Source: Reichenbachiella agariperforans
GTDB lineage: Bacteria > Bacteroidota > Bacteroidia > Cytophagales > Cyclobacteriaceae
Reading direction: 5' to 3'
Assembly: GCF_900142205.1 (NCBI RefSeq)
Contig: NZ_FRAA01000003.1
Location: 186,001-250,000 of the forward strand
Length of the DNA stretch: 64,000 nucleotides
Part shown: one piece after another, positions 1 to 64,000 of the stretch
How the letters are laid out: each line of letters starts with the position of its first letter
Position numbering within the stretch: position 1 is the stretch's first letter
Notes under the pieces: generated by a model
Told to the model about the DNA's origin: nothing
The model's database searches: none
The model's input: only the letters and a program-made list of their open reading frames with translations
Translations under genes and position numbers: made by a program

Positions 1-303
1 GTTTCGGTGACGCTACAGAACACAGGAGCAGTTACCGGTACAGAGGTCGCACAGCTTTATATCCGAGATCAATTTGCCAGTCTGGTGAGACCCATCAAAG
101 AACTAAAAGGCTTTCAAAAGGTGACTTTAAAATCAGGAGAATCCAAAAACCTAACCTTCACTCTCACTGAAAAAGAATTGGGTTTCTATGACAATGAAGG
201 CAACTACAAAGTAGAAGACGGCATGTTTGACGTGATGGTCGGTACCAATTCTACGGACTTACTCACAGAGACGTTCCTATTGACAGCAGAGGTTGTTCAG
301 TAA
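1..303 (+). CDS. Glycoside hydrolase family 3, C-terminal fragment (5' end outside window)
   Basis: The reading frame is open from the first base and ends at the TAA at 301-303, so only the last 100 or so residues are present. The fragment matches the fibronectin-III-like C-terminal domain of family 3 beta-glucosidases and xylosidases: it has the VAQLYIRD strand, the RPIKELKGFQKV segment and the FDVMVGTNS ending typical of that domain. The catalytic domains lie upstream of the window, so substrate specificity cannot be read. It is followed by a hairpin at 341-379 that probably ends the transcript. Family membership is fairly secure; activity is unknown. Confidence 0.85.
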   Translation, partial: VSVTLQNTGAVTGTEVAQLYIRDQFASLVRPIKELKGFQKVTLKSGESKNLTFTLTEKELGFYDNEGNYKVEDGMFDVMVGTNSTDLLTETFLLTAEVVQ

Positions 304-340
304 ACAAATTTGCTCTTAGTTTAGACCGTTATTCCTTGGC

Positions 341-379
341 ATGTGGCACACTGGCTAATACATAGTCTGTGTGCCACAT
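341..379 (+). terminator. Hairpin downstream of the GH3 gene
   Basis: ATGTGGCACAC (341-351) is the perfect reverse complement of GTGTGCCACAT (369-379), giving an 11-bp stem with a 17-nt loop, 37 bp after the GH3 stop. There is only a short T/A-rich tail, so termination is inferred from position and stem strength. Confidence 0.55.
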
Positions 380-435
380 TATATCAGGTTATATAATGAT
401 GAAATTGCTTCTTTAGCCCCCCAAACGATACAAGC

Positions 436-1824
436 ATGAAAAACACGATACGGATTATACCCCTATTAATTGCACTCTCACTGCTACTCTCGCGGTGCAA
501 AGAAGAAAGCAAGGAACAACTCAAAGGACAAGTCATGGATGCCTACACCGGCGCACCATTGTCAGGCGTACAAGTTCTACTGATAGAAACGGGCACATCT
601 GTCACGACGAATGAAAATGGGAGTTTCAAATTCGCAGAAATGGACATTACCACTCTAGTTGAGGCACAGGTGGGACTAAAGTTGACCCTAGCAGACTATC
701 GACCGCTAGAAATCAACGCTACCATAGACACCAACAATACCATCCAACTATCTCCAGCTGACATCCCCGTCTACTACTACAATCAGCCCGTACAGCTGAG
801 CGATGGCATCACTACAGGTACCGTTCAGGATCAGAATATGGATCAGCAGCTCATTCAAAACCTGATGGACAGACTGGTCAGAGATGAATACAAAGAGATT
901 CACAGTCTCCTAATCTACAAAGATGACATGCTGGTAGTCGAGGAGTACTACTATGGCAACAATGACACCATCGACTTTGAAAACGGTGTGACGGTCGATC
1001 ATCAACCTGCCCCTATCCAGTGGTCTCGTGAAGACAAGCACTATGTAGCCTCTGCCAACAAAGCCCTCACGGGTACGATCGCAGGAATGGTTTTGGCAGA
1101 AAAAGGAATCAGCACAGATGAAGTTATTTCGCAGTATCTACCCGACTATGCGTCTTATTTCACGGACCCCAACAAAGCGAAAGTCACCCTACACCACTGC
1201 CTCAACATGACGGCAGGTTTCCAATGGGATGAGTGGTCTGGCAATGATCTCAAAGACCTCTGGAAGTCACAGGACTTTGCCGAATTTGTCCTATCCCGAA
1301 ACAATATGTCGCCTGACTCAGAGTGGCGATACAACAGTGCCCTGCCTAACCTCATCCTCAAAGCGCTAAGCAACATCGTCGATCAGGACATCAGAGACTG
1401 GGCGGACGACAACTTCTACCAAGCACTCGGTATCACTGATTACCAATGGCAGTCACAGCCTGACGGTACGCCTGAAGGATCCGCACGCATGTACCTCAGA
1501 CCGCGAGATATGTTAAAAATCGGCATCACCCTGCTCAATAACGGACAATGGGACGGCCAACAAGTTATACCCCAAGCATGGGTCGCTCAATGCCTGGAAG
1601 TACAAGAAAACACCGACTCGGGCGAGTATAGTCATGGATTCTGGTTAAGATCACTGGATGGGATCAACTACCTATCTGCAGAGGGAGATGGGGGCAATTT
1701 CATCAATGTGTTTCCTCAGCAAAACATGGTCGTCGTGATGACCCAAGGCAACTACCTCAAGTGGCCTATCTACATCGACCAGATGGACGACATGTTAGAG
1801 AACTACATTTTCCCAGCGTTGTAA
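436..1824 (+). CDS. Serine hydrolase of the beta-lactamase/CubicO family with N-terminal carboxypeptidase-regulatory-like domain
   Basis: A 462-residue exported protein. Residues 1-20 form a signal sequence ending in a Cys (LLSRC), a lipobox-like site with an unusual Arg at -1. Residues about 28-110 look like a carboxypeptidase regulatory-like beta-sandwich (GQVMDAYTGAPLSGVQV). The rest is a PF00144-type serine hydrolase: S206-A-N-K209 gives the SxxK nucleophile, Y299-N-S the tyrosine motif, and H400-G-F replaces the KTG motif, as usual in the CubicO group. Members are D-aminopeptidases, esterases or amide hydrolases rather than true beta-lactamases; the substrate here is not predictable. It appears monocistronic. 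Confidence 0.85.
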   Translation: MKNTIRIIPLLIALSLLLSRCKEESKEQLKGQVMDAYTGAPLSGVQVLLIETGTSVTTNENGSFKFAEMDITTLVEAQVGLKLTLADYRPLEINATIDTNNTIQLSPADIPVYYYNQPVQLSDGITTGTVQDQNMDQQLIQNLMDRLVRDEYKEIHSLLIYKDDMLVVEEYYYGNNDTIDFENGVTVDHQPAPIQWSREDKHYVASANKALTGTIAGMVLAEKGISTDEVISQYLPDYASYFTDPNKAKVTLHHCLNMTAGFQWDEWSGNDLKDLWKSQDFAEFVLSRNNMSPDSEWRYNSALPNLILKALSNIVDQDIRDWADDNFYQALGITDYQWQSQPDGTPEGSARMYLRPRDMLKIGITLLNNGQWDGQQVIPQAWVAQCLEVQENTDSGEYSHGFWLRSLDGINYLSAEGDGGNFINVFPQQNMVVVMTQGNYLKWPIYIDQMDDMLENYIFPAL

Positions 1825-1840
1825 TACGTTTTGCTGTTCC

Positions 1841-1887
1841 GTATACATGCTAAATCGTAATCCTAACTCAAGATTTAGCATGTGTAC
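1841..1887. terminator. Inverted repeat after the serine hydrolase gene
   Basis: 1841-1856 and 1872-1887 are inverted copies (16 bp, one mismatch; core CATGCTAAATC). It lies 17 bp past the stop codon of the + strand gene and is a plausible transcription stop, although no clear T-tract follows. Confidence 0.5.
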
Positions 1888-1926
1888 AGCACAAAAATAG
1901 AAATGGTTGGATACCAAAGTCCTTGA

Positions 1927-2026
1927 GCTTGCGCAAGCAGGGAGTTGCAGTAAGTGTAACACACGATCCAGCTTGCGCAAGCAAAAGGGCATGCTTGCCC
2001 AAGTTGAACCCTTTGCTTGCGCAAGC
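1927..2026. repeat. Array 1 of 12-bp GCTTGCGCAAGC palindromes in 22-bp register
   Basis: Perfect GCTTGCGCAAGC copies lie at 1927-1938, 1971-1982 and 2015-2026, and a variant GCTTGCCCAAG at 1993-2003. Starts are 44, 22 and 22 bp apart, so every copy keeps one 22-bp phase, with one empty slot near 1949. The roughly 10-bp intervals are not conserved. The same palindrome and period recur at 17114-17233. The unit is too short for CRISPR. Role unknown. Confidence 0.85.
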
Positions 2027-2083
2027 TTCAGCAATGATCAATAGATCCAGTTTATAAAAGAAAAACCTAGCCGGTTTATACAT

Positions 2084-2114
2084 AGCCTAGATTCGTGCAT
2101 CACGAACCTAGGCT
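2084..2114 (-). terminator. Terminator-like hairpin after the symporter operon
   Basis: AGCCTAGATTCGTG (2084-2097), loop CAT, CACGAACCTAGGCT (2101-2114): a 14-bp stem with a single mismatch, 36 bp beyond the stop of the minus-strand symporter gene. The tail on the minus strand is A/T-rich but not a clean T-run. Confidence 0.55.
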
Positions 2115-2150
2115 CTTGAATTTCTCTATCTAGATCAGCATACTGCTATG

Positions 2151-3845
2151 CTAATGATCCTGTGCGGCACCTGCTCCGCGTGGGTAACGAATGCTCTCGA
2201 CCATCTCTTGCACTTCCTCAGGTGGCGCTGGAGACATACGAGATATCACCAGTGACACCACGAGATTCACCACCATGGCGACTGAACCAAAACCCTCAGG
2301 AGATATCCCAAACCACCAATCCTCAGGCATACCACCTCCAAAACCTTGCAGTTTGTATTTGACCATATAAAACAGCATCAGCAACGTACCGATTACCATC
2401 CCAGCGATAGCACCTTCCTTGTTCATACGCTTGTCAAAGATCCCCATCACGATCGCAGGAAAAAACGACGCAGCTGCCAGACCAAAAGCCAGTGCCACCG
2501 TCGCAGCAACGAACCCTGGAGGGTTAATCCCAAAGTAGCCCGCTACTACCACAGCTACTGCTGCGCCAGCACGTGCCCACATCAACTCCTCCTTGTCCGA
2601 GATGTTAGGCTTGAGTTGCTTCTTGATCAGGTCATGCGAGACACTCGTAGAGATCACCAACAACAAACCTGCTGCTGTAGAAAGCGCTGCTGCCAGTCCA
2701 CCTGCTGCAACTAATGCGATCACCCAGTTGGGCAACTGTGCGATTTCGGGATTGGCCAAAACCATAATATCTCTGTCGATAGTCAATTCGTTGACCGCAG
2801 GGTCAGCGACATACTGGATCAATCCATCCTTGTTTTTATCCTCATAGGCTATCAATCCCGTTGACTCCCAGTTGCTAAACCACTCCGGTACATCGGAATA
2901 GCTCTTCTCAGAGACCGTCGTAATCAAGTTGGTACGCGCGAAAGCAGATATAGCCGGAGCAGTCGTGTACAGTATCGCAATGAAGAGCAATGCCCAGCCC
3001 GCTGAGATACGTGCGTCTTTGACTCGTGGTACAGTGAAGAATCGCACGATCACATGAGGCAATCCTGCCGTCCCCATCATCAGTGCTAGCGTGATCGCAG
3101 CGACATCCCATCTACCTTTTGCTCCTGTAGTGTATTCTTGAAAACCAAGCTCAACATGCAGCTGATCAAGCTTATCTAGTAAAAACATCCCAGACCCATC
3201 CTCTATCGTACCACCGAATCCCATCTGCGGGATGATGTTTCCAGTCAACTGGATGGAAATAAAAATAGCAGGCACCATGAATGCAAAGATCAAAACACAG
3301 TACTGTGCTACCTGTGTGTAAGTAATCCCTTTCATCCCACCGAGCACCGCATAGAAAAACACCAAGCCCATCCCGATGAATACGCCTGTATTGATCGGCA
3401 CTTCGAGGAATCTGGCAAACACCACGCCGACTCCACGCATCTGCCCTGCCACGTAGGTGAACGACACGATGATCGCACAGATGACAGCCACCGTCCTGGC
3501 AACATTAGAGTAATACCGATCTCCGATAAAGTCCGGCACGGTAAACTTGCCGAACTTGCGCAGGTAGGGAGCCAACAGCAGTGCCAATAGCACATAACCA
3601 CCCGTCCAGCCCATCAAGTAGACCGCTCCGTCATAGCCCATGAACGAGATCAGTCCCGCCATGGAAATAAAAGATGCCGCTGACATCCAGTCCGCTGCAG
3701 TGGCTAGTCCGTTGGTCAAAGGATGCACCCCGCCACCTGCCACATAAAATTCTTTGGTAGACCCAGCCCTGCACCAGATCGCGATCCCGATATAGAGTGC
3801 AAAGGTTGCCCCTACGATAATAAATGTCCAAGATTGAATATCCAT
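2151..3845 (-). CDS. Sodium:solute symporter large subunit, ActP/acetate-type (VC_2705-like)
   Basis: A 564-residue inner-membrane protein with about 13 hydrophobic helices and the features of the sodium:solute symporter (SSS) family, for example LATAADWMSAASFISMAG near residue 50 and the AAALSTAAGLLLVIS helix in the second half. It resembles the subgroup encoded next to a small DUF4212 protein, which is present 5 bp upstream, so the two form one operon and one transporter. Members take up acetate or other monocarboxylates with Na+. The substrate is inferred from family only. A hairpin at 2084-2114 follows the gene. Confidence 0.92.
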   Translation of the reverse strand: MDIQSWTFIIVGATFALYIGIAIWCRAGSTKEFYVAGGGVHPLTNGLATAADWMSAASFISMAGLISFMGYDGAVYLMGWTGGYVLLALLLAPYLRKFGKFTVPDFIGDRYYSNVARTVAVICAIIVSFTYVAGQMRGVGVVFARFLEVPINTGVFIGMGLVFFYAVLGGMKGITYTQVAQYCVLIFAFMVPAIFISIQLTGNIIPQMGFGGTIEDGSGMFLLDKLDQLHVELGFQEYTTGAKGRWDVAAITLALMMGTAGLPHVIVRFFTVPRVKDARISAGWALLFIAILYTTAPAISAFARTNLITTVSEKSYSDVPEWFSNWESTGLIAYEDKNKDGLIQYVADPAVNELTIDRDIMVLANPEIAQLPNWVIALVAAGGLAAALSTAAGLLLVISTSVSHDLIKKQLKPNISDKEELMWARAGAAVAVVVAGYFGINPPGFVAATVALAFGLAAASFFPAIVMGIFDKRMNKEGAIAGMVIGTLLMLFYMVKYKLQGFGGGMPEDWWFGISPEGFGSVAMVVNLVVSLVISRMSPAPPEEVQEMVESIRYPRGAGAAQDH

Positions 3846-3850
3846 AGCGA

Positions 3851-4111
3851 TTAGTTTTCGTCTAGGTTAGAAGTTTTGTCTAGGCGGTTCATCAACCACA
3901 CATAAGTGAATATGAGAACCACAAATACGTATATCGACCCCTGCTGTGCAAACCAAAAACCGAGTTTGAACCCTCCGAGGCGAATCGTATTGAGCTCATC
4001 TACCCAGATAATCCCAAAACCAAATGAAACTAAAAACCATATCACAAGTAATATGACTAGATACCGGAGATTAGTCTTCCAGTAGCGCTTGTGTCCTTCA
4101 TTGTCTTTCAT
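3851..4111 (-). CDS. DUF4212 small subunit of the sodium:solute symporter
   Basis: A small protein of 86 residues if it starts at the Met at 4109-4111, the site that best fits the family; in-frame Mets up to 4159 would add up to 16 residues. It begins with a charged segment (KDNEGHKRYW), then two transmembrane helices (about 14-36 and 50-72) separated by the IRLGGFKLGFWFAQQGS loop typical of DUF4212. These proteins are accessory subunits of ActP-like symporters; the partner gene starts 5 bp downstream. Confidence 0.9.
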   Translation of the reverse strand: MKDNEGHKRYWKTNLRYLVILLVIWFLVSFGFGIIWVDELNTIRLGGFKLGFWFAQQGSIYVFVVLIFTYVWLMNRLDKTSNLDEN

Positions 4112-4245
4112 AATCATGTCTAAATTTTCGAACTCCATCATGCTGAGTTCAATCCACAATATATAAAATGAATCAGGTTTTGTCAGTCGACAAAACCAAG
4201 GATCGAAACATTTAGATGCATAAATGATCGATTTACCCCCTATAA

Positions 4246-4287
4246 AAAATGAGTCCTCATCGATTAGAACCGATGAGGACTCATTTT
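4246..4287 (-). terminator. Intrinsic terminator of the M16 protease gene
   Basis: A perfect 17-bp stem, AAAATGAGTCCTCATCG (4246-4262) with its complement at 4271-4287 and an 8-nt loop, lies 60 bp past the M16 stop. Read on the minus strand the stem ends in a run of T, as in a factor-independent terminator. Confidence 0.85.
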
Positions 4288-4347
4288 CATTTTCCTGATG
4301 AAGAGTTTCTGACGGTACTCTCTCAGTCCCTGAAACACAAAACTTGA

Positions 4348-7206
4348 TTATTTATTTCGGTCAATTTTATTTTCTTCTATCACTTGACCTTTCTCATCCA
4401 CGTCGATGACCTCATACCCAAGTGCTTCGAGTTTCGATCGATTAGTGGCTGCATCGCCCACTACTACGATGTAGAACTTATCCTCCGCCAAGTACTTCTT
4501 CGCCAGCTTATCCAAGTCCTTTTTACCGACTGTTGCGATGATCTCGTTTTGTTGATCTACAAAATCCTCTGATAGGTTGAAATGATTGATCCTTCGAAGA
4601 AAGCTCGCTTTTTGACGTGGTGTTTCATACTTACGTGCATCACGCTGGCCAACGGCCTTTTTCATAAACGCTAGTTCTTCATCCGTGATTCCATCTTCAC
4701 GATACCCTGTAATCTCTCTCATGAACTCAAAGACCGCACTATCCGTGACGTCCGCTTTTACCCCTGCCAGTGCAGTATATGGACCTGGCTCATCCTCACT
4801 ATGGAAATACGTTCTAGCTCCATAAGTCCAACCTTTGTCCTCTCTCAGGTTCAGATTGATGCGGCTGTTGAATGCTCCACCGAGCGGAAAATTCATTAGG
4901 TACGCTTTATAATAATCCCCTGTCGCATCATAAGCCATGTCCGTGACATACCCGATACGAATCTCAGACTGGGGTGCATCCTTTTTGTCCACTAGATAGA
5001 TGGCAGTATTCGCAGATGCTTTGGCTGCTGGCAACTCTGGCAACTTCACTTCTTTGGCCTTCCATGATTTCAAAAAGCCCAACTGACTCTTGATTTCCTT
5101 TTCGGTCACATCTCCTACTACAACCAGTTCAGAGATAGACGGTGAGTAATATTTCTCATAAAATGACTTTACATCCTCTACCGTGATCGCCTCTACAGTC
5201 TCTTCTATCCCTTCTCTAGGGACAGAAAAAATATGTTCATCTCCATAGAGTAATCGGTCATACACCAAATCAGCAATACTAGACGGGTCCTTCAGAGAAG
5301 ACTTAATTCCCTCCAATTGTTGATTCTTTAGTCTATCAAAATCCTCCTGCGTAAAGGCTGGCCGCTTCAAAATCTCATCCGCCAGTTCGAGGGTTTTAGT
5401 CAAATTCTTTTTGAGGGTATTGATCGTCATGGTCGTCATGGTCGTGCTACTAGAGACGTTGATTTCACTACCGATCTTCCTCAACTCTTCCTGAATCTCT
5501 TCCGAACTATAATTCTCCGTAGATTCGTTCATCATCGCAGCAGTTAGACTCGCCAGACCAGACTTAGTAGGCGCATAGGCGTCCATTTTGTGTCCGCCAT
5601 TGATCGTGAGCTGTAGCGTCACGGTCGGGATTTCATTAGACTCTGCACCGATGACCTTGATTCCGTTGGCCATTTTATCTTTCCAGAAATCAGGCACCTT
5701 GATCGCAGGGTTAGGTCCTAGCGGCGGTCTCACGTTTCTATCAAAATTATCAGGAGCAGGTTTATTGTAAGCCACCCTATCATAGTCTGTCGTAGGAAAA
5801 GGACTATCTCCTTCCATCTGTGGGACATAGTTGTCAGGCTTGGCCTTAGCCGTATTTTCATCTGGGATTACGCTCTGAATCACGCCTGGTTTCCCTTTGA
5901 TGTACTGATTAAATACACGCATTACGTCTTCTTTCGTCAGGCTATTGTACCTATCTAAGTCCTCTTTGATATAGTTGGGATTACCCGTAAAAGTCTCGTA
6001 GCTCGCTAGCTGACTTACTTTTCCGCTAACACTCGCCAAACCATTGATCATATCGGCCTCACGATTGGCTTTAAACTTGGTGATATCATCATCTGTCACC
6101 CCATTTTCGGCAAACTCTTCTAAGATGGTACGCATCTCGCCTTCAAAATCAGACAAAGTCTGCCCCGGAAATGGCAATACAAACATGGTAAACTCACCTG
6201 CCAACTCACTGCATGGATGAAAAGTAGATGCCTGAATGGCCTTTTGTGTCATCACAAACTTCTTGTAAAAATATGAACTCTTGCCCGTACCCAATATCTC
6301 CGCCAGACAATCCAGCGGCGCTTCATCTGGATGGCGAGTAGGAACAGTAGGAAAGGTGAACATCAACGCTGGGAACCGAATATTGCTATCCACATACGAT
6401 ACATAGCGGTCTTCATCCAGCGTAGGCATCGCTAGCTTCATATCTGTCACCTCTGGACCTCTAGGGATCACCCCAAAATACTTTTCAACCTTGGCGATCA
6501 CGTCTTTGGTCTTGACATCTCCACCGACAGTCAGTGTCGCATTGTTAGGTCCATACCAGCGCATGAAAAACTTTTTGAGATCAGTCACATCGACTCGATC
6601 CAAATCCTCTAGTCGACCGATCGTCAACCAAGAATAAGGGTGTCCATACGGGTAAAGTGCAGCTGCGTTGATTTCTCTCCACCTGCCATAGGGACGGTTA
6701 TCATAGTTCTGGCCTTTTTCATTCTTCACAGTAGCACGTTGTACTTCAAACTTCTCTTGGGTCACTGCATCAAGGAAAAAACCCATGCGATCGGCTTCTA
6801 ACCACAGCATGGTCTCTAGCTGGTTACTAGGTACGGTTTCGAAATAGTTGGTACGATCGCGGTTGGTCGTCCCGTTCATGGTACCACCTGCTTCGGTCAC
6901 GATTTTGATGTGCTCTTCGTCTGCCACATGATCCGATCCTTGGAACATCATGTGCTCAAAAAAGTGAGCAAAGCCAGACTTGTTCAACTCCTCTCGTGCT
7001 GAGCCGACATGGTAGGTCACATCGACATGTACGAGCGGGTCGGAATGATCCTCATGGATGATCAGTGTCAGGCCGTTGGCCAATTCATATTTTTCATAAG
7101 GGATAATGACTTCATCGCCTTTTTTGGTGACTTTTTCGATCAGCTTGGTTTGTGAAAACGCCACTGATGACACCAGGAGGGATAATCCTAATAGTAGATA
7201 TTTCAT
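4348..7206 (-). CDS. M16 (insulinase family) zinc metalloprotease, secreted
   Basis: A 952-residue protein with a signal peptide (residues 1-19, ending AFSQ). The N-terminal M16 domain carries the inverted zinc motif H81-F-F-E84-H85, with the downstream Glu in the KNEKGQ region near residue 160. The C-terminal half (from about residue 500, KMANGIKVIGAES) is a second M16 module without the HxxEH motif, as usual for the inactive half. Length and layout fit the two-module secreted peptidases common in Bacteroidota, which degrade small peptides in the periplasm or at the surface. It is a single-gene unit with a strong terminator. Confidence 0.93.
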   Translation of the reverse strand: MKYLLLGLSLLVSSVAFSQTKLIEKVTKKGDEVIIPYEKYELANGLTLIIHEDHSDPLVHVDVTYHVGSAREELNKSGFAHFFEHMMFQGSDHVADEEHIKIVTEAGGTMNGTTNRDRTNYFETVPSNQLETMLWLEADRMGFFLDAVTQEKFEVQRATVKNEKGQNYDNRPYGRWREINAAALYPYGHPYSWLTIGRLEDLDRVDVTDLKKFFMRWYGPNNATLTVGGDVKTKDVIAKVEKYFGVIPRGPEVTDMKLAMPTLDEDRYVSYVDSNIRFPALMFTFPTVPTRHPDEAPLDCLAEILGTGKSSYFYKKFVMTQKAIQASTFHPCSELAGEFTMFVLPFPGQTLSDFEGEMRTILEEFAENGVTDDDITKFKANREADMINGLASVSGKVSQLASYETFTGNPNYIKEDLDRYNSLTKEDVMRVFNQYIKGKPGVIQSVIPDENTAKAKPDNYVPQMEGDSPFPTTDYDRVAYNKPAPDNFDRNVRPPLGPNPAIKVPDFWKDKMANGIKVIGAESNEIPTVTLQLTINGGHKMDAYAPTKSGLASLTAAMMNESTENYSSEEIQEELRKIGSEINVSSSTTMTTMTINTLKKNLTKTLELADEILKRPAFTQEDFDRLKNQQLEGIKSSLKDPSSIADLVYDRLLYGDEHIFSVPREGIEETVEAITVEDVKSFYEKYYSPSISELVVVGDVTEKEIKSQLGFLKSWKAKEVKLPELPAAKASANTAIYLVDKKDAPQSEIRIGYVTDMAYDATGDYYKAYLMNFPLGGAFNSRINLNLREDKGWTYGARTYFHSEDEPGPYTALAGVKADVTDSAVFEFMREITGYREDGITDEELAFMKKAVGQRDARKYETPRQKASFLRRINHFNLSEDFVDQQNEIIATVGKKDLDKLAKKYLAEDKFYIVVVGDAATNRSKLEALGYEVIDVDEKGQVIEENKIDRNK

Positions 7207-7477
7207 TTTGGAATTGTTAATTGAATTAAATTATGGAATGCCCATAGGTTGATTGTATTGTAATATGTAGAAATCATCAGAGATAATAAAGTCCTCAACA
7301 GACAATACCGCTACCTACGATCTTCAGTTCGTCAATTAGTGTCACTAACTGGTCAGTTTATTACAAACTACTCAAAATTTCTATCCCAATTACAACCATG
7401 TTAGGGAGTACCGTGTCTTTGATAAACACTATTTACAATTCAAATAGTCATGTATAATATTTAAATGTAACTATATT

Positions 7478-8473
7478 ATGAATAAACTCAACCCACTACT
7501 TTCTCTACTATTGTTAATTAATCTATGTATTTTATCAGGATGCGGTAGCGGCGATGATGGAAGTACCTCATTAAATGCTCCAGATCAAACACTCACTGTA
7601 CAAGAAGATATTGAATCAGGTGATCTAATTGGTGAAATCCAAGTCGACCATGCGCAAACCTCTTCGTTAAGTTTTAATATTTTATCTGGAAACGATGCAG
7701 AGATCTTTGACATGTCAAATGATGGCAAGATTTCATTGGCTGATGGTATATCTCTAGACTATGAAGAAACCGATAGTTATGAACTAACTGTTGAGATTTC
7801 AGATGATGTATCTTCCGATGAGACAATCGTCACAATCAATGTCTCGGATGTGGACGAAACAGGCATCTTAATCCTCAATGGAATCACATACGAATTTGGC
7901 GATGAAGGTATTCTTCTGGACGAAGGTGCATCTGACCCTTTCGATAATGGCAACAATACTCACTTTGTTTACAACTTCAGTTTCGCAGAAGGAGATCTAA
8001 CCCAAGATGAAGAAAACGAAGAGGACTTTGAATTTACAAACATCACTCTGCTTTTTGCAACAGAACTCTACTCTCCAGGAACTGAATCTTTTAACTTGGG
8101 CACATTCGAACACGCTTCAGGAGACGCCACAGCAGAAGAACTTGACGGTAAATACTTCTTTAGAGAACTAGCATTTGCTATTGATGGAAATAACAATGGA
8201 ACGACCTTAACCAACGAGGATGACGTAGAGAAAGACATCATATATCTAGCAACGTCTGGTACCGTGGAGGTAAGTTCTACCGAAGGCAATACGTATAAAT
8301 TAGTGTTTGACATTACTATTTCACAGATAGATTTCGATCCAGAGCTAAACTGGTTATATGAAAATGATATAGTCCCCAATACAGAAAGGCATATGAGGTT
8401 TACTTATGATGCCCCTTTTAAAGTCGTCAGCGGCGACACCTCTGAAGAAGTAGAAGATGATGACCTCAATTAA
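7478..8473 (+). CDS. Lipoprotein with cadherin-like domain
   Basis: A 331-residue protein with a lipoprotein signal (LCILSGC, Cys at 22). Residues about 35-125 form a cadherin-like repeat (DLIGEIQVDH, then the FDMSNDGKISLADGISLDYEE core and VTINVSDVDE end), a calcium-binding beta-sandwich fold. The remaining 200 acidic residues match no family I recognise. It is probably anchored to the outer membrane. No functional partner is apparent; it is monocistronic and ends at a bidirectional terminator. Codon use is more A/T-rich than in the neighbours. Confidence 0.75.
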   Translation: MNKLNPLLSLLLLINLCILSGCGSGDDGSTSLNAPDQTLTVQEDIESGDLIGEIQVDHAQTSSLSFNILSGNDAEIFDMSNDGKISLADGISLDYEETDSYELTVEISDDVSSDETIVTINVSDVDETGILILNGITYEFGDEGILLDEGASDPFDNGNNTHFVYNFSFAEGDLTQDEENEEDFEFTNITLLFATELYSPGTESFNLGTFEHASGDATAEELDGKYFFRELAFAIDGNNNGTTLTNEDDVEKDIIYLATSGTVEVSSTEGNTYKLVFDITISQIDFDPELNWLYENDIVPNTERHMRFTYDAPFKVVSGDTSEEVEDDDLN

Positions 8474-8496
8474 TAGCTAAGTACAGAACCCATAAT

Positions 8497-8538
8497 AAAC
8501 AAAGAAGTGGTTACCGTATAGTAGCCACTTCTTTGTTT
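8497..8538. terminator. Bidirectional terminator between convergent genes
   Basis: AAACAAAGAAGTGG (8497-8510) pairs perfectly with CCACTTCTTTGTTT (8525-8538), with A-rich and T-rich arms that give U-tracts on both strands. It lies between the cadherin-like lipoprotein gene (+) and the ThuA-like gene (-). Confidence 0.8.
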
Positions 8539-8586
8539 ACTAGGGGGGGTAGAATCCATACTTCCATATGCGATTCTCTGTATCTT

Positions 8587-9387
8587 TTATCTCTTTTTCT
8601 TCTTAGTAACTTCCTCTTGAGCCAAAGCCCCTTTGCCCGTGGCAGCCCAAAAGATACCACCATAAATATGCTCTTGGAAAATCGCATCACTGTATGTCCC
8701 TGGCAGATGTCCTAGTGCCGTGTAGAATGCTCGTCCACCATCGTGCGTATGATACCAAGACATGGGGTGATAGCCGTCCATGCCTTTGGCGACTCTACCT
8801 TCTCCCCATTGGGCTTTGTAATCATAGGTAGACTCATCCACTGTCAGCAGGTACTGCAGATTGTCTGCCTTTTCTTCCAAAAACTCATAATACTCATCCG
8901 TCCACCAGCGTGTATCAGGCATGAGTTGCATCCCTGGGAAGTTACGGTCTTCTACTTTGAGCAGTGCCGTCTGGTTGTGCGGGTGGATGTGAAACATACG
9001 TCCCACCAACTGGGTATACCATGGCCAATCGTACTCGGTATCTGAAGCAGAATGAATCCCTACATACCCCTTACCTGACTGTATGAATCGCTCGAAAACT
9101 GCCTGCTGCTCTTCGTTAAGTACATCCCCAGTGGTATTGAGAAATATCACCACACTATATTGCGCCAGTCTCTTATCGGTAAAAAACAGCCCTGCATTTT
9201 CGGACCAATCAAGTTGAAAATCGTTTCGCTCAGCAATCTCACGTATCGCTGTGACCCCTTCGTGGATCGAGCCATGGTGCCAGCCATCCGTTTTGGTAAA
9301 CAACAGGGCTTTGAATTGTTGTGCTTGTGCATAAAAGGTAGTCATCACAAGTGCGAGGACGACCATTGAAATCTTATTCATCATCAT
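8587..9387 (-). CDS. ThuA-like domain protein, secreted
   Basis: The start is placed at the triple Met at 9379-9387, which gives a proper signal peptide (ending FYAQAQ); the open frame extends further upstream without signal character. The mature protein, about 245 residues, is a ThuA domain (trehalose-utilisation-like, glutamine amidotransferase-like fold): KALLFTKTDGWHHGSI at the start, GKGYVGIHSASDTEYDWPWY in the middle, and SWYHTHDGGRAFYTALGH near the end. The family is common in Bacteroidota, often with sugar-oxidising enzymes, but the reaction is not settled. Monocistronic. Confidence 0.88.
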   Translation of the reverse strand: MMMNKISMVVLALVMTTFYAQAQQFKALLFTKTDGWHHGSIHEGVTAIREIAERNDFQLDWSENAGLFFTDKRLAQYSVVIFLNTTGDVLNEEQQAVFERFIQSGKGYVGIHSASDTEYDWPWYTQLVGRMFHIHPHNQTALLKVEDRNFPGMQLMPDTRWWTDEYYEFLEEKADNLQYLLTVDESTYDYKAQWGEGRVAKGMDGYHPMSWYHTHDGGRAFYTALGHLPGTYSDAIFQEHIYGGIFWAATGKGALAQEEVTKKKKR

Positions 9388-9492
9388 GTTAGTCTTTTTA
9401 TAAATCTTACTAAAACGAAAATTAACAAGAATAATTGAGTTCGTGCTTTTAATCTCCTCCATTATCCATTTAAACCACACTAAGCTTATTGT

Positions 9493-12099
9493 TTATATAA
9501 GACCTCTTTTATAAACATACCATCCCAAAAGCAACAGCAAACCGCCTAATACAACACTCAACCAGATCCAGGTCATAGAAGTAGCAGGAGCTATTTGGTC
9601 CGGTGCACCGAGGTAAATAAAGGATGCCCAATAGTAAGGAGACTTTTTCTCTTGGCTCAGTTTGGTATCATCGAGGTAGTTGATTTTGGCCTGACGGATC
9701 GCTTGATAGGGATATGCATTGTCGTGGTAGTGTTGGTAAAACCTCTTCATGAGCTCCGCAGTGGCTTGATCATTGACTCTCCAGAGAGAGAGTAGTACGT
9801 TTTTGACCCCTACTTGCACGAAAGCAGTCGCCAGACTCTGAGGACTTGCTCCCTGATAGAGCAGTCCCAAACCCGTCTCACAGGCACCTAGTACCATGAG
9901 CGAAGCGGACAATTCCATACTGCCAATCTCTGGAAAATAAAGCGTAGAATCGATAAACTGGATCGCAGGCGGATCATGCAGATAGCCCCCAGAAGCATGG
10001 GTCGAGAGATGAATGATTCCATAGTTTTTAGCCTCCTCCATAAATCGTCGTTTGGTCGCTTTTTCCTTACTATAGTACTGCCCCTTGATTTGTTCCCTAA
10101 TTGCGGACGCTTCTTGCGCACTGTACTGCAGATGAAGATTCGTGCCAGCAAATTCAGGAAAGAACCCCAATAGCTTATGATCTCCCGATGTACTAGTCCG
10201 TTGCTGCTGATAAAGTTGGGCAGAATAGTGATGAAGCAAAGTCGTTTGGCGAAGCAACCAGGGCCAATGGGCATAGTTCATCCCGACTGCTGTCTCGGTC
10301 AGCAAAGCATCAAACGGTACAAAATTAAGTAAGCCGTCCGCTACCACCATCAGCTGCGAAGGAGTTGTATCTCCGAGCAATTGACTACCTAACCGTTCCG
10401 CTACTTGAGCGTACTCCATAGGTCGTTCATTGATGTGTTCGGGGCTAGAAAAGAACTGCAACAAAGACTTACTGTCTTCTTTGAGTTGGTACACAGCGGT
10501 ATCACGGTGCATCGTGACCGAATGAGGTGTCACTTCGAATCGATAATAAGCCTGCTTACCTACAAAATATGCCCAGAGTTGAAGTCTCTCCCGATCCAAC
10601 CGCTTTTGCAAACTGTCAAGATCGAGTAATGAACGCTTCAAAATACCCTGAAAGGAGCCATTCGTATTGGCCTCAAGCCGGATATGGTTTTGCTGATCGA
10701 TGAGTTGCTGTATCTCTTCTAGTCTCGCTCCAGACCCCTTGGCTCGAGCTTGTGCCAACTCCCCTTCGATTTTAGCCTGTCGTCGCACCCATTTTCTTCG
10801 CGACGAATCAGCATCATAGCTAGCAATCTGCTGCCGTAGTTCTACAGCTTTGGTATGCTCAGCTACTTGCAGTGCCAGTGCTGCCAGTTGGGTCTGAGGG
10901 ACTACCTGATATTGCTGATAGAGTAGATACAAGATTTTTTCTGTCCGTTGTCTTCTTTCTCCTTGCTGTAGGAGAATGGACTTTCCATAATTGTAATGCT
11001 GCGCTAACTGATCTTCCACCCTAGCACTTTTGTGGTAGTAACCCATGGCCAATTTGAATTGTCCGAGACGCACCAAAACATCAGCCATACCATCCATAGC
11101 TGCCTTAAGTGTATTTTCTGCATAGAGCAAAGAATCATGAGGCAAACCACTATTCCACTCTGGGATCAACTGATGCAACGCCTTTTCGAAGCTCTCTTTG
11201 CTCGGAACCCATCGTCTCGTACTCATGAGCAACTGCCCCAGTTGGACATGCAGTTTGGCCAGTCGTCGTGGTTCTATCTCTTGTAGTTCTTTACAGCGCG
11301 CTAAGGCTTTTTGTGTCGCAGCGATGGCACTGACCGTATCTTCTAACTGTAGATACAGAGAAGCCTGATTAGACCAATGATCAGCCTGTAGCAGATCAGA
11401 CACACTATTTTGCTCGAAAAGGGTTTGCGTTTGCGCACTGATTTGCTGAGCCAATTCTAGTTGTTGATCTAGCAGATAGGCATGAGATAGATTGACAAGA
11501 GTTCTGACCTTTTGATCCACTTGCTCTGGAGCGATCAAAAACTCCGCTTGCCGCAGTAGATCAATGGCATTCGTCACTCGACCCGTCGATTTATACACGA
11601 TCGACAGGTTGATCAAAGCAGTGATTTGTTGCTCTCGGCTTTTGTTTTTTTGTGCTTTTTGGAGATAAAGCTGAATGATACTCTCTGCGCTACTGTAGTC
11701 ACCAATCATACTGTAGGCATTGGCTAGAGGAATCAGCACATAATCAATCAAGTCATAGCTTTCGACAGGTTGACCCTTGCCTTCTATCCAAGCCTTTTCA
11801 TACGCTTGTATCGCTTGCGTCACTTGCCCGTACTTCATTCGATAGTAGCCTTCATTGCTATACAGCACACAAAGCGCCAGATGCTCATCCGCTTGCGTGG
11901 CAGGTCGCCAACTGTTGTTTTCTATGGCATCAAAAATACTGAGGTTCTCTTTCGTAGGGTGTGCCAAAAACTCATCTAAGGTCGCATAGATCAAACCTTC
12001 TAGATCGTCTTGGGATCGAAAAGTATCCTGCGCCCACGTGACCTGCATCACCAAAAGACATAGGAACAGCAAGCAAAATTCCCGTATTAGAATCGCCAT
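9493..12099 (-). CDS. TPR-CHAT protein (putative caspase-like protease) with C-terminal membrane anchor
   Basis: 868 residues from the ATG at 12099 (a GTG six codons upstream is less likely). A signal sequence (ending VTWAQ) is followed by about ten TPR-like helical repeats to residue 400, a coiled-coil-rich linker (to about 520), and a C-terminal CHAT domain with the dyad His701 (LSTHA) and Cys740 (GACETG). A transmembrane helix at about 840-860 ends the protein. The CHAT domain is a caspase-family peptidase fold; both catalytic residues are intact. The gene overlaps the upstream PKD-barrel gene by 13 bp, suggesting translational coupling. Its substrate is unknown. Confidence 0.88.
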   Translation of the reverse strand: MAILIREFCLLFLCLLVMQVTWAQDTFRSQDDLEGLIYATLDEFLAHPTKENLSIFDAIENNSWRPATQADEHLALCVLYSNEGYYRMKYGQVTQAIQAYEKAWIEGKGQPVESYDLIDYVLIPLANAYSMIGDYSSAESIIQLYLQKAQKNKSREQQITALINLSIVYKSTGRVTNAIDLLRQAEFLIAPEQVDQKVRTLVNLSHAYLLDQQLELAQQISAQTQTLFEQNSVSDLLQADHWSNQASLYLQLEDTVSAIAATQKALARCKELQEIEPRRLAKLHVQLGQLLMSTRRWVPSKESFEKALHQLIPEWNSGLPHDSLLYAENTLKAAMDGMADVLVRLGQFKLAMGYYHKSARVEDQLAQHYNYGKSILLQQGERRQRTEKILYLLYQQYQVVPQTQLAALALQVAEHTKAVELRQQIASYDADSSRRKWVRRQAKIEGELAQARAKGSGARLEEIQQLIDQQNHIRLEANTNGSFQGILKRSLLDLDSLQKRLDRERLQLWAYFVGKQAYYRFEVTPHSVTMHRDTAVYQLKEDSKSLLQFFSSPEHINERPMEYAQVAERLGSQLLGDTTPSQLMVVADGLLNFVPFDALLTETAVGMNYAHWPWLLRQTTLLHHYSAQLYQQQRTSTSGDHKLLGFFPEFAGTNLHLQYSAQEASAIREQIKGQYYSKEKATKRRFMEEAKNYGIIHLSTHASGGYLHDPPAIQFIDSTLYFPEIGSMELSASLMVLGACETGLGLLYQGASPQSLATAFVQVGVKNVLLSLWRVNDQATAELMKRFYQHYHDNAYPYQAIRQAKINYLDDTKLSQEKKSPYYWASFIYLGAPDQIAPATSMTWIWLSVVLGGLLLLLGWYVYKRGLI

Positions 12100-14081
12100 A
12101 TCAGATACATCGACCACTGATGATTCGGCTGATTGAGCAGGTAAGAGTAACGAAAACCAGCACTAGGCCCTATCCGTGCCAACCCGAGATTGACATCCAC
12201 GAATGCACCAGGAACAATTCGTTGCGCCCCCGTATCAGCACTTCCCTCATCTACCCTACTTAGATCTGGATTAGGCTCCAGTTGATCGCTTCCTTCAAAC
12301 CGAATATAGTAATCATACGCACGCTCGTAATCCTCCGTCTCTTTTAGTTTCATATTGAACTGAATCCCAGCACCAAAACTTACAAAGTTGGCCAGATTGT
12401 AACGGTACGATATTGGAATCAAAGTCATCGTCAGGTAATCAAAAGAAGACTCCTCATATATATCCTCTATTTCCGTGATCGCCTGGCGATCCGTTTCTGT
12501 CTCTGTTCGGGTCTGACTCTGGCTTTCATAGCTCCCCTTGCCTAGGAGCAGTTCGGCTTGTAGGTAACCTCGGTCGGGTTTATAAGGAGCTATCGTCGCT
12601 CCTGCATAGTATTGGCGACTCGCACTGAGGGAAGGAATAGCAGTATAACCCATCACCGCACCGATGGATATACCCGGTTTGAAATACGACTTGCTGTAGT
12701 TAGTCAGGATGGGCTCGTTCTTGTCAAAAATGATGGCGGTACGACTGACTGTATTCTTTTTAGGCACATCCTTTTTGAGCGCAATCTTGTATTTTACAAA
12801 TCCCTTCGTCGAGTCATATTCTGACACTCCGGGTTGATTACTCCCTGGCAAATATATGTTTCGAAAGACAAATGACATTTGCTTTTCGCCCCGAATGGTA
12901 TCCAAACAACTGATGGTAATAGGCATGGATCCATCAGGACAGATCGGACACGGTGGATGCATATCCAGCACCTCTAGCGTCGATTGATCCAGATGCTCAG
13001 GCACGTCTACATCCAAACGGATTTTACTGGCTGGTCCTTCGCCATTGTTCTGAAAACGAATTTTGTACTTGAGCTTTTTATTCTTGGCAAATCGATAGTT
13101 GAGTCGAGTATCCGATACAGCCATTTTGTTGGGGTCATGCGAAGTGGTGATTTCCATCTCTAGATCCTCCACTTTGTGTGCACTGCTACTTCGATCTGGC
13201 ACATAGATACCACGTACCTTGATGATCGCACTGGTATCCTTCAGCATGTCAGGTGTAGTCTCTAGTGTCATGAAAAAGTTACGCTGCTCATTTGGCCTCA
13301 TGTCTCCAAACTCCAAGATAAGCCTGTCGCGAAACGTATGCTCTGATTTATCTAAAGTCTGAATCAAGGGTGGATGCTCAGTAGAGTCCCCTCCACCATC
13401 GGCATAGAGCCCCGCAGGACTCCCCATCCCTACCCATAACTTATCGGTTTGAAAATCCGATGAATTGAACAGTGCTGACAGCATCGGTGATTCGATGGTA
13501 CGCTCTCCGTGATGTGTGCGTACATCGACCATTTTGAAGTTGTCTGCTCTAAATTTGTTTTCATTGTAGTAGACATAAAATTTGCCACTACTAATCTGCT
13601 GGCTCGTGTTTTCGTAGCGCAGCGTCACCACCATCTGTTCATTAGGTACGGGTTCTCGGTTTTTGAGCATCGCTATCCCTCCAAAACTCTCATAAGTACT
13701 ATCCTTGACAGGTTCATAAGAGGTTTGGTTTACGGTTACTTTTTTGGGACGGCTAGGTGGTGCTTTTCCATTGTCATAGTTGTTGGTGACCTGAAGATGA
13801 ACCTCCTGCTCTCCAGGGTTTTCATAGGTATGTTCTGGCGCTTCGTCCATACTATACGACCCGTCTCCAAACTCCCAGAAATAAGTATAGAAAGGCTCTG
13901 GTGCACCGGGTATTTGAATCAAAGGTGGTGTATCTGCTGAGAGCTTGACTTTATTTTGATCTTGCTCGATCAGTATATTGGCTTCTCTAAGACTATCTGT
14001 AGCGATGGGACTTTGTGCTTGACTAGCCGTGCCATATACAACTGATAGTATCAATAAAAGGAAGGGTAAATTCTTTCGCAT
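12087..14081 (-). CDS. PKD-domain protein with predicted C-terminal outer-membrane beta-barrel
   Basis: 664 residues with a signal peptide (ending ASQAQS). Residues about 45-115 are a PKD domain (YFWEFGDGSYS, then HTYENPGEQEVHLQVTN). The middle (about 140-440) is beta-rich and resembles DUF11-type repeat regions (KIRFQNNGEGPASKIRLDVDVP). The last 200 residues alternate in amphipathic fashion and end in WSMYLIWRF with a terminal Phe, the signature of an outer-membrane barrel. It is transcribed just before the TPR-CHAT gene, overlapping it by 13 bp, so the two products probably act together at the envelope. Confidence 0.75.
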   Translation of the reverse strand: MRKNLPFLLLILSVVYGTASQAQSPIATDSLREANILIEQDQNKVKLSADTPPLIQIPGAPEPFYTYFWEFGDGSYSMDEAPEHTYENPGEQEVHLQVTNNYDNGKAPPSRPKKVTVNQTSYEPVKDSTYESFGGIAMLKNREPVPNEQMVVTLRYENTSQQISSGKFYVYYNENKFRADNFKMVDVRTHHGERTIESPMLSALFNSSDFQTDKLWVGMGSPAGLYADGGGDSTEHPPLIQTLDKSEHTFRDRLILEFGDMRPNEQRNFFMTLETTPDMLKDTSAIIKVRGIYVPDRSSSAHKVEDLEMEITTSHDPNKMAVSDTRLNYRFAKNKKLKYKIRFQNNGEGPASKIRLDVDVPEHLDQSTLEVLDMHPPCPICPDGSMPITISCLDTIRGEKQMSFVFRNIYLPGSNQPGVSEYDSTKGFVKYKIALKKDVPKKNTVSRTAIIFDKNEPILTNYSKSYFKPGISIGAVMGYTAIPSLSASRQYYAGATIAPYKPDRGYLQAELLLGKGSYESQSQTRTETETDRQAITEIEDIYEESSFDYLTMTLIPISYRYNLANFVSFGAGIQFNMKLKETEDYERAYDYYIRFEGSDQLEPNPDLSRVDEGSADTGAQRIVPGAFVDVNLGLARIGPSAGFRYSYLLNQPNHQWSMYLIWRF

Positions 14082-14416
14082 AGATGGGGTGGATTGTAGG
14101 TTATGTGTCTGTGATACTTATAGAACCAAACGCACTCAAAAGTACCAAAGTATAATTGATTCTTTATTAGATACAATTTTATTCTAGTTAAGAATTAACA
14201 TTTAGGCTATAAGCAGCGCAGTAAAAAGCACGCACAAAAGAAGAAAGCGTGTAATCAGATTTATTATCGTGTTGCGTTTCATGATAGTAGGGTTAATGTT
14301 GTCTAAAAAGAGAATGGAGATTAAAACATGCTTTCACCTCTATTCTGTGACTACCAAAAACAAAATACCACTTGGCAATCCAGAGGTGGTATCTTGAGCT
14401 GGTCAAAGAGATCTAC
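14082..14416. other. Intergenic gap between lipoprotein and PKD-barrel genes
   Basis: 335 bp without a credible open frame. It contains the terminator-like hairpin at 14365-14392 next to the upstream gene; the rest should hold the promoter of the PKD-CHAT pair, but I recognise no clear box. Confidence 0.6.
14365..14392 (-). terminator. Terminator-like hairpin after the lipoprotein gene
   Basis: ATACCAC (14365-14371) pairs with GTGGTAT (14386-14392); on the minus strand the stem is followed by TTTTGTTTTTGG. It lies 24 bp past the stop codon of the minus-strand lipoprotein gene. Confidence 0.6.
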
Positions 14417-15445
14417 TTAGGGTAGATCATTGATCAATTGTGTGAGTTCACTTTCGGTAGTAGGCATCAGCGCATCCACTACTTCGACATGATCTTCGGT
14501 TGTAGTGGCGGATTGAATCGCATAGTGATACTCGTCATCCACGATGGACACTACGATGAAGTGTACATCGATCCCTATCGGCATCATCCCGTAGTGTTCT
14601 GAGAACAATTCGTCCTCTGGGAAGTACGTGTCGAAACGCGCCAATGCAGCAGGTTCCCCGTCATAACTCAAGTACACTGCACAGTTGGTATCATCATAGC
14701 CCTCTGGCACATCTACGAACACAGTCGTCTTAGGTAGGTCAGAGCTATACCATTTGTCCAAGTTGGTCCAACCGAAATCGTTGAGGAAGGCATAATAAGT
14801 CCCGGCATGTTGTCCACCGCCCGTGCCATCTGCACCCTGACCGACTGCTTCCAATCCTCGGTTTTTCTCTTCTTCCCAGACTACATCACAGTCCGCCGTC
14901 TCACAGTCTTCATTGGCATTGCCAAATATGCGCATGTCCATGTCTAGTGAGTCGGTTTTCACCTGTAGCTGATAGCCCATGTTTTCTTTCATAAATACCG
15001 CTTCGCCATCTTGCTTCACTTCGATATAGAATTCTCCACCTGAGATGAGCGTAGCTCGGGTACCATCTCCCATTTGGCCCATGGTGGGCTTATTGCCCAG
15101 CAGCATATCTGCGCGTCCGAATATTTCTATAAAAGTCACATCCACAGAACCTGTCACTGGCTCACCATTCGCATCCACTAACCCCTCCGCAGGGATGGAC
15201 AGTGTACTTGTTCCGCTTTTGCTGCTCCATGAGCCTCCTTCTGCTACATCGAACGCAAACGTCTCTTTGCGTTCATTCAGCTGCTCAGTGAAACTCTCAT
15301 TGAGTGCTTGGCCATCTGGCTCAGGCAATATTGGATCCAAGATATCTTCGCCTTTATTCTCACAGGCACCTAACATAGCCGTTGCTGCAATACCTAGTAC
15401 TACTACTGGCTTTTTCAAGAATGAAATAAATTTGTTCGTTTTCAT
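14417..15445 (-). CDS. Outer-membrane lipoprotein of unknown function
   Basis: 342 residues with a lipoprotein signal (TAMLGAC, Cys at about 28). The N-terminal third has a beta-sandwich pattern seen in many Bacteroidota lipoproteins (a TLSIPAEGLVDANGEPVTGSV strand pair followed by a conserved FIEIF strand); the C-terminal part holds an Asp/Gly-rich segment and is unrecognised. A Cys pair (about 162-168) may form a disulfide. It is divergent from the sigma-factor gene, 129 bp apart, and upstream of the PKD-barrel and TPR-CHAT genes, so it may belong to the same regulated set. No function is proposed. Confidence 0.7.
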   Translation of the reverse strand: MKTNKFISFLKKPVVVLGIAATAMLGACENKGEDILDPILPEPDGQALNESFTEQLNERKETFAFDVAEGGSWSSKSGTSTLSIPAEGLVDANGEPVTGSVDVTFIEIFGRADMLLGNKPTMGQMGDGTRATLISGGEFYIEVKQDGEAVFMKENMGYQLQVKTDSLDMDMRIFGNANEDCETADCDVVWEEEKNRGLEAVGQGADGTGGGQHAGTYYAFLNDFGWTNLDKWYSSDLPKTTVFVDVPEGYDDTNCAVYLSYDGEPAALARFDTYFPEDELFSEHYGMMPIGIDVHFIVVSIVDDEYHYAIQSATTTEDHVEVVDALMPTTESELTQLINDLP

Positions 15446-15574
15446 AATGTTCGTTTTTGGTTTACACTCCTAGATCAATACTTCCCCAGTTTGTTACCCC
15501 CTCTCTCAATTTTTTTTTCATAATTTGCCTTTTCAGAATAAAAACCGCCTCTATTGATAAATAGAACGACCAAC

Positions 15575-16150
15575 ATGACAGAAGACCAACATAGTGACCA
15601 ACGCTACATTCAGGGACTGCTAGAGAATGATCGGCATCTGGTGCAGGAGATATATGAAAAGTTTGCCCCTAAGGTGGTAGCCTTCGTGAAAAGCAATCAG
15701 GGAGATGAATCGTCTGCCAGTGATCTGATACAGGACACACTGATCGTGATCTACCGTCAGGCACAGGACAAGGGACTACTACTGACCTGTCCGTTTGAGG
15801 CCTATTTTCTATTGCTATGCAAACGACGCTGGTGGAATCAACTAAAAAGTCGAAAAACAGAGGTAACAATCGAGGACGAAACGCTATCTATAAACGAAGG
15901 GCAAGACGAGCTCGTCTCACTCAGCGAAGTACATGAAGCAAAATGTACACTGTTTGAGAAAAAATTTGAAGCACTGGGTGATAAGTGCAAAGAATTGCTT
16001 CGTCTCTCACTGAAACTAGACTCGATGAAAGAGGTAGCAGAAAAACTCGGCGTAAGCTACGCCTATGCCCGCAAGAAAAAATCTACCTGTATGGGGAGTC
16101 TTACCGAAATGGTACGCACCTCTGATGAATATAAAAACTTGAACACATAA
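15575..16150 (+). CDS. RNA polymerase sigma-70 family factor (ECF type)
   Basis: 191 residues from the ATG at 15575; a TTG seven codons upstream is an unlikely start. Region 2 spans about 10-80 (EIYEKFAPKVVAFVKSN, then SDLIQDTLIVIYRQ, the core-binding helix) and region 4 about 125-180 (LRLSLKLDSMKEVAEKLGVSYAYARKKKS, the helix-turn-helix). Two-domain architecture fits ECF-type factors. Its stop overlaps the start of the next gene (TAATG), a coupling typical of sigma/anti-sigma pairs. It is divergent from the lipoprotein gene, whose promoter it may control. Confidence 0.88.
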   Translation: MTEDQHSDQRYIQGLLENDRHLVQEIYEKFAPKVVAFVKSNQGDESSASDLIQDTLIVIYRQAQDKGLLLTCPFEAYFLLLCKRRWWNQLKSRKTEVTIEDETLSINEGQDELVSLSEVHEAKCTLFEKKFEALGDKCKELLRLSLKLDSMKEVAEKLGVSYAYARKKKSTCMGSLTEMVRTSDEYKNLNT

Positions 16151-16887
16151 TGAGCCAGGAAGAAAATTATATACTGATAGAGTCCTATATACAGGGGGAT
16201 ATGGAAGCCTCAGAACGCAAGGCGTTTGAAGAGCGTCTAAACACTGAGCCTGAGCTAGCCGAACAATACCGAGTGTATGAGGAGACTTGGAAAAGCCTCA
16301 AATCAAGCATCCAGCGAGAAGCTCACGAATCAGAGCTCAAGAACAGCCTGCAACTCGCATCCCAAGCCTATTTTGCGAAAGCAGAAGACACACCTGTACT
16401 AAAACCCAAAAGACCATGGTACTTGGCAGTCGCAGCAGTAGTGGCTTTGCTGGTAGCTGCAGTGTATGTATTCAACATGGGTAGTCCGCAGTACGGTGAC
16501 TATGCACGGTATGACGCCTTGAGCCTCTCGCTAAGAAGTGATGATCCCGATGCAGCCTTGAGAAAGAAAGCAGAAACGGCTTTTAATGCGGGCGACTACA
16601 CTGCGTCGGCCAACTACCTCAAACAGATCAGCGATAAGAATGACAGTGTCAAGGCCTTGTTCTACCTAGCGCTCAGCTATATAGAAACAGGAGACTATCA
16701 GCTCGCCAATACGCTACTGACCGAACTGCAAAATGGCACATCTGTGTACAAACACCGAGCAACTTGGTTTCGTGCACTTTGCTATCTCAAGCAAAATAAA
16801 ATGGATGAATGCAAACAATTGCTAGAGCAGATACCAGTAGAAGCGCAAGACTATCAACAAGCGCAAGATCTCTTAGAGGCTATGTGA
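16150..16887 (+). CDS. Membrane protein with TPR-like periplasmic domain, probable anti-sigma partner
   Basis: 245 residues starting in the stop of the sigma gene (TAATG). The N-terminal 90 residues are helical and cytoplasmic, starting with a segment like those of Bacteroidota anti-sigma proteins (YIQGDMEASERKAFEERLNTEPELAEQ). One transmembrane helix (about 94-114, YLAVAAVVALLVAAVYVF) leads to TPR-like helices (from about 130: AETAFNAGDYTASANYL). There is no HxxxCxxC zinc motif. The layout fits a membrane-bound sigma regulator that senses periplasmic proteins through TPRs; this role is inferred from context. Confidence 0.75.
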   Translation: MSQEENYILIESYIQGDMEASERKAFEERLNTEPELAEQYRVYEETWKSLKSSIQREAHESELKNSLQLASQAYFAKAEDTPVLKPKRPWYLAVAAVVALLVAAVYVFNMGSPQYGDYARYDALSLSLRSDDPDAALRKKAETAFNAGDYTASANYLKQISDKNDSVKALFYLALSYIETGDYQLANTLLTELQNGTSVYKHRATWFRALCYLKQNKMDECKQLLEQIPVEAQDYQQAQDLLEAM

Positions 16888-17008
16888 GACGAGAGAGGGT
16901 AGAAACGAGTGACAGGTATCCTATAGACTTTGTTAGAAATCCATAAGGTCATCAACCCTGCATAGCCTCTGGTACCGTTATACCCACTTCTCGTATTACA
17001 AATATTCA

Positions 17009-17032
17009 GCTCGATCGGAAATGCGACCGAGC
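17009..17032 (+). terminator. Hairpin downstream of the sigma/TPR operon
   Basis: GCTCGaTCG (17009-17017) pairs with CGAcCGAGC (17024-17032) with one central mismatch and is followed by GGGTCTTT. It lies 122 bp past the TPR gene stop; termination is plausible but not certain. Confidence 0.45.
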
Positions 17033-17113
17033 GGGTCTTTAAGATCAAAGTACAGGTAGTGGATCAAAGGCTTTCAGATCGCTTTGAGGAAAGTAATAAA
17101 GGTTCGGGTTTCT

Positions 17114-17233
17114 GCTTGCGCAAGCAGAAGGTCCACCTTGGGCAAGCAGACAGTTGAGCTTGCACAAGCACAGGCTCCCTCTTGCGCAAGGAGAGAGTCG
17201 ACCTTGCGCAAGGCCAGATCGCCGCTTGAAGTC
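17114..17233. repeat. Array 2 of GCTTGCGCAAGC-type palindromes, exact 22-bp period
   Basis: Five 12-bp units start at 17114, 17136, 17158, 17180 and 17202, each exactly 22 bp after the last: GCTTGCGCAAGC, CCTTGGGCAAGC, GCTTGCACAAGC, TCTTGCGCAAGG, CCTTGCGCAAGG. A decayed sixth (GCTTGAAGTC) starts at 17224, again in phase. The 10-bp intervals share little beyond a tendency to start with A. The substitutions in units 4 and 5 at the outer pair (T..G, C..G) partly keep the symmetry, suggesting the palindrome itself is selected. The unit matches array 1 at 1927-2026. Confidence 0.9.
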
Positions 17234-17333
17234 TTCTCAGTCTTAGGGTTCGTACTATTTAACTTTATTAAAACCTTGTCTGAAATGCATCAATCGCACA
17301 TTGTCTTCAATCAACCTTTACATAATCAATAGA

Positions 17334-17518
17334 GTCTCCGACAGGGTTTGTCTAGCAGGATTTTTCTACCTTCATGCTGAGGTCTGCTTATAAATTCACG
17401 GATAGTTGATGAACCAGCAGCATATCTGTATCGTAGTGCAAGAGAATATGCAGCTCGGAAAGGTTTGCTGTCAATAGAGGTGATCGAGTAGCTGATCCGT
17501 GTCGGAGACACTGTTTTT
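17334..17518. repeat. Inverted-repeat-bounded segment with terminal hairpin
   Basis: GTCTCCGACA (17334-17343) is the exact reverse complement of TGTCGGAGAC (17500-17509), bracketing about 156 bp with no clear gene. The right copy also lies in a hairpin GTGTC-GGA-GACAC (17499-17511) followed by TGTTTTT, which resembles a terminator on the + strand. It could be a remnant of a small mobile element or a structured RNA; neither is demonstrated. Confidence 0.4.
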
Positions 17519-17566
17519 ATAGGATTGATTTTCAGTCGCCCTGCGGAAGACCTAAAACAACAGGTA

Positions 17567-17587
17567 TTCGACTTTACAAAAGTCGAA
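17567..17587. repeat. Hairpin with 9-bp stem and ACA loop
   Basis: TTCGACTTT (17567-17575), loop ACA, AAAGTCGAA (17579-17587). A second hairpin with the same ACA loop and TT/AA closing pairs lies at 17651-17669. Confidence 0.6.
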
Positions 17588-17650
17588 CAGCGGGTTCTTA
17601 TATACTACATGTTCTGCTCTGATCGCATTGCAAATGCTCAAACCATACCA

Positions 17651-17669
17651 TCCTCGTTACAAACGAGGA
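17651..17669. repeat. Hairpin with 8-bp stem and ACA loop upstream of the Crp-like gene
   Basis: TCCTCGTT (17651-17658), loop ACA, AACGAGGA (17662-17669). It ends 42 bp before the start codon of the Crp/Fnr gene, so it could be an operator or a leader structure, or the end of a decayed repeat together with 17567-17587. Confidence 0.6.
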
Positions 17670-17711
17670 CGATTTGGGTAGAAGATCAAATTGTTACAAC
17701 AAAAACTACAG

Positions 17712-18278
17712 ATGAACCAGATTAGACAGTTTATTGAGCGCATTACGCCTATGAATGATAGTGATTGGCAGTTTTTCTCTTCCAAACTAAAAACTATAAC
17801 CCTTCACAAACACACACACCTTTTGGAGATGGGAGAAACAGAAAATGCACTATCCTTTATTACCAAAGGAATAGTCAGACTCTACATCCCCAGAGCAGAA
17901 CAAGATTTAACCTTTGGCTTTTTATTCGAAAATGAATTTGTGACTGCCTACGATTCCTTTTTGACACAAATGCCCTCCGAATACCAAATAGAGACGTTGA
18001 CAGAAACCACTTTGTGGAGAATATCGCATCGAGACTTACACGAAGTGTACGAGCAAACCCACAGTGGCAACATCATTGGACGCAAAATGGCTGAAAAGAT
18101 GTTTTTGATCAAGTCCAAAAGAGAACTTGCTCTATTGAGCAAAACGGCAGAAGAACGGTACCTAGATCTATTTTCCGACAGACCAAAGCTACTGCAGCAA
18201 ATCCCACTAAAATACATCGCCTCGTATATCGGCGTGACACCACAGGCATTGAGCAGAATCAGAAAGCGCATTACTTAA
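17712..18278 (+). CDS. Crp/Fnr family transcriptional regulator
   Basis: 188 residues from the ATG at 17712; the frame extends back only to a TTG. A cyclic-nucleotide-binding-like beta-roll (about 20-115, LHKHTHLLEMGETENALSFITKGIVRLYI) is followed by a long helix and a short C-terminal helix-turn-helix (KYIASYIGVTPQALSRIRKRI). No FNR-type Cys cluster is present. Short regulators of this kind are common in Bacteroidota; the ligand is unknown. The DoxX-like gene follows 63 bp downstream and is a likely target or operon partner. Confidence 0.9.
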   Translation: MNQIRQFIERITPMNDSDWQFFSSKLKTITLHKHTHLLEMGETENALSFITKGIVRLYIPRAEQDLTFGFLFENEFVTAYDSFLTQMPSEYQIETLTETTLWRISHRDLHEVYEQTHSGNIIGRKMAEKMFLIKSKRELALLSKTAEERYLDLFSDRPKLLQQIPLKYIASYIGVTPQALSRIRKRIT

Positions 18279-18341
18279 CCTGGGTTCATTGTTTCTGCGC
18301 GCATGCTTTCTGAACTTTGCATTTCAATTATTCAGACAAAC

Positions 18342-18794
18342 ATGAAACCACTCATTGTACTTATACTCAGCTTTGCCATTTCCATTGTAGCAATTAGAAT
18401 CACCCAAAAAGACTATGATTTTGGCCTATCTGCTAGAATAGCTATGTCGATCATGCTAGCTTTTACTGCGATAGGACATTTTGCATTTACCAAGGGCATG
18501 TCTATGATGATCCCACCATTTATTCCCTTTAGCGAAAGCATAGTTTACTTCACTGGTGTTTTTGAGATCCTACTCGCCATCGGCTTACTTATCCCTCAGC
18601 TAAAAACGATCACAGGATGGGTACTAATTGTTTTTCTACTACTCATGCTTCCTGCCAATATATATGCATCCATTCATCACGTGAACTACCAGAAAGGAAC
18701 ATTCGATGGGTATGGTCTCCTCTATTTATGGTTTAGAATCCCTCTGCAGATCCTATTCATTTTATGGGCATATTTTAGCAACATACGAGCTTAG
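18342..18794 (+). CDS. DoxX-like small membrane protein
   Basis: 150 residues from the ATG at 18342. Four hydrophobic helices and the pattern AFTAIGHFAFTKGMSMMIPPFIPF, then VYFTGVFEILLAIGLLIP, are typical of the DoxX-like family of four-helix inner-membrane proteins, which includes subunits of quinone-linked redox systems and many uncharacterised proteins. It follows the Crp-like regulator and is probably co-expressed with it. The biochemical role cannot be assigned. Confidence 0.8.
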   Translation: MKPLIVLILSFAISIVAIRITQKDYDFGLSARIAMSIMLAFTAIGHFAFTKGMSMMIPPFIPFSESIVYFTGVFEILLAIGLLIPQLKTITGWVLIVFLLLMLPANIYASIHHVNYQKGTFDGYGLLYLWFRIPLQILFILWAYFSNIRA

Positions 18795-19069
18795 CATCGC
18801 TATCTCTTAATCTAAGACCAGAAGGTAACACGCATTACGCCAAAAAGGCTAAACGCATGATGCTATTGAAGCATCACTCTTTCTTCTCCTCATGACTAGT
18901 CACAACACCCCTCCCAATCCCTCGTTTTGCAACGGCTGGTCATTCTATGAAAAACAACTGCTATTGATTGTTTAGTAGATGCTAGAGTGTATATAGGGTG
19001 TAATGGTATGTCAAGAAAATAGGTTGCAATGGCGTGACACTAGATAGAGCAGATACGTTACAAAACCAA

Positions 19070-19963
19070 TCAAGCCACTTTCACCACCTTCTTTTTGCGC
19101 AGTGCGAACAGGTTGCCTAGTATAATCAAGGCAATACCTCCAAAGGAATATGCGGTGAACTGATACCCTTCGAAAAGCGTGGACAGTACGATAGAAATGA
19201 TCGGGATCACCACCAAAGCATAGGCAGCCTTGTCTGCTCCGATCTTCCCGACTAGGGTCAGATAAAAACCAAAGGCGATGATGGAACCAAATATGGACAA
19301 ATAAAGCAGAGACAACACATACTGAGTCGTCCAGACAAAGACGAATTCTTTGCCCAGCGCTAGACCGAGTAGCGCCATCATCCCGGCACCATATACCATA
19401 CTGTAGGCATTGGCCTGAATCACGGGTACGCCTGCGGCGGTATTTCTGGCAGAGGCGAGATTGCCCAGAGATGCCAACAGTACTGAGCCCATCGCAATCC
19501 CAGCACCCCAAAGTATCTGATCAGAAAATGCCATTGAGAAAAACTCACGGCTAAAGATGAGCAAGGTACCTGTCAACCCAAATAACGCACCGATGATGAC
19601 ACCACGGTTGATCGGCTTGCCCATGAGTAGATAACCGAGGATAGAATTGGCAAATACAATGGTAGAAAACGCCACCGCCATCAGCCCGCTAGGGATATAC
19701 TCTTCGGCCTTATAGGCCATCCAGTAGTTGATCCCAAAAAGAAAAGCGCCCTGTAGTGCCATAAAAAAATGTTGCCGTCCCGAAAACCGCATGGGCAGTT
19801 TCTGAATCCAGCAATAGAGCATCATTATCACTCCTGCCAGCACATAGCGATAGACGACCGATATCAAGGGATCCACTACACCGAGCTGAAAGGTGATGAC
19901 AAACCACGTCGATCCCCAGATCAACGCTGGAACAGCATAGAGAAGAAAATTTCTATTGGGCAT
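19070..19963 (-). CDS. EamA/DMT family transporter
   Basis: 297 residues with ten predicted transmembrane helices in two EamA repeats (about 5-135 and 150-285). The start motif LYAVPALIWGSTWFVI and the GSIIAFGFYLTLVGKIGADKAAYALVVIPIIS segment of the second repeat are typical of drug/metabolite transporters, mostly exporters of amino acids or other metabolites. No transporter-specific motif lets me name the substrate. It stands alone, with a gap of 275 bp to the DoxX-like gene that shows nothing notable. Confidence 0.9.
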   Translation of the reverse strand: MPNRNFLLYAVPALIWGSTWFVITFQLGVVDPLISVVYRYVLAGVIMMLYCWIQKLPMRFSGRQHFFMALQGAFLFGINYWMAYKAEEYIPSGLMAVAFSTIVFANSILGYLLMGKPINRGVIIGALFGLTGTLLIFSREFFSMAFSDQILWGAGIAMGSVLLASLGNLASARNTAAGVPVIQANAYSMVYGAGMMALLGLALGKEFVFVWTTQYVLSLLYLSIFGSIIAFGFYLTLVGKIGADKAAYALVVIPIISIVLSTLFEGYQFTAYSFGGIALIILGNLFALRKKKVVKVA

Positions 19964-20032
19964 GGTTTCAGTTTTGGGTTAATGAAAAATACTCTTACGC
20001 AGTAGACCCAAAAAGTTTCCTGCATAGTGGTA

Positions 20033-22822
20033 TTAATTCCTATAAAGTAATTTTCCAGATTTCAAGGCACCATCATAATAGACACGGTAGAAGTACATCC
20101 CTGGATCGACCGGTGTGCCAGTAGCATTGGTTCCATCCCATGTGACCGACACTTCCCCAGCAAACTGCTCTGCATTGAGGATGGTTTTGATCAACTGTCC
20201 TGCACTATTGAGTACTTGTACCACTGCCCTTCCTGACTCAGGGATACTAAACAACAGGGTCACTTGATCCTCAAAAGGATTCGGGTAGGCAGTCAGAACC
20301 TCTATACTACCTTCCACTGGTTCTGGGGTAATCTCCAGTGTCCCCTCTATATTGGTCTCAAAGGTGCCATTGCCATGCGTCGCTGCGATGAGTTTGCCAT
20401 CTGACGAACGGTAATCCAGCATACTAACGACCGAGTTCCCAATAGATTCGTCAGCCTCTTTGACCCACACTGTCTGCGCGCCATCTAGGGCTGTAGTACT
20501 GTACAGACCTGTACTTGTACCCAAGAAATACAAGTAACTGCCGTTTTGTAACGGAACAATCTCGCACCAGCGCACACTCGATCCACCTCCACTGCCATCT
20601 GGGTTCTCCTCCATGTTGCCACTGACATCCACTACGGTCTGTCCCCCATCCGGGGTAAAAAACACACTCGGAAAATGATAATTGGAGTAGGTAAACATCG
20701 TACGCTGAGCATCTGTCGGATCTATCGCTATGCTCGATATATATCCACTAGACTCTCTACCAGCATCATCTTGAATCACATGTTGGTACACAAAGTCTGT
20801 TTGTGCGGTATCGGTATTGGTATATATGGTCTTGAAAACTGCTCCATAAGACGTACCGTGATAAAGTACATGCGCAGGATGCGTAGATATATCGAGTGAC
20901 GAAACGGCAGAACTCGACCCCTCGGTACTTGCGATCTGAGACCAGTTGACTGATGTAGGGTTCTGCTTACCACTAGGGATTTGTTGGAGGTTATCGTTGC
21001 GCCAGACGACTCTACCAGCCGCCATATACATGCGGTTATAATTGTTGGGGTCTAGCATGTATGGATTGATAAAAAGATAGCCCTCTCCCCCCACTGGGTC
21101 TACCTCCGCAAAAGAAGTCAACTCATTCTCTTTGTTGAGTGTCAGTCTATAGGTTTGACCACTTTGGAAGGAGACGTACCAGAACTTTTCTTCTGGTGTA
21201 GTGGCCGCATAAGAGCCATCTCCACCTAATATTTCCTTCCAAGATGAGTTTTCACTCGCAAAAACCTTCATATAGGTACCATTGTCCTGCATACCGCCAA
21301 TCGCCTTGTTGCTCTCTTCGTCTTTGGATAGTGCTATGGTATAAAACTGTGAGGAAACATAGCCCTTATTGCGAGCCTGCCAGGTCACCTTAGGCGCTAA
21401 GATTTGGGACGTATAGCGCACACCACCATCATTGGCAGAGAGAACCTGATTCGGGTCAGAAGGCATAAACAACAACTCATGCTGATCAGGGTGATGCCCT
21501 GGGTATTTGGCAGCAGTCGTCCCATCTGGGTCATAGCCCCCTATCCATGTCGTCTGATCCGACGAACTAAACCCGTTGGTAGAGCGGTAAAGATTAGTCC
21601 CTCCCAAAAACACGATGTTAGGATCTAGGGGGTGCGCTCTCGCTAGGACATTGTAGGAGTCTTGGGTATCGATAGCAGGTAAGGTGTCTTGGACTGCTGG
21701 CAAATATTGTGACCGATTCTGCCAGTTCGTCCCATCAAACCTCCAGAAATTCAAACTAGCAGATTCGGTCAGTACATAAAGCCAATTTCCCTGACTAGGG
21801 CTATAAGTCATCACCGTGCGGTCATGCTCTATCGGGAAGCCAAATGGCGTGATTTCCTCCCACACGTCTACGGCATTTCTACGATAGACTCCTGCGTACT
21901 GCGACCGATACCCCAGCGCCGTAAAAGAACTCATGCTCGCATACAGCTGTCCCGCATCTGTGAGGAGCACACTGGTATAGAATGGCGCGCCAGACTCATT
22001 AAGATCCTCTATCGGTGGTACGAAGAGCTCGGGATGCAAAAGATCAGGTCCTAACACCACATCCCAAGTTTGCCCTCCATCGTCGGACTTGACGACACAG
22101 CCATACAATGCCGCATACACGCTACCGGACTGATCCACTACAATATCCCAGACATAGTTGAACGGGCTCTCGAAATCCGCAGGTCGATTCATACTCGTGC
22201 TCACGAGCACATCCCAAGTCTCACCTCCATCTACCGATCGGTAGATGCCATCTCCACGATAGGGCGCTCCTGATGCACGGGACGAACTACCACGTAGCTC
22301 ACCTGTGCCGTAGTACCATATATGCTCAAAACCCGGACGGGTATCCTGAGCGATACACGTCACACTGTTGAGCATGGCTGGATGAGTCGTTCGCTCCCAG
22401 TTGATCCCCTGATCCGTCGAACGGTACATCCCGCCTGATACAGCACCTGCGAGCCAGATATTTTCGTCCGTCACATCTATCGCTAAGGCTCTGGTTCGTC
22501 CACCGACATTGACCGGGCCGAGAGGCCTCCATTCAGAGGCGGTCACTCGGGCTTTGTGGTTTTGACCCGCCAATACTTGCCTCGCATAGTTAACCTGATG
22601 CTGATTGATCAGCTCAGGGATTTCATGTGTCGCAGGGTCTACGAGCTGCATCCGCTCAAACGCCGCGCGAGCATGAGGATCCTCTTCCGTTCCAATCGCA
22701 CTGGGGGCATCTATGATTATTTCTTTCCTCTCTACTCTCTCCTGTTGACATCCTGATGCGAAGGCTATGATCAGCGTCACGGTTATCGCTATCTGACAAT
22801 TAATCAATCGTTTATACTGCAT
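20033..22822 (-). CDS. BNR/VPS10-type propeller protein with T9SS sorting domain
   Basis: 929 residues from the ATG at 22822 (the frame runs 18 codons further up without signal character). The signal ends in FASGC, a good lipobox. The body carries many BNR/sortilin-like repeats (GGMYRSTDQGINWERT, GIYRSVDGGETWDVL, VVKSDDGGQTWDVV) that build a large beta-propeller. Residues about 845-929 form a type IX sorting domain (LTAYPNPFEDQVTLLFSIPE, ending SGKLLYRN). The protein should be carried across the outer membrane by T9SS. A lipobox together with a T9SS domain is unusual. Function unknown; possibly adhesion or polymer binding. Confidence 0.85.
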   Translation of the reverse strand: MQYKRLINCQIAITVTLIIAFASGCQQERVERKEIIIDAPSAIGTEEDPHARAAFERMQLVDPATHEIPELINQHQVNYARQVLAGQNHKARVTASEWRPLGPVNVGGRTRALAIDVTDENIWLAGAVSGGMYRSTDQGINWERTTHPAMLNSVTCIAQDTRPGFEHIWYYGTGELRGSSSRASGAPYRGDGIYRSVDGGETWDVLVSTSMNRPADFESPFNYVWDIVVDQSGSVYAALYGCVVKSDDGGQTWDVVLGPDLLHPELFVPPIEDLNESGAPFYTSVLLTDAGQLYASMSSFTALGYRSQYAGVYRRNAVDVWEEITPFGFPIEHDRTVMTYSPSQGNWLYVLTESASLNFWRFDGTNWQNRSQYLPAVQDTLPAIDTQDSYNVLARAHPLDPNIVFLGGTNLYRSTNGFSSSDQTTWIGGYDPDGTTAAKYPGHHPDQHELLFMPSDPNQVLSANDGGVRYTSQILAPKVTWQARNKGYVSSQFYTIALSKDEESNKAIGGMQDNGTYMKVFASENSSWKEILGGDGSYAATTPEEKFWYVSFQSGQTYRLTLNKENELTSFAEVDPVGGEGYLFINPYMLDPNNYNRMYMAAGRVVWRNDNLQQIPSGKQNPTSVNWSQIASTEGSSSAVSSLDISTHPAHVLYHGTSYGAVFKTIYTNTDTAQTDFVYQHVIQDDAGRESSGYISSIAIDPTDAQRTMFTYSNYHFPSVFFTPDGGQTVVDVSGNMEENPDGSGGGSSVRWCEIVPLQNGSYLYFLGTSTGLYSTTALDGAQTVWVKEADESIGNSVVSMLDYRSSDGKLIAATHGNGTFETNIEGTLEITPEPVEGSIEVLTAYPNPFEDQVTLLFSIPESGRAVVQVLNSAGQLIKTILNAEQFAGEVSVTWDGTNATGTPVDPGMYFYRVYYDGALKSGKLLYRN

Positions 22823-22989
22823 GAAAATTCGTTCTGATACTCCCCTATTCAAAAGGGCTAAAAAGCTAGCAGGCAAACTAATAAAAGACTACCATTTCAA
22901 ATGCCCATCCTATACCTTCGCGCATTTTTTAAGTTAGTATACTTGTAGTATTTTTAAGCCCAAATAGTTCAACTTTCTGAAAGCAACGT

Positions 22990-23919
22990 ATGAATAGTCG
23001 CAACTTTATCTGGTACGCACTCCCAATGATGTTATTTCTTGCCATGATGTGGCTCTATGAACCATGGTTCTATCAACGCTATGTGGTAAGTGACGATATA
23101 GAAGATATCAAAAAAAGGAACTTCAAGATCGTAGGACACAAAGGTGCCTCTGGTGTAGCTCCAGAGAATACGCTAGCGGCATTTCAAAAGGCCATGGATA
23201 TGGGAGCAGACATGGTAGAGATCGACGTACATTATACGCTAGATGGCGAAGTGGTCGTATTCCATGATGAAGATGTGGACCGTACCACCAACGGCACAGG
23301 AAAAATCCACAAAATGACTCTTGCTGAAGTCAAACAACTAGATGCAGGCTCATGGTTCGGAGATCATGAACAGTACAAAGGGGAAAAAATCCCTACCCTA
23401 CAAGAGACACTAGAACTCATCCATGGCAAAATGGAATGCGTCATTGATATCAAATCCAAAGGACACGAGTTTTACGATGGCTTTGCAGCACGAGTCATTG
23501 AGATCATTGACGAGTACGAGGCAAAAGAATGGGCGATCGTACAAGCCTATGACGAAGCGTATCTCGAAGAAGCCTACGAGGCAGACTCTACGGTACAGCT
23601 CAAAAAAATCATGATGGGTGAAGAGGAAACTCACATTCTAGCATTTTATATCAATGCTAAATCATTTACCGATCACCGTAACAAACACGAATTCTATAAT
23701 ACACTCAACCCACATTTCACGACACTCTCACAGCGCAGACTCTTTCGCTTCAAGGCCCGTGGATACAAAGTGTTTACCTATGTCGTCAATGAGCGTGAGA
23801 ACATGATCAAAATGCTCAATATGGGAGTAGACGGAATCATCACCGACTTCCCAGACCGTATGGTAGAGATCAGAGAAGAACTCGAACAGCTGGATCAAAT
23901 TCGAGCCTCTAAAGATTAA
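22990..23919 (+). CDS. Glycerophosphodiester phosphodiesterase
   Basis: 309 residues: an N-terminal membrane helix (about 7-25), then a GDPD TIM barrel. The catalytic pattern is clear: GH50-K-GASGVAPENT (Lys where many have Arg), then MVEIDVHYTLDGEVVVFHDEDVDRTTNG with the metal-binding Glu/Asp and second His. The C-terminal strand VDGIITDFPDR is also typical. The enzyme hydrolyses glycerophosphodiesters to glycerol-3-phosphate and an alcohol; here it is probably membrane-anchored and acts outside the cytoplasm. The next gene starts 8 bp downstream, so the two form an operon. Confidence 0.92.
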   Translation: MNSRNFIWYALPMMLFLAMMWLYEPWFYQRYVVSDDIEDIKKRNFKIVGHKGASGVAPENTLAAFQKAMDMGADMVEIDVHYTLDGEVVVFHDEDVDRTTNGTGKIHKMTLAEVKQLDAGSWFGDHEQYKGEKIPTLQETLELIHGKMECVIDIKSKGHEFYDGFAARVIEIIDEYEAKEWAIVQAYDEAYLEEAYEADSTVQLKKIMMGEEETHILAFYINAKSFTDHRNKHEFYNTLNPHFTTLSQRRLFRFKARGYKVFTYVVNERENMIKMLNMGVDGIITDFPDRMVEIREELEQLDQIRASKD

Positions 23920-23926
23920 ATCAGAT

Positions 23927-24427
23927 TTGGCACTTCGATTCAAAAACGGAGAAGAATACTACAATAAAATATATACAGTATTTAATCTCACAGTAGCGAT
24001 CACGCTGCTCCCCTTTGGGTATTTAGTCCTAGAAAAGCACAGTGGCAATCTTGGCGTGATGTCTCTAGGTTCATGGCAGCTTTGGGCTGTTTCGCTTCCT
24101 GCAATAGCGACTCTAGCCTACTTGACTTGGCGTACACAACAAGTACATCAAAAAGAAAAAGAAATCGCCAAAGAGCAATCAACGCTAAGAGCTAAACTAT
24201 CAGCCTACTACGCTACACTATACAAGCGGTTTTGGATATTCGCAGGTATCAACATGGGCTCTACGATCATGCTGTATATCACAGGAAGTGGTTTGTTTAT
24301 CATGACCTATGTTGGCTCCATGATTCTACTATCCCTGAGCCGTCCGACTCTTAACCTCATTATCGAGGAACTGAAACTCAATCCAGAGGAAGAAAAGATC
24401 ATTGTAAACAAAGAAGAAATCGTCTAA
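23927..24427 (+). CDS. Small membrane protein of unknown function (TTG start)
   Basis: 166 residues with four hydrophobic helices (about 18-35, 45-60, 98-115, 118-135) and a charged linker (QVHQKEKEIAKEQSTL). There is no ATG before residue 42; the upstream stop in this frame at 23864 leaves TTG at 23927 as the only reasonable start, 8 bp after the GDPD gene. The family is unrecognised. Position suggests co-expression with the phosphodiesterase. Confidence 0.6.
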   Translation: MALRFKNGEEYYNKIYTVFNLTVAITLLPFGYLVLEKHSGNLGVMSLGSWQLWAVSLPAIATLAYLTWRTQQVHQKEKEIAKEQSTLRAKLSAYYATLYKRFWIFAGINMGSTIMLYITGSGLFIMTYVGSMILLSLSRPTLNLIIEELKLNPEEEKIIVNKEEIV

Positions 24428-24609
24428 GTCGAACTTCTCTCTTTTTCACGAAACATGAATCTTTTGACAGAACAACGTTCGGTCAAACAACACTGGCCAC
24501 TGACTGTACTTGCAACCGCTCAATCCCTTCACAGAAACAATGTAATCCACTCGAAACAAGTTAAAACCCTCAACAAATATGATTTTACACTTAGATACAC
24601 TCAATTAAT

Positions 24610-24643
24610 TGCGTTTTTTATGCACTTTTACATGCATATTGCA
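24610..24643 (+). promoter_or_regulatory. TGCA half-site cluster upstream of the NagX-like gene (putative DeoR operator)
   Basis: TGCG at 24610 and TGCA at 24621, 24633 and 24640, in A/T-rich DNA, end 28 bp before the ATG at 24671. Steps are 11, 12 and 7 bp. The same TGCA-N7-TGCA pattern occurs before nagB, susC and in the deoR/namZ divergon. Confidence 0.6.
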
Positions 24644-24670
24644 CATAAAGCATTAACTAGTATAAATCGC

Positions 24671-25807
24671 ATGACACAAAACATAGCTCCCCAAAAAAAC
24701 CAACGTTTACTTGCGTTAGATGTATTTAGAGGTATGACCATCGCTTTTATGATATTGGTCAACACACCTGGATCTTGGTCGCATGTTTTCCCGCCACTGC
24801 TCCACGCATCTTGGCATGGGGCGACTCCTACAGATATGGTTTTTCCATTCTTTATTTTCATTGTCGGTGTGTCTATGTTTTTTTCCTTCTCGAAGTTTGA
24901 TCAAGGCCTGACCTCTGAACTGACGAAGAAAATCATCAAGCGAACGATTACTATATTCATGATTGGGCTTTTGCTCAACTATTTCCCTTTTTTCAATCGC
25001 TCATTAGACACGCTGCGAATCATGGGGGTATTACAGCGAATTGCACTAGTATATGGAGCTGCTTCCTTGATCTGCATCTCAGTATCTATCCAGTCGATTT
25101 GGAAAATCGGTACAGGAATACTACTGACCTACTGGGGGCTGCTGTATTGGTTGGGGGGGGCTGAACCTTTCTCTCTAGAAGGAAACATTACTACCGCAGT
25201 GGATTTAGCCATACTTGGAGAAAACCACATCTACAAAGGGTTCGGAATCCCATTCGATCCTGAAGGGCTATTGAGTACCCTACCTGCCATTGTCACTGCG
25301 ATGTTTGGCTATCTAGCCGGCTACACCGTACAGTCCTTCAATGACAAGAATTTATTAGTCAAAAATCTACTCTTAATAGGAACGAGCACTGTACTTCTTG
25401 CACTGGTATGGGATACAGTATTCCCCATCAATAAACCTATTTGGTCTAGCAGCTATGTTTTGTTTGCTGGCGGTATAGCGTGCATTACACTGGCACTATT
25501 AATAGAGATCATTGACATTAGAGGCTACAACAGGTGGACCAAGCCCTTCATCGTTTTCGGGATGAACCCTATGATAATTTTTGTTTTTTCTGGAGTACTA
25601 TCCAAGGTAATGGTCTACATCATCACATGGAAAGACGCTGAGGGCGAAACGGTGAGGTTCTACCGCTGGTGCTATGAAACCATCTATATGGGAGCGTTTC
25701 CTAATCAAGCCAAACTCGCATCCCTCTGTTTTGCCATGACAGTGGTCAGTATCTGCTGGGCATTTGGCTATGTACTGTACCGAAAGAAAATTTTTATCAA
25801 GGTTTAG
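24671..25807 (+). CDS. nagX: NagX/HGSNAT-like membrane protein (DUF5009)
   Basis: 378 residues from the ATG at 24671; the frame continues 72 codons upstream, but that part is not protein-like and contains the operator cluster. About ten transmembrane helices. The N-terminal RLLALDVFRGMTIAFMILVN, the HASWHGATPTDMVFPFFIF segment and KRTITIFMIGLLLNYFP are diagnostic of the family of heparan-alpha-glucosaminide N-acetyltransferase and NagX, found in GlcNAc-use clusters. It probably acylates or otherwise handles amino sugars at the inner membrane. A run of eight G (25153-25160) lies in the coding sequence. It converges with lysA, 6 bp apart. Confidence 0.85.
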   Translation: MTQNIAPQKNQRLLALDVFRGMTIAFMILVNTPGSWSHVFPPLLHASWHGATPTDMVFPFFIFIVGVSMFFSFSKFDQGLTSELTKKIIKRTITIFMIGLLLNYFPFFNRSLDTLRIMGVLQRIALVYGAASLICISVSIQSIWKIGTGILLTYWGLLYWLGGAEPFSLEGNITTAVDLAILGENHIYKGFGIPFDPEGLLSTLPAIVTAMFGYLAGYTVQSFNDKNLLVKNLLLIGTSTVLLALVWDTVFPINKPIWSSSYVLFAGGIACITLALLIEIIDIRGYNRWTKPFIVFGMNPMIIFVFSGVLSKVMVYIITWKDAEGETVRFYRWCYETIYMGAFPNQAKLASLCFAMTVVSICWAFGYVLYRKKIFIKV

Positions 25808-25813
25808 CCCGTC

Positions 25814-26977
25814 CTACACCTCAGCGTGTAGCGCCGAAAAAAACTGCTGTGCATTTTCTTCGTCAGAGAACATGGGTTGGTTTTCACCTCTCATGTTATA
25901 CTGGGTCGATAGGACACTGCCATAGGCTCCTACCGAACGTATCTGCAACAAATCACCTCTTTGTGTTGTAGGCAAAACATGTTTCCCAAAAGTGTCTGTG
26001 CTTTCACAAATGGGCCCTACGACTTCATACTCATGATCTGGAAGTACAGAACTCACATTCTGAATCACGTGCCTGGCACCATACAAGGCAGGCCTCATCA
26101 ACTCTGACATTCCCGCATCTATGATTGCAAAATCCAATTCCTTAGTCTTCTTGATGTAAAGCACCTCCGAAAACAAATACCCTACCTGCCCGACAAGCGA
26201 CCTACCCAGTTCAAAATGAACTTGCTGGTTATCATAAATATTAAGGTACCGTCTATAGTTTTCAAAATAAGTGTCAAAATCCGCTATTGGGTTCGCATCA
26301 GGTTTTTTGTAATCAATACCCAATCCCCCACCAACATTGACATTGGCTGGATTATATCCTTTGTCACGAAGTGCCTTCTGCAAGACATTAACTTCTGTGC
26401 ATAATCTTACAAAAGGAGATAAGTCTTCGATCTGAGAGCCTATATGAAAATGTAGCCCTGCAAAAACCAAACAAGGGTATTTCGCTAGTTCTTCCAGCGC
26501 TAGCCACAGCTCATTTGCGGGAATACCAAATTTATTACGTAAAGTTCCCGTTGTGATATTTGGATGAGTCTTCGCATCTATATTTGGGTTGAGTCTCAAG
26601 TAAACATTCGCTGATTTTTGCAATTTATTAGCCACCTCGGCGATCACTACCAGCTCTTCTATCGACTCACAGTTAATCCCATGTACTTCACTCGATATGG
26701 CTAGTTCCAATTCCCAATCCGTCTTACCCACTCCTGCGTAGACAATTTGATCCGCACCAAACCCCTGTTCTAACGCATACCTAACTTCACCCCCACTGAC
26801 ACAGTCTACTCCGAGTCCGGTAGCTTTCATTTTTGCTAAGATTTTAGCCTCGGCATTCGCCTTTAAAGCATAGTGTACATGAAAAGAACTATCCCCTCTG
26901 GCACGCACCATCTTGGATAGCGTCTGATCCAATAAGTCTAAATCGTAGTAATAAAAAGGTGTTTGTATCTTTTGCAT
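25814..26977 (-). CDS. lysA: Diaminopimelate decarboxylase
   Basis: 387 residues, slightly shorter than typical LysA. Fold-type III PLP enzyme: YALK39AN is the PLP lysine motif, GLHFHIGSQ (about 178) and NVGGGLGIDY (about 218) are the glycine-rich phosphate-binding loops, and GPICESTDTFGKHVLP carries the C-terminal substrate Cys. It converts meso-diaminopimelate to L-lysine. It closes an operon with the Ala-Glu epimerase and D-amino-acid dehydrogenase, so its substrate may be mDAP released from peptidoglycan stem peptides rather than biosynthetic mDAP. That reading rests on context. Confidence 0.9.
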   Translation of the reverse strand: MQKIQTPFYYYDLDLLDQTLSKMVRARGDSSFHVHYALKANAEAKILAKMKATGLGVDCVSGGEVRYALEQGFGADQIVYAGVGKTDWELELAISSEVHGINCESIEELVVIAEVANKLQKSANVYLRLNPNIDAKTHPNITTGTLRNKFGIPANELWLALEELAKYPCLVFAGLHFHIGSQIEDLSPFVRLCTEVNVLQKALRDKGYNPANVNVGGGLGIDYKKPDANPIADFDTYFENYRRYLNIYDNQQVHFELGRSLVGQVGYLFSEVLYIKKTKELDFAIIDAGMSELMRPALYGARHVIQNVSSVLPDHEYEVVGPICESTDTFGKHVLPTTQRGDLLQIRSVGAYGSVLSTQYNMRGENQPMFSDEENAQQFFSALHAEV

Positions 26978-27038
26978 TTTAGGGTTTCAATCTTTATTCT
27001 AAATAAGGTTTCAAGACTATTAAGTCGTCTTGGCAATC

Positions 27039-28055
27039 TCAACTAATCAAAGAAGAGACTCCTATGCCTGCCGAATCTGGCACCACGATGGTATTGTTAG
27101 CCAAACGTACACCATCAGCGATCTCACTTTCTAGCAGCAAAAAACCATCCATATCCACATAGTCTAGCAACGGCAATAGCTGAGCTATAGCCGAGATACC
27201 TACTGATGACTCTGTCATGCATCCCACCATCACTTTCATTCCATAGGATTTTGCTTTACTAATCATTCTTCTGGCTGGTGTCAATCCCCCACACTTCATG
27301 AGTTTGATATTCACGCCGTGAAAGAAACCATAACACCGCTCGATATCACCTTCGCCTACAATACTCTCATCAGCGATGATGGGCAAAGGGCTTTTTTCAT
27401 ACAAAGTCTTCATCCCGAGCCAATCGTCAGCTACCAAAGGCTGTTCTATAAACTCTACACCTAGCCCTATCATCTCGCGGGCATTAATGAGCGTCTCTTC
27501 TACTCCCCACCCACAGTTGGCGTCCACCCGAAACTTCGCATCTGTGAGCTTTCGGAGCTCTTTGATGATCGCGATATCTTCTTTGGTACCTAGTTTTATT
27601 TTATAACTAGGCCATGGGAACTCCTCCAGTTTCTGAGCCATTTTCTCTATTGTATCTATCCCAATCGTATAGTTAGACACCAGGTTATGTGAGCTTTCCT
27701 CCCCCCATAGTTTGCTCAGCGAGACTCCTTTTGATTTGGCATAGAGATCATTGACAGCTACGTCTAAAGCAGACTGAGCAAAAGAATTAACAGACATCTC
27801 AGTAGACATATCTACCCAAAACTCCTCAGGGCTTTGATACTGATAAGACTCGATCTGCTCACGATTGACTTCCAGTATGGCTCTCATCTCTTCTATGCTA
27901 TAGCCATAATATTTGCTAGCTGTCGCCTCTCCAAAACCTGAAAACTGCCCATCTCGTAACTCCAAAATCAAGGATTTCTGAATATCTCTAGAATCGTGTG
28001 CAATGCTAAACCTGTGTTTCAGCTTCAAATCATACTCGTGTAATATTAGCTTCAT
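27039..28055 (-). CDS. L-Ala-D/L-Glu epimerase (enolase superfamily)
   Basis: 338 residues with the full enolase-superfamily set: K152-I-K154 (acid/base Lys), metal ligands D178 (FRVDAN), E204 (FIEQP) and D229 (IADES), and the second base K251 (VNIKLMKCGG). The C-terminal DMDGFLLLE fits dipeptide epimerases of the YcjG/YkfB type, which convert L-Ala-D-Glu from murein to L-Ala-L-Glu so that ordinary peptidases can split it. It lies 15 bp after the D-amino-acid dehydrogenase gene and 61 bp before lysA. Confidence 0.93.
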   Translation of the reverse strand: MKLILHEYDLKLKHRFSIAHDSRDIQKSLILELRDGQFSGFGEATASKYYGYSIEEMRAILEVNREQIESYQYQSPEEFWVDMSTEMSVNSFAQSALDVAVNDLYAKSKGVSLSKLWGEESSHNLVSNYTIGIDTIEKMAQKLEEFPWPSYKIKLGTKEDIAIIKELRKLTDAKFRVDANCGWGVEETLINAREMIGLGVEFIEQPLVADDWLGMKTLYEKSPLPIIADESIVGEGDIERCYGFFHGVNIKLMKCGGLTPARRMISKAKSYGMKVMVGCMTESSVGISAIAQLLPLLDYVDMDGFLLLESEIADGVRLANNTIVVPDSAGIGVSSLIS

Positions 28056-28070
28056 TTACTTTGTGTTGGT

Positions 28071-29330
28071 TTAGTTAAAATTGCCTCTCAGCGCATAATA
28101 GCTAGGATCGATGTGTGTCTCTTTAGCTGTCAAAATCTCAGAAACGAGCTTACCCGTGGCAGGTCCCATACTGAGCCCGAGCATATTATGACCGCAGGCC
28201 ATAAGCATATTTCTATACTTCGGGGCATGATCTATGATAGGTAAGCCATTGTTGGTCATCGGTCTCCAGCCATACCAGTGTTCCAATACATCATCTGTGT
28301 ATGGATCTCTCAAATAGATATTCGCTGCCTTTTTAAGTGCATTGAACCGAACCTTATTCAGCTCAGTATTGTATCCCGCAAACTCCATGGTACCTCCTAG
28401 GCGATAGCTCCCATTCCATGGTGTAGCAACCACCTTTTTCTCCTCCATGATACAGGGCATTTTGGGACTAAAACCAGGAGACTTCATTGTAATACTATAT
28501 CCTTTACCTGGGACAATGGGAATTTTCAAATCTAGATCATCAACTACTTTGGGAGACCACGCTCCTGTCGCTAGCACTATATTTTTAGCTTTGAAATCCC
28601 CACGGTTGGTATTAATTCCTGTTATCTGATAATTAGCACTTTCAAACCCCACTACTTCCGTTTCTTCAAAAAACTGAACTCCTTTTTGTTTGAGTGTTTT
28701 CTTGAGTCCTGCTACCATCAGATCAGGTTTAATGGATGCATCGAACCGATACCACCATCCTCCATGTACGTTTTCACTCAATGCTGGCTCTTTTTGATAT
28801 AATGCATCACCCACCATAGGATCTGCCATCAGCTGCATATCCAAGTCCGTCAATCGACGATTGATCGCAGCATGCTTATCAAATGCTTTTTCCGACTCAA
28901 AAGCAAACATAATCCCCTCATCAGACCAATTACAATCAATATTCTCCTCCTTAATGATATCCTTAAACAATGCCTTTGAACTTAGCATCAAGTTATTTCG
29001 CCCCTCCATGGCTTTTTGCACCTTATCAGCACGAGCATTGAGACCAAACCCCAACATCCATGAGATAAAATTGGCATCTAACTGAGGACGGATATAAAAT
29101 GGAGAATCACTCTGAAAAAGCCATTTCATGGCTTTCATCATCAGTTCCGGACTATTGAGAGGAAGCGCGTGGCTAGGACTGACTAAACCACAATTGGCAT
29201 GAGAACAGGCATCCTTGGGCGCACCCTTTTCTATGATTGCGACTTCTACTCCTTCCTTTTGTAAATAATATGCACAAGAGAGTCCTACAATCCCTCCTCC
29301 TATGATTATCGTATCTATGTTTTTCTTCAT
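28071..29330 (-). CDS. D-amino-acid dehydrogenase, DadA-like FAD oxidoreductase
   Basis: 419 residues. The N-terminal FAD Rossmann motif is IIGGGIVGLSCAYYLQKEG, and the DAO-type pattern continues with CGLVSPSHALPL, KNIVLATGAWSPKV and VPGKGYSITM. It ends with WYGWRPMTNNGLPIIDHAP and the CGHNMLGLSMGPATGKLV C-terminal FAD motif of DadA. The family oxidises D-alanine and other D-amino acids to 2-oxo acids and passes electrons to the respiratory chain. In this locus the likely substrate is D-Ala freed from stem peptides. First gene of a three-gene operon. Confidence 0.9.
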   Translation of the reverse strand: MKKNIDTIIIGGGIVGLSCAYYLQKEGVEVAIIEKGAPKDACSHANCGLVSPSHALPLNSPELMMKAMKWLFQSDSPFYIRPQLDANFISWMLGFGLNARADKVQKAMEGRNNLMLSSKALFKDIIKEENIDCNWSDEGIMFAFESEKAFDKHAAINRRLTDLDMQLMADPMVGDALYQKEPALSENVHGGWWYRFDASIKPDLMVAGLKKTLKQKGVQFFEETEVVGFESANYQITGINTNRGDFKAKNIVLATGAWSPKVVDDLDLKIPIVPGKGYSITMKSPGFSPKMPCIMEEKKVVATPWNGSYRLGGTMEFAGYNTELNKVRFNALKKAANIYLRDPYTDDVLEHWYGWRPMTNNGLPIIDHAPKYRNMLMACGHNMLGLSMGPATGKLVSEILTAKETHIDPSYYALRGNFN

Positions 29331-29813
29331 ATACTATTATCTATAACAATTTTAAGTGAGTCAATCTTTACAAAAAGGAGTCACACAATTTCCCCATCAC
29401 AACCCATATCAACTGAAAGACAATTAATTACACACGTCACATCACAGACACATATAAAGAACTCACCGAAGATACCTGTCAATCAGCGTCAAAAAAGAGC
29501 ATAAACCCGAGTGATGCAATAACACCATCAACGTTAATAGAAAAAGAAAAACAGCTAATAGGGTTTGGGCTTTTTGAGAACTGAATCTCAGTTATAGTTT
29601 AACCCTATTATCGGTTAAAATCTTATGCTTAATAAAACGCTGTTTACCTCATAGACCACCTTACATTTAACTCTCTAATTTTTCAATACATAATTCACTG
29701 ATTGCATAATTCAGGATCAATGAATACTTGTGGCATTCACAAAATCAAACATTCAAGTACATCATTAGTACATGAAAAAAATAAGCAACACTAGGATGGT
29801 ATGGATCAAAAAA
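29331..29813. other. Intergenic region with nested inverted repeat
   Basis: 483 bp with no credible gene, between the vanX-like gene and the dadA operon. It must carry the promoter of the dadA operon. The notable structure is an inverted repeat at 29556-29610 with a smaller hairpin inside. Only isolated TGCA sites are present, so the shared operator array is absent here. Confidence 0.6.
29556..29610 (-). promoter_or_regulatory. Nested inverted repeat in the dadA operon leader
   Basis: TAATAGGGTT (29556-29565) and AACCCTATTA (29601-29610) are perfect inverted copies. Between them AACTGA-ATC-TCAGTT (29579-29593) forms a second hairpin. The element is about 225 bp upstream of the dadA start codon. 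It may be an operator, a leader RNA or a weak terminator for the gene upstream; sequence alone does not decide. Confidence 0.4.
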
Positions 29814-30503
29814 TCAACGAACAGGAAAATCAAAATACTGATTAGGAAAAGGCTCTTGGTTTAATGTATAATGCCACCACTCCTTACGATAATGCCTAAA
29901 TCCATATTCCCGCATCGTAGCTTTCAGTAATTCTCTATTGGCTAATTGTGTTTTGGAAACCATCGCCTCATGATGAGACCGAACATCAAACATGTCAAAG
30001 GGGCTACCCATATCCAACGGTCGCTTCGTGTACAGATCGATCAAAGACAAGTCCACGCTGCTACCCCTAGAATGTCCAGATCTATGGGCTATATATCCCA
30101 ACTGAAACAACCGACTCTTTTGAACATGAGGATAAAACACAGATTTCATTCTACGATCACTAAGATCGGATGCCCACCTAGAAAAATGATTAACCGCACG
30201 CTGTGGTCGATAGCCGTCATATACGATTAGGCCATAACCACGCCCATTCAAATCCTGCTGCACCTGTGCAAGTGCCTCTCCTGCCTTCTGAGACAGAATC
30301 AATACTGGAGCCTCGTACCCATCGATGGTATCTCCTACGAAGTTATTGGTAGAATAATACCGCAAGTCAAGCATAATAGTAGAATCGAGTGTCTGTACAT
30401 ACACAAAGCCATTGGGTAATTGTGCAGATACCGACATAGACAAGCTTAAGATCAATGACATGACCATCACCCAAAACCCCTTTGCTATGTCTACCCTACA
30501 CAT
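29814..30503 (-). CDS. D-alanyl-D-alanine dipeptidase (VanX/DdpX family, M15D)
   Basis: 229 residues with a signal peptide (ending SVSAQ). The M15D zinc motifs are complete: the SGH144SRGSSVD151 box and E208-W-W-H211 near the C-terminus, with the YDGYRPQ Arg upstream. The enzyme cleaves free D-Ala-D-Ala. It should act in the periplasm on dipeptide released from pentapeptide stems and so feed the D-amino-acid dehydrogenase. The gene starts 10 bp after the M14 carboxypeptidase gene, in one operon with it and the AmpD-like amidase. There is no VanH/VanA homologue nearby, so resistance is unlikely. Confidence 0.92.
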   Translation of the reverse strand: MCRVDIAKGFWVMVMSLILSLSMSVSAQLPNGFVYVQTLDSTIMLDLRYYSTNNFVGDTIDGYEAPVLILSQKAGEALAQVQQDLNGRGYGLIVYDGYRPQRAVNHFSRWASDLSDRRMKSVFYPHVQKSRLFQLGYIAHRSGHSRGSSVDLSLIDLYTKRPLDMGSPFDMFDVRSHHEAMVSKTQLANRELLKATMREYGFRHYRKEWWHYTLNQEPFPNQYFDFPVR

Positions 30504-30513
30504 ACGCTAAAAA

Positions 30514-31974
30514 CTACCGAACAATCACACCATTTTTTATCTTGAGCTGATTTGATTTCACATCATACAAGAAACCATTAAGCACTACATAGCGAACATT
30601 TTCGTCCTCCATCAGCAGAAATGTAGCACCACTTCTCAGCTTCAAATCAGCTTTTAGTTTATCCATATCAGCGGTAGTTGTCAGGTTGATCGGCCACTCA
30701 CTGTACTTAGTCTCTGCAGAGATAGAATCTGTTTTGATCCACGCTTTACCTTCTCTCAGATAGCCTAGCAACTCATCCGTACTGATCGCTAAACTATCGC
30801 TCGACCCGTCTACCACTCCTGCCTCTCGATAGGTCAATCCTGTAGCGTCCAAAGTCTCAAAGCCATAATAGGTTGACAAATCTCCCACCTCGGAAATTTT
30901 TCCCACAAAATGATAATCATCATGTGCCTCATTATCGATTTGATAATGATGTATCCCAGCGTCCATCCGGTAAGGCTTTCCATTTCGGACGTAAGTCAAA
31001 TTTTCTATTTTTAGATCAAATAGTTTTCTGTCGTTTTGAGGTATTTCTTCATAACGGTCTATAGACACCTGAGCATAACTCTCGTCCGCTATACTGAAAA
31101 TAGCAGCAAGAATAGACATGTAATTGAGTTTGCGAATTTCCTGCTTGTCGGGATCATTGTACTGACCTCCTGACTCGATCAAAATAGCACTAGTCCCCCA
31201 TTTTTGAATATTGTCTCCAAAGGCGCGAGGTTCGAAATCATCCGAATAACGTCCTACTTGACCAGGTACATATTTTTGGATAATGTCATTCATCAATACG
31301 ATGACTTTCATGGCATTGGCTCGGACATCGTTGATGTCCTTATCATAATTGTAAGCAGGAGCTAAATAAGAAATCGTAGCTGGTTTAGCCGTGCGCTCAG
31401 CATTATAATAGCGACTTTGGTCGTGAAGGTTAAACCCAAACTCAGCATCCAAACTATCCCGAACCGCCTTGAGGATTTGTCCCTCTGATGTTTGCAAACG
31501 TAGCGCGTCTCTGTTGATATCAATATCAAGCGCATTGCGCCTTTGAAATACCTCAGCACCATCTGGGTTCAACATAGGCACAAAATGCAACCGCACCTGT
31601 TTCAGCAATTCTTTTTTCTCTTTTTTAAACGATTTTTTATCCGACAAAAAGTTAAGCATATCGAAAATCGCCATAGTAGCCGTAGATTCATCACCATGCA
31701 TCTGAGACCATAGCAAAATATCAGTATCTCCAGTACCTACAGAAATCATAGAGACACTACGTCCATCGATAGAATGCCCTAATACACTAACCTCGAATCC
31801 TTTGATCTCTTTATACTGTTCAATGAGCGGCTGTATGTCCGCATGTTTGAATCTTAGATGTGTCAGCGTCGGCTCACGATAGTCTTCATATCCCTCGTAT
31901 AACTTGTCAAAAGTCGGTTGACTCATCGCTAATGTCGGCAAGAAGAATAGGACTAAATAAAATCTCTTTATCAT
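30514..31974 (-). CDS. M14 family zinc carboxypeptidase, secreted
   Basis: 486 residues from the ATG at 31974 (a TTG four codons upstream is rejected), with a signal peptide ending LAMSQ. The M14 domain has the first zinc motif HGDE (about residue 90), the downstream INRDAL and NLHDQSRYY (third zinc His) and the ILIESGGQ segment containing the catalytic Glu region. The C-terminal 150 residues are a separate beta-rich domain. M14 enzymes in murein clusters include gamma-D-Glu-mDAP carboxypeptidases; position between an amidase and a VanX-type dipeptidase suggests stem-peptide trimming. Confidence 0.88.
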   Translation of the reverse strand: MIKRFYLVLFFLPTLAMSQPTFDKLYEGYEDYREPTLTHLRFKHADIQPLIEQYKEIKGFEVSVLGHSIDGRSVSMISVGTGDTDILLWSQMHGDESTATMAIFDMLNFLSDKKSFKKEKKELLKQVRLHFVPMLNPDGAEVFQRRNALDIDINRDALRLQTSEGQILKAVRDSLDAEFGFNLHDQSRYYNAERTAKPATISYLAPAYNYDKDINDVRANAMKVIVLMNDIIQKYVPGQVGRYSDDFEPRAFGDNIQKWGTSAILIESGGQYNDPDKQEIRKLNYMSILAAIFSIADESYAQVSIDRYEEIPQNDRKLFDLKIENLTYVRNGKPYRMDAGIHHYQIDNEAHDDYHFVGKISEVGDLSTYYGFETLDATGLTYREAGVVDGSSDSLAISTDELLGYLREGKAWIKTDSISAETKYSEWPINLTTTADMDKLKADLKLRSGATFLLMEDENVRYVVLNGFLYDVKSNQLKIKNGVIVR

Positions 31975-31986
31975 ATCTATAGACAA

Positions 31987-32667
31987 CTATTGTAGAGGTG
32001 TTTTCAACTTTGGCTCAGGCAATGGCAAGAATCCCAAATCATCCGTCTGCTCTCTAATTGCAGCCATAAAAGCTTTGCCTGGATCAGACTTCACGGTACG
32101 GTAACCAGCATCTTTTTCCAACCACAGATCATGCCCTTCGAACAATGTATACTCGTCATGGCCAATCAAATATTGAATATCATACTTCTCTTTGAGATAC
32201 GAAACGAGCCATACATTGGCTTTGACCTGAGAGGGAGTTAACGGTACTGCATCCGTACCTCCTACATTCTCAATTCCTATGGCGCAGTGATTGAGTCCTA
32301 TGACATGTCTTGCCATGTAGTTCTCTGGCATCAGGCGATATATAGTCCCATCTTGATTGACCAAAAAATGAGCAGATACGTTCAGTGCTCCTGCTCCTGC
32401 AATCTCTGGCCTCCAGTTGGGCAACTTAGAATTTTCGAAAGCTGCTATAGACTTCTCTAATGTAGGAATCACCGTATAGTGGACTACAATCATCTTAGGA
32501 TCGATCGTCGGCTTCTCCTGTACCAGACCATAGTGTTCGTCGAGATACTGCAGAGTCAAATCCACTCGCTCTTGATCAAAACTAACCGGTCTATCCACTA
32601 TCTTGTTTTCCTCACAGGAAGCAAAGACCATCAATACCAATACCCAAAGACAAATCTCATTTCTCAT
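31987..32667 (-). CDS. N-acetylmuramoyl-L-alanine amidase (Amidase_2, AmpD-like) lipoprotein
   Basis: 226 residues with a lipoprotein signal (MVFASC, Cys at 18). The Amidase_2 domain shows the first zinc His in VVHYT, the ARHVIGLNHCAIGIENVGG core, and the C-terminal GHDEY and KSDPGKAF segment that provides the other ligands. It cleaves the bond between MurNAc and L-Ala of muropeptides. The lipid anchor places it in the periplasm or at the outer membrane, unlike cytoplasmic E. coli AmpD. It heads an operon with M14 and VanX-type peptidases. A strong terminator lies only 41 bp upstream of the start codon. Confidence 0.92.
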   Translation of the reverse strand: MRNEICLWVLVLMVFASCEENKIVDRPVSFDQERVDLTLQYLDEHYGLVQEKPTIDPKMIVVHYTVIPTLEKSIAAFENSKLPNWRPEIAGAGALNVSAHFLVNQDGTIYRLMPENYMARHVIGLNHCAIGIENVGGTDAVPLTPSQVKANVWLVSYLKEKYDIQYLIGHDEYTLFEGHDLWLEKDAGYRTVKSDPGKAFMAAIREQTDDLGFLPLPEPKLKTPLQ

Positions 32668-32707
32668 TTAAACAAATATTAAATTGTATCGCAAGTACTA
32701 AAAAGAA

Positions 32708-32763
32708 TTTTGTCCTGACCTTTTAATCACCGAAACATCGCCAATTAAAAGGTCAGGACAAAA
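32708..32763 (-). terminator. Intrinsic terminator of the nagB-murK-murQ operon
   Basis: A perfect 20-bp stem, with arms at 32708-32727 and 32744-32763 (core TGTCCTGACCTTTTAAT) and a 16-nt loop, lies 35 bp past the murQ stop. A/T-rich arm ends provide a U-tract on the minus strand. Confidence 0.9.
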
Positions 32764-32797
32764 CCAAAATACTATAACGAACCTTAGCCTGAACACA

Positions 32798-33625
32798 TTA
32801 CTTACTTAATACCCCTTGCGTTACGCCCTTATAGTTGTCCACAGCATTTCTTACGGATTTATACTTATCCAATAGTTCTGCCGCAACATCGTGTTCTACG
32901 CCAGTTTCTTCGATAATCATACGAATAGCGCGCTTTACCAGTTTCTTATTGCTTAATTGCATATCCACCATTTTGTTGCCCTTTACTTTGCCCAGCTTGA
33001 TCATGACAGAAGTCGAAATCATATTGAGCACTAGTTTTTGAGCAGTCCCTGCTTTCATACGTGTACTTCCTGTAACAAACTCAGGACCAACAATCACCTC
33101 GACCGTATGGTCTGCGACAGCCACCAGTTTGGTATCAATATTGCAACAAATCCCTCCAGTGAATATCCCCATCTCTTTGGCTTTTTTCACACCACCTACT
33201 ACATAGGGAGTATTACCTGACGCAGCGATCCCAATCACTGAGTCTAACTCATTGATATCATACTTGGATAGTTCTTCCCACGCCAGATTCTCATCATCTT
33301 CAGCATTTTCAACAGCTACTCTAATCGCTTGATCTCCTCCAGCGATGATCCCGACAATCAATCCCTGAGAGACGCCATAGGTAGGTGGACATTCTGATGC
33401 ATCCAGAATACCTAGTCTACCGCTAGTACCCGCTCCTATATAGAATAACCTTCCTCCCTTTTTCATTCGTCTAACTATACCCTCGACCAATAGCTGGACT
33501 TGAGGTATTACTTTCTCTACAGCTTTGGATACTCCATGATCTTCTTTATTGATATTAGACAGTAATTCTAATACACTCATTTTATCAAGATCACTAAAGT
33601 TAGATGGTGATTCAGTTATCGTCAT
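32798..33625 (-). CDS. murQ: N-acetylmuramic acid 6-phosphate etherase
   Basis: 275 residues, a single SIS domain close to the family length (about 300). Typical strings are FYIGAGTSGRLGILDASECPPTYG, GIIAGGDQAIRVAVENAEDD, GIAASGNTPYVVGG and VTGSTRMKAGTAQKLVLNMIST. The enzyme removes D-lactate from MurNAc-6-P, giving GlcNAc-6-P. It is cytoplasmic. Last gene of the nagB-murK-murQ operon, 20 bp after murK. Confidence 0.97.
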   Translation of the reverse strand: MTITESPSNFSDLDKMSVLELLSNINKEDHGVSKAVEKVIPQVQLLVEGIVRRMKKGGRLFYIGAGTSGRLGILDASECPPTYGVSQGLIVGIIAGGDQAIRVAVENAEDDENLAWEELSKYDINELDSVIGIAASGNTPYVVGGVKKAKEMGIFTGGICCNIDTKLVAVADHTVEVIVGPEFVTGSTRMKAGTAQKLVLNMISTSVMIKLGKVKGNKMVDMQLSNKKLVKRAIRMIIEETGVEHDVAAELLDKYKSVRNAVDNYKGVTQGVLSK

Positions 33626-33645
33626 ATCTATTCTTTTAATGTGTA

Positions 33646-34500
33646 TTAATGTGTTTTTTGATTGGTTTTAATATACTCGATCAATTGATCTATAGGTTTC
33701 TCGTTCACTGCTCGCAAGTCAAACTCGTAGACCTCACATAGTTTTTTCAACATGGTTCTAAAATGATATGCAATGGATCCAACAAACCCTATTTGACAAT
33801 AGCCCAACTCACTATATTTGGATAAACAATTGTCAAAAAAAGCTCTAAACTGTGACTCTAAAACGTTTTGAAAGTAACGATGATCCCCAAAAGCTTTAGA
33901 TATAGGAGCCACGAAACTTGCCATATATCGATTAGGATATGGCTGTGAATAAACCTGTGTCAATACGGACGATTCCGTAATATTGAATTGTTCTCTTATG
34001 AAATTTTGAATTTCGGTAGGCATGACTCCTCTGAGGTAGTCAGCGATCAACTGACTACCTATCTGATTACCACTCCCTTCATCTCCTAGGATATAACCTA
34101 AACTAGGTACTCCTCTCTTTATCTCCCCATCTTCATAATAACAAGAATTGGAACCCGTACCTAGTATCGCTACTACACCATTATCATCCCCGAACAAAGA
34201 TTTAGCTGCAGCAATCAGGTCGCTATCCACCGTCAGTGTCGCTGATGGAAACAGTGATGACAACCATTCTCTGACACTCCCGCTGGACTCTGTTCCTCCA
34301 CAGCCTGCACCATAGAAATAGACCTCATCTACCTGCTCTCCATGGATAGGAGATAAATACCCAGCCTGATCCTCTTCTATTTGACCACTACGTTGCAAGA
34401 CAGGGTTGATCCCTGGACTGGAAAAAGACTTAACTGATCCGTCTGGATCTATCAATTTCCAACTGGTCTTGGTCGAACCACTTTCTGCCAACAAAATCAT
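33646..34500 (-). CDS. murK: N-acetylmuramic acid / N-acetylglucosamine kinase (BadF/BadG ATPase family)
   Basis: 284 residues from the ATG at 34500 (the frame's upstream TTG is rejected). The ASKHA ATPase fold shows the phosphate-1 loop LLAESGSTKTSW, the phosphate-2 segment VAILGTGSNSCYY and the GYILGDEGSGNQIG motif of GlcNAc/MurNAc kinases. No AnmK-type anhydro-sugar kinase is present. Placement between nagB and murQ makes phosphorylation of MurNAc (for MurQ) and perhaps GlcNAc the natural role; which sugar is preferred cannot be read. The symbol follows the MurNAc kinase MurK and is context-based. Confidence 0.85.
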   Translation of the reverse strand: MILLAESGSTKTSWKLIDPDGSVKSFSSPGINPVLQRSGQIEEDQAGYLSPIHGEQVDEVYFYGAGCGGTESSGSVREWLSSLFPSATLTVDSDLIAAAKSLFGDDNGVVAILGTGSNSCYYEDGEIKRGVPSLGYILGDEGSGNQIGSQLIADYLRGVMPTEIQNFIREQFNITESSVLTQVYSQPYPNRYMASFVAPISKAFGDHRYFQNVLESQFRAFFDNCLSKYSELGYCQIGFVGSIAYHFRTMLKKLCEVYEFDLRAVNEKPIDQLIEYIKTNQKTH

Positions 34501-34523
34501 TTGCTTATGACTATTCAACCTTT

Positions 34524-36431
34524 CTATTCGTTTTTAAAATCCCATTCTACGAAAGCCTCCATGGCTTCATACTGTGCCATCCCTAGTTTATCATATTGTC
34601 TAGCGGTATGTCTGTTTCTATCCTCAGCTCTTTGCCAAAACTCACGTGCGTCACTACCAGGAAATGCCACTCCATCTTTTTGAGATTGATGTCTAAAAAT
34701 AGCTTGCCTCTTTTTCATCAGCTCCTCAGGGCTAATCGGTACTGCCATCTCTATATCAGCAATATCCCATTCCTGCCACGCACCTCGGTACATCCATACT
34801 TTACAGTTGTCCGTCCAAGCTTCATTTTTGAGACGGCGCATAGCTTCAAAGATGGCTTCCAAACACACTCTATGTGTACCATGTGGATCAGACAAATCAC
34901 CTGCTAAGAACACCTGATGAGGCTGCTGCTCTTGGAGTAGATCCATCGTCAATTGAATATCTTCTTCGCCCAAAGGCTTCTTCTTCACCTCTCCCGTCTC
35001 ATAAAACGGTAGGTTCATAAAATGCAAATTCTTCTCATCGACACCACAATAACGACATGCCGCTTTGGCTTCATTTTTTCTAAGTTGCCCTTTGAGCTCC
35101 CTTAGTGCATCTGGTGCCTTATTACCACTTTGATCCGACTGCATATAGTCACGAACCTCGTCTCGGAGTGCTATCAGTTTTTCGTTTTTTACATCTATCA
35201 TCTGATTGTAATCACACATAAAATCCAGATAGTTGTAAGCATACTCGTCAAACACAGCGATATTACCAGACACTTGGTAAGCAACATGTACTTCGTGCCC
35301 TTGCTCTACCAACCGCAACAAAGTCCCTCCCATAGAAATCACATCATCATCTGGGTGTGGACTAAATATAAGTGTGCGCTTAGGAAAAGGCGTATTTCGT
35401 TCTGGTCTCTGGCTATCATCAGCATTAGGTTTGCCTCCTGGCCATCCAGTAATCGTATGCTGCAGTTGATTAAAAACTTCAATATTAATCTTATAGGCTG
35501 AATCCCGTTTGGTCAGCAACTCACTAAGGCCGTTTTCATTGTAGTCCTCATTGGTCAAGGTCAAAATCGGTTTCCCTAGTATCTCACACAACCATACAAC
35601 TGCTTTTCTAACCATTAGGGCATCCCATGTGATCGAATCCAATAACCAAGGCGTCTTCACCTGGGCTAGTTCTGATGCTGCCGGCATGTCAAAATAGTAA
35701 GTGACATTCATATGGTTTTGTAGAAAGGTCGCTGGTACTTGCGCTGACATGTGACCATTGATCGCACGCTCTACGATCTCCGCTTTACCTTCCCCCCAAG
35801 CCATGAGTACAACCTGTTTCGATTTTAGAATCGTACTGATCCCCATGGTAACGGCATTTTTGGGTACATTGTGTTTGCCGAAAAAGTCTTTGGTTGCATC
35901 TACACGAGTCTTGTTATCTAAGGTCACCAGTCTAGTAATAGACTCTAAAGTTGACCCAGGTTCGTTAAAACCAATATGCCCCGTACGTCCAATCCCTAAA
36001 ATCTGTAAATCTATTCCTCCTACTTCGTCTATTTTCTCCTCATACGCTTGACAATATTTATTCACTGACTCTACACTAGTCAAGGTTCCATCTGGGATAT
36101 GGATATTTTCTGGAAGTATGTCTACATGATCAAACAAGTACTCGTTCATAAACCGATGGTAACTCTGCTCACGATCAGGTGCCATTGGAAAATACTCATC
36201 AAGATTAAACGTAATGACATTCTGAAAACTCAATGCCTCTTCACGATGCATTCGTACCAGTTCATTATAAACCTCTATCGGAGATGATCCTGTAGCCAAC
36301 CCCAAAACAGCCATCTGACCTACCTCCTTCTTTGCTATAATCAACTGTGCGATTCTACTCGCTATCTTCTTTGAAGCCTCTAGGGAATGTTCAAAAATTT
36401 CTATTGGACTTTCTATACTCGTTTTTTCCAT
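34524..36431 (-). CDS. nagB: Glucosamine-6-phosphate deaminase fused to a PIG-L/LmbE deacetylase domain
   Basis: 635 residues from the ATG at 36431; the frame extends back to 36500 through the leader hairpins. Residues about 10-265 are NagB: LGLATGSSPIEVYNELV, TFNLDEYFPM, GIGRTGHIGFNEPGS and the SKQVVLMAWGEGKA helix. After a linker, residues about 360-560 are a PIG-L (LmbE-like) de-N-acetylase with HPDDDVISMGG and DPHGTH zinc motifs. NagB turns glucosamine-6-P into fructose-6-P and ammonia. The second domain may remove an acetyl group, perhaps from GlcNAc-6-P; no NagA gene is in the window. Such long NagB proteins are known in Bacteroidota. Confidence 0.93.
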   Translation of the reverse strand: MEKTSIESPIEIFEHSLEASKKIASRIAQLIIAKKEVGQMAVLGLATGSSPIEVYNELVRMHREEALSFQNVITFNLDEYFPMAPDREQSYHRFMNEYLFDHVDILPENIHIPDGTLTSVESVNKYCQAYEEKIDEVGGIDLQILGIGRTGHIGFNEPGSTLESITRLVTLDNKTRVDATKDFFGKHNVPKNAVTMGISTILKSKQVVLMAWGEGKAEIVERAINGHMSAQVPATFLQNHMNVTYYFDMPAASELAQVKTPWLLDSITWDALMVRKAVVWLCEILGKPILTLTNEDYNENGLSELLTKRDSAYKINIEVFNQLQHTITGWPGGKPNADDSQRPERNTPFPKRTLIFSPHPDDDVISMGGTLLRLVEQGHEVHVAYQVSGNIAVFDEYAYNYLDFMCDYNQMIDVKNEKLIALRDEVRDYMQSDQSGNKAPDALRELKGQLRKNEAKAACRYCGVDEKNLHFMNLPFYETGEVKKKPLGEEDIQLTMDLLQEQQPHQVFLAGDLSDPHGTHRVCLEAIFEAMRRLKNEAWTDNCKVWMYRGAWQEWDIADIEMAVPISPEELMKKRQAIFRHQSQKDGVAFPGSDAREFWQRAEDRNRHTARQYDKLGMAQYEAMEAFVEWDFKNE

Positions 36432-36436
36432 TTTTG

Positions 36437-36545
36437 GATCTAAAATTAGATCAGAGGAGCTTAGACTATGATCCACTCCTCTGATGACTAACAATTTCAA
36501 ACTCTAATACTAACCTGTGGTCATAGTGCGAATAAAAAACCACAG
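36437..36545 (-). promoter_or_regulatory. Structured leader of the nagB operon
   Basis: Between the operator cluster and the nagB ATG lie three hairpins: CTGTGGT/ACCACAG (36515-36545), a perfect 10-bp stem ATCAGAGGAG/CTCCTCTGAT (36450-36459 and 36476-36485), and GATCTA/TAGATC (36437-36452). The last two share 36450-36452, so they compete at that edge. The last one ends 6 bp before the start codon. This suggests a leader RNA that affects translation or elongation; no known riboswitch was recognised. Confidence 0.45.
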
Positions 36546-36567
36546 TTCTAAAACAATTACTAACTAA

Positions 36568-36666
36568 TGCAAATTTACACAATTAACGCAAAATAAAATC
36601 ACTATTTGCATTTTTATTGCACGTTTAAAACCAAAAACATGCAACAAATCAAAAACAAAGCATGCA
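36568..36666 (-). promoter_or_regulatory. nagB promoter region with TGCA half-site cluster (putative DeoR operator)
   Basis: TGCA occurs at 36568, 36607, 36618, 36640 and 36663, with CGCA at 36587; steps are 19, 20, 11, 22 and 23 bp, close to multiples of 11. On the minus strand TAAATTTG (36570-36577) matches the Bacteroidota -7 consensus TAnnTTTG exactly and overlaps the first half-site, as expected for a repressor site. The cluster ends next to the stop of the GHL10 gene. Confidence 0.65.
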
Positions 36667-36677
36667 AATCGTTAGAA

Positions 36678-39440
36678 CTACCTTATTAGCACTTTAATTC
36701 TCTCATAGGTACTATCAGTTCTCAGTATTAAAATCAAAGTGCCTGGCATTTGACCTTCTAACCTCAACACAGGGGCATTCGATACATCATAGTTCAGATC
36801 TGGGATCGAAAGCCTCCTCCCTAGCACATTATACAGTTCCAGATTAGATACGCTTACATCGGCATCTCTAAATACCACTTTCACATCACCAGACATGCTA
36901 TAAATAGCCTGCATTGCTGGCGCTATTTCATCTGACAAGTCATCATACACCCCTAAGATTTTATCTATGCTAATGGATACTTGTGCAGGTTGTCCATACC
37001 CACCGACATTTTTACCCTGAACCGATACATAATAATCACCTCCCATCAAACCACTAAAAGACGTGGTAGTATCATTCACTGAAAAACTCTCAAAAGTGTC
37101 AATAACAGTAGACATCTCAGCGTCCGATGAAATCGTCACCTTATATCCCTTAGCCAAATCAGATTTACTCCATTCCACCTCTAAAACATCTCCCTCTAAT
37201 AGATTACTCTGCATGAGCGGTGAATAAATCACGGAAGGCTCAGGGAGTACGATCAATGTTTTGAAACTACTGTAGACCCAAATACTCTCTCCTAAATCAT
37301 TAAACACCTTGAGTCGTAGATGATAGGTTGTCCATTCGTCGAGTTCCTCTGTCATTTGATACTCACTCACTCCTCCGAGTGTTTCAGTGAAAACCACATT
37401 GTAGCTTTCGAATTGGCTTCCCCCGCGTGCTATCTCTAAAGTGACTCCTGTAACCAAATCATCTTGACTCCATTCGAACAGTGGTTTCAATGGGATCAAA
37501 TCTGAACCAGTCACAGGAGATACGATACTAGGTATAGAAGGGAACCCTGTACTAAACGAGTAGACCACACTCGCCGATCCAGTACCTGCAAAATTGACAG
37601 GAGAAACCCTCCAATAATACTGCGTATCACCCAAAAGCTCTATACCTGTAGCATTAAAAGAAGTTCCTGAAACCGTCTGAGTTAAATCAATCTGAGCAAA
37701 ATCCTCTGAAAGAGATAGTTCTAACAAATACGACTGAGTATTAGGGACTGATGTCCACTCAAAATCAAAATCCGTAGGCTGACTAGTACTCTCATCCTCT
37801 GGACTCGCCAATGTCGGCACACCTACAGGAGCATCTACTTCAATCATCGATCGCTCAGTACTTTCATTGCCATAGCGGTCGTAGGTTGACATGAACAAGT
37901 ACGGACGTACATCACTATTCATATCCCCATCCTCTATATAGTAATAGTCACCATATACAACTCGCAAAATATTTGCAGGGTCTTCAAAAAACGCTTCTGT
38001 AGGTGAGTCAGTAGAGGATGCGTACAACACATATCTATCTGCGCTATTCCCCTCATCCCAACTCAAAAAGTATATACCTGATTCGTCTTCATCCCAGTGC
38101 AGGTTAGCAGGAGCGGTTAGGGTTTCGCTTGTCTTCCACGTCATAGATGGCATCAATGCTACATCTTGATAGTGATTTTCGACTATCTGATCTTTGATTC
38201 CATTGACACGGATAAAATCTTGGTAGCGAAAAAAACATCCACCCAAGGCATTGATATCCCTGTTGTCCCGTACGATATCGATCTGTGTCGAAATCTGCTC
38301 CAATGTCCATGGATCCGCTAGAGTACGCCCGTTCGGATCATCAACATCAAAATATTTTTTATCTTCATGAATTGTGGCTCTTCCACGAGCCGAAACATCT
38401 GGATTGTTGGCATACCTGTATATTCCATGCCCTGCCATGACGTGACGATCATTTTCATAAGCAAGCTCTGCCCACCACGGGAGCAATGTCGCAAAGTCTT
38501 GTGCTCCACCTGTAGGCCAGTATAGCTGTGGACACACATAGTCAATATTGCCAGAACTCAACCACTGCTCAGCATCGGTATAGATTGCATTGTATGCATC
38601 TAGACCTGAGATTCCCTCAGGATTTTCGCCATTGCCATGGATACCAAATGGACTGATCCCAAACCGTACATAAGGCTTTAGAGATTCGATGGTATCCTTA
38701 ACCATTCCAATCATGGTATTTACATTATCTCTTCTCCAATCCCCTATATCATCAAAATCCCCTCCATAGGTTTCGTAGGTAGCTTGATCTTCGTTGCTCG
38801 TGCCCGAGTATGGGTAGAAGTAATCATCAAAGTGTATCCCGTCTATGTCATAGTTATTCACTATCTCTCCTACAACATCTTTGAGATGCTCCATTACTTC
38901 TGGAACACCTGGATTGAAAATTCTAGAAGTTTCGTATCGAAGCATCCACTCTGGATGATCCGCATTGTAGTCGCCTGGTTTTCCGTCATTCTTGCCAAGA
39001 GAGGTTTCATAACGATAAGGGTTGAGCCATCCATGAATTTCTATACCACGTTTGTGGCCTTCTTCGATTGCAAAAGCCAAAGGATCATATCCTGGGCTAG
39101 TCCCTCTAGCGCCTGACACATACTCCGACCAAGGGGCAAGTGCTGACTCATAAAATGCATCGGACTGCGGTCTTATTTGCAGAAATATTGCGTTGAGATT
39201 CCAAGCAGCTGCCGAATCTAAGATATCAATTAATTCCTGCTTCTGTGCTTCCATATTAGTACGATTGGCAGAACTAGGCCAGTCGAGATTACTAACTGAC
39301 GCTACCCACACCGCACGGTATTCAGCCTTGTAAGTTTGCCCCCATGATGCCTCGAGTGAGCACATCATCAGCAATAGAATAGCTATAGTACAAAGACTAT
39401 AGTGGGTAATACTTTGTCGAAAGCAAGCGTGTTTTTTCAT
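36678..39440 (-). CDS. GHL10 (DUF187, DigH-like) glycosyl hydrolase with Fn3-like domains and probable T9SS sorting domain
   Basis: 920 residues with a signal peptide (ending ASWGQ). Residues about 38-420 are the GHL10 TIM barrel: YRAVWVASVSNLDWPSS, IFLQIRPQSDAFYES, GIEIHGWLNPYR and the acidic GIHFDDYFYPY motif. Four Fn3-like modules follow (to about 835), then a 75-residue tail resembling a T9SS type A sorting domain (LELYNVLGRR ... ERIKVLIR). E. coli DigH of this family cuts denuded peptidoglycan strands. The gene follows the susC operon after an internal terminator, so it is likely the surface hydrolase of the system. Confidence 0.88.
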   Translation of the reverse strand: MKKHACFRQSITHYSLCTIAILLLMMCSLEASWGQTYKAEYRAVWVASVSNLDWPSSANRTNMEAQKQELIDILDSAAAWNLNAIFLQIRPQSDAFYESALAPWSEYVSGARGTSPGYDPLAFAIEEGHKRGIEIHGWLNPYRYETSLGKNDGKPGDYNADHPEWMLRYETSRIFNPGVPEVMEHLKDVVGEIVNNYDIDGIHFDDYFYPYSGTSNEDQATYETYGGDFDDIGDWRRDNVNTMIGMVKDTIESLKPYVRFGISPFGIHGNGENPEGISGLDAYNAIYTDAEQWLSSGNIDYVCPQLYWPTGGAQDFATLLPWWAELAYENDRHVMAGHGIYRYANNPDVSARGRATIHEDKKYFDVDDPNGRTLADPWTLEQISTQIDIVRDNRDINALGGCFFRYQDFIRVNGIKDQIVENHYQDVALMPSMTWKTSETLTAPANLHWDEDESGIYFLSWDEGNSADRYVLYASSTDSPTEAFFEDPANILRVVYGDYYYIEDGDMNSDVRPYLFMSTYDRYGNESTERSMIEVDAPVGVPTLASPEDESTSQPTDFDFEWTSVPNTQSYLLELSLSEDFAQIDLTQTVSGTSFNATGIELLGDTQYYWRVSPVNFAGTGSASVVYSFSTGFPSIPSIVSPVTGSDLIPLKPLFEWSQDDLVTGVTLEIARGGSQFESYNVVFTETLGGVSEYQMTEELDEWTTYHLRLKVFNDLGESIWVYSSFKTLIVLPEPSVIYSPLMQSNLLEGDVLEVEWSKSDLAKGYKVTISSDAEMSTVIDTFESFSVNDTTTSFSGLMGGDYYVSVQGKNVGGYGQPAQVSISIDKILGVYDDLSDEIAPAMQAIYSMSGDVKVVFRDADVSVSNLELYNVLGRRLSIPDLNYDVSNAPVLRLEGQMPGTLILILRTDSTYERIKVLIR

Positions 39441-39500
39441 CTAATTACTATTTTCTTTTTAGCTGGAAAGGAAAGTTGGCATTATCGGAGGATAAAAAAT

Positions 39501-39524
39501 GAGTCGACCCTCTCAGGTCGACTC
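39501..39524 (-). terminator. Terminator inside the susC operon, before the GHL10 gene
   Basis: GAGTCGACC (39501-39509), 6-nt loop, GGTCGACTC (39516-39524); on the minus strand the stem runs into ATTTTTTATCC, a standard intrinsic terminator. It lies 45 bp past the PKD-propeller lipoprotein and 61 bp before the GHL10 start, so it should lower or separate GHL10 expression. Confidence 0.85.
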
Positions 39525-39568
39525 TATATTTAATTATTCAGTAACCTTGTCATTAATATTAATGAGCA

Positions 39569-41218
39569 TTATTTTTTAACTTGATCAATAGCTAGACCAT
39601 ATACCCATACGTCAGCAACATAAATTTCAACGTCACCTGACCCATCGATTTTCCATCTTTTCACACTATTCACTTCTAGTGGATTAACCTCAGGATCAGC
39701 ATCTGCTGGTGCTCTATACCCCCAGTACACATATCCACCTTCAGCATCTACAGCGATACCAGTGATACCAGTTCTCTCACTGTCACCACCTTCTGAATGC
39801 CATCTCGTGTCATCAATCAATTCAATGTTCGTGCCATCTAGATCAGCTCTATATAATCCCATTTCATTGGTACCGTTTACAAAATTAATAGAGAAGTAAA
39901 CCTTCTGATTCGTCTCATCTACCTCAAAGGCTCTTACTGCTTCGCTAGTCAAAATACCTCCCAATGCAGGTACAGCAGGTGTAGCAGATTCTAAATCAGT
40001 GATATCACCAGCTTCAAACTTCCACAACCCTTTGTGGTTAGAGTTTTTAGCCCACCAGAATTCTTCGCTACCTCCATTGTCTCTAACATAGAAAGAACCA
40101 TTGAGTGCTCCCCATCCATAAGTTGGTCCACCATCTGTTCTGTATGCTGAGTAATATCCGAGTTGGTTATTCGCTACCCAGTATGGATAATCAGCTGTAG
40201 TATAAGTTGCATTTTCAGTAGTAATATCGATAGCAGTTATACCATTTCTTCTGTCTCCGAAGTAAATTTTGGTATCCGACACATCTCCGAAAAACGGATC
40301 AGTTGTATAGTCACCAGAACCACCAGCAAAATCCATAATAGACACATAATCAGTAGGGTCGTCCAAATCTACACTATAGATCGTACCATCAGCCTCAGCG
40401 GCTTCATCAGAAGAAAATGCAATACCCAAACCTGCATCAAAAACATACACTCTGTTGTCATGGATTCTTACCGTCAACGGGTGAGACGCAGTAGGCACAT
40501 TCATATCCTCTGCTACAGAAACAGCATCTCCTGTGTATAGTTTTTTCCAATACAATGAACCATCACCAGATTCGTAATCCACTACTGTGAAGATAAGTGT
40601 CTTAGCCAACTGAGCTTTAACATCTAACGTTGCACTAGTAGATAATTCTTCACCTGCTAATGTCACTGTCAACATCACTTCAACTGCACCTGCTTCAGTA
40701 AATGCAACAGCTGGAGCAGCAACAGTAGTCATACCATCCACTAGATCAGCACCTGTAGCAGTTGCACCAAAATCCCATGCATATGTCAATTCTTCTCCAT
40801 CTGGATTATAAACTTCAGCAGTAAAAACCACTTCAGCACCTGCCTCGATAGTCTCTACAGACATCATGATCACAGGCACAGGATCTCCTACAGTGATATC
40901 CTTAGTAGCAGACAATTCCTCAAAACCATCTACCATCAACGTAACAGTATAAGCTCCTGACTCCTCATATGTATAAACTGGGTTCTTATCGCCAGACGTT
41001 CCACCATCCCCGAAAGTCCATTCGAAACTATCACCACCAGTAGAGGCGTTAGTAAAAGTAACTTCCTCGCCCGCTTGTGGGTTTTCATTGCTAACCGAGA
41101 ACGCTACGCGGTAATCAGGAACTGACTCTGCGTCATCCTTACAAGCACTAAATAGCGCCAATCCTAATACAAGACACACAATGGTTGCCTTATTCAATAG
41201 AGTGTAAACACTTTTCAT
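39569..41218 (-). CDS. PKD-domain lipoprotein with beta-propeller, probable surface glycan-binding protein
   Basis: 549 residues with lipoprotein signal (ALFSAC, Cys at 26). Two PKD-type domains (about 36-112, with FEWTFGDGG; and 112-200, with YAWDFGA) are followed by a propeller-like C-terminal region (about 208-549) containing LDL-receptor/NHL-like strands (YVYWGYRAPADAD). It sits in the SusE/SusF position of a polysaccharide-utilisation operon, 27 bp after another lipoprotein gene. A role in binding peptidoglycan or chitin-like glycan at the surface is inferred from position. Confidence 0.75.
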   Translation of the reverse strand: MKSVYTLLNKATIVCLVLGLALFSACKDDAESVPDYRVAFSVSNENPQAGEEVTFTNASTGGDSFEWTFGDGGTSGDKNPVYTYEESGAYTVTLMVDGFEELSATKDITVGDPVPVIMMSVETIEAGAEVVFTAEVYNPDGEELTYAWDFGATATGADLVDGMTTVAAPAVAFTEAGAVEVMLTVTLAGEELSTSATLDVKAQLAKTLIFTVVDYESGDGSLYWKKLYTGDAVSVAEDMNVPTASHPLTVRIHDNRVYVFDAGLGIAFSSDEAAEADGTIYSVDLDDPTDYVSIMDFAGGSGDYTTDPFFGDVSDTKIYFGDRRNGITAIDITTENATYTTADYPYWVANNQLGYYSAYRTDGGPTYGWGALNGSFYVRDNGGSEEFWWAKNSNHKGLWKFEAGDITDLESATPAVPALGGILTSEAVRAFEVDETNQKVYFSINFVNGTNEMGLYRADLDGTNIELIDDTRWHSEGGDSERTGITGIAVDAEGGYVYWGYRAPADADPEVNPLEVNSVKRWKIDGSGDVEIYVADVWVYGLAIDQVKK

Positions 41219-41245
41219 AAAAATAAAATTTAAGTTGTTTAAAAT

Positions 41246-42016
41246 TTAGAATACTAAAAATGACCTTCTAGCGTCATTAAACTTCTGACTGCCATTGGTC
41301 ACACGGTAGCCTAGGGTGATTTGATATTCATTCTCAACTGTATAGCTATCGCCTATCAGAGATGCTAATCCGAGTTGCTCAAAACTGGCAATAACTTCTG
41401 CCTGACCAGCATCTGTCAAATTACCATTCTCATCATACAAGGCATCAAATTCAGACTGCGTCATCAGTCCATTACCTACTATGATGTTCTGCAATGCATC
41501 CTTGCCTAACTCTTCACTGTAAAACGAGAACACATCTTCTTGATACTCCTCTGGAGTCTGTTCTATAAATTCAGTAACCGTCAAATCATCTTTATCCAAG
41601 CTCACCAAATCATAAGCATTATCTACCTGATAAGTAATGGTTTTGACGTACGCTTTTTCCTCTGGATTAAAGTCTGCATAGTCAAATGGATAAGCCTGAA
41701 CCTCTGTCCAATCAGCAAACTCATCGCTCGTACTAGACTCGTAAATCACGCCTTCTACTTCCACAGTCATGTCTTGAAATAGGTAGACATATTCCCATAA
41801 TCCAGTATACTCGAAATAGTCATCTACAGACCAGAACTGAACAAACTTCTCGACCTCAACGCCCGCCTGTAGCTTAGGGGCAAACGGTTCAAAATACACA
41901 TCTGCAAGCGTACTACCTTGTGCAGCGCCCAGATCATCGAAAACGTTATTTTCTTCACAACTCGACCAAGTCATCAGACCTAGTACAGAAAGAAGTATCG
42001 TTATTGATTTTTTCAT
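41246..42016 (-). CDS. SusE-position lipoprotein of unknown family
   Basis: 256 residues from the ATG at 42016 (the frame extends upstream into the end of susD). Lipoprotein signal MTWSSC, Cys at 19. The mature protein is acidic and rich in aromatic residues (FQFWSVDDYFEYTGLWEYVYLF-like stretch near 55-80, given here only in outline), with a C-terminal strand YQITLGYRVTNGS. I recognise no family. Immediately downstream of susD it is likely an outer-membrane accessory of the SusCD pair, perhaps binding glycan or peptide. Confidence 0.7.
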   Translation of the reverse strand: MKKSITILLSVLGLMTWSSCEENNVFDDLGAAQGSTLADVYFEPFAPKLQAGVEVEKFVQFWSVDDYFEYTGLWEYVYLFQDMTVEVEGVIYESSTSDEFADWTEVQAYPFDYADFNPEEKAYVKTITYQVDNAYDLVSLDKDDLTVTEFIEQTPEEYQEDVFSFYSEELGKDALQNIIVGNGLMTQSEFDALYDENGNLTDAGQAEVIASFEQLGLASLIGDSYTVENEYQITLGYRVTNGSQKFNDARRSFLVF

Positions 42017-42045
42017 CTTATAAGTATTTCTTGTCTTTATTAATT

Positions 42046-43545
42046 TTATTGAGCCCACCACATTTTCACCTTTAACCACTCAGGGTTTTGAAATGCTCCC
42101 AAGCGTTCCAATTCAGGTTTGTTATAGATCTCTTCAGTCTGATTATCATAAGCTATTCTTTGAATCCATTCTGTATCATCATCAGACCAAAACACTGCTA
42201 GGTTTTCAGGCTTGGTCAAACCTGGGTATACCTGATCATCGTACTGATACCTGCGCATATCCACCCAAGCCTCTGCCTGCAAGTAAAGAGCCAGCCATTT
42301 TTGCATCATGACGTCAGACAATTGCAGTTCGGCCACTGACTGAGGCACCATACTGCTGGACATGAAAGCTGCAATATCTACTGCATCCACCCCTACTCTT
42401 TTCATGTGTGCTTCTACACCCATCTGAAAAGCTGTAAAAGCCATCCCTTTATCTCCTGACTGAAAAGCAGCCTCTGCCTTGATAAAATATAACTCTTCAA
42501 TAGTCATAAAAGGCTGCTCAGAATCGTTTCTAGTCATATAACTCCCGAAAAGATCAGGGTAATCTTCATCTTCTAGCAAAGCATTCTTCCCTTCAGATGC
42601 AATGATAGAAAGGTACTCCCCGCTCGCATTTGGCTTAACCAATAACGGCATCCGTGGATCATTTATCGTTTGTGTAATTGGGTCAAAACCCATCACGCTC
42701 TCCAAAAAGAATGTAGTCGGCGCACTGGAGTTCAAGATATTTGGAACATAATCCCATTCTGGGTTAGCAGCCATCGGCCCCCACTGATTAACTAAGTAAA
42801 GGTTAGCCGACGAATCATAAAGATCAAACACTGGGTCAGCCCAACCCGACAAGGCTAAATCCACCTCATCAATGATAGGTTGGTAGTCTTGATTCACATT
42901 TGGTGTCATATGAAGGAGAATCCTTGCCTTGATAGCATGTGCAAAAGCCAACCAATTAGACAAATCTCCATCAAACATTGTATCATTAATCAAAGCTCTA
43001 TCCGTTTCATCTGGTGATTCTAACAGATCAATAGCCAGTTCGATCTCCTCCAACATACCATCATATATAACTGATTGATCGTCATATGGAGGAGAAGGGT
43101 TTCCTTTGAGTGCCTCAGAATAAGGCATATCACCAAACAAATCAGTAGCGGTCTGCGTCGACAAAACCATAATAATATGACCTATAGCCTCATAGTTTCC
43201 TGACCCTTCCGCTTGAGAAGTTCTAATCAAATTCCAAGCATTACTAGCTACATCATGAAAATGACGTCTAAACAATCCTACTCGAGTCACACTAGAGTAA
43301 TCCCATCTATCTTTGACAGAGTTAAATCCGCTCAGTGTCGTCAATTGCTGTGTAAAATATGCCGTAGTTTCCCCTTGCTCATAGCAGTTCGTTGACATAA
43401 GCGCTATGATCGGCGAAATCAGTAAGTTTGGAGTAGCCGAACTTGGCTGATCTTCGTCCACATTAACATCTAAGAAATCCTCACAACTGACACTGCTAAG
43501 TACCAAAGTGAAAGCCATGAAATATGTAAGTATATTTTTCATCAT
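42046..43545 (-). CDS. susD: SusD/RagB-like outer-membrane lipoprotein
   Basis: About 499 residues from one of two adjacent Mets at 43540-43545, with signal LSSVSC (lipid Cys about 21). The N-terminal CEDFLDVN motif is the SusD signature, and the pattern (ATDLFGDMPYSEAL, AIKARILLHMTPN, EELYFIKAEAAFQSG with TPR helices, WVDMRRYQYDD) fits the SusD-like_2 group. It works as the lid of the SusC channel and selects the imported glycan. Here the ligand is inferred to be peptidoglycan fragments. Gap to susC is 19 bp. Confidence 0.95.
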   Translation of the reverse strand: MMKNILTYFMAFTLVLSSVSCEDFLDVNVDEDQPSSATPNLLISPIIALMSTNCYEQGETTAYFTQQLTTLSGFNSVKDRWDYSSVTRVGLFRRHFHDVASNAWNLIRTSQAEGSGNYEAIGHIIMVLSTQTATDLFGDMPYSEALKGNPSPPYDDQSVIYDGMLEEIELAIDLLESPDETDRALINDTMFDGDLSNWLAFAHAIKARILLHMTPNVNQDYQPIIDEVDLALSGWADPVFDLYDSSANLYLVNQWGPMAANPEWDYVPNILNSSAPTTFFLESVMGFDPITQTINDPRMPLLVKPNASGEYLSIIASEGKNALLEDEDYPDLFGSYMTRNDSEQPFMTIEELYFIKAEAAFQSGDKGMAFTAFQMGVEAHMKRVGVDAVDIAAFMSSSMVPQSVAELQLSDVMMQKWLALYLQAEAWVDMRRYQYDDQVYPGLTKPENLAVFWSDDDTEWIQRIAYDNQTEEIYNKPELERLGAFQNPEWLKVKMWWAQ

Positions 43546-43564
43546 CGTTGTTCGCATTACTTAT

Positions 43565-46500
43565 TTAAAAAGTTCCTTTTAGGCTGAAGGTAATCCCCTG
43601 TGTCGTAGGTACATTGTAATAATCTACCCCTATAGTACCCGCACCTCCTACAGACGACCCACTGTAATCATTCTCAGGGTCACCTCCAGAATACTTGGTC
43701 CACATAAATAGGTTTCTACCTGTTACCGAGAAACTCAATTTTTGCATTTTGATTCGCTCAGCAATCGCACCCATATCATAGCTCAAAGCGACATATCTAA
43801 GCTTAACCCATGAGCCATCCTCGACAAAATTTTCACCAACTCTTCGGTGGACATTTCTGAAATAGTAGTCATCCAAAACGACCTCTTCTTCATTGGCTAC
43901 AAACCCCTCAGGTGTCTCTACTACCCCACTAAAGAGGTAAGGTATATTTCTATATTCATCGATCATTGCATGCGTACCATTGCTCATCATGGAGCTAGCA
44001 GTAACATTGATCACATCTCCACCTTTTTTAATATCAAATAGGAATGACAGACCAAATCGCTTATAGCTAAATGTATTGGTAATACCCAATAACCAATCAG
44101 GCTCACGATTACCTAGGAAGACATTCTCCTGTGACACATTGATATTGCCATCAGAGTCATAGGTATAATCTCCATTTTCATCCGTTTCATAAGTCCCCCA
44201 TCTCGGGTACCCATTATCATCCATCACGATATCACCATCCTGATTGCGAAGGAAAGGAATACCTTCTATTGCATATAGTGGTTGACCTATCAATGCTATC
44301 GGCTTTGCTTCATTGATAATCTGCCCTGTAGTCACTGGAAGTCTAGATATGTATCCAGGCAAATTAGATAGCTTCGATCTATTTCGAGAAAAGTTACCTT
44401 TGACATCCCATCGCAGACCATTGTTATTCAACACGTTCGCATCAAGAACCACTTCCCAACCCTTGTTACTCATATCTCCCGTATTGAAAGTCTGAATAAC
44501 CCAGCCAGAAGCTGTTGAGATTCTGTTTTGGATGATCATATCATACGACCCCTGGTCATAATAGGCCACATCCAGGTTAACTCTCCCTTTAAAGAAAGCC
44601 AAATTAACACCCAGCTCTAGCGCTTTTAATGATTCTGGTCTTAGGTAGGGATTACCCGCATAATAATCATGCTTATACCCTCCCCCTGGGCCTGGATACT
44701 GCTCCAGTACTACATCCAAACTCTCTGCGTTAGCATCTTGACCAGATTCTGACCAACTCGCTCTGAACTTACCGAATGAAAGTACTGGGTCTAAAATCCC
44801 CCCCAATGCCTCAGTAAACACAAAGCCTGCCGTCACCGATGGATAAAAGAAGGAATTACTACCTGGAGCGATCGTTGAAGTCCAATCATTACGTCCAGTG
44901 ACCCCTAAGGAAGCTATCCCTTTGTAGTCTACTCTAACCTCACCATATGTCCCCAGTACTCTTCGCCTGGTAGTACCTTGAACTGGCAACAAAAAAGCTT
45001 CTGGATCAGTATTATTAATACTAATAAGGTTAGGAAGTAAAAAATTAGACCCTGTATAACTAAGCTTACGCGCTTCGGTCATATCAACGTTCGCCCCTCC
45101 TAACACATATACATCCCATGTCTCGTTAAACATCTTAGAAAAACTAAGGTTGAGCGTTGAGGTCAACCTTTCCTTAGAGAGATCAGACTCATAGAGGCGA
45201 CCAAAATAATTACCTGCGCTTTCTGGAACAGTTGGGTTTTTATAATACTGACCCGAACGATCCATACCTACTCTATAGGTCAACTTCAAAGGCTTTATAA
45301 TATCCCAATCAAAAAACACTTGACTAATCGTACGATTAACATCATACTCTGGCAGATTGTTATTCACATACCAATAGGGATTCTCTCTATTTCTACCCAT
45401 TAGGTCAGTCGGGTTATCCGCTGGTATCAGCCACTTTTTACTCCCATCTGCATTGAGGTAGTCAGACATTTGGTCATCAGAAGGCCAGTTAAATACGTTG
45501 TACATACTTCCCGATCCACCTCTTACATTCTCAGACCAGATACTATTGACAGATGCAGTAACATTCAAATTATGACGCAACTGCGAAGATCCTTTTAGGA
45601 GGAAATTGAACCTGTTATAGCTTTCACCTGGGACAATACCTGTTTGGTTGTTATTCGAAACAGACATGTAGAATTTAGCTTTCTCAGATCCACCATTGAT
45701 GTTCAAATCGTACTTTTGCTGAACACCTGTTTGAAAAAACTCATCGATATTGTCATAAGTCTTGTCAGACGGCAGATAGGCAGGTCCCCACATTTGATAA
45801 GTGTCATTATCTACCACGCCACTCAGCCCTCTACTATAAGTCGTTTGTGCTTCGTGGGTTTTAAATTTTCTATCCAGCGCAACCGTTGACCCAAAAGTTA
45901 CTTGGATCTTTCCTGCTTGCCCTGTTTTAGTGGTTATAATCACTGCGCCATTACCTGCGCCTATACCATATAGAGCCGCAGCACTAGGTCCTTTGAGAAC
46001 TGTCATCGAAGCGATATCATCCGGGTTAATATCCATCGCAGCATTACCACTTCCTTCAAAGGTGGAGTTATCCATGATGATACCATCTATTACAAATAAC
46101 GGCTCATTACTTCTTCCCTCAGAGATAGAAGTCCCCCCTCTAATGACAATAGATGACGAGGCTCCTGGTGATCCAGAAGATGCAGTGACTTGCACTCCAG
46201 CTATTTTACCCTGCATTCCATTGACGAGATTTTGTTGTTGAGATTCTGTAATCTCCTTTGACTTGATGTCCTGGGCTGCATAGTTCAGGTCTCGCTTATT
46301 TTGCGTGATATTCATTGCAGTCACGATTACTTCATTCAGCTCTGTAGCATCTACAGACATGCGAACATCCACGACTTTTTTACTCCCTACAGAAATCTCT
46401 TGCTTTTGGAAGCCAATAAAAGAAAAAACCAAAACTGGCTTTTGACTGACATCAACAGCAATAGAATAGTTACCATCCAAATCCGTCACCGTACCCGTCG

Positions 46501-46648
46501 AACTTCCTTTCAACAGTACAGAAACACCAGGTAATGAAGAATTGTCACTTTCATCCAGAACTTGACCTTTAACTGTCACGCTCTGTGCGTGAACCAGTGA
46601 TATCATTGAGCAAAAACTCAAAATCAGTAGTACTCTTATCGATTTCAT
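43565..46648 (-). CDS. susC: SusC/RagA-like TonB-dependent outer-membrane transporter
   Basis: 1027 residues from the ATG at 46648 (ten upstream codons in frame lack signal features). A signal peptide (ending LVHAQ) precedes a carboxypeptidase-regulatory-like domain (about 23-98, VKGQVLDESDNSSLPGVSVLLKG), the TonB plug (about 105-225, containing PLFVIDGIIMD and the SMTVLKGPSAAALYG signature) and a 22-strand barrel. It is the import channel of a SusCD pair. First gene of the operon; four TGCA-type half-sites in exact 11-bp steps lie 60-100 bp upstream. Confidence 0.97.
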   Translation of the reverse strand: MKSIRVLLILSFCSMISLVHAQSVTVKGQVLDESDNSSLPGVSVLLKGSSTGTVTDLDGNYSIAVDVSQKPVLVFSFIGFQKQEISVGSKKVVDVRMSVDATELNEVIVTAMNITQNKRDLNYAAQDIKSKEITESQQQNLVNGMQGKIAGVQVTASSGSPGASSSIVIRGGTSISEGRSNEPLFVIDGIIMDNSTFEGSGNAAMDINPDDIASMTVLKGPSAAALYGIGAGNGAVIITTKTGQAGKIQVTFGSTVALDRKFKTHEAQTTYSRGLSGVVDNDTYQMWGPAYLPSDKTYDNIDEFFQTGVQQKYDLNINGGSEKAKFYMSVSNNNQTGIVPGESYNRFNFLLKGSSQLRHNLNVTASVNSIWSENVRGGSGSMYNVFNWPSDDQMSDYLNADGSKKWLIPADNPTDLMGRNRENPYWYVNNNLPEYDVNRTISQVFFDWDIIKPLKLTYRVGMDRSGQYYKNPTVPESAGNYFGRLYESDLSKERLTSTLNLSFSKMFNETWDVYVLGGANVDMTEARKLSYTGSNFLLPNLISINNTDPEAFLLPVQGTTRRRVLGTYGEVRVDYKGIASLGVTGRNDWTSTIAPGSNSFFYPSVTAGFVFTEALGGILDPVLSFGKFRASWSESGQDANAESLDVVLEQYPGPGGGYKHDYYAGNPYLRPESLKALELGVNLAFFKGRVNLDVAYYDQGSYDMIIQNRISTASGWVIQTFNTGDMSNKGWEVVLDANVLNNNGLRWDVKGNFSRNRSKLSNLPGYISRLPVTTGQIINEAKPIALIGQPLYAIEGIPFLRNQDGDIVMDDNGYPRWGTYETDENGDYTYDSDGNINVSQENVFLGNREPDWLLGITNTFSYKRFGLSFLFDIKKGGDVINVTASSMMSNGTHAMIDEYRNIPYLFSGVVETPEGFVANEEEVVLDDYYFRNVHRRVGENFVEDGSWVKLRYVALSYDMGAIAERIKMQKLSFSVTGRNLFMWTKYSGGDPENDYSGSSVGGAGTIGVDYYNVPTTQGITFSLKGTF

Positions 46649-46708
46649 GCAGCTATGTTCATTTTTGTTAAGAATCATACAGCAATATAATCAATAACTC
46701 AGGCTTAA

Positions 46709-46745
46709 CGCAATATTAATGCATGTTTTATGCATTTTTTATGCA
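46709..46745 (-). promoter_or_regulatory. Four half-sites in exact 11-bp steps upstream of susC (putative DeoR operator)
   Basis: CGCA at 46709 and TGCA at 46720, 46731 and 46742: each starts exactly 11 bp after the previous one, with A/T-only or nearly A/T-only intervals. They face the same side of the helix. On the minus strand TAATATTG (46711-46718) is one base off the -7 consensus and overlaps the first half-site. This is the most regular of the four clusters in the locus. Confidence 0.75.
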
Positions 46746-47090
46746 AAAACAACAACAAACACATATACACATGACAAAAACCATAAAACAAAGCAAAGAA
46801 ACACTCACATTAGAAGCCTGAAGGTACACCATGCCAAAACAGGATAACTGTCTTTAACCACTAGAGATACAGCGTTTAACAATATCAGAAAAACACGCAT
46901 AACCTATTTATAAGTGGGGTTTATAAACCTTACAGTTAGGCTCAAGCCTAGGGAACAGAAGAACAAAAGCATCTAAACAACTCAAAACCAATTGTTTTTA
47001 ACATCTACGCATAAAAAAAGCGAACCTAATTGATTCGCTTTTTTTATGCGGTATTTCACTCCCGATAAGTAATTGTTTCCTATTAAAAAC
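46746..47090. other. Intergenic region between susC promoter and the decayed gene
   Basis: 345 bp without a gene. It contains the strong terminator at 47008-47050; between 46746 and 47007 I see only A/C-rich sequence of low complexity and no further half-site array. Confidence 0.6.
47008..47050. terminator. Bidirectional terminator
   Basis: CGCATAAAAAAAGCGAA (47008-47024) pairs perfectly with 47034-47050; the A7 and T7 tracts within the arms give U-runs on either strand. It closes the ampG-amidase operon coming from the right on the minus strand and insulates the susC promoter. Confidence 0.85.
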
Positions 47091-47475
47091 TTACAAAACA
47101 ACAATTTTCCGTAACATATACTCCCCATCACTGGTCAACACCTTCAATACATGCACTCCACTCACTGATAATGGCAATAATTGACTATAACTACTGGTTT
47201 CTATATTACTCCACTATTAAGGTAATTGATAAGTATATATTTCAACCTCACTCAAATCGGCTATCACGCAAAAAGACATTAAATTTTTCATTCACCCCAT
47301 TTTCGTATAGCAAATCAGTTTTGCTCTCGAAATACCGGACTGACTGAGGCATGCTCTCATTCAAATCTACCCTAGGTACCCAGACGACATCATTCGTCTG
47401 GGCATAGCTTGTTGTTGTGGTGATCAGTGCGAAAACTATGGCACTGACCTGATGTATAGTCTTGAATAAAGGCAT
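47091..47475 (-). pseudogene. Decayed secreted protein gene: N-terminus with signal peptide plus T9SS tail remnant
   Basis: The first part (47248-47475) codes for 75 residues: a signal peptide (ending TSYAQ) and a short segment with MPQSVRYFESKTDLL that weakly recalls the start of phosphodiester glycosidase (NAGPA-like) proteins. It then hits a stop. Downstream, 47091-47216 on the same strand but in another frame encodes a clear end of a T9SS sorting domain (GVHVLKVLTSDGEYMLRKIVVL-like tail) preceded by a TAG. The middle of the gene is missing. It was the last gene of the amidase operon, 13 bp after the TolB-like gene. Confidence 0.7.
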
Positions 47476-47488
47476 CTTTTAATCCTCC

Positions 47489-48301
47489 CTATTGCTCTCT
47501 ATCAACATTGAGCAGATAGATCTCACCATTCGGCGTATGAAATAGCACTTTGGTTCCTAATGAATTAACCGCTGGGAAAAGAGCAATTTGTTTGTTCAAA
47601 TCAGTCAAACGACTAGCTCCTTCGATGTTATCCAAAGAAGCTATCATGACAGTAGAAGAAACATACTGATAGCCGTCATCTTTGGTATTGGTATAAAGCA
47701 CCGTGTGGTTATCTACCCATTTAGGAAACTCAACATCACCTAATTCACGCAATACATTTCCATCCATATCGGTCACAAAAGAACCTAAACCAGATACACG
47801 AAACGCAAGTTTGGTTTGATCAGGAGAGACCGAAACATTAAGGTAATCTGCTTCTCCCAATGGCTTAATAACTTTTGTACCCTGTAAACCATTCACTTCG
47901 ATCGCTCTCAAGTCACGAGTTGCTTCTGCAAAAACACCAGTTCCGATTCGTCGTGCAGAAACCAATGATTCCTCAGAGATTTTGCTACGTGAGCCACTAG
48001 ACCAAACATAAGAATAACTCCCATGGTCTTTGGTATCAAACCTTACTTCATCAGATTGAACAACGGCTTCATACCCCGCTCCTGACTCCTCAGAAATAAC
48101 TATCTCATCCTTTGTTGTGAGGTTATAAGTTTTCAAACCTTTGAAATTTTGACCTGTGACTATTATATCATCAGAGCCTGGGACGAACTGAGGGTAATAC
48201 CCCGTTACATCCAGTTTTTCTACTCCTATCACATGAACCGACTGGCTATTAGCACCGAGTGCTATTGCACTCATCAGAAAAATTAATATCGCTTTTTTCA
48301 T
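47489..48301 (-). CDS. TolB-like beta-propeller protein, periplasmic (paralogue A)
   Basis: About 270 residues from the ATG at 48301, giving a clean signal peptide (ending GANSQ); an ATG at 48328 overlapping the amidase stop as TAATG is the alternative. PD40/TolB-type strands recur: VTGYYPQFVPGSDDIIVTG, YLNVSVSPDQTKLAFRVSG, PKWVDNHTVLYTNTKDDG and a terminal GEIYLLNVD. It is a paralogue of the lipoprotein at 51583-52482 (same GYYPQF/GYFPQF opening, same D-x-x-VLYxxTxDDG strand). Probably a binding partner of the amidase encoded between them. Confidence 0.75.
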   Translation of the reverse strand: MKKAILIFLMSAIALGANSQSVHVIGVEKLDVTGYYPQFVPGSDDIIVTGQNFKGLKTYNLTTKDEIVISEESGAGYEAVVQSDEVRFDTKDHGSYSYVWSSGSRSKISEESLVSARRIGTGVFAEATRDLRAIEVNGLQGTKVIKPLGEADYLNVSVSPDQTKLAFRVSGLGSFVTDMDGNVLRELGDVEFPKWVDNHTVLYTNTKDDGYQYVSSTVMIASLDNIEGASRLTDLNKQIALFPAVNSLGTKVLFHTPNGEIYLLNVDREQ

Positions 48302-48327
48302 CTTTTCGTCTTTAATGTCAATACTCA

Positions 48328-51300
48328 TTATTGTTTCAGAAACCGAATCATTGATTTCGCATCATCACTTTGGATCGAAAGCCAATACATGCCTGACGAC
48401 AATTCTGCAGTAGGCAAGGAAATCTGATGATCAACCGACTGAATCATCCATTGATTGTGTTTGTGCCCCTGTATGTCATACACTGCTATGGTATAGATTT
48501 GATCCGCTGCGTTACCGATCTGCAAGGTTGCATCTCCTGACGATGGGTTTGGATATAAAACCCAAGCTTGATCTATTTGTTCTAAACTCGCTAAAACCTC
48601 TTCTTCTCCTTTTAAGTAAGCTGAAACTTGAGCAATCACTGCCTCCAAATCAGACTGCACAGCTGTCTCTAATGGAAAAGAAATATAAATCACTGCCCCA
48701 GTGGCCTCTCCCCCAAAAGCTCCTTCATAGGCAACACCAGAAAAGTGTTCACTATCATTAAAAGAGAATATATTCTCAGCATCCTCTGTAGCAGAAATCT
48801 CATCTGGATAATCTTCTGGATACACAACACCTATAGGCACATTAAGTGTTTCGAACAAGCCGCCAGCGACACCTTCAGCCACTGTAAAGCTCGGTCCTCC
48901 ATCGGACTGATACACTGCTTTTAGATAATTAGTATAGAAGGCTTGGTCTGTTGTTGTTCCTTTGGAATACAAATCCCAGCCTATTTCACTTCCTGATATA
49001 AACAATTGACCTCCCTGATCTAAATAGGCCTGCAATAGAACCTGTTCTCCGTCTGATAGTGTCTCGTAAACTGTAGATTCATCACCCAAAAACCAGAATA
49101 CACGATCGTAATCCATCAAACTAACCACTCCATCAGCTACCTGCTCATTGGCTACTGTATGTACAGTTCCATCATATGCAGCACTGGCACCTAAATAGTA
49201 TCGAGCAGCAAAATCATGATTACCTGATTTGTACGAACCCGAAACTCTATCAAACCCATCAACGATCAATGTTTTAAAAGCAACATCACTGCTTTTAACT
49301 GCATAAGTATCACTAGATAGACTCTCCGACCCTCCGTCTGCTACAGCTACCACACTGAACACAGACACCTCATCGGCAGAATGATCGGTGAAATATTCGT
49401 CAACCAATACCAATTCATAGGTAGTTGAAGTCAATTCACTCTCATCGGCTAATAAAACACGTGTACTCAAATCATCATCCAAAGAATAATAAACTCTAAA
49501 TCCAGATAGCAACGCATCGTCACTGCTAGCAGTCCATGACAACACTCTACCTGCTTCTGATTCAGTGGCTGACAATAGTGTAGGTCTATTAGGTGTATAA
49601 TCATAATATGACCCCACTTCTAGATAATCCATGGCGCTTTTGAGCAAAAACTGTTGATCAAGCGTAGAAGTTGTTTCTATCGGGAAGGAAAAATACAGCA
49701 CACCACCTGCTTCAGTAGAATTGCCAAAAACTCCTTTGTAACCAACCCCTCCATGCGCTCCTTCGACTGCATAAGAAAACACCTCTTCGGCACCTTCGAC
49801 AGCTGCTATATCATCTGGATAATCTTCTGGATAAGTAATCCCAAAATCTATGGTCTGACCACCGAACAATGTCCCTTCTAGCCCTGTCGCTGGCGAAAAC
49901 GTCACAGATCCGTCACCGATACATGTTGCCTTGAGGTATGAAGCATAAAACGCTTGATCTGCTGCATCACCTTTGATCCCCAAGTCCCAGCCTATCTCAG
50001 ATCCAGAGACCAATAAGTTTCCTCCAGCATCTAGATAATCCGCTATAAGGGCTTGCTCACTAGTACTGAATGTTTCGTTAGTCGTAGACTCATCACCTAA
50101 TATCCAGACGACCAAATCATAATCAGACAAACTTACCTTTCCGTCCACTACGCTCTCGTTCGTAGAAGATGAGATACCCGCTAGTCGCATATCACGTATC
50201 GCCATCATATAGTCTGAGATAAAAGTATGGTATTCTTCCGTATACGAACCGCTACGTCTATCGAAACCATCGACGATCAACACTTGATCAGCCGTAGCTC
50301 CTAGACGTGAAAAGACTTGTCCTCCTTCGCTCTCCGCTCCTGACTCTGCAACCGAACGCAACTCAAAATGATAAGCTTCTTCCTGAGGCGTGTATTTAAA
50401 ATCTGCGTCTGAAGCAAGTACAACAGATGTAGTCGTTTCATCGAGTGTCGTTTCGTCAGCTGCCAACGTCCAATTCTCCATGGTATCGTCAGTCGCATAG
50501 TATAGCCGGTAACCCAATAATGTTTCTTCCGTATTGGCAGCCCACTTCACCGAAACGCCAGACGTACCGACAGCTTCTAAAGCTAACATTTGTGGCACAG
50601 CTGGAGCTCCTCCTACTTCGGTCAGTTCGAAATCTGTCTCGGTATACTCTCCTGCCACTATATCGATGGTCTGAATTTTGGCATCATATCCAAACTTCTC
50701 AACCTTCATTTCATACGAACCAGGTGCTAACCAATCAAAGAAATAAAACCCATTGAGAAACACATCTCCTTCGAACACCTGTTCGTCCTCAGTACCTGGC
50801 TGAAGTGTAACTGTAATTTCATTGAGCGCTGCTCCATCTCTGTCTAGCACTAATCCACCAGCCTCTCCTACGCTTAGATCTGGCTGTTCGAAATAGGCTA
50901 AAAATGACTTAACAATACTCCAAGCTGCCGCTTTACGATAGCTACTGCTCATCAACCTTCTTCCTTCGTTTAGATTACTATGAAATGACGCTTCGGACAA
51001 TGTACTAGGCATGTTTAGATTGTTAAGCACACCCAAACCATTAGTATATCCAGTAAATGGAATATCTGCACGAGCATACTTAGTGGTCGTACGCATATAG
51101 GCAAACAACTCATCATCCATGATCTCTGCCATCTCGTATGACTCGGGATAATCTGCGGTACCATCCTCTGGCCCTGCGTATAACACGAGCGTATAGTTAA
51201 CCGTCTGATTATCTACTCCATTGGTGTGAAACGAGTGAAAATAATCGGATTCAAAGGCATTGCCTACTTGAACGCGATCTGATAAACTCGGATCTCGATC

Positions 51301-51579
51301 TTCCGCTTCGGGATCATTGGTCACTTTAGTCACCTTCACCTCTGCTCCCAATTTTTGCAGTAGTGTATCTAGGTAGCCTACGACCTCCCAGTTCGCATCC
51401 GACTCGTAGTACGTCACACCCAACCCTAGTTCGGTAGGTCTATCATTGCTGTCGTGACCTCCATGACCAGGATCTAGACAAATCCTAATCCCATCTAGTG
51501 GCTCCTGTGCTTTGGACGAAAAGATCGCACAAAAGCATAACAGCATCAAACACAGTGTTTTTTGAGTTATTGTTTTCAT
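48328..51579 (-). CDS. N-acetylmuramoyl-L-alanine amidase (Amidase_3) with duplicated C-terminal domains and T9SS sorting domain
   Basis: 1083 residues with a signal peptide (ending SSKAQ). The Amidase_3 domain (about 30-230) has zinc ligands in DPGHGGHD, the Glu in YYESDAN and the His in SFHTNG, plus the catalytic Glu in LSEASFHSN. Then a carboxypeptidase-regulatory-like domain, an Fn3 domain, and a 220-residue module (VLIVDGFDRRSGSY ... SGSEIGWDLG) that occurs twice with an Fn3 between. A T9SS type A sorting domain (LYPNPSSGDATLQI ... FLKQ) ends it. It should cut stem peptides off peptidoglycan at the cell surface or outside. Confidence 0.93.
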   Translation of the reverse strand: MKTITQKTLCLMLLCFCAIFSSKAQEPLDGIRICLDPGHGGHDSNDRPTELGLGVTYYESDANWEVVGYLDTLLQKLGAEVKVTKVTNDPEAEDRDPSLSDRVQVGNAFESDYFHSFHTNGVDNQTVNYTLVLYAGPEDGTADYPESYEMAEIMDDELFAYMRTTTKYARADIPFTGYTNGLGVLNNLNMPSTLSEASFHSNLNEGRRLMSSSYRKAAAWSIVKSFLAYFEQPDLSVGEAGGLVLDRDGAALNEITVTLQPGTEDEQVFEGDVFLNGFYFFDWLAPGSYEMKVEKFGYDAKIQTIDIVAGEYTETDFELTEVGGAPAVPQMLALEAVGTSGVSVKWAANTEETLLGYRLYYATDDTMENWTLAADETTLDETTTSVVLASDADFKYTPQEEAYHFELRSVAESGAESEGGQVFSRLGATADQVLIVDGFDRRSGSYTEEYHTFISDYMMAIRDMRLAGISSSTNESVVDGKVSLSDYDLVVWILGDESTTNETFSTSEQALIADYLDAGGNLLVSGSEIGWDLGIKGDAADQAFYASYLKATCIGDGSVTFSPATGLEGTLFGGQTIDFGITYPEDYPDDIAAVEGAEEVFSYAVEGAHGGVGYKGVFGNSTEAGGVLYFSFPIETTSTLDQQFLLKSAMDYLEVGSYYDYTPNRPTLLSATESEAGRVLSWTASSDDALLSGFRVYYSLDDDLSTRVLLADESELTSTTYELVLVDEYFTDHSADEVSVFSVVAVADGGSESLSSDTYAVKSSDVAFKTLIVDGFDRVSGSYKSGNHDFAARYYLGASAAYDGTVHTVANEQVADGVVSLMDYDRVFWFLGDESTVYETLSDGEQVLLQAYLDQGGQLFISGSEIGWDLYSKGTTTDQAFYTNYLKAVYQSDGGPSFTVAEGVAGGLFETLNVPIGVVYPEDYPDEISATEDAENIFSFNDSEHFSGVAYEGAFGGEATGAVIYISFPLETAVQSDLEAVIAQVSAYLKGEEEVLASLEQIDQAWVLYPNPSSGDATLQIGNAADQIYTIAVYDIQGHKHNQWMIQSVDHQISLPTAELSSGMYWLSIQSDDAKSMIRFLKQ

Positions 51580-51582
51580 ATT

Positions 51583-52482
51583 TTACTCTGGTTTAAAAAT
51601 ATACATCTGTCCTTCGGGTGTATTCGCTGTGATCTGTAGCGTAGCGGTATCAAAATTTGGGTTTTCGAGGGCTACATCTAAATCACTCCCAACAGGAGTC
51701 ATTTTATTATTTTGAATATCTAACACGCCGATTTCTGCAGACAGCTGCTGCATACCGTCATCAGTCGTTTTAGCATATAGTACGGTTTGGTTATTGATCC
51801 AAATATCGGCATGTACATCTGCCAATTCATGCATGATATTTCCTTTCAAGTCACAGATGACCGCTACATTCCCTGCCGATTTGGTAAGTATTTTTTTCCC
51901 ATCAGGAGACAAAACTGCATATAGATAGTTTCCTTCACCTTGTGGTTTAACCGGTTGCTCCTCACCGCTCACCATGATCCCAGACAGATCCTCTGCTAAC
52001 GATACAGTTGTCTCTCCAGAGAGACTTTTGTGGTACTCCTGTGGAGAAAATCTTGCAAACTCTGAAGCCACCTTAGTCACTTCTTTGGTTTTCATATCGA
52101 TCTGTTCCAATCGCTTCGTTTTGCCTTTGACTTGATAGGTAACCTTATCACCAGAAATTACCGGTAGATATCCAGCACCTCGTTGATCCGTTAGTTGCGT
52201 TACCTCATTAGTGGTCAAGTCTAGCATCCAAAGACCTTCGTACTTTTGATCAGTATAGAGCAAAATCTTTCCCTCAGTGGAAAACTGAGGGAAATAACCT
52301 GTAGGCTCCAATAGCTCTGCAGTATATGACCCGTTAGAAACAGGCGTTTCTTCTTTCTCTTCCACGACCTCTTGAACAGCGGTTTCTTGACCGACTTGGT
52401 TCGTTTCATTAGCTGCTCCCTCTTTAGACGGGGAGCAGCTAACTACTTGTAGAATCAACATTAAAACAATCAATTTTCTCAT
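51583..52482 (-). CDS. TolB-like beta-propeller lipoprotein (paralogue B)
   Basis: 299 residues with lipoprotein signal (LQVVSC, Cys at 16) and an acidic Glu/Val linker. The body is a PD40-type propeller: TGYFPQFSTEGKILLYTD, LWMLDLTTNEVTQLTDQRGAGYLPVISG, YLYAVLSPDGKKIL, WINNQTVLYAKTTDDG, and GQMYIF at the end. It is homologous to the protein at 47489-48301. Its start overlaps the GHL10 stop by 4 bp and its stop is 4 bp from the amidase start, so expression is tightly coupled to both enzymes. Confidence 0.8.
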   Translation of the reverse strand: MRKLIVLMLILQVVSCSPSKEGAANETNQVGQETAVQEVVEEKEETPVSNGSYTAELLEPTGYFPQFSTEGKILLYTDQKYEGLWMLDLTTNEVTQLTDQRGAGYLPVISGDKVTYQVKGKTKRLEQIDMKTKEVTKVASEFARFSPQEYHKSLSGETTVSLAEDLSGIMVSGEEQPVKPQGEGNYLYAVLSPDGKKILTKSAGNVAVICDLKGNIMHELADVHADIWINNQTVLYAKTTDDGMQQLSAEIGVLDIQNNKMTPVGSDLDVALENPNFDTATLQITANTPEGQMYIFKPE

Positions 52483-54023
52483 TTTTTCGGATTTTTAAGT
52501 GACACTTTTATCATTACACCTTTGCTCGGCTTACTCTCGTTGTACAAGCGACTCAGTGCCGTCACAGCATAAGTATATTTTTTGCGGCGCTGAACGGACT
52601 TATCTACATAAAACGTGGTACTGGCACGTTGGATATCTAGGATATTCTTTGGATCCTCAAAGTCTCCTGTCTCCTTGCCTTCGAAACGGTATATCGCTAC
52701 ATACTTAGCCGTACTATCAGGCATTTGCCAGTTTAGATACACGCCATCGAACTCATTTTGCGCAGAAATACTGTCAGGCATCGTAGGTATTTTTCGTCCC
52801 AACCAACTCATCGCTGGAATGAGAGCCTTTGTACTGTATAGGTCTGTCCTGAGTGAATCACTAAAACCTAGTGGGTTTTGTAGCATAGACTTAGCACTGA
52901 AGTAGGCACCGCCCTGAATATTTTCTAGTTCTCTGGACAAACGAATCTGATCGGGAACCTCTGAAGGATTTTGCCAAGCACTATCTGCACCTTCCAGTCC
53001 AATTCGGTAAGAAGCATGTCCCACATAGACGTGCCCATTGAACGGTTGCTCGTTCCACCACTTGAGCACCTTGCTATACGAGAGCTTTGGATGGTCTATG
53101 TGCAAATACAACTGAGGTAGTACATAATCGATCCAGCCTTCTTCCATCCATAACAGTACGTCTGCAAACAAATCGTCATAGTTCGTTTGACCAGCATCCG
53201 AGTCAGATCCTCTCGGATCATCAGCTATATTTCTCCAGACACCAAAAGGGCTAATCCCAAACTTGACCCAAGGCTTGACACTTTTGATCGTGTCATTGAG
53301 CATTTGTATGACGGTATTTACATTTTCACGTCTCCAGTCATCTTTTTGCTCCAGTTCAAAATCCTGACCATAGGTAGCAAAAGAAAGAGAATCGGGAAAT
53401 TCCTTCCCCCATATTCTATAGGGATAAAAATAATCATCGAAATGTACTGCATCAATATCGTACCTAACCGTCACGTCCTTGATCACATCCGTCACGTAAG
53501 ACTTGACCTCTGGAATTCCTGGATCAAAATACATACGATCTCCATAGGTCACAAACCATTCGGGCTTAGTGTAGAGCAGGTTAGTAGAGTCCTCTGGCAT
53601 TTCCTCAAAGTCCACCAATGCTCTGTACGGATTGAACCAAGCATGAAATTCCATTCCTCTATCATGCGCCTCATCGATCATAAAAGTCAGCGGGTCATAA
53701 TATGGGTCAGGCGCTTGGCCACTCACTCCTGTCAAGTATCTAGACCAAGGTTCCTTTTCTGAATAATACAATGCATCCGCCGATGGTCTAACCTGCACAA
53801 TAACCGCATTGATTCCCGTCATTTCGTGATGATCCAACAGTTTTCGGTATTCAGCTTTTTGATCCTCTACAGTTAGTCCTGGTTTAGAGGGCCAATCAAT
53901 ATTCTTGACCGTTGCAATCCACGCTGCTCTAAACTCGCGCTTTGGTGCAGTCTGGGCGAAAGCAGATAGACCACTCACTAGAGCAATCATCACTACCAAC
54001 ACCCTCTTCTCAATTCCTTTCAT
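52479..54023 (-). CDS. GHL10 (DUF187, DigH-like) glycosyl hydrolase, second copy
   Basis: 514 residues from the ATG at 54023, which gives a signal peptide (ending LSAFAQ); an ATG at 54041 is possible, and the frame's first codon is only a TTG. Residues about 28-415 are the GHL10 barrel: FRAAWIATVKNIDWPSKPG, AVIVQVRPSADALYYSEKEPWS, FHAWFNPYRALVDF and the acidic AVHFDDYFYPY motif, all shared with the enzyme at 36678-39440. One Fn3-like domain follows; no T9SS tail, so it is probably periplasmic. It likely cuts glycan strands freed of peptides by the amidase in the same operon. Confidence 0.9.
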   Translation of the reverse strand: MKGIEKRVLVVMIALVSGLSAFAQTAPKREFRAAWIATVKNIDWPSKPGLTVEDQKAEYRKLLDHHEMTGINAVIVQVRPSADALYYSEKEPWSRYLTGVSGQAPDPYYDPLTFMIDEAHDRGMEFHAWFNPYRALVDFEEMPEDSTNLLYTKPEWFVTYGDRMYFDPGIPEVKSYVTDVIKDVTVRYDIDAVHFDDYFYPYRIWGKEFPDSLSFATYGQDFELEQKDDWRRENVNTVIQMLNDTIKSVKPWVKFGISPFGVWRNIADDPRGSDSDAGQTNYDDLFADVLLWMEEGWIDYVLPQLYLHIDHPKLSYSKVLKWWNEQPFNGHVYVGHASYRIGLEGADSAWQNPSEVPDQIRLSRELENIQGGAYFSAKSMLQNPLGFSDSLRTDLYSTKALIPAMSWLGRKIPTMPDSISAQNEFDGVYLNWQMPDSTAKYVAIYRFEGKETGDFEDPKNILDIQRASTTFYVDKSVQRRKKYTYAVTALSRLYNESKPSKGVMIKVSLKNPKK

Positions 54024-54142
54024 TTTTCTATTTCCTCTCATTGTGTTACCACTTTTCAATAAATCATCCTCGTGACAAGTCCACGAGATATTAACCTTCT
54101 AATCAGCCATATACTTAGACCGAAGGGATTATCTCCCTGCGG

Positions 54143-55816
54143 TTAAATACTTACAGGCAGTATTCCCTTTGCTTCTTTTTTATTACTCACTATTTCATAT
54201 GCCAGACGATGCGTGTATTCGTTCTCCTGATAGGCCAGCAACATAGACTTCACATGGTTTAAACTACCCAACTTAGAGACCGCATAGGCATTGCCAAAGA
54301 AGACGAGGTAAACTGGCACCGCATTAGACAAATCAGCAACCAGCTGAGCCATCTCTGCAGTTATCCCAAAATTGTCTGGTGCTTTGAGTTTCACATTGTG
54401 TATCGCTACAATGACTGCTTGCTTTTCTTTGAGTTCACTAATCACTTTCTCCTTCTTACTCTCGATTTGATCAAAACGTAGAGAAATGCTTTTCTCAATT
54501 CCCAAATCTTTTGTAACCAACTGTTCAAATAGTGGCGTTCCTGTTTGATCCAGAGTTCCTTTGAGCAAAGTATGGTGACTCAGCGCGCCTTGTTCGGCCT
54601 GATCCCCATTAGCAAATAGAGACAGCATACCAATAGATTCATCGTTCAATAACCCTTCAGTATGCTTCACCTGCGTCATCGAAGCTTCATACAACTGTTC
54701 ATTGATCGTACGCGTATCTCGATTAATATCCTCTAATATCCCTTCTAGTTTGATAGGCTCTATCTGATCCAGCCCCATGTTATATTTAGCTACGAGTTGC
54801 TTTAAACATCTCTCGTCTAACTGTTCTTCAGTGATACTGCCGTCCGCTAATGCAACTTTGAACTGTTGTATAGTTGCTTCGACATCCTGCACAAAGAGCA
54901 GTACATCATTGCCAGCTTTGAACGCTTCTACATCCACCTCTCCTATTGCATAGTGATCTGCTACTGCCTTCATATCCAACGCATCTGTAAATACCAGACC
55001 TTCAAACCCCATGTCACCTTTTAGCAAATCTTGTACAATAGAGCGAGACAAAGTAGAGGCGCGTTTGGTATCTGGCTCCAACTGTGGAATCTGCAAATGC
55101 GCGACCATGACGGCCCCCAAACCTGCTGCAAATAGCTTCTTAAACGGGTAGAGTTCCGTCTCTTCCAGTTCTGCACGAGACTTGTCCAATTTAGGCAGCT
55201 CCTTGTGCGAATCTGATGCTGTATCACCATGCCCTGGAAAATGCTTGGCTACAGCCAAAATCCCTTCAGATTGCATCCCTTTCATGTAAGCGGTACCCTT
55301 TTGAGCTACTTTTATTTTGTCCTGACCAAACGAACGAAAATTAATTACTGGATTATCGGGATTCGTATTCACATCAATAACAGGGGCATGATTGACGTGA
55401 ATTCCTATCCTTTTCATCTGGCGAGCAACGATTCCCCCCATTTCTTCAATGGCTTTTTCATCCTCTATTGCACCTAACGTCATTTGATATGGAAAAGGCT
55501 CAGCATTATCCAGTCGCATCCCCAGTCCCCATTCACCATCGATAGAGATCATCAGGGGTGTTTCACTAGATGACTGATATTCATTGGTCAAACGTGCTTG
55601 ACTCACAGGGTCTCCCTGAAAGAATATTAACCCTCCCACTCCATACTTTTGTATGAGATCTTTGATATAGGTAGTGTGCTCATCGTTCTTATTAGACCAT
55701 GTAGCGACATGTATCAATTGTCCAATTTTTTGTTCGACAGAAAATCCACTAAGCATTTGACTCGCCCAGCTTTGAGCTTGGCTATCTTCCTGACCTACTT
55801 TAATATCGTTTTTCAT
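54143..55816 (-). CDS. nagZ: Beta-N-acetylglucosaminidase, GH3 (NagZ-like)
   Basis: 557 residues without a signal peptide, so cytoplasmic. The GH3 barrel (about 15-340) contains the NagZ motif KHFPGHGDTASDSH (about 190, carrying the catalytic Asp-His dyad loop) and VFTDALDMKAVADHY with the nucleophile Asp. The last 200 residues form the second alpha/beta domain seen in long GH3 enzymes. NagZ removes non-reducing GlcNAc from GlcNAc-MurNAc(-peptide). Its start overlaps the ampG stop by 4 bp, which links it directly to imported muropeptides. Confidence 0.94.
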   Translation of the reverse strand: MKNDIKVGQEDSQAQSWASQMLSGFSVEQKIGQLIHVATWSNKNDEHTTYIKDLIQKYGVGGLIFFQGDPVSQARLTNEYQSSSETPLMISIDGEWGLGMRLDNAEPFPYQMTLGAIEDEKAIEEMGGIVARQMKRIGIHVNHAPVIDVNTNPDNPVINFRSFGQDKIKVAQKGTAYMKGMQSEGILAVAKHFPGHGDTASDSHKELPKLDKSRAELEETELYPFKKLFAAGLGAVMVAHLQIPQLEPDTKRASTLSRSIVQDLLKGDMGFEGLVFTDALDMKAVADHYAIGEVDVEAFKAGNDVLLFVQDVEATIQQFKVALADGSITEEQLDERCLKQLVAKYNMGLDQIEPIKLEGILEDINRDTRTINEQLYEASMTQVKHTEGLLNDESIGMLSLFANGDQAEQGALSHHTLLKGTLDQTGTPLFEQLVTKDLGIEKSISLRFDQIESKKEKVISELKEKQAVIVAIHNVKLKAPDNFGITAEMAQLVADLSNAVPVYLVFFGNAYAVSKLGSLNHVKSMLLAYQENEYTHRLAYEIVSNKKEAKGILPVSI

Positions 55817-57078
55817 TTCTTTCCAAAATCTTTATCTATTTTCAAAAACCTAGTGATCACAAAAGATGGAATCGTAGCGATCATAACCCATATAAAGAAA
55901 TATTTGTACCCTACTAACTCCTGTACCCATCCACTCACCATACCAGGTAACATCATACCCAAAGCCATAAAACCTGTAGCAATAGCATAATGAGCCGTAC
56001 TATAATTCCCCTGAGAGACATACAGCATGTATAGCATATAACCTGTAAATCCAAAGCCATATCCGAATTGCTCGACTACTACTGCCGTGGTGATCAACAC
56101 ATAAGATTCTGGCTGAAAAAAGGATAAATACACATAAACAAGGTTAGGCAAGTTGATGGCTAACATCATCCACCAGATCCAATGTTTCAAACCATTTCTA
56201 GATGCCAATACCCCACCTACAATACCTCCAATAGTCAACGCCAACACCCCAAAAGTCCCATACATCACACCCACCTCTTGGGTACTCAAACCTAACCCTC
56301 CGACGGTCACATCATCCAACAAAAAAGGAGATGATAGTTTGACCAACTGAGATTCGCCAAGACGGTAGGTCATCAAAAATGCAATCGTCATCAATAAATC
56401 TGGCTTGGTAAAAAAGAGACGGAAAGTCTCGAAAAACTCTGCCAACACTTGACGACCTGTCTTCTTAACGGTAACGGGCTCTTCTGCTTTGGGTAGAAAG
56501 AGCTGGTGATAAATAAAAAAACCAAAGAACAATGCTGATACAACTCCAAAAACAGTGCTCCACGCCATTTGTATACTCGGCATAGTCTCTTCAAAATATC
56601 CCGCCAGAACGACCAAGAGACCCTGACCTGCTATCATAGATATACGGTAAAATGTACTCCTAATCCCTACAAAGAAGGATTGCTGACCAGAATTCAATGC
56701 GATGAGATATAATCCATCCGCTGCTATATCGTGTGTGGCAGAACTAAAAGCCATTAACCACAAAAAGGCCAAAGAATACTGAAAAAAACTATCCATTGGA
56801 ATGGTCAGTGCTACACAAGCCAATGATGCACCCAAGAGTAACTGCATCATCACTACCCATCTCCTTTTGCTACCAATGATATCTACCAGTGGACTCCAAA
56901 TGGGTTTGATTACCCATGGTAGATAAAGCCAACTCGTATAGAAAGCTATTTCCCCATTACTAATATCCAGGTTCTTATACATGATCACCGATACGGTCAT
57001 CACCATCACGTAAGGCAGCCCTTGAGCAAAATAGAGCGTAGGTATCCAATTCCAAGGATTGGTGTTTGCTTTTATCAT
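55813..57078 (-). CDS. ampG: AmpG-like MFS muropeptide/sugar permease
   Basis: 421 residues with 12 transmembrane helices. The start WIPTLYFAQGLPYVMVMTVSVIMYKNLDI, the WLYLPWVIKPIWSPLVD segment and FSSATHDIAADGLYL (near 115) are the hallmarks of the AmpG branch of the major facilitator superfamily, which imports GlcNAc-anhydroMurNAc sugars with or without peptide. Since no anhydro-sugar kinase is present, the cargo here may be hydrolysed (reducing) fragments. First gene of the operon ending at 47.2 kb. Two TGCA sites 5 bp apart (57114, 57119) lie in its leader. Confidence 0.92.
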   Translation of the reverse strand: MIKANTNPWNWIPTLYFAQGLPYVMVMTVSVIMYKNLDISNGEIAFYTSWLYLPWVIKPIWSPLVDIIGSKRRWVVMMQLLLGASLACVALTIPMDSFFQYSLAFLWLMAFSSATHDIAADGLYLIALNSGQQSFFVGIRSTFYRISMIAGQGLLVVLAGYFEETMPSIQMAWSTVFGVVSALFFGFFIYHQLFLPKAEEPVTVKKTGRQVLAEFFETFRLFFTKPDLLMTIAFLMTYRLGESQLVKLSSPFLLDDVTVGGLGLSTQEVGVMYGTFGVLALTIGGIVGGVLASRNGLKHWIWWMMLAINLPNLVYVYLSFFQPESYVLITTAVVVEQFGYGFGFTGYMLYMLYVSQGNYSTAHYAIATGFMALGMMLPGMVSGWVQELVGYKYFFIWVMIATIPSFVITRFLKIDKDFGKK

Positions 57079-57113
57079 TGTGGTTTAATCTTATTTTTCT
57101 ACTAATAGCTACA

Positions 57114-57122
57114 TGCAATGCA
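57114..57122 (-). promoter_or_regulatory. Possible weak DeoR site before ampG
   Basis: TGCA at 57114 and 57119, in the arrangement TGCAATGCA also found at 58046-58054 in the deoR/namZ divergon. It lies 35 bp upstream of ampG. Two sites alone could be chance. Confidence 0.3.
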
Positions 57123-57218
57123 GACTAATATCAATGCTTCTATATCAAAAAAAAGACATAGAAAGTCCGTGTTTCAATTTTGAACAAAGTGAAACAGTAT
57201 TTTTTTCAAGACATAAAC

Positions 57219-57237
57219 AACTGTATTACATACAGTT
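57219..57237 (-). terminator. Small hairpin after deoR
   Basis: AACTGTAT (57219-57226), loop TAC, ATACAGTT (57230-57237), starting 3 bp beyond the deoR stop. The stem is weak and A/T-rich; partial read-through into ampG is likely. Confidence 0.4.
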
Positions 57238-57239
57238 AA

Positions 57240-57989
57240 TTATATCACTTGTATACCTCTTGACCTATAACCAGCTAATTTCCCATCGTATGAATCCACC
57301 TCTGTAATCAGTGTATGTATGGACTCTAAACCGCTAACTCTAAATCGTTGCTTGGTATCGATCTTTTCTGAAGTTGACATGACCACCACTTGATCCGAAA
57401 CAGCAATAATGGCTTTTTTCAACTGAGACACTTCCCAATCGATCTCCATTAGCCCCGTATTCATATCAATACCACTAGCCCCTAAAAAGCACTTGTCAGC
57501 TCTAATCTTTGAGATATACTGAATCATATCTAGACCAATCGTCACCTGTGCACTCTTCATCAGCTTACCTCCAAACAAGATCACATCAATTTTCGGATGT
57601 TCCGATAATCTCATTGCGATCGGCAAACTGTAGGTAAACACTGTCACACCTAAATCAGGAGGCATAAGACTGACCAATTCGAAATTGGTCGTTCCTCCAC
57701 CGATAATTAGTACGTCATTGTCTTCGATCAACTCCAGTGCCTTTTCAGCCATCACTAATTTCTTGTCATGGTCAAAAATCTCTTCCTCTTGATAAGAGTA
57801 AACCTTTTGAGAGGTATTTAGCGCTCCACCATGGATTTTTAGTAACTTACCTTCATTGGCTAGTTCCTTGAGGTCACGTCGAATTGTATCCTCTGACACG
57901 TTCAGCCGAACACTGAGGTCAGTAGAATATACCTTTTTCTCCTCCCTAAGCAATTTCAATATCTGATCTTGCCTTTCTCGTTTTAGCAT
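57240..57989 (-). CDS. DeoR family transcriptional regulator
   Basis: 249 residues from the ATG at 57989 (the frame continues 22 codons upstream through the operator sites). The N-terminal helix-turn-helix (RERQDQILKLLREEKKVYSTDLSVRLNVSEDTIRRDLKEL-type pattern, residues 3-45) is the DeoR signature. The sensor domain (about 75-235) has the sugar-phosphate-binding motifs IIGGGTTNFELV and LGASGIDMNTG. Ligands of this family are phosphorylated sugars; GlcNAc-6-P or MurNAc-6-P would fit. It is divergent from namZ, and TGCA repeats in its own promoter suggest autoregulation. Confidence 0.93.
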   Translation of the reverse strand: MLKRERQDQILKLLREEKKVYSTDLSVRLNVSEDTIRRDLKELANEGKLLKIHGGALNTSQKVYSYQEEEIFDHDKKLVMAEKALELIEDNDVLIIGGGTTNFELVSLMPPDLGVTVFTYSLPIAMRLSEHPKIDVILFGGKLMKSAQVTIGLDMIQYISKIRADKCFLGASGIDMNTGLMEIDWEVSQLKKAIIAVSDQVVVMSTSEKIDTKQRFRVSGLESIHTLITEVDSYDGKLAGYRSRGIQVI

Positions 57990-57992
57990 ATT

Positions 57993-58067
57993 TGCATCTT
58001 TTTTGCATGTATAATACCCAAATGTAACATTTATTTGCATATAAATGCAATGCATAGTTTAGATTTA
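57993..58067. promoter_or_regulatory. deoR/namZ divergent promoters with TGCA half-site clusters
   Basis: TGCA lies at 57993 and 58004 (11 bp apart), and at 58036, 58046 and 58051. For deoR (minus strand) a -33 TTG at 58048-58050 and a -7 TACATTTG at 58019-58026 are 21 bp apart. For namZ (+ strand) a -33 TTTG at 58034-58037 and a -7-like TAGATTTA (58060-58067) are 22 bp apart. The right half-sites sit between the boxes of both promoters, so one bound repressor could block both. Confidence 0.65.
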
Positions 58068-58096
58068 CACTAACAAGGGCAAAAACATATCATATT

Positions 58097-59278
58097 ATGG
58101 TAAAAACTGGTTTAGATATATTGAGCAGCAACAAAACTGCACAACAAGACATCAAAGGAAATATTGGTTACTTATGCCATGCTGCCTCTATCGACACTAA
58201 CATTCAGCACGGTATAGACGTCTTGCAATCTATCTTTGGCGAACGACTGACCAAGTTATTCTCTCCTCAACATGGACTATCTGCTGACGTGCAGGATAAC
58301 ATGGTAGAATCAGATCACTTTGAGCATTCGCATTATCATCTACCCGTCTACAGCCTCTACTCCGAAACACGCAAACCTACCCCATCGATGCTCGACAACT
58401 TAGACCATGTCATCATCGACCTGCAAGATGTAGGCACTAGAATTTACACCTACATCTACACGATGATCTATATGATGGAAGCCTGTGGAGAATTAGGTAT
58501 TCCTGTGACGGTTTTGGATAGACCTAACCCTATCGATACAGTTCATGTAGAGGGCAATGTTCTTGATATGCAGTATCGTTCATTTATCGGTCGCTACCCA
58601 ATGCCCATGAGACATGGGTTGACCATAGGAGAAGTAGCACAGATGGCTACCACACACTGGGATGTCAAATGCGAATTAAACGTCATTAAGATGACTGGAT
58701 ATGATCGCCAAATGAGCTTTTTCGATACAGGTCTACCATGGGTTCTTCCATCGCCTAACCTTCCCACAGTAGATGGGGCATACATTTTTCCTGGATCGGT
58801 ACTGTTTGAAGGAACTAACATCTCGGAAGGGCGTGGCACATCCAGAGGTCTCGAAATCATTGGACATCCTGATATCAAACATTTTGACCTGCTAAAAACA
58901 TTAACCCCCATGTTTAGAGAAGCGAAACTAGAAGGCTTTGTACTCAGACCCGTTACGTTCATACCCACCTTTCAAAAACACCATGGTATACCTTGCCAAG
59001 GCTATCAGGTTCATGTAACAGATCTTCAAACATTCGAACCATGGAAGGTTGGTCAGATTCTATGCAAAGCATTTTATCATCACCTTGGACAGGCATTCCA
59101 ATGGAAGCAACCGCCCTATGAGTATGAGTATAACCTACTGCCCATCGACATCCTGAATGGCACAGACCAAGTGAGACAATGGATAGAGTCCAATGGGAGC
59201 CTCTCCAAACTGGAAGAACTCGACATGATAGGTAGAGGAGACTATCTGAAACAGCGTGACCAGATTTTGATCTATTAG
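58097..59278 (+). CDS. namZ: Exo-beta-N-acetylmuramidase (NamZ, DUF1343), no signal peptide
   Basis: 393 residues of the DUF1343 family, whose B. subtilis member NamZ removes MurNAc from the non-reducing end of peptidoglycan chains. Family strings are KLFSPQHGLSADVQDN, VIIDLQDVGTRIYTYIYTM, VTVLDRPNPI, WVLPSPNLPTVDGA and FEGTNISEGRGTSRGLEIIG. The protein starts directly at the domain with no signal sequence, so unlike secreted homologues it should be cytoplasmic, next to NagZ in function. It is divergent from deoR across the shared operator region and converges with csaA, 39 bp apart. Confidence 0.92.
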   Translation: MVKTGLDILSSNKTAQQDIKGNIGYLCHAASIDTNIQHGIDVLQSIFGERLTKLFSPQHGLSADVQDNMVESDHFEHSHYHLPVYSLYSETRKPTPSMLDNLDHVIIDLQDVGTRIYTYIYTMIYMMEACGELGIPVTVLDRPNPIDTVHVEGNVLDMQYRSFIGRYPMPMRHGLTIGEVAQMATTHWDVKCELNVIKMTGYDRQMSFFDTGLPWVLPSPNLPTVDGAYIFPGSVLFEGTNISEGRGTSRGLEIIGHPDIKHFDLLKTLTPMFREAKLEGFVLRPVTFIPTFQKHHGIPCQGYQVHVTDLQTFEPWKVGQILCKAFYHHLGQAFQWKQPPYEYEYNLLPIDILNGTDQVRQWIESNGSLSKLEELDMIGRGDYLKQRDQILIY

Positions 59279-59317
59279 TCTTGGCGGCAATGTTTTACAC
59301 AGAGGATTTCTAGACCA

Positions 59318-59656
59318 CTATGCTATTCTAAGGCCATTATCCACCTCACGCTCAGGCTGAATCAAGGTCACCTGTCCCTCCTCTCCTACTGCTCCCAGCA
59401 CTAAGCATTCGCTCATAAAATTGGCAATCTGCTTTGGCGGGAAATTAACTACGGCGAGTATCTGCTTACCGATGAGTGATTCAGGTTCATACAGTTTAGT
59501 GATCTGCGCAGAGGTCTTTTTCTGTCCCAGTACACCAAAATCTATCGTCAGTTTATAAGCAGGCTTAATCGCCTCCTCAAACATCTCAGCTCTGACAATC
59601 ACTCCAACTCTAATATCTACTTTCTGAAAATCACTCCAACTTAAATCCTGATTCAC
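59318..59656 (-). CDS. csaA: tRNA-binding-domain chaperone-like protein CsaA
   Basis: 112 residues, the full length of CsaA. The OB-fold EMAP/tRNA-binding domain has DIRVGVIVRAEMFEEAIKPAYKLTIDFG at the start and the VVNFPPKQIANFMSECLVLG motif. CsaA proteins bind tRNA and have been linked to protein export. Monocistronic, not part of the murein locus. Confidence 0.93.
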   Translation of the reverse strand: MNQDLSWSDFQKVDIRVGVIVRAEMFEEAIKPAYKLTIDFGVLGQKKTSAQITKLYEPESLIGKQILAVVNFPPKQIANFMSECLVLGAVGEEGQVTLIQPEREVDNGLRIA

Positions 59657-59756
59657 GACATTTTTTTGATCAAAACTAGCAAGAAGTCAAAACATATCTC
59701 CATCCATCGGGGTATGCATTAGTATATTTACCTATTATCAATCAAGAAACAGAAAC

Positions 59757-60254
59757 ATGTCAACGATTACATTAAAAGGAAACGAAATTCACACGTCTGG
59801 TCAATTACCTGCTACAGGTTCAACGGCGCCAGAGTTCACTTTGGTTAAAGGAGATCTCTCAGAGGCTAAGTTAGCTGACTTTGCGGGACAGAAGCTCATC
59901 CTCAACATCTTCCCAAGTGTAGATACAGGCACTTGTGCTACTTCGGTCAGGACATTCAATGAAAAGGCTGCCAAACTAGACAACACCAAAGTACTTTGCA
60001 TCTCTAGAGACCTTCCATTCGCACAAGGCAGATTTTGCGGAGCAGAAGGAATCGAAAACGTGGTAATGCTGTCTGATTTCAGAGATGGAGCATTCGGCAA
60101 GAGTTACAACCTAGATATCATCGATGGTCCTTTACAAGGACTACACTCACGTAGCATCGTCGTAGTAGACGAAAGTGGAAAAGTAGTCTACACAGAACAA
60201 GTCGCTGAGACTACCGAAGAACCCAACTACGAGCAAGCACTCGCAGCACTATAA
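59757..60254 (+). CDS. tpx: Thiol peroxidase
   Basis: 165 residues, the family length. Atypical 2-Cys peroxiredoxin: peroxidatic Cys60 in VDTGTC60ATSVRTFN and resolving Cys94 in GRFC94GAEG, 34 residues apart as in E. coli Tpx. It reduces hydrogen and alkyl peroxides with electrons from thioredoxin, in the cytoplasm or periplasm; no signal peptide is present. A hairpin follows at 60316-60343. Confidence 0.96.
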   Translation: MSTITLKGNEIHTSGQLPATGSTAPEFTLVKGDLSEAKLADFAGQKLILNIFPSVDTGTCATSVRTFNEKAAKLDNTKVLCISRDLPFAQGRFCGAEGIENVVMLSDFRDGAFGKSYNLDIIDGPLQGLHSRSIVVVDESGKVVYTEQVAETTEEPNYEQALAAL

Positions 60255-60315
60255 ATTCACAATGTATTATTATAGAAATAACATAGGCATTGTGGAATAG
60301 GTTTGGAAAAACTAT

Positions 60316-60343
60316 TAGCTTCCAGTTATCAAACTGGAGGCTA
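60316..60343 (+). terminator. Terminator after tpx
   Basis: TAGCTTCCAGTT (60316-60327), loop ATCA, AACTGGAGGCTA (60332-60343), a 12-bp stem with one G-T pair, followed by TTTCTC; 62 bp past the tpx stop. Confidence 0.65.
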
Positions 60344-60470
60344 TTTCTCATCCTTGGTTTGAGTTGTAACTGAAACGATTTTATTTAAATGATATCGTTC
60401 CATCGAGATCTTTTCAAAATTACAACCAGCAGCATTTGGAGTTAGAGGAGAGAAAAATTAATGAGTTGGA

Positions 60471-63089
60471 CTAGTCATCACAGACGATTAGTTCATACTC
60501 ATTACCTCTATACGCTTCTGATCTGATTTTATTCCCCGTGGCATCATAATACACGACTACATAGAAATCTCCCTCTGGAAATACCCGCTCAGCAAAGTAT
60601 ACATTCTGCTGTAAACTCCCGACATTGTAGATATCGTTGAAAACTGCGGGGATGATTAGCCCTCTCTCAGCATGATAGACCCCATATTTGTTATCTATCC
60701 GAACCTCTATGGTTTTGACCGAACTGGAGTCACTAAAATACTGATAACCGTCGATACCGCTCACATATACCTCATCACTATAGATCGCCCTTACCTCCCA
60801 TTGTCCATTGCGATGAGCTAGCACAGCACTATCAGTCCAATACTCGATCTGGTCGTAAACACCATCAATACGCTGCTGATTATCTATCCCTAACAAACCA
60901 TAGCCATCTTCCTCTTTCACAACGAACAACGCTTCATTGTAGCGTCTAAATTTCTCTTGAAATCCAATGGTAAGCAACTGTCTTTTATTGAAATCAAATG
61001 CTCCGAATTCACCATCCAGCAGTACATGAGACACACCATCTTTTGCCTCACTAATTGCATCATAGTTTACCTTCATAATGAGTTTACCTTTGGCATCTAC
61101 AGCACCATACTTATTTCCCTCCTTGACGGAAAACACGCCATCTGCAACAAAGCCTATCTCATCATAATCACAGCGAAACTGTAACACGCCATCTTTATAC
61201 AGGTACAGTATCCCGTCACGACGTATCACCAGATAATGTACTTCAGTCCTGCGGCTAGAACTCACGGTTTGTAGATACTCTCCTTCCTCCACCTCTACGA
61301 CTTTCTTATTCGGGAAGATAGCCGTACCTCTCTCTCCACTAAATACAATCGCTATATCATCCCCTATCAGCTTCAGCGAATCAATATTTAAAATCGGTTC
61401 GTCATCCATGCTCTTATTATGCACAGACCAAGCTCCTTTCGCATTTAGTCCTATCCACTCGTAATTTTGCAATATATCATCATAGATCAATTCGGAATAG
61501 TGTCCAAACTTTTTGTCATATACATAGTACCCAGCCTCTACCCGAAAGACCCAAGTTTCATAAAGCGTATTGATACTAATCGTGGCTTCTGGCGAAACGA
61601 CTTGCAGACCGCCATTGATCAAGAACTCATGATCTGCCGTATAGCCTACTATATAATCTTCGTTGATCAATTCTACCTCCTCGTAGGCAAGTTCGATCTC
61701 TCTTTGGTCATGGAGTATTTCGTCCAGACTAGTCACACCAAAAACACCATCTACTTCGACCACCCAAAAGGATCCTTCGAGATAGATATCATCATAGGCG
61801 GGTTCCAAAAACACTTGACCCGTAATTCCCGCCAAACCCTTTTTACCATCCTGTTGAAACACGATCAGTCTATCATCCAGCACATCAATCTTTTCATAGA
61901 CATTGGGTAGAATCAAATCTCCTGTGAGTGTAATCGCTCCCTCTTTCCCCTCTTTGATCACCGCCAATATCCCGTTTCCCAGATCACGATAGCTATCTAA
62001 CGCACCTTCATAAATAACCGTCCCCGCACGATTGATCAGCTGATATAGCCCATTTTGTTTTACCTCCAGAACTTCTTCCTCTACACCGCCGCACAAATAT
62101 GAAAAACTTATATCTTCATAAGGACCTCCCAAAAAAGCGCTGCCCTCCAGATCAAAAAATGCATACTTACCCTCCTTGTAAAATGGATAAAGCACAACCG
62201 CATTCAGCGCCTCTAATGCTGCAACAGAATCCATGAAGTGATGATATACCGTTCGGTTAAAGGAAGCCAATTGATCCGCATCTATCCCTCCCGAATGATA
62301 GAGCAACCCAAGTGCTTTTTGGGTTAGTCGAGGGTTTTGGTAGTGGTTGACAAAATCCATAATATCTTCGGCTAACAAGCCCGCAACTTTCTTTTGATAG
62401 ATCATGGTCTCTACCTCATCACGATACGGAGTATCTGGAAAATCGACTAAAAACTGTTCTAAATCCGCTAGTTGGTTGGATCGTGTTTTCTCCTCGAACA
62501 CCAGTCGATCAAAACGCTCTTTGGCCTCCGCATACTGTGCAGCCTCAGGGTATCGCAACACAAAATCCTGATAAGCCTCCCACGTCCCTTCCTTCACAAT
62601 GACTCGAAATTGGAGTTCATTCCGACGAGACTTAGCCAAGCCTAACTCCTCAGCATTAGGGTAGTGATTGATAAAAAACGCATACGCTTCAATTTCATCT
62701 ACAGCTACTGCTCGTTGATAAGCCAGACTGTCAATATACATTTTCAGCACTGAGAATGATTCCTCCGTCACATCGGACTTATCCATCTCATCACTATGAT
62801 CTTCCGTACGGTCTGGCAACATGTTCATCCCCGCTAGGATGTAATCATGCGCTGTATCTAGGTCACCCTGTTCGTTGCTCGGTGCGACATAGAACTTAGC
62901 GTAGGCATAGGAGACCAGTGGGTTCAGACTATCTACATCATAAGACCGAATCAGATATTCCTTCGCCTTTTCATAGTCTTCCTTTTCAATGGCACGGAGT
63001 GCTTGTTTGGACCGATCTGCCAGCAAGACATGCGCCATGCATAGCAGCAATAAGAGGATATATTTACTTTTATTCAAAAAATACAGCAT
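60471..63089 (-). CDS. WG-repeat protein with N-terminal TPR-like region, secreted
   Basis: 872 residues with a signal peptide (about 1-25). Residues 26-290 are helical, TPR-like (ALRAIEKEDYEKAKEYLIRSYDVD). The rest is built of WG (KWG) repeats, recognisable by units such as KYGAVDAKGKLIMKVNYD, GKKGLAGITGQVFLEPAYDDI and KYGVYHAERGLIIPAVFNDI, each about 40-60 residues. WG repeats form a beta-propeller-like or solenoid surface whose ligands are unknown. Monocistronic; no link with the murein locus is seen. Confidence 0.85.
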   Translation of the reverse strand: MLYFLNKSKYILLLLLCMAHVLLADRSKQALRAIEKEDYEKAKEYLIRSYDVDSLNPLVSYAYAKFYVAPSNEQGDLDTAHDYILAGMNMLPDRTEDHSDEMDKSDVTEESFSVLKMYIDSLAYQRAVAVDEIEAYAFFINHYPNAEELGLAKSRRNELQFRVIVKEGTWEAYQDFVLRYPEAAQYAEAKERFDRLVFEEKTRSNQLADLEQFLVDFPDTPYRDEVETMIYQKKVAGLLAEDIMDFVNHYQNPRLTQKALGLLYHSGGIDADQLASFNRTVYHHFMDSVAALEALNAVVLYPFYKEGKYAFFDLEGSAFLGGPYEDISFSYLCGGVEEEVLEVKQNGLYQLINRAGTVIYEGALDSYRDLGNGILAVIKEGKEGAITLTGDLILPNVYEKIDVLDDRLIVFQQDGKKGLAGITGQVFLEPAYDDIYLEGSFWVVEVDGVFGVTSLDEILHDQREIELAYEEVELINEDYIVGYTADHEFLINGGLQVVSPEATISINTLYETWVFRVEAGYYVYDKKFGHYSELIYDDILQNYEWIGLNAKGAWSVHNKSMDDEPILNIDSLKLIGDDIAIVFSGERGTAIFPNKKVVEVEEGEYLQTVSSSRRTEVHYLVIRRDGILYLYKDGVLQFRCDYDEIGFVADGVFSVKEGNKYGAVDAKGKLIMKVNYDAISEAKDGVSHVLLDGEFGAFDFNKRQLLTIGFQEKFRRYNEALFVVKEEDGYGLLGIDNQQRIDGVYDQIEYWTDSAVLAHRNGQWEVRAIYSDEVYVSGIDGYQYFSDSSSVKTIEVRIDNKYGVYHAERGLIIPAVFNDIYNVGSLQQNVYFAERVFPEGDFYVVVYYDATGNKIRSEAYRGNEYELIVCDD

Positions 63090-63181
63090 TGGTTGTCATG
63101 CGAAATTAATCAATTCAATTTTAGAGCAACGACAAGTCATAGATAGGATTCCTCCATTATTTTTGAATCAAATATCAATCC

Positions 63182-63805
63182 ATGACCATACAACAGCTCA
63201 ACAAGGAATTAGGCAATATAGACCTCTACCTTTTAGATCAAATCCTCAAAGCCAATATACCACCCACTGTGCGGGTATTAGATGCAGGCTGTGGAGAAGG
63301 TCGAAACCTGATCTATTTCCTCAACAATGGCTACAATGTACACGGGATAGACCAAAATCCTGATGCGATTCGCATGCTACAGTTCATCGCAGGCAGCAAC
63401 TATCCCGATCAACCCAAAGGAAACTTCATAGAAGGTCAAATCCACGACATGCCCTATCCTGACCAATGTTTCGACTTGGTCATCAGCAGTGCTGTACTGC
63501 ACTTCTCTCCAGACACCGCTACTTTTTGGGCGGGGGTCAAAGAGATGACACGCGTCCTCAGACCTGGAGGTATGCTATTCATCCGTATGACAGCCATCAT
63601 GGGGCTGGAGGATGTTATCAGCCCACAAGGAGAGCAGCATGCGCTACCCGATGGCAGTGTTCGTTTCCTCATCACCGAGAGCATTATCGAGCAACTCCAA
63701 AATGACTATAACTATAGCCCTATAGAAGCTACCAAATCTGTACTCGTCGACAGAAAGCGATGCATGACAACCTTGGTTTTGAGAAAAAACCAAATCGAAC
63801 TGTAA
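63182..63805 (+). CDS. Class I SAM-dependent methyltransferase
   Basis: 207 residues. The Rossmann-like methyltransferase motifs are motif I VLDAGCGEGRNLIYFL, the acidic GIDQNPDAI at the end of strand 2, and FDLVISSAVLHF with VLRPGGMLFIR as motifs IV and VI. It fits the Methyltransf_11/25 group of small-molecule methyltransferases. The substrate cannot be inferred; it is divergent from the WG-repeat gene. Confidence 0.88.
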   Translation: MTIQQLNKELGNIDLYLLDQILKANIPPTVRVLDAGCGEGRNLIYFLNNGYNVHGIDQNPDAIRMLQFIAGSNYPDQPKGNFIEGQIHDMPYPDQCFDLVISSAVLHFSPDTATFWAGVKEMTRVLRPGGMLFIRMTAIMGLEDVISPQGEQHALPDGSVRFLITESIIEQLQNDYNYSPIEATKSVLVDRKRCMTTLVLRKNQIEL

Positions 63806-63894
63806 TCTTGGCAACAATAATTCGTAATATTACTACCTCTTCAAACAGCAACTATTGCGTGTATACCATACTTTTGAAGGGTTAAAAAAATTAT

Positions 63895-64000
63895 ATGCTT
63901 CGCACGAGTCTATTTGTTATTTTCTTCCTTTCCGCCTTTGCAAGCCAGTCCCAAAACTTCTTTGACTGGCGCTATCACGATCGGTATTTCTCGGTATTCG
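63895..64000 (+). CDS. Start of a secreted protein, cut by the window edge
   Basis: An ATG at 63895 opens a frame to the last base: 35 residues with a clear signal peptide (LFVIFFLSAFASQSQ) followed by NFFDWRYHDRYFSVF. The start resembles small outer-membrane-barrel proteins of Cytophagales, but too little is present to identify it. Confidence 0.6.
   Translation, partial: MLRTSLFVIFFLSAFASQSQNFFDWRYHDRYFSVF

Follow-up and report, generated by a model that had tools for sequence, protein, structure and literature searches.

The window, a 64,000-nucleotide stretch of Reichenbachiella agariperforans DNA, carries between 24.6 and 59.3 kb (35 kb) a single run of genes that we read, with a probability of about 0.7, as a polysaccharide-utilisation locus whose substrate would be the glycan of extracellular peptidoglycan, with a peptide branch added. 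Pfam and NCBIfam scans recovered in this run every family that the original prediction had named for a murein-breakdown block (Table 1). Its reading of the block as a SusCD locus centred on peptidoglycan is well supported by collinear and modular homologous loci, by the regulator gene with repeats before susC, and by the further copies of murQ, lysA and namZ that the genome carries at other sites. Searches of open-access literature turned up no description of a SusCD peptidoglycan locus or of a SusCD importer of peptidoglycan glycan. Dead bacteria are an abundant source of peptidoglycan, and the locus raises the question of whether some Bacteroidota eat wall debris through SusCD.

Gene content of the locus

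The susC and susD genes are adjacent, as expected of a polysaccharide-utilisation locus, and they share the locus with enzymes that by family act on one substrate (two GHL10 proteins, two amidases, a GH3 enzyme and NamZ).

Table 1. Features of the locus, by position in the window
Feature	Position	Strand	Remarks
Operator-like repeats TGCG-N7-TGCA-N8-TGCA before nagX	24608..24636	.	
NagX-like transmembrane glucosamine N-acetyltransferase	24671..25807	+	158.7 bits, cut-off 480; start read from sequence
Second diaminopimelate decarboxylase, LysA family	25814..26977	-	360 bits, cut-off 298
Dipeptide (L-Ala-D/L-Glu) epimerase-like enolase-superfamily enzyme	27039..28055	-	Below curated cut-off
D-amino-acid dehydrogenase-like DAO flavoprotein	28071..29330	-	Below curated cut-off
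VanX-like M15 dipeptidase	29814..30503	-	Signal-peptide-like start
M14 zinc carboxypeptidase	30514..31986	-	Signal-peptide-like start
Amidase_2 lipoprotein, predicted envelope amidase	31987..32667	-	Lipoprotein-type signal (FAS-C)
Perfect 20-bp inverted repeat, 16-nt loop, murQ/amidase gap	32708..32763	.	Possible terminator
MurQ, MurNAc-6-phosphate etherase	32798..33625	-	Curated-model scan; second copy in genome
MurK/NagK-type amino-sugar kinase	33646..34518	-	Small residues at MurNAc-specificity positions
NagB deaminase fused to PIG-L deacetylase domain	34524..36500	-	Pfam and NCBIfam
Operator-like repeat before nagB	36605..36621	.	
GHL10a, GHL10 peptidoglycanase with fn3 domains	36678..39440	-	Pfam
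Terminator-like hairpin after PKDlp	39501..39524	-	Longest stem in that half; such sites 10 found, 10.2 expected
PKDlp, lipoprotein with two PKD domains and predicted beta-propeller	39569..41218	-	Module marker
Unk277, unknown lipoprotein between SusD and PKDlp	41246..42016	-	Structure model poor
SusD (SusD-like_2) lipoprotein	42046..43557	-	Pfam; adjoins SusC
SusC TonB-dependent transporter	43565..46678	-	TIGR04056, 622 bits, cut-off 368
Operator-like triple repeat TGCA-N7-TGCA-N7-TGCA before susC	46720..46745	.	
Strong terminator-like inverted repeat upstream of susC promoter region	47008..47050	.	By eye; long loop
TolBa, secreted protein	47489..48328	-	Called TolB-like by eye; no Pfam match
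Amidase_3 with T9SS sorting tail, predicted secreted/surface amidase	48328..51579	-	Domain scan
TolBb, lipoprotein	51583..52482	-	Called TolB-like by eye; weak DUF5050 match
GHL10b, GHL10 peptidoglycanase	52479..54059	-	Pfam
GH3 NagZ-type N-acetylglucosaminidase	54143..55816	-	Below curated cut-off
AmpG-type muropeptide permease	55813..57078	-	Below curated cut-off
DeoR-family regulator	57240..57989	-	Likely start 57989
Operator-like repeats, deoR/namZ divergent promoter region	57991..58050	.	
NamZ exo-beta-N-acetylmuramidase	58097..59278	+	Family scan

Several of the predicted assignments were refined. The supposed AmpD-like amidase does belong to the Amidase_2 family, but its 34.2 bits against the AmpD cut-off of 143, together with its lipoprotein-type signal, rule out a cytoplasmic AmpD and point to an envelope lipoprotein instead. 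NagB proved to be one half of a fusion with PIG-L. For the VanX-type, D-amino-acid dehydrogenase, epimerase, AmpG and NagZ proteins the families were recovered, with scores below the curated cut-offs. The first is similar to the solved VanX 1r44 (7e-52) over nearly its full length and scores 222.6 bits against a cut-off of 320 for the D,D-dipeptidase proper, so we call it VanX-like only; the epimerase-like protein has 3iji as a close solved relative (5e-59). The AmpG-type permease reaches 179.8 bits with TIGR00901 (cut-off 350) and 7e-24 with the solved AmpG, and the GH3 protein scores 159 with PRK05337 (cut-off 207). The alignment of the latter contains the KHFPGHGDT...DSH loop of NagZ-type enzymes, whose Asp and His we take to be the catalytic residues. 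No signal peptide was seen in the GH3 protein or in NamZ. Aligned by eye to the Tannerella enzyme, the kinase has Ser at T94 and Pro-Ser-Leu at S133-P134-L135, as expected of MurK; these residues would allow use of MurNAc, which is short of proof. The NagX-like plus-strand open reading frame at the left edge, absent from the original list, had no Pfam match.

Operator-like repeats

TGCA-based repeats mark four promoter regions of the locus, with DeoR as their putative binder. TGCA-N7-TGCA was found 4 times between 24400 and 59300, against a shuffle mean of 0.8, and 1 of 200 shuffles gave at least 4; with spacings of 6 to 8 the block holds 8 repeats, 2 of them within the susC and susD coding sequences. 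An extended pattern built from these sites matched 8 times in the 5.03-Mb genome when up to 2 mismatches were allowed, half of these (4 of 8) in the locus, and its reversed control matched once. The first pattern tried, in which the spacing was 6, showed no enrichment, with 13 occurrences against 16.7 expected. Among 13 upstream regions checked, repeats were present at deoR and namZ (one region for both), susC, nagB and nagX, and absent upstream of the genes for AmpG, GHL10b, the Amidase_3 and Amidase_2 proteins, GHL10a, the VanX-like protein, the D-amino-acid dehydrogenase and LysA (8 of 13). The prediction that both branches share an operator is therefore half right: it is not supported for the peptide branch, since no TGCA-N6-8-TGCA site occurs from 24.7 to 36.6 kb and a perfect 20-bp hairpin lies between that branch and murQ.

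Repeats also precede susC in Marinoscillum furvescens, as they do in the window; strict repeats were not found there before deoR, ampG, GHL10a or murK. In a third relative (G021) they were not found before susC, nagB or ampG, and GCATAAAA was seen by eye twice at 10-bp spacing before susC.

Accessory status and gene copies

The locus is accessory in the genus. The original prediction would have been refuted by a gene set scattered in close relatives, and on this point the outcome is mixed: all seven genus-mates lack AmpG (E ≤1e-30) and a close SusD, and the epimerase is missing from six of them (E ≤1e-20), while Marinoscillum furvescens, which is less closely related but of the same family, has a collinear core. 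Second copies of murQ, lysA and namZ lie outside the window, which itself has one namZ. The locus MurQ groups with the copies from the Marinoscillum and G021 loci and the other MurQ with that of a genus-mate; the LysA copy on contig C9 is probably the biosynthetic one. The host is a marine-type bacterium.

These data bear on the possibility of self-recycling, in which the enzymes would recover the products of the cell's own wall turnover, with SusCD taking back fragments that have escaped into the medium. Some gene neighbourhoods favor it. In other Bacteroidota several of the enzymes lie near NamZ in the absence of SusCD: among 60 NamZ loci we found AmpG at 12, GH3 at 10, MurK at 7, NagX at 7 and GHL10b at 6, compared with 1, 1, 0, 0 and 1 in 40 control loci, and minimal amidase-GHL10-AmpG sets occur in genomes G027, G008, G028 and G033. 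We nevertheless consider self-recycling unlikely, given the additional MurQ, LysA and NamZ copies and the lack of AmpG and of a close SusD in genus-mates. In addition, AnmK, which the usual anhydro products of turnover require, had no match in the genome (G000, 98.8% complete), although the same search was positive in 5 of 14 control genomes; the marker of canonical anhydro-MurNAc recycling is thus missing. Finally, a cell's own turnover would need no T9SS-exported amidase. That amidase and SusCD fit the earlier proposal that the locus does more than recycle; nothing in these data points to predation on bacteria, which the same proposal had also named.

Conservation of the sugar branch and SusCD

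The sugar and SusCD core of Marinoscillum furvescens runs DeoR-AmpG-GH3-GHL10-SusC-SusD-Unk-PKDlp-GHL10-MurK-MurQ, collinear with the window. In G021 this regulator and these enzymes recur, together with amidase, NagB and MurQ, but they surround a different SusCD (SusC 26%, SusD of PF07980). In whole-genome searches the order SusD-PKDlp-GHL10 was present in 7 of 7 loci with a PKDlp match at E ≤1e-40 (the window, G014, G584 twice, G610, G214 and G218). In G610, and at one of the two G584 copies, MurQ and the module are 10 to 11 kb apart; the other G584 copy has no MurQ near. G683 has a distant match to PKDlp (26%, over almost the whole length) with neither SusD nor GHL10 in its 3.6 kb of context.

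Among 80 SusD-like loci chosen by SusD alone, NamZ was present in 26 and any of eight peptidoglycan genes in 31. In the SusD tree, 8 of 9 members of the window's clade are peptidoglycan linked, and 50 of 81 rows have no such link. Seven more distant SusD matches have no peptidoglycan enzymes alongside (one is a 3.6-kb contig only). Around NamZ loci at large, SusC occurred within 10 kb in 1 of 60 (controls, 0 of 40), indicating that the SusCD link is rare rather than general.

Following PKDlp in seven Sphingobacterium-type loci (L055 to L061) is a GH18-like lipoprotein in place of GHL10, which may point to chitin or a glycoprotein as the substrate; at one of these loci (L056), which has the module, no peptidoglycan enzyme was recognised within 10 kb. 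Such loci lend something to the idea that the window's SusCD takes in chitin oligomers or GlcNAc-containing glycoprotein glycans, the peptidoglycan genes sharing only the end of the amino-sugar pathway, as do a weak match of its SusD to the chitin-binding SusD 8j0p (4e-13) and the closest solved relatives of the kinase, chains named GlcNAc kinase. This idea is improbable, however: no GH18 or GH20 was detected among the scanned locus proteins (E ≤0.001), and the genes that recur with the module are MurQ, NamZ, AmpG and GHL10. Import of stem peptides or muropeptides, with the glycan handled separately, draws on epimerase-like genes in 9 of 80 SusD loci and on RagAB, a SusCD-type system for peptides, but is highly improbable, as the Marinoscillum SusCD stays with sugar enzymes and no peptide gene had a match in the 60 kb searched, and the window susCD lies between GHL10 and envelope genes, not next to peptidases.

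Returning to peptidoglycan glycan as the substrate, we give roughly even odds to the larger proposal that the SusCD pair is its dedicated outer-membrane importer, that the DeoR-AmpG-NagZ-GHL10 cassette is a platform that has taken unrelated SusCD pairs at least twice, that some Bacteroidota would thus feed on the walls of other bacteria through purpose-built gates, and that, with the added peptide branch, a single locus could suffice to draw carbon and nitrogen from whole peptidoglycan. Since the core locus is present in a named strain available under a culture-collection number (Marinoscillum furvescens DSM 4134), the question of whether some Bacteroidota eat wall debris through SusCD is directly testable.

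Proposed pathway and related systems

The genes, motifs, synteny, copy numbers and repeats are what the analysis shows; the substrates, locations, transcription units, regulation and growth in the following pathway are inferred. Stem peptides would be removed by two amidases, one exported through T9SS and the other a lipoprotein, and the GHL10 enzymes would cut the denuded glycan. Sugar oligomers would cross the outer membrane through SusC/SusD, aided by two conserved lipoproteins, and AmpG would move GlcNAc-MurNAc to the cytoplasm, where NagZ and NamZ could split it from either sugar. GlcNAc-6-phosphate would be the product of the kinase and MurQ, and fructose-6-phosphate that of the NagB/PIG-L fusion, in which the PIG-L part would replace NagA, which had no match in the genome. 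DeoR would repress the four promoters until amino-sugar phosphate appears. The stem peptides are probably consumed by the products of a further set of genes, which would be transcribed on their own: lipoprotein amidase, M14, VanX-like, epimerase, D-amino-acid dehydrogenase and second LysA.

We take Tannerella ybbC to be a NamZ-family gene. The Tannerella forsythia AmpG/MurTKQ operon (Tanf_08345-08385), reported to scavenge external wall fragments, likewise groups AmpG, ybbC, MurK and MurQ (PMC5388701, PMC7670621), and its AmpG is reported to import GlcNAc-MurNAc besides the anhydro form (PMC7670621). Unlike the window, that operon has an inner-membrane MurT and GppX regulation in place of DeoR, and a lytB gene, with no GHL10 named in the legend; one paper mentions no SusC or TonB (PMC5388701) and the other has neither Sus nor TonB as a whole word (PMC7670621).

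Recycling in E. coli proceeds through AmpG-NagZ-AmpD-AnmK-MurQ. The window shares the AmpG, NagZ-type GH3 and MurQ steps and differs in having no AnmK or NagA match in its genome, a kinase for free amino sugars, amidases with export signals and SusCD. With other Bacteroidota Sus-like loci it shares the SusC/SusD pair, accessory lipoproteins, degradative enzymes and a local regulator, and would differ from them in its substrate, peptidoglycan. The peptidoglycan enzyme families GH23, GH24, GH25 and GH73 are reported to be under-represented in such loci, yet occur in several predicted ones (Lapebie et al. 2019, PMC6499787).

The GHL10 proteins have the same Pfam domain as Cwp19 of Clostridioides difficile, the nearest solved relative of GHL10b (6e-101), and DigH of E. 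coli is a GHL10 enzyme too. DigH is reported to degrade denuded glycan (PMC12288456), and Cwp19 to yield reducing ends where MurNAc carries no peptide (PMC6016235). GHL10 can also act as a lytic transglycosylase (PMC6016235), which counts against peptidoglycan glycan as the substrate, since anhydro products could not be phosphorylated here without AnmK. Unlike DigH and Cwp19, the GHL10 enzymes of the window occur as two copies inside a SusCD locus.

Gene content of the locus

Pfam and NCBIfam scans recovered all the genes listed in the original prediction within the 35-kb block (24.6 to 59.3 kb), several being assigned by sub-cut-off matches to curated models and by solved relatives. We read the block as a locus of the PUL type whose probable substrate is peptidoglycan glycan and which has gained a peptide branch, at a probability of about 0.70. 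Its left end carries a NagX-like gene (plus strand) and, on the minus strand, LysA, an epimerase, a D-amino-acid dehydrogenase, a VanX-like protein, an M14 protein, and an Amidase_2 lipoprotein. The minus strand continues with MurQ, a MurK-type kinase, NagB/PIG-L, the peptidoglycanase GHL10a, PKDlp (a PKD/propeller lipoprotein), the lipoprotein Unk277, SusD, and SusC, and then with a TolB-like protein (our own label for two proteins of the block), an Amidase_3 protein with a T9SS tail, the second TolB-like protein, GHL10b, GH3, AmpG, and DeoR. NamZ forms the right end, on the plus strand. Searches of the window for tRNAs and for Rfam families at gathering score found none.

The predicted PKDlp structure (pLDDT 74) matched propeller and Ig-like structures, which are uninformative on the ligand, and the Unk277 model (mean pLDDT 53) was too poor for a structure search. 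By eye, the gap between the TolB-like gene and susC (47092 to 47476, minus strand) holds a signal-peptide-bearing stub with a stop, followed by a T9SS-tail-like stretch; a secreted gene was probably deleted here, leaving its start and its end.

Proposed route of peptidoglycan use

In the proposed mechanism, amidases would strip the glycan to its denuded form, which the GHL10 enzymes would then cleave. Degradation of denuded glycan is reported for DigH (PMC12288456), and the GHL10 protein Cwp19 is described as a lytic transglycosylase that yet gives reducing ends where MurNAc lacks peptide (PMC6016235). Tannerella AmpG is reported to import GlcNAc-MurNAc (PMC7670621); NagZ and NamZ of the locus, which have no visible signal peptide, would then free both sugars. 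In an alignment, the locus kinase has small residues at the positions that Tannerella MurK is reported to need for MurNAc (PMC10465942). As predicted for the locus proteins, these steps fit together.

The source genome (a draft, 98.8% complete) gave no match to AnmK or NagA, which were matched in 5/14 and 14/14 control genomes, respectively. With AnmK unmatched, the product open to phosphorylation by this pathway would be free MurNAc. The PIG-L domain of the NagB/PIG-L fusion is likely the deacetylase. Other contigs of the genome carry an additional MurQ and an additional LysA, and NamZ was matched twice, once within the window. The locus MurQ groups with the locus copies of Marinoscillum furvescens DSM 4134 (G014) and another relative, G021 (moderate support), and the non-locus MurQ with that of a genus-mate. 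AmpG was absent from 7/7 genus-mates (E up to 1e-30). These copy numbers, the MurQ grouping, and the missing matches favor a catabolic role for the locus.

Operator-like repeats and transcription units

Direct TGCA repeats about one helical turn apart precede deoR/namZ, nagB, nagX, and susC, the last with three in succession; they are missing from the eight further upstream regions tested. TGCA-N7-TGCA occurred four times in the block, compared to a shuffle mean of 0.8, and 1/200 shuffles reached four. Widening the spacing to 6 to 8 added two sites, inside susC and susD. An operator pattern with spacing 6 showed no enrichment (13 found versus 16.7 expected), and the TGCA-N7-TGCA form was used instead. 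A longer pattern had four of its eight genome matches in the block (reversed control, 1), a concentration that is partly circular because the pattern was derived from these sites.

An independent look at the two relatives, whose regulators are 74 to 78% identical to the window DeoR, gave a mixed picture. Marinoscillum has TGCA-N6-TGCA 66 bp upstream of susC and no strict repeat upstream of deoR, ampG, GHL10a, or murK. Upstream of G021 susC there is no strict repeat; GCATAAAA occurs there twice with 10-bp spacing (by eye), and a near-match precedes deoR. The original prediction placed both branches under a shared operator. This was not supported for the peptide branch (LysA to the Amidase_2 lipoprotein): it contains no TGCA-N6-8-TGCA site and hence nothing that demonstrably ties it to the operator.

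Two hairpins and an inverted repeat suggest separate transcription units, and given these sequence features a single operon was set aside. Single hairpins are weak evidence because two scans found 10 and 18 terminator-like sites versus 10.2 and 11.0 in shuffles. Promoter-like sites showed no excess (50 versus 46.5 and 34 versus 44.0 in shuffles).

Candidate boundaries of transcription units
Feature	Position	Basis
Hairpin after murQ	32708-32763	
Hairpin after PKDlp	39501-39524	
Inverted repeat before susC	47008-47050	By eye

Conservation of the locus and of the SusD-PKDlp-GHL10 module

Among 59 genomes, source included, a close SusD outside the source genome was found only in Marinoscillum (66%); seven genus-mates gave distant matches only. 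The Marinoscillum locus is collinear with the window over the sugar/SusCD core, and the 60 kb examined there had no match to the window's peptide genes, NagB, NamZ, or secreted amidase. In G021, DeoR-AmpG-GH3-GHL10-amidase-TolB-like and NagB-MurQ flank a different SusCD (SusC, 26% identity; SusD, another Pfam family), and the searches recovered no MurK, PKDlp, or GHL10a there. This SusC and other-family SusD (L150:12489-16934 of G021) fill the position that the window's SusCD has in the shared enzyme cassette, a replacement of the outer-membrane importer. Four other relatives have amidase-GHL10-AmpG sets without a SusD match, one (G027) with a partial SusC match nearby.

PKDlp was matched at E up to 1e-40 in 4/291 genomes of the order (window, G014, G584 twice, and G610), with weaker matches in five others of that search, and in 3/395 genomes of the phylum (window, G214, and G218). 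In all seven loci (7/7), PKDlp has SusD, seen only by its end in five, on one side and directly adjoins a GHL10 enzyme on the opposite side. A weaker match in G683 (26%, aligned over nearly the full length) has neither SusD nor GHL10 within 3.6 kb. Six loci of Sphingobacterium and Parapedobacter (L055 and L057 to L061) keep SusC-SusD-Unk-PKDlp, with NamZ in 6/6 and MurQ in 5/6; L056 (Chitinophagaceae) has the series without NamZ or MurQ. In all seven, the gene after PKDlp belongs not to GHL10 but to a GH18-like lipoprotein family, so called from the L060 member. The G683 match and these GH18-like neighbors weaken the 7/7 count, which slightly lowers our confidence in the reading of the locus. 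The L060 lipoprotein itself (L060:14034-15059, Sphingobacterium) scored below cut-off against GH18-type chitinase/EndoH models, a hint of either another substrate or a GH18 peptidoglycanase.

Frequency of SusCD-linked peptidoglycan loci

Among 80 loci picked by SusD similarity alone, 26 contained NamZ and 31 contained any of eight peptidoglycan genes. About one NamZ or fewer would be expected by chance in the 1.37 Mb covered, at roughly 1 to 2 per genome, an estimate affected by the non-independence of related genomes. In a quick, long-branched SusD tree of 81 rows, the peptidoglycan-link label was clustered (17 changes versus a shuffled mean of 25; 1/500 shuffles as low), and 50 rows lacked the link. 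The tree kept 78/80 loci (L099 and L132 had no 350-residue ORF) and 2/7 background rows (one strand read); L109 and L110 are identical. SusC accompanied 1/60 NamZ loci, hand-picked nonrandomly among the best-scoring matches listed at about one per genus (seven shortened by contig ends), versus 0/40 control stretches (of 56 planned). Taken together, these counts show that SusCD-linked peptidoglycan loci are real but a minority arrangement. NamZ was ruled out as a marker of peptidoglycan PULs, given its presence in 376/392 genomes of the phylum sample and the single SusC-linked locus.

In four Bacteroidota loci that lack SusCD (L197, L207, L196, and L227), different combinations of AmpG, NamZ, GH3, MurK, NagX, TolB-like, and Amidase_3 matches lie together, and TolB-like/Amidase_3 pairs recur. 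An independent DeoR-SusC-SusD-NamZ-MurQ-symporter-GH3-NagX-GHL10 locus occurs in another family of the class (L186, G226).

No described SusCD peptidoglycan locus was among the matches listed in a search of largely open-access literature; the matches include work on Tannerella salvage. A PUL census reports some peptidoglycan families as underrepresented in PULs and present in several predicted ones (PMC6499787). On a contig of Tannerella forsythia ATCC 43037 (contig082; L088:1-11815) that also bears the published AmpG/MurTKQ operon, the end of a kinase-like ORF, 34% identical to the window MurK, lies just upstream of SusC/SusD pairs, a possible place for an outer-membrane step of Tannerella salvage.
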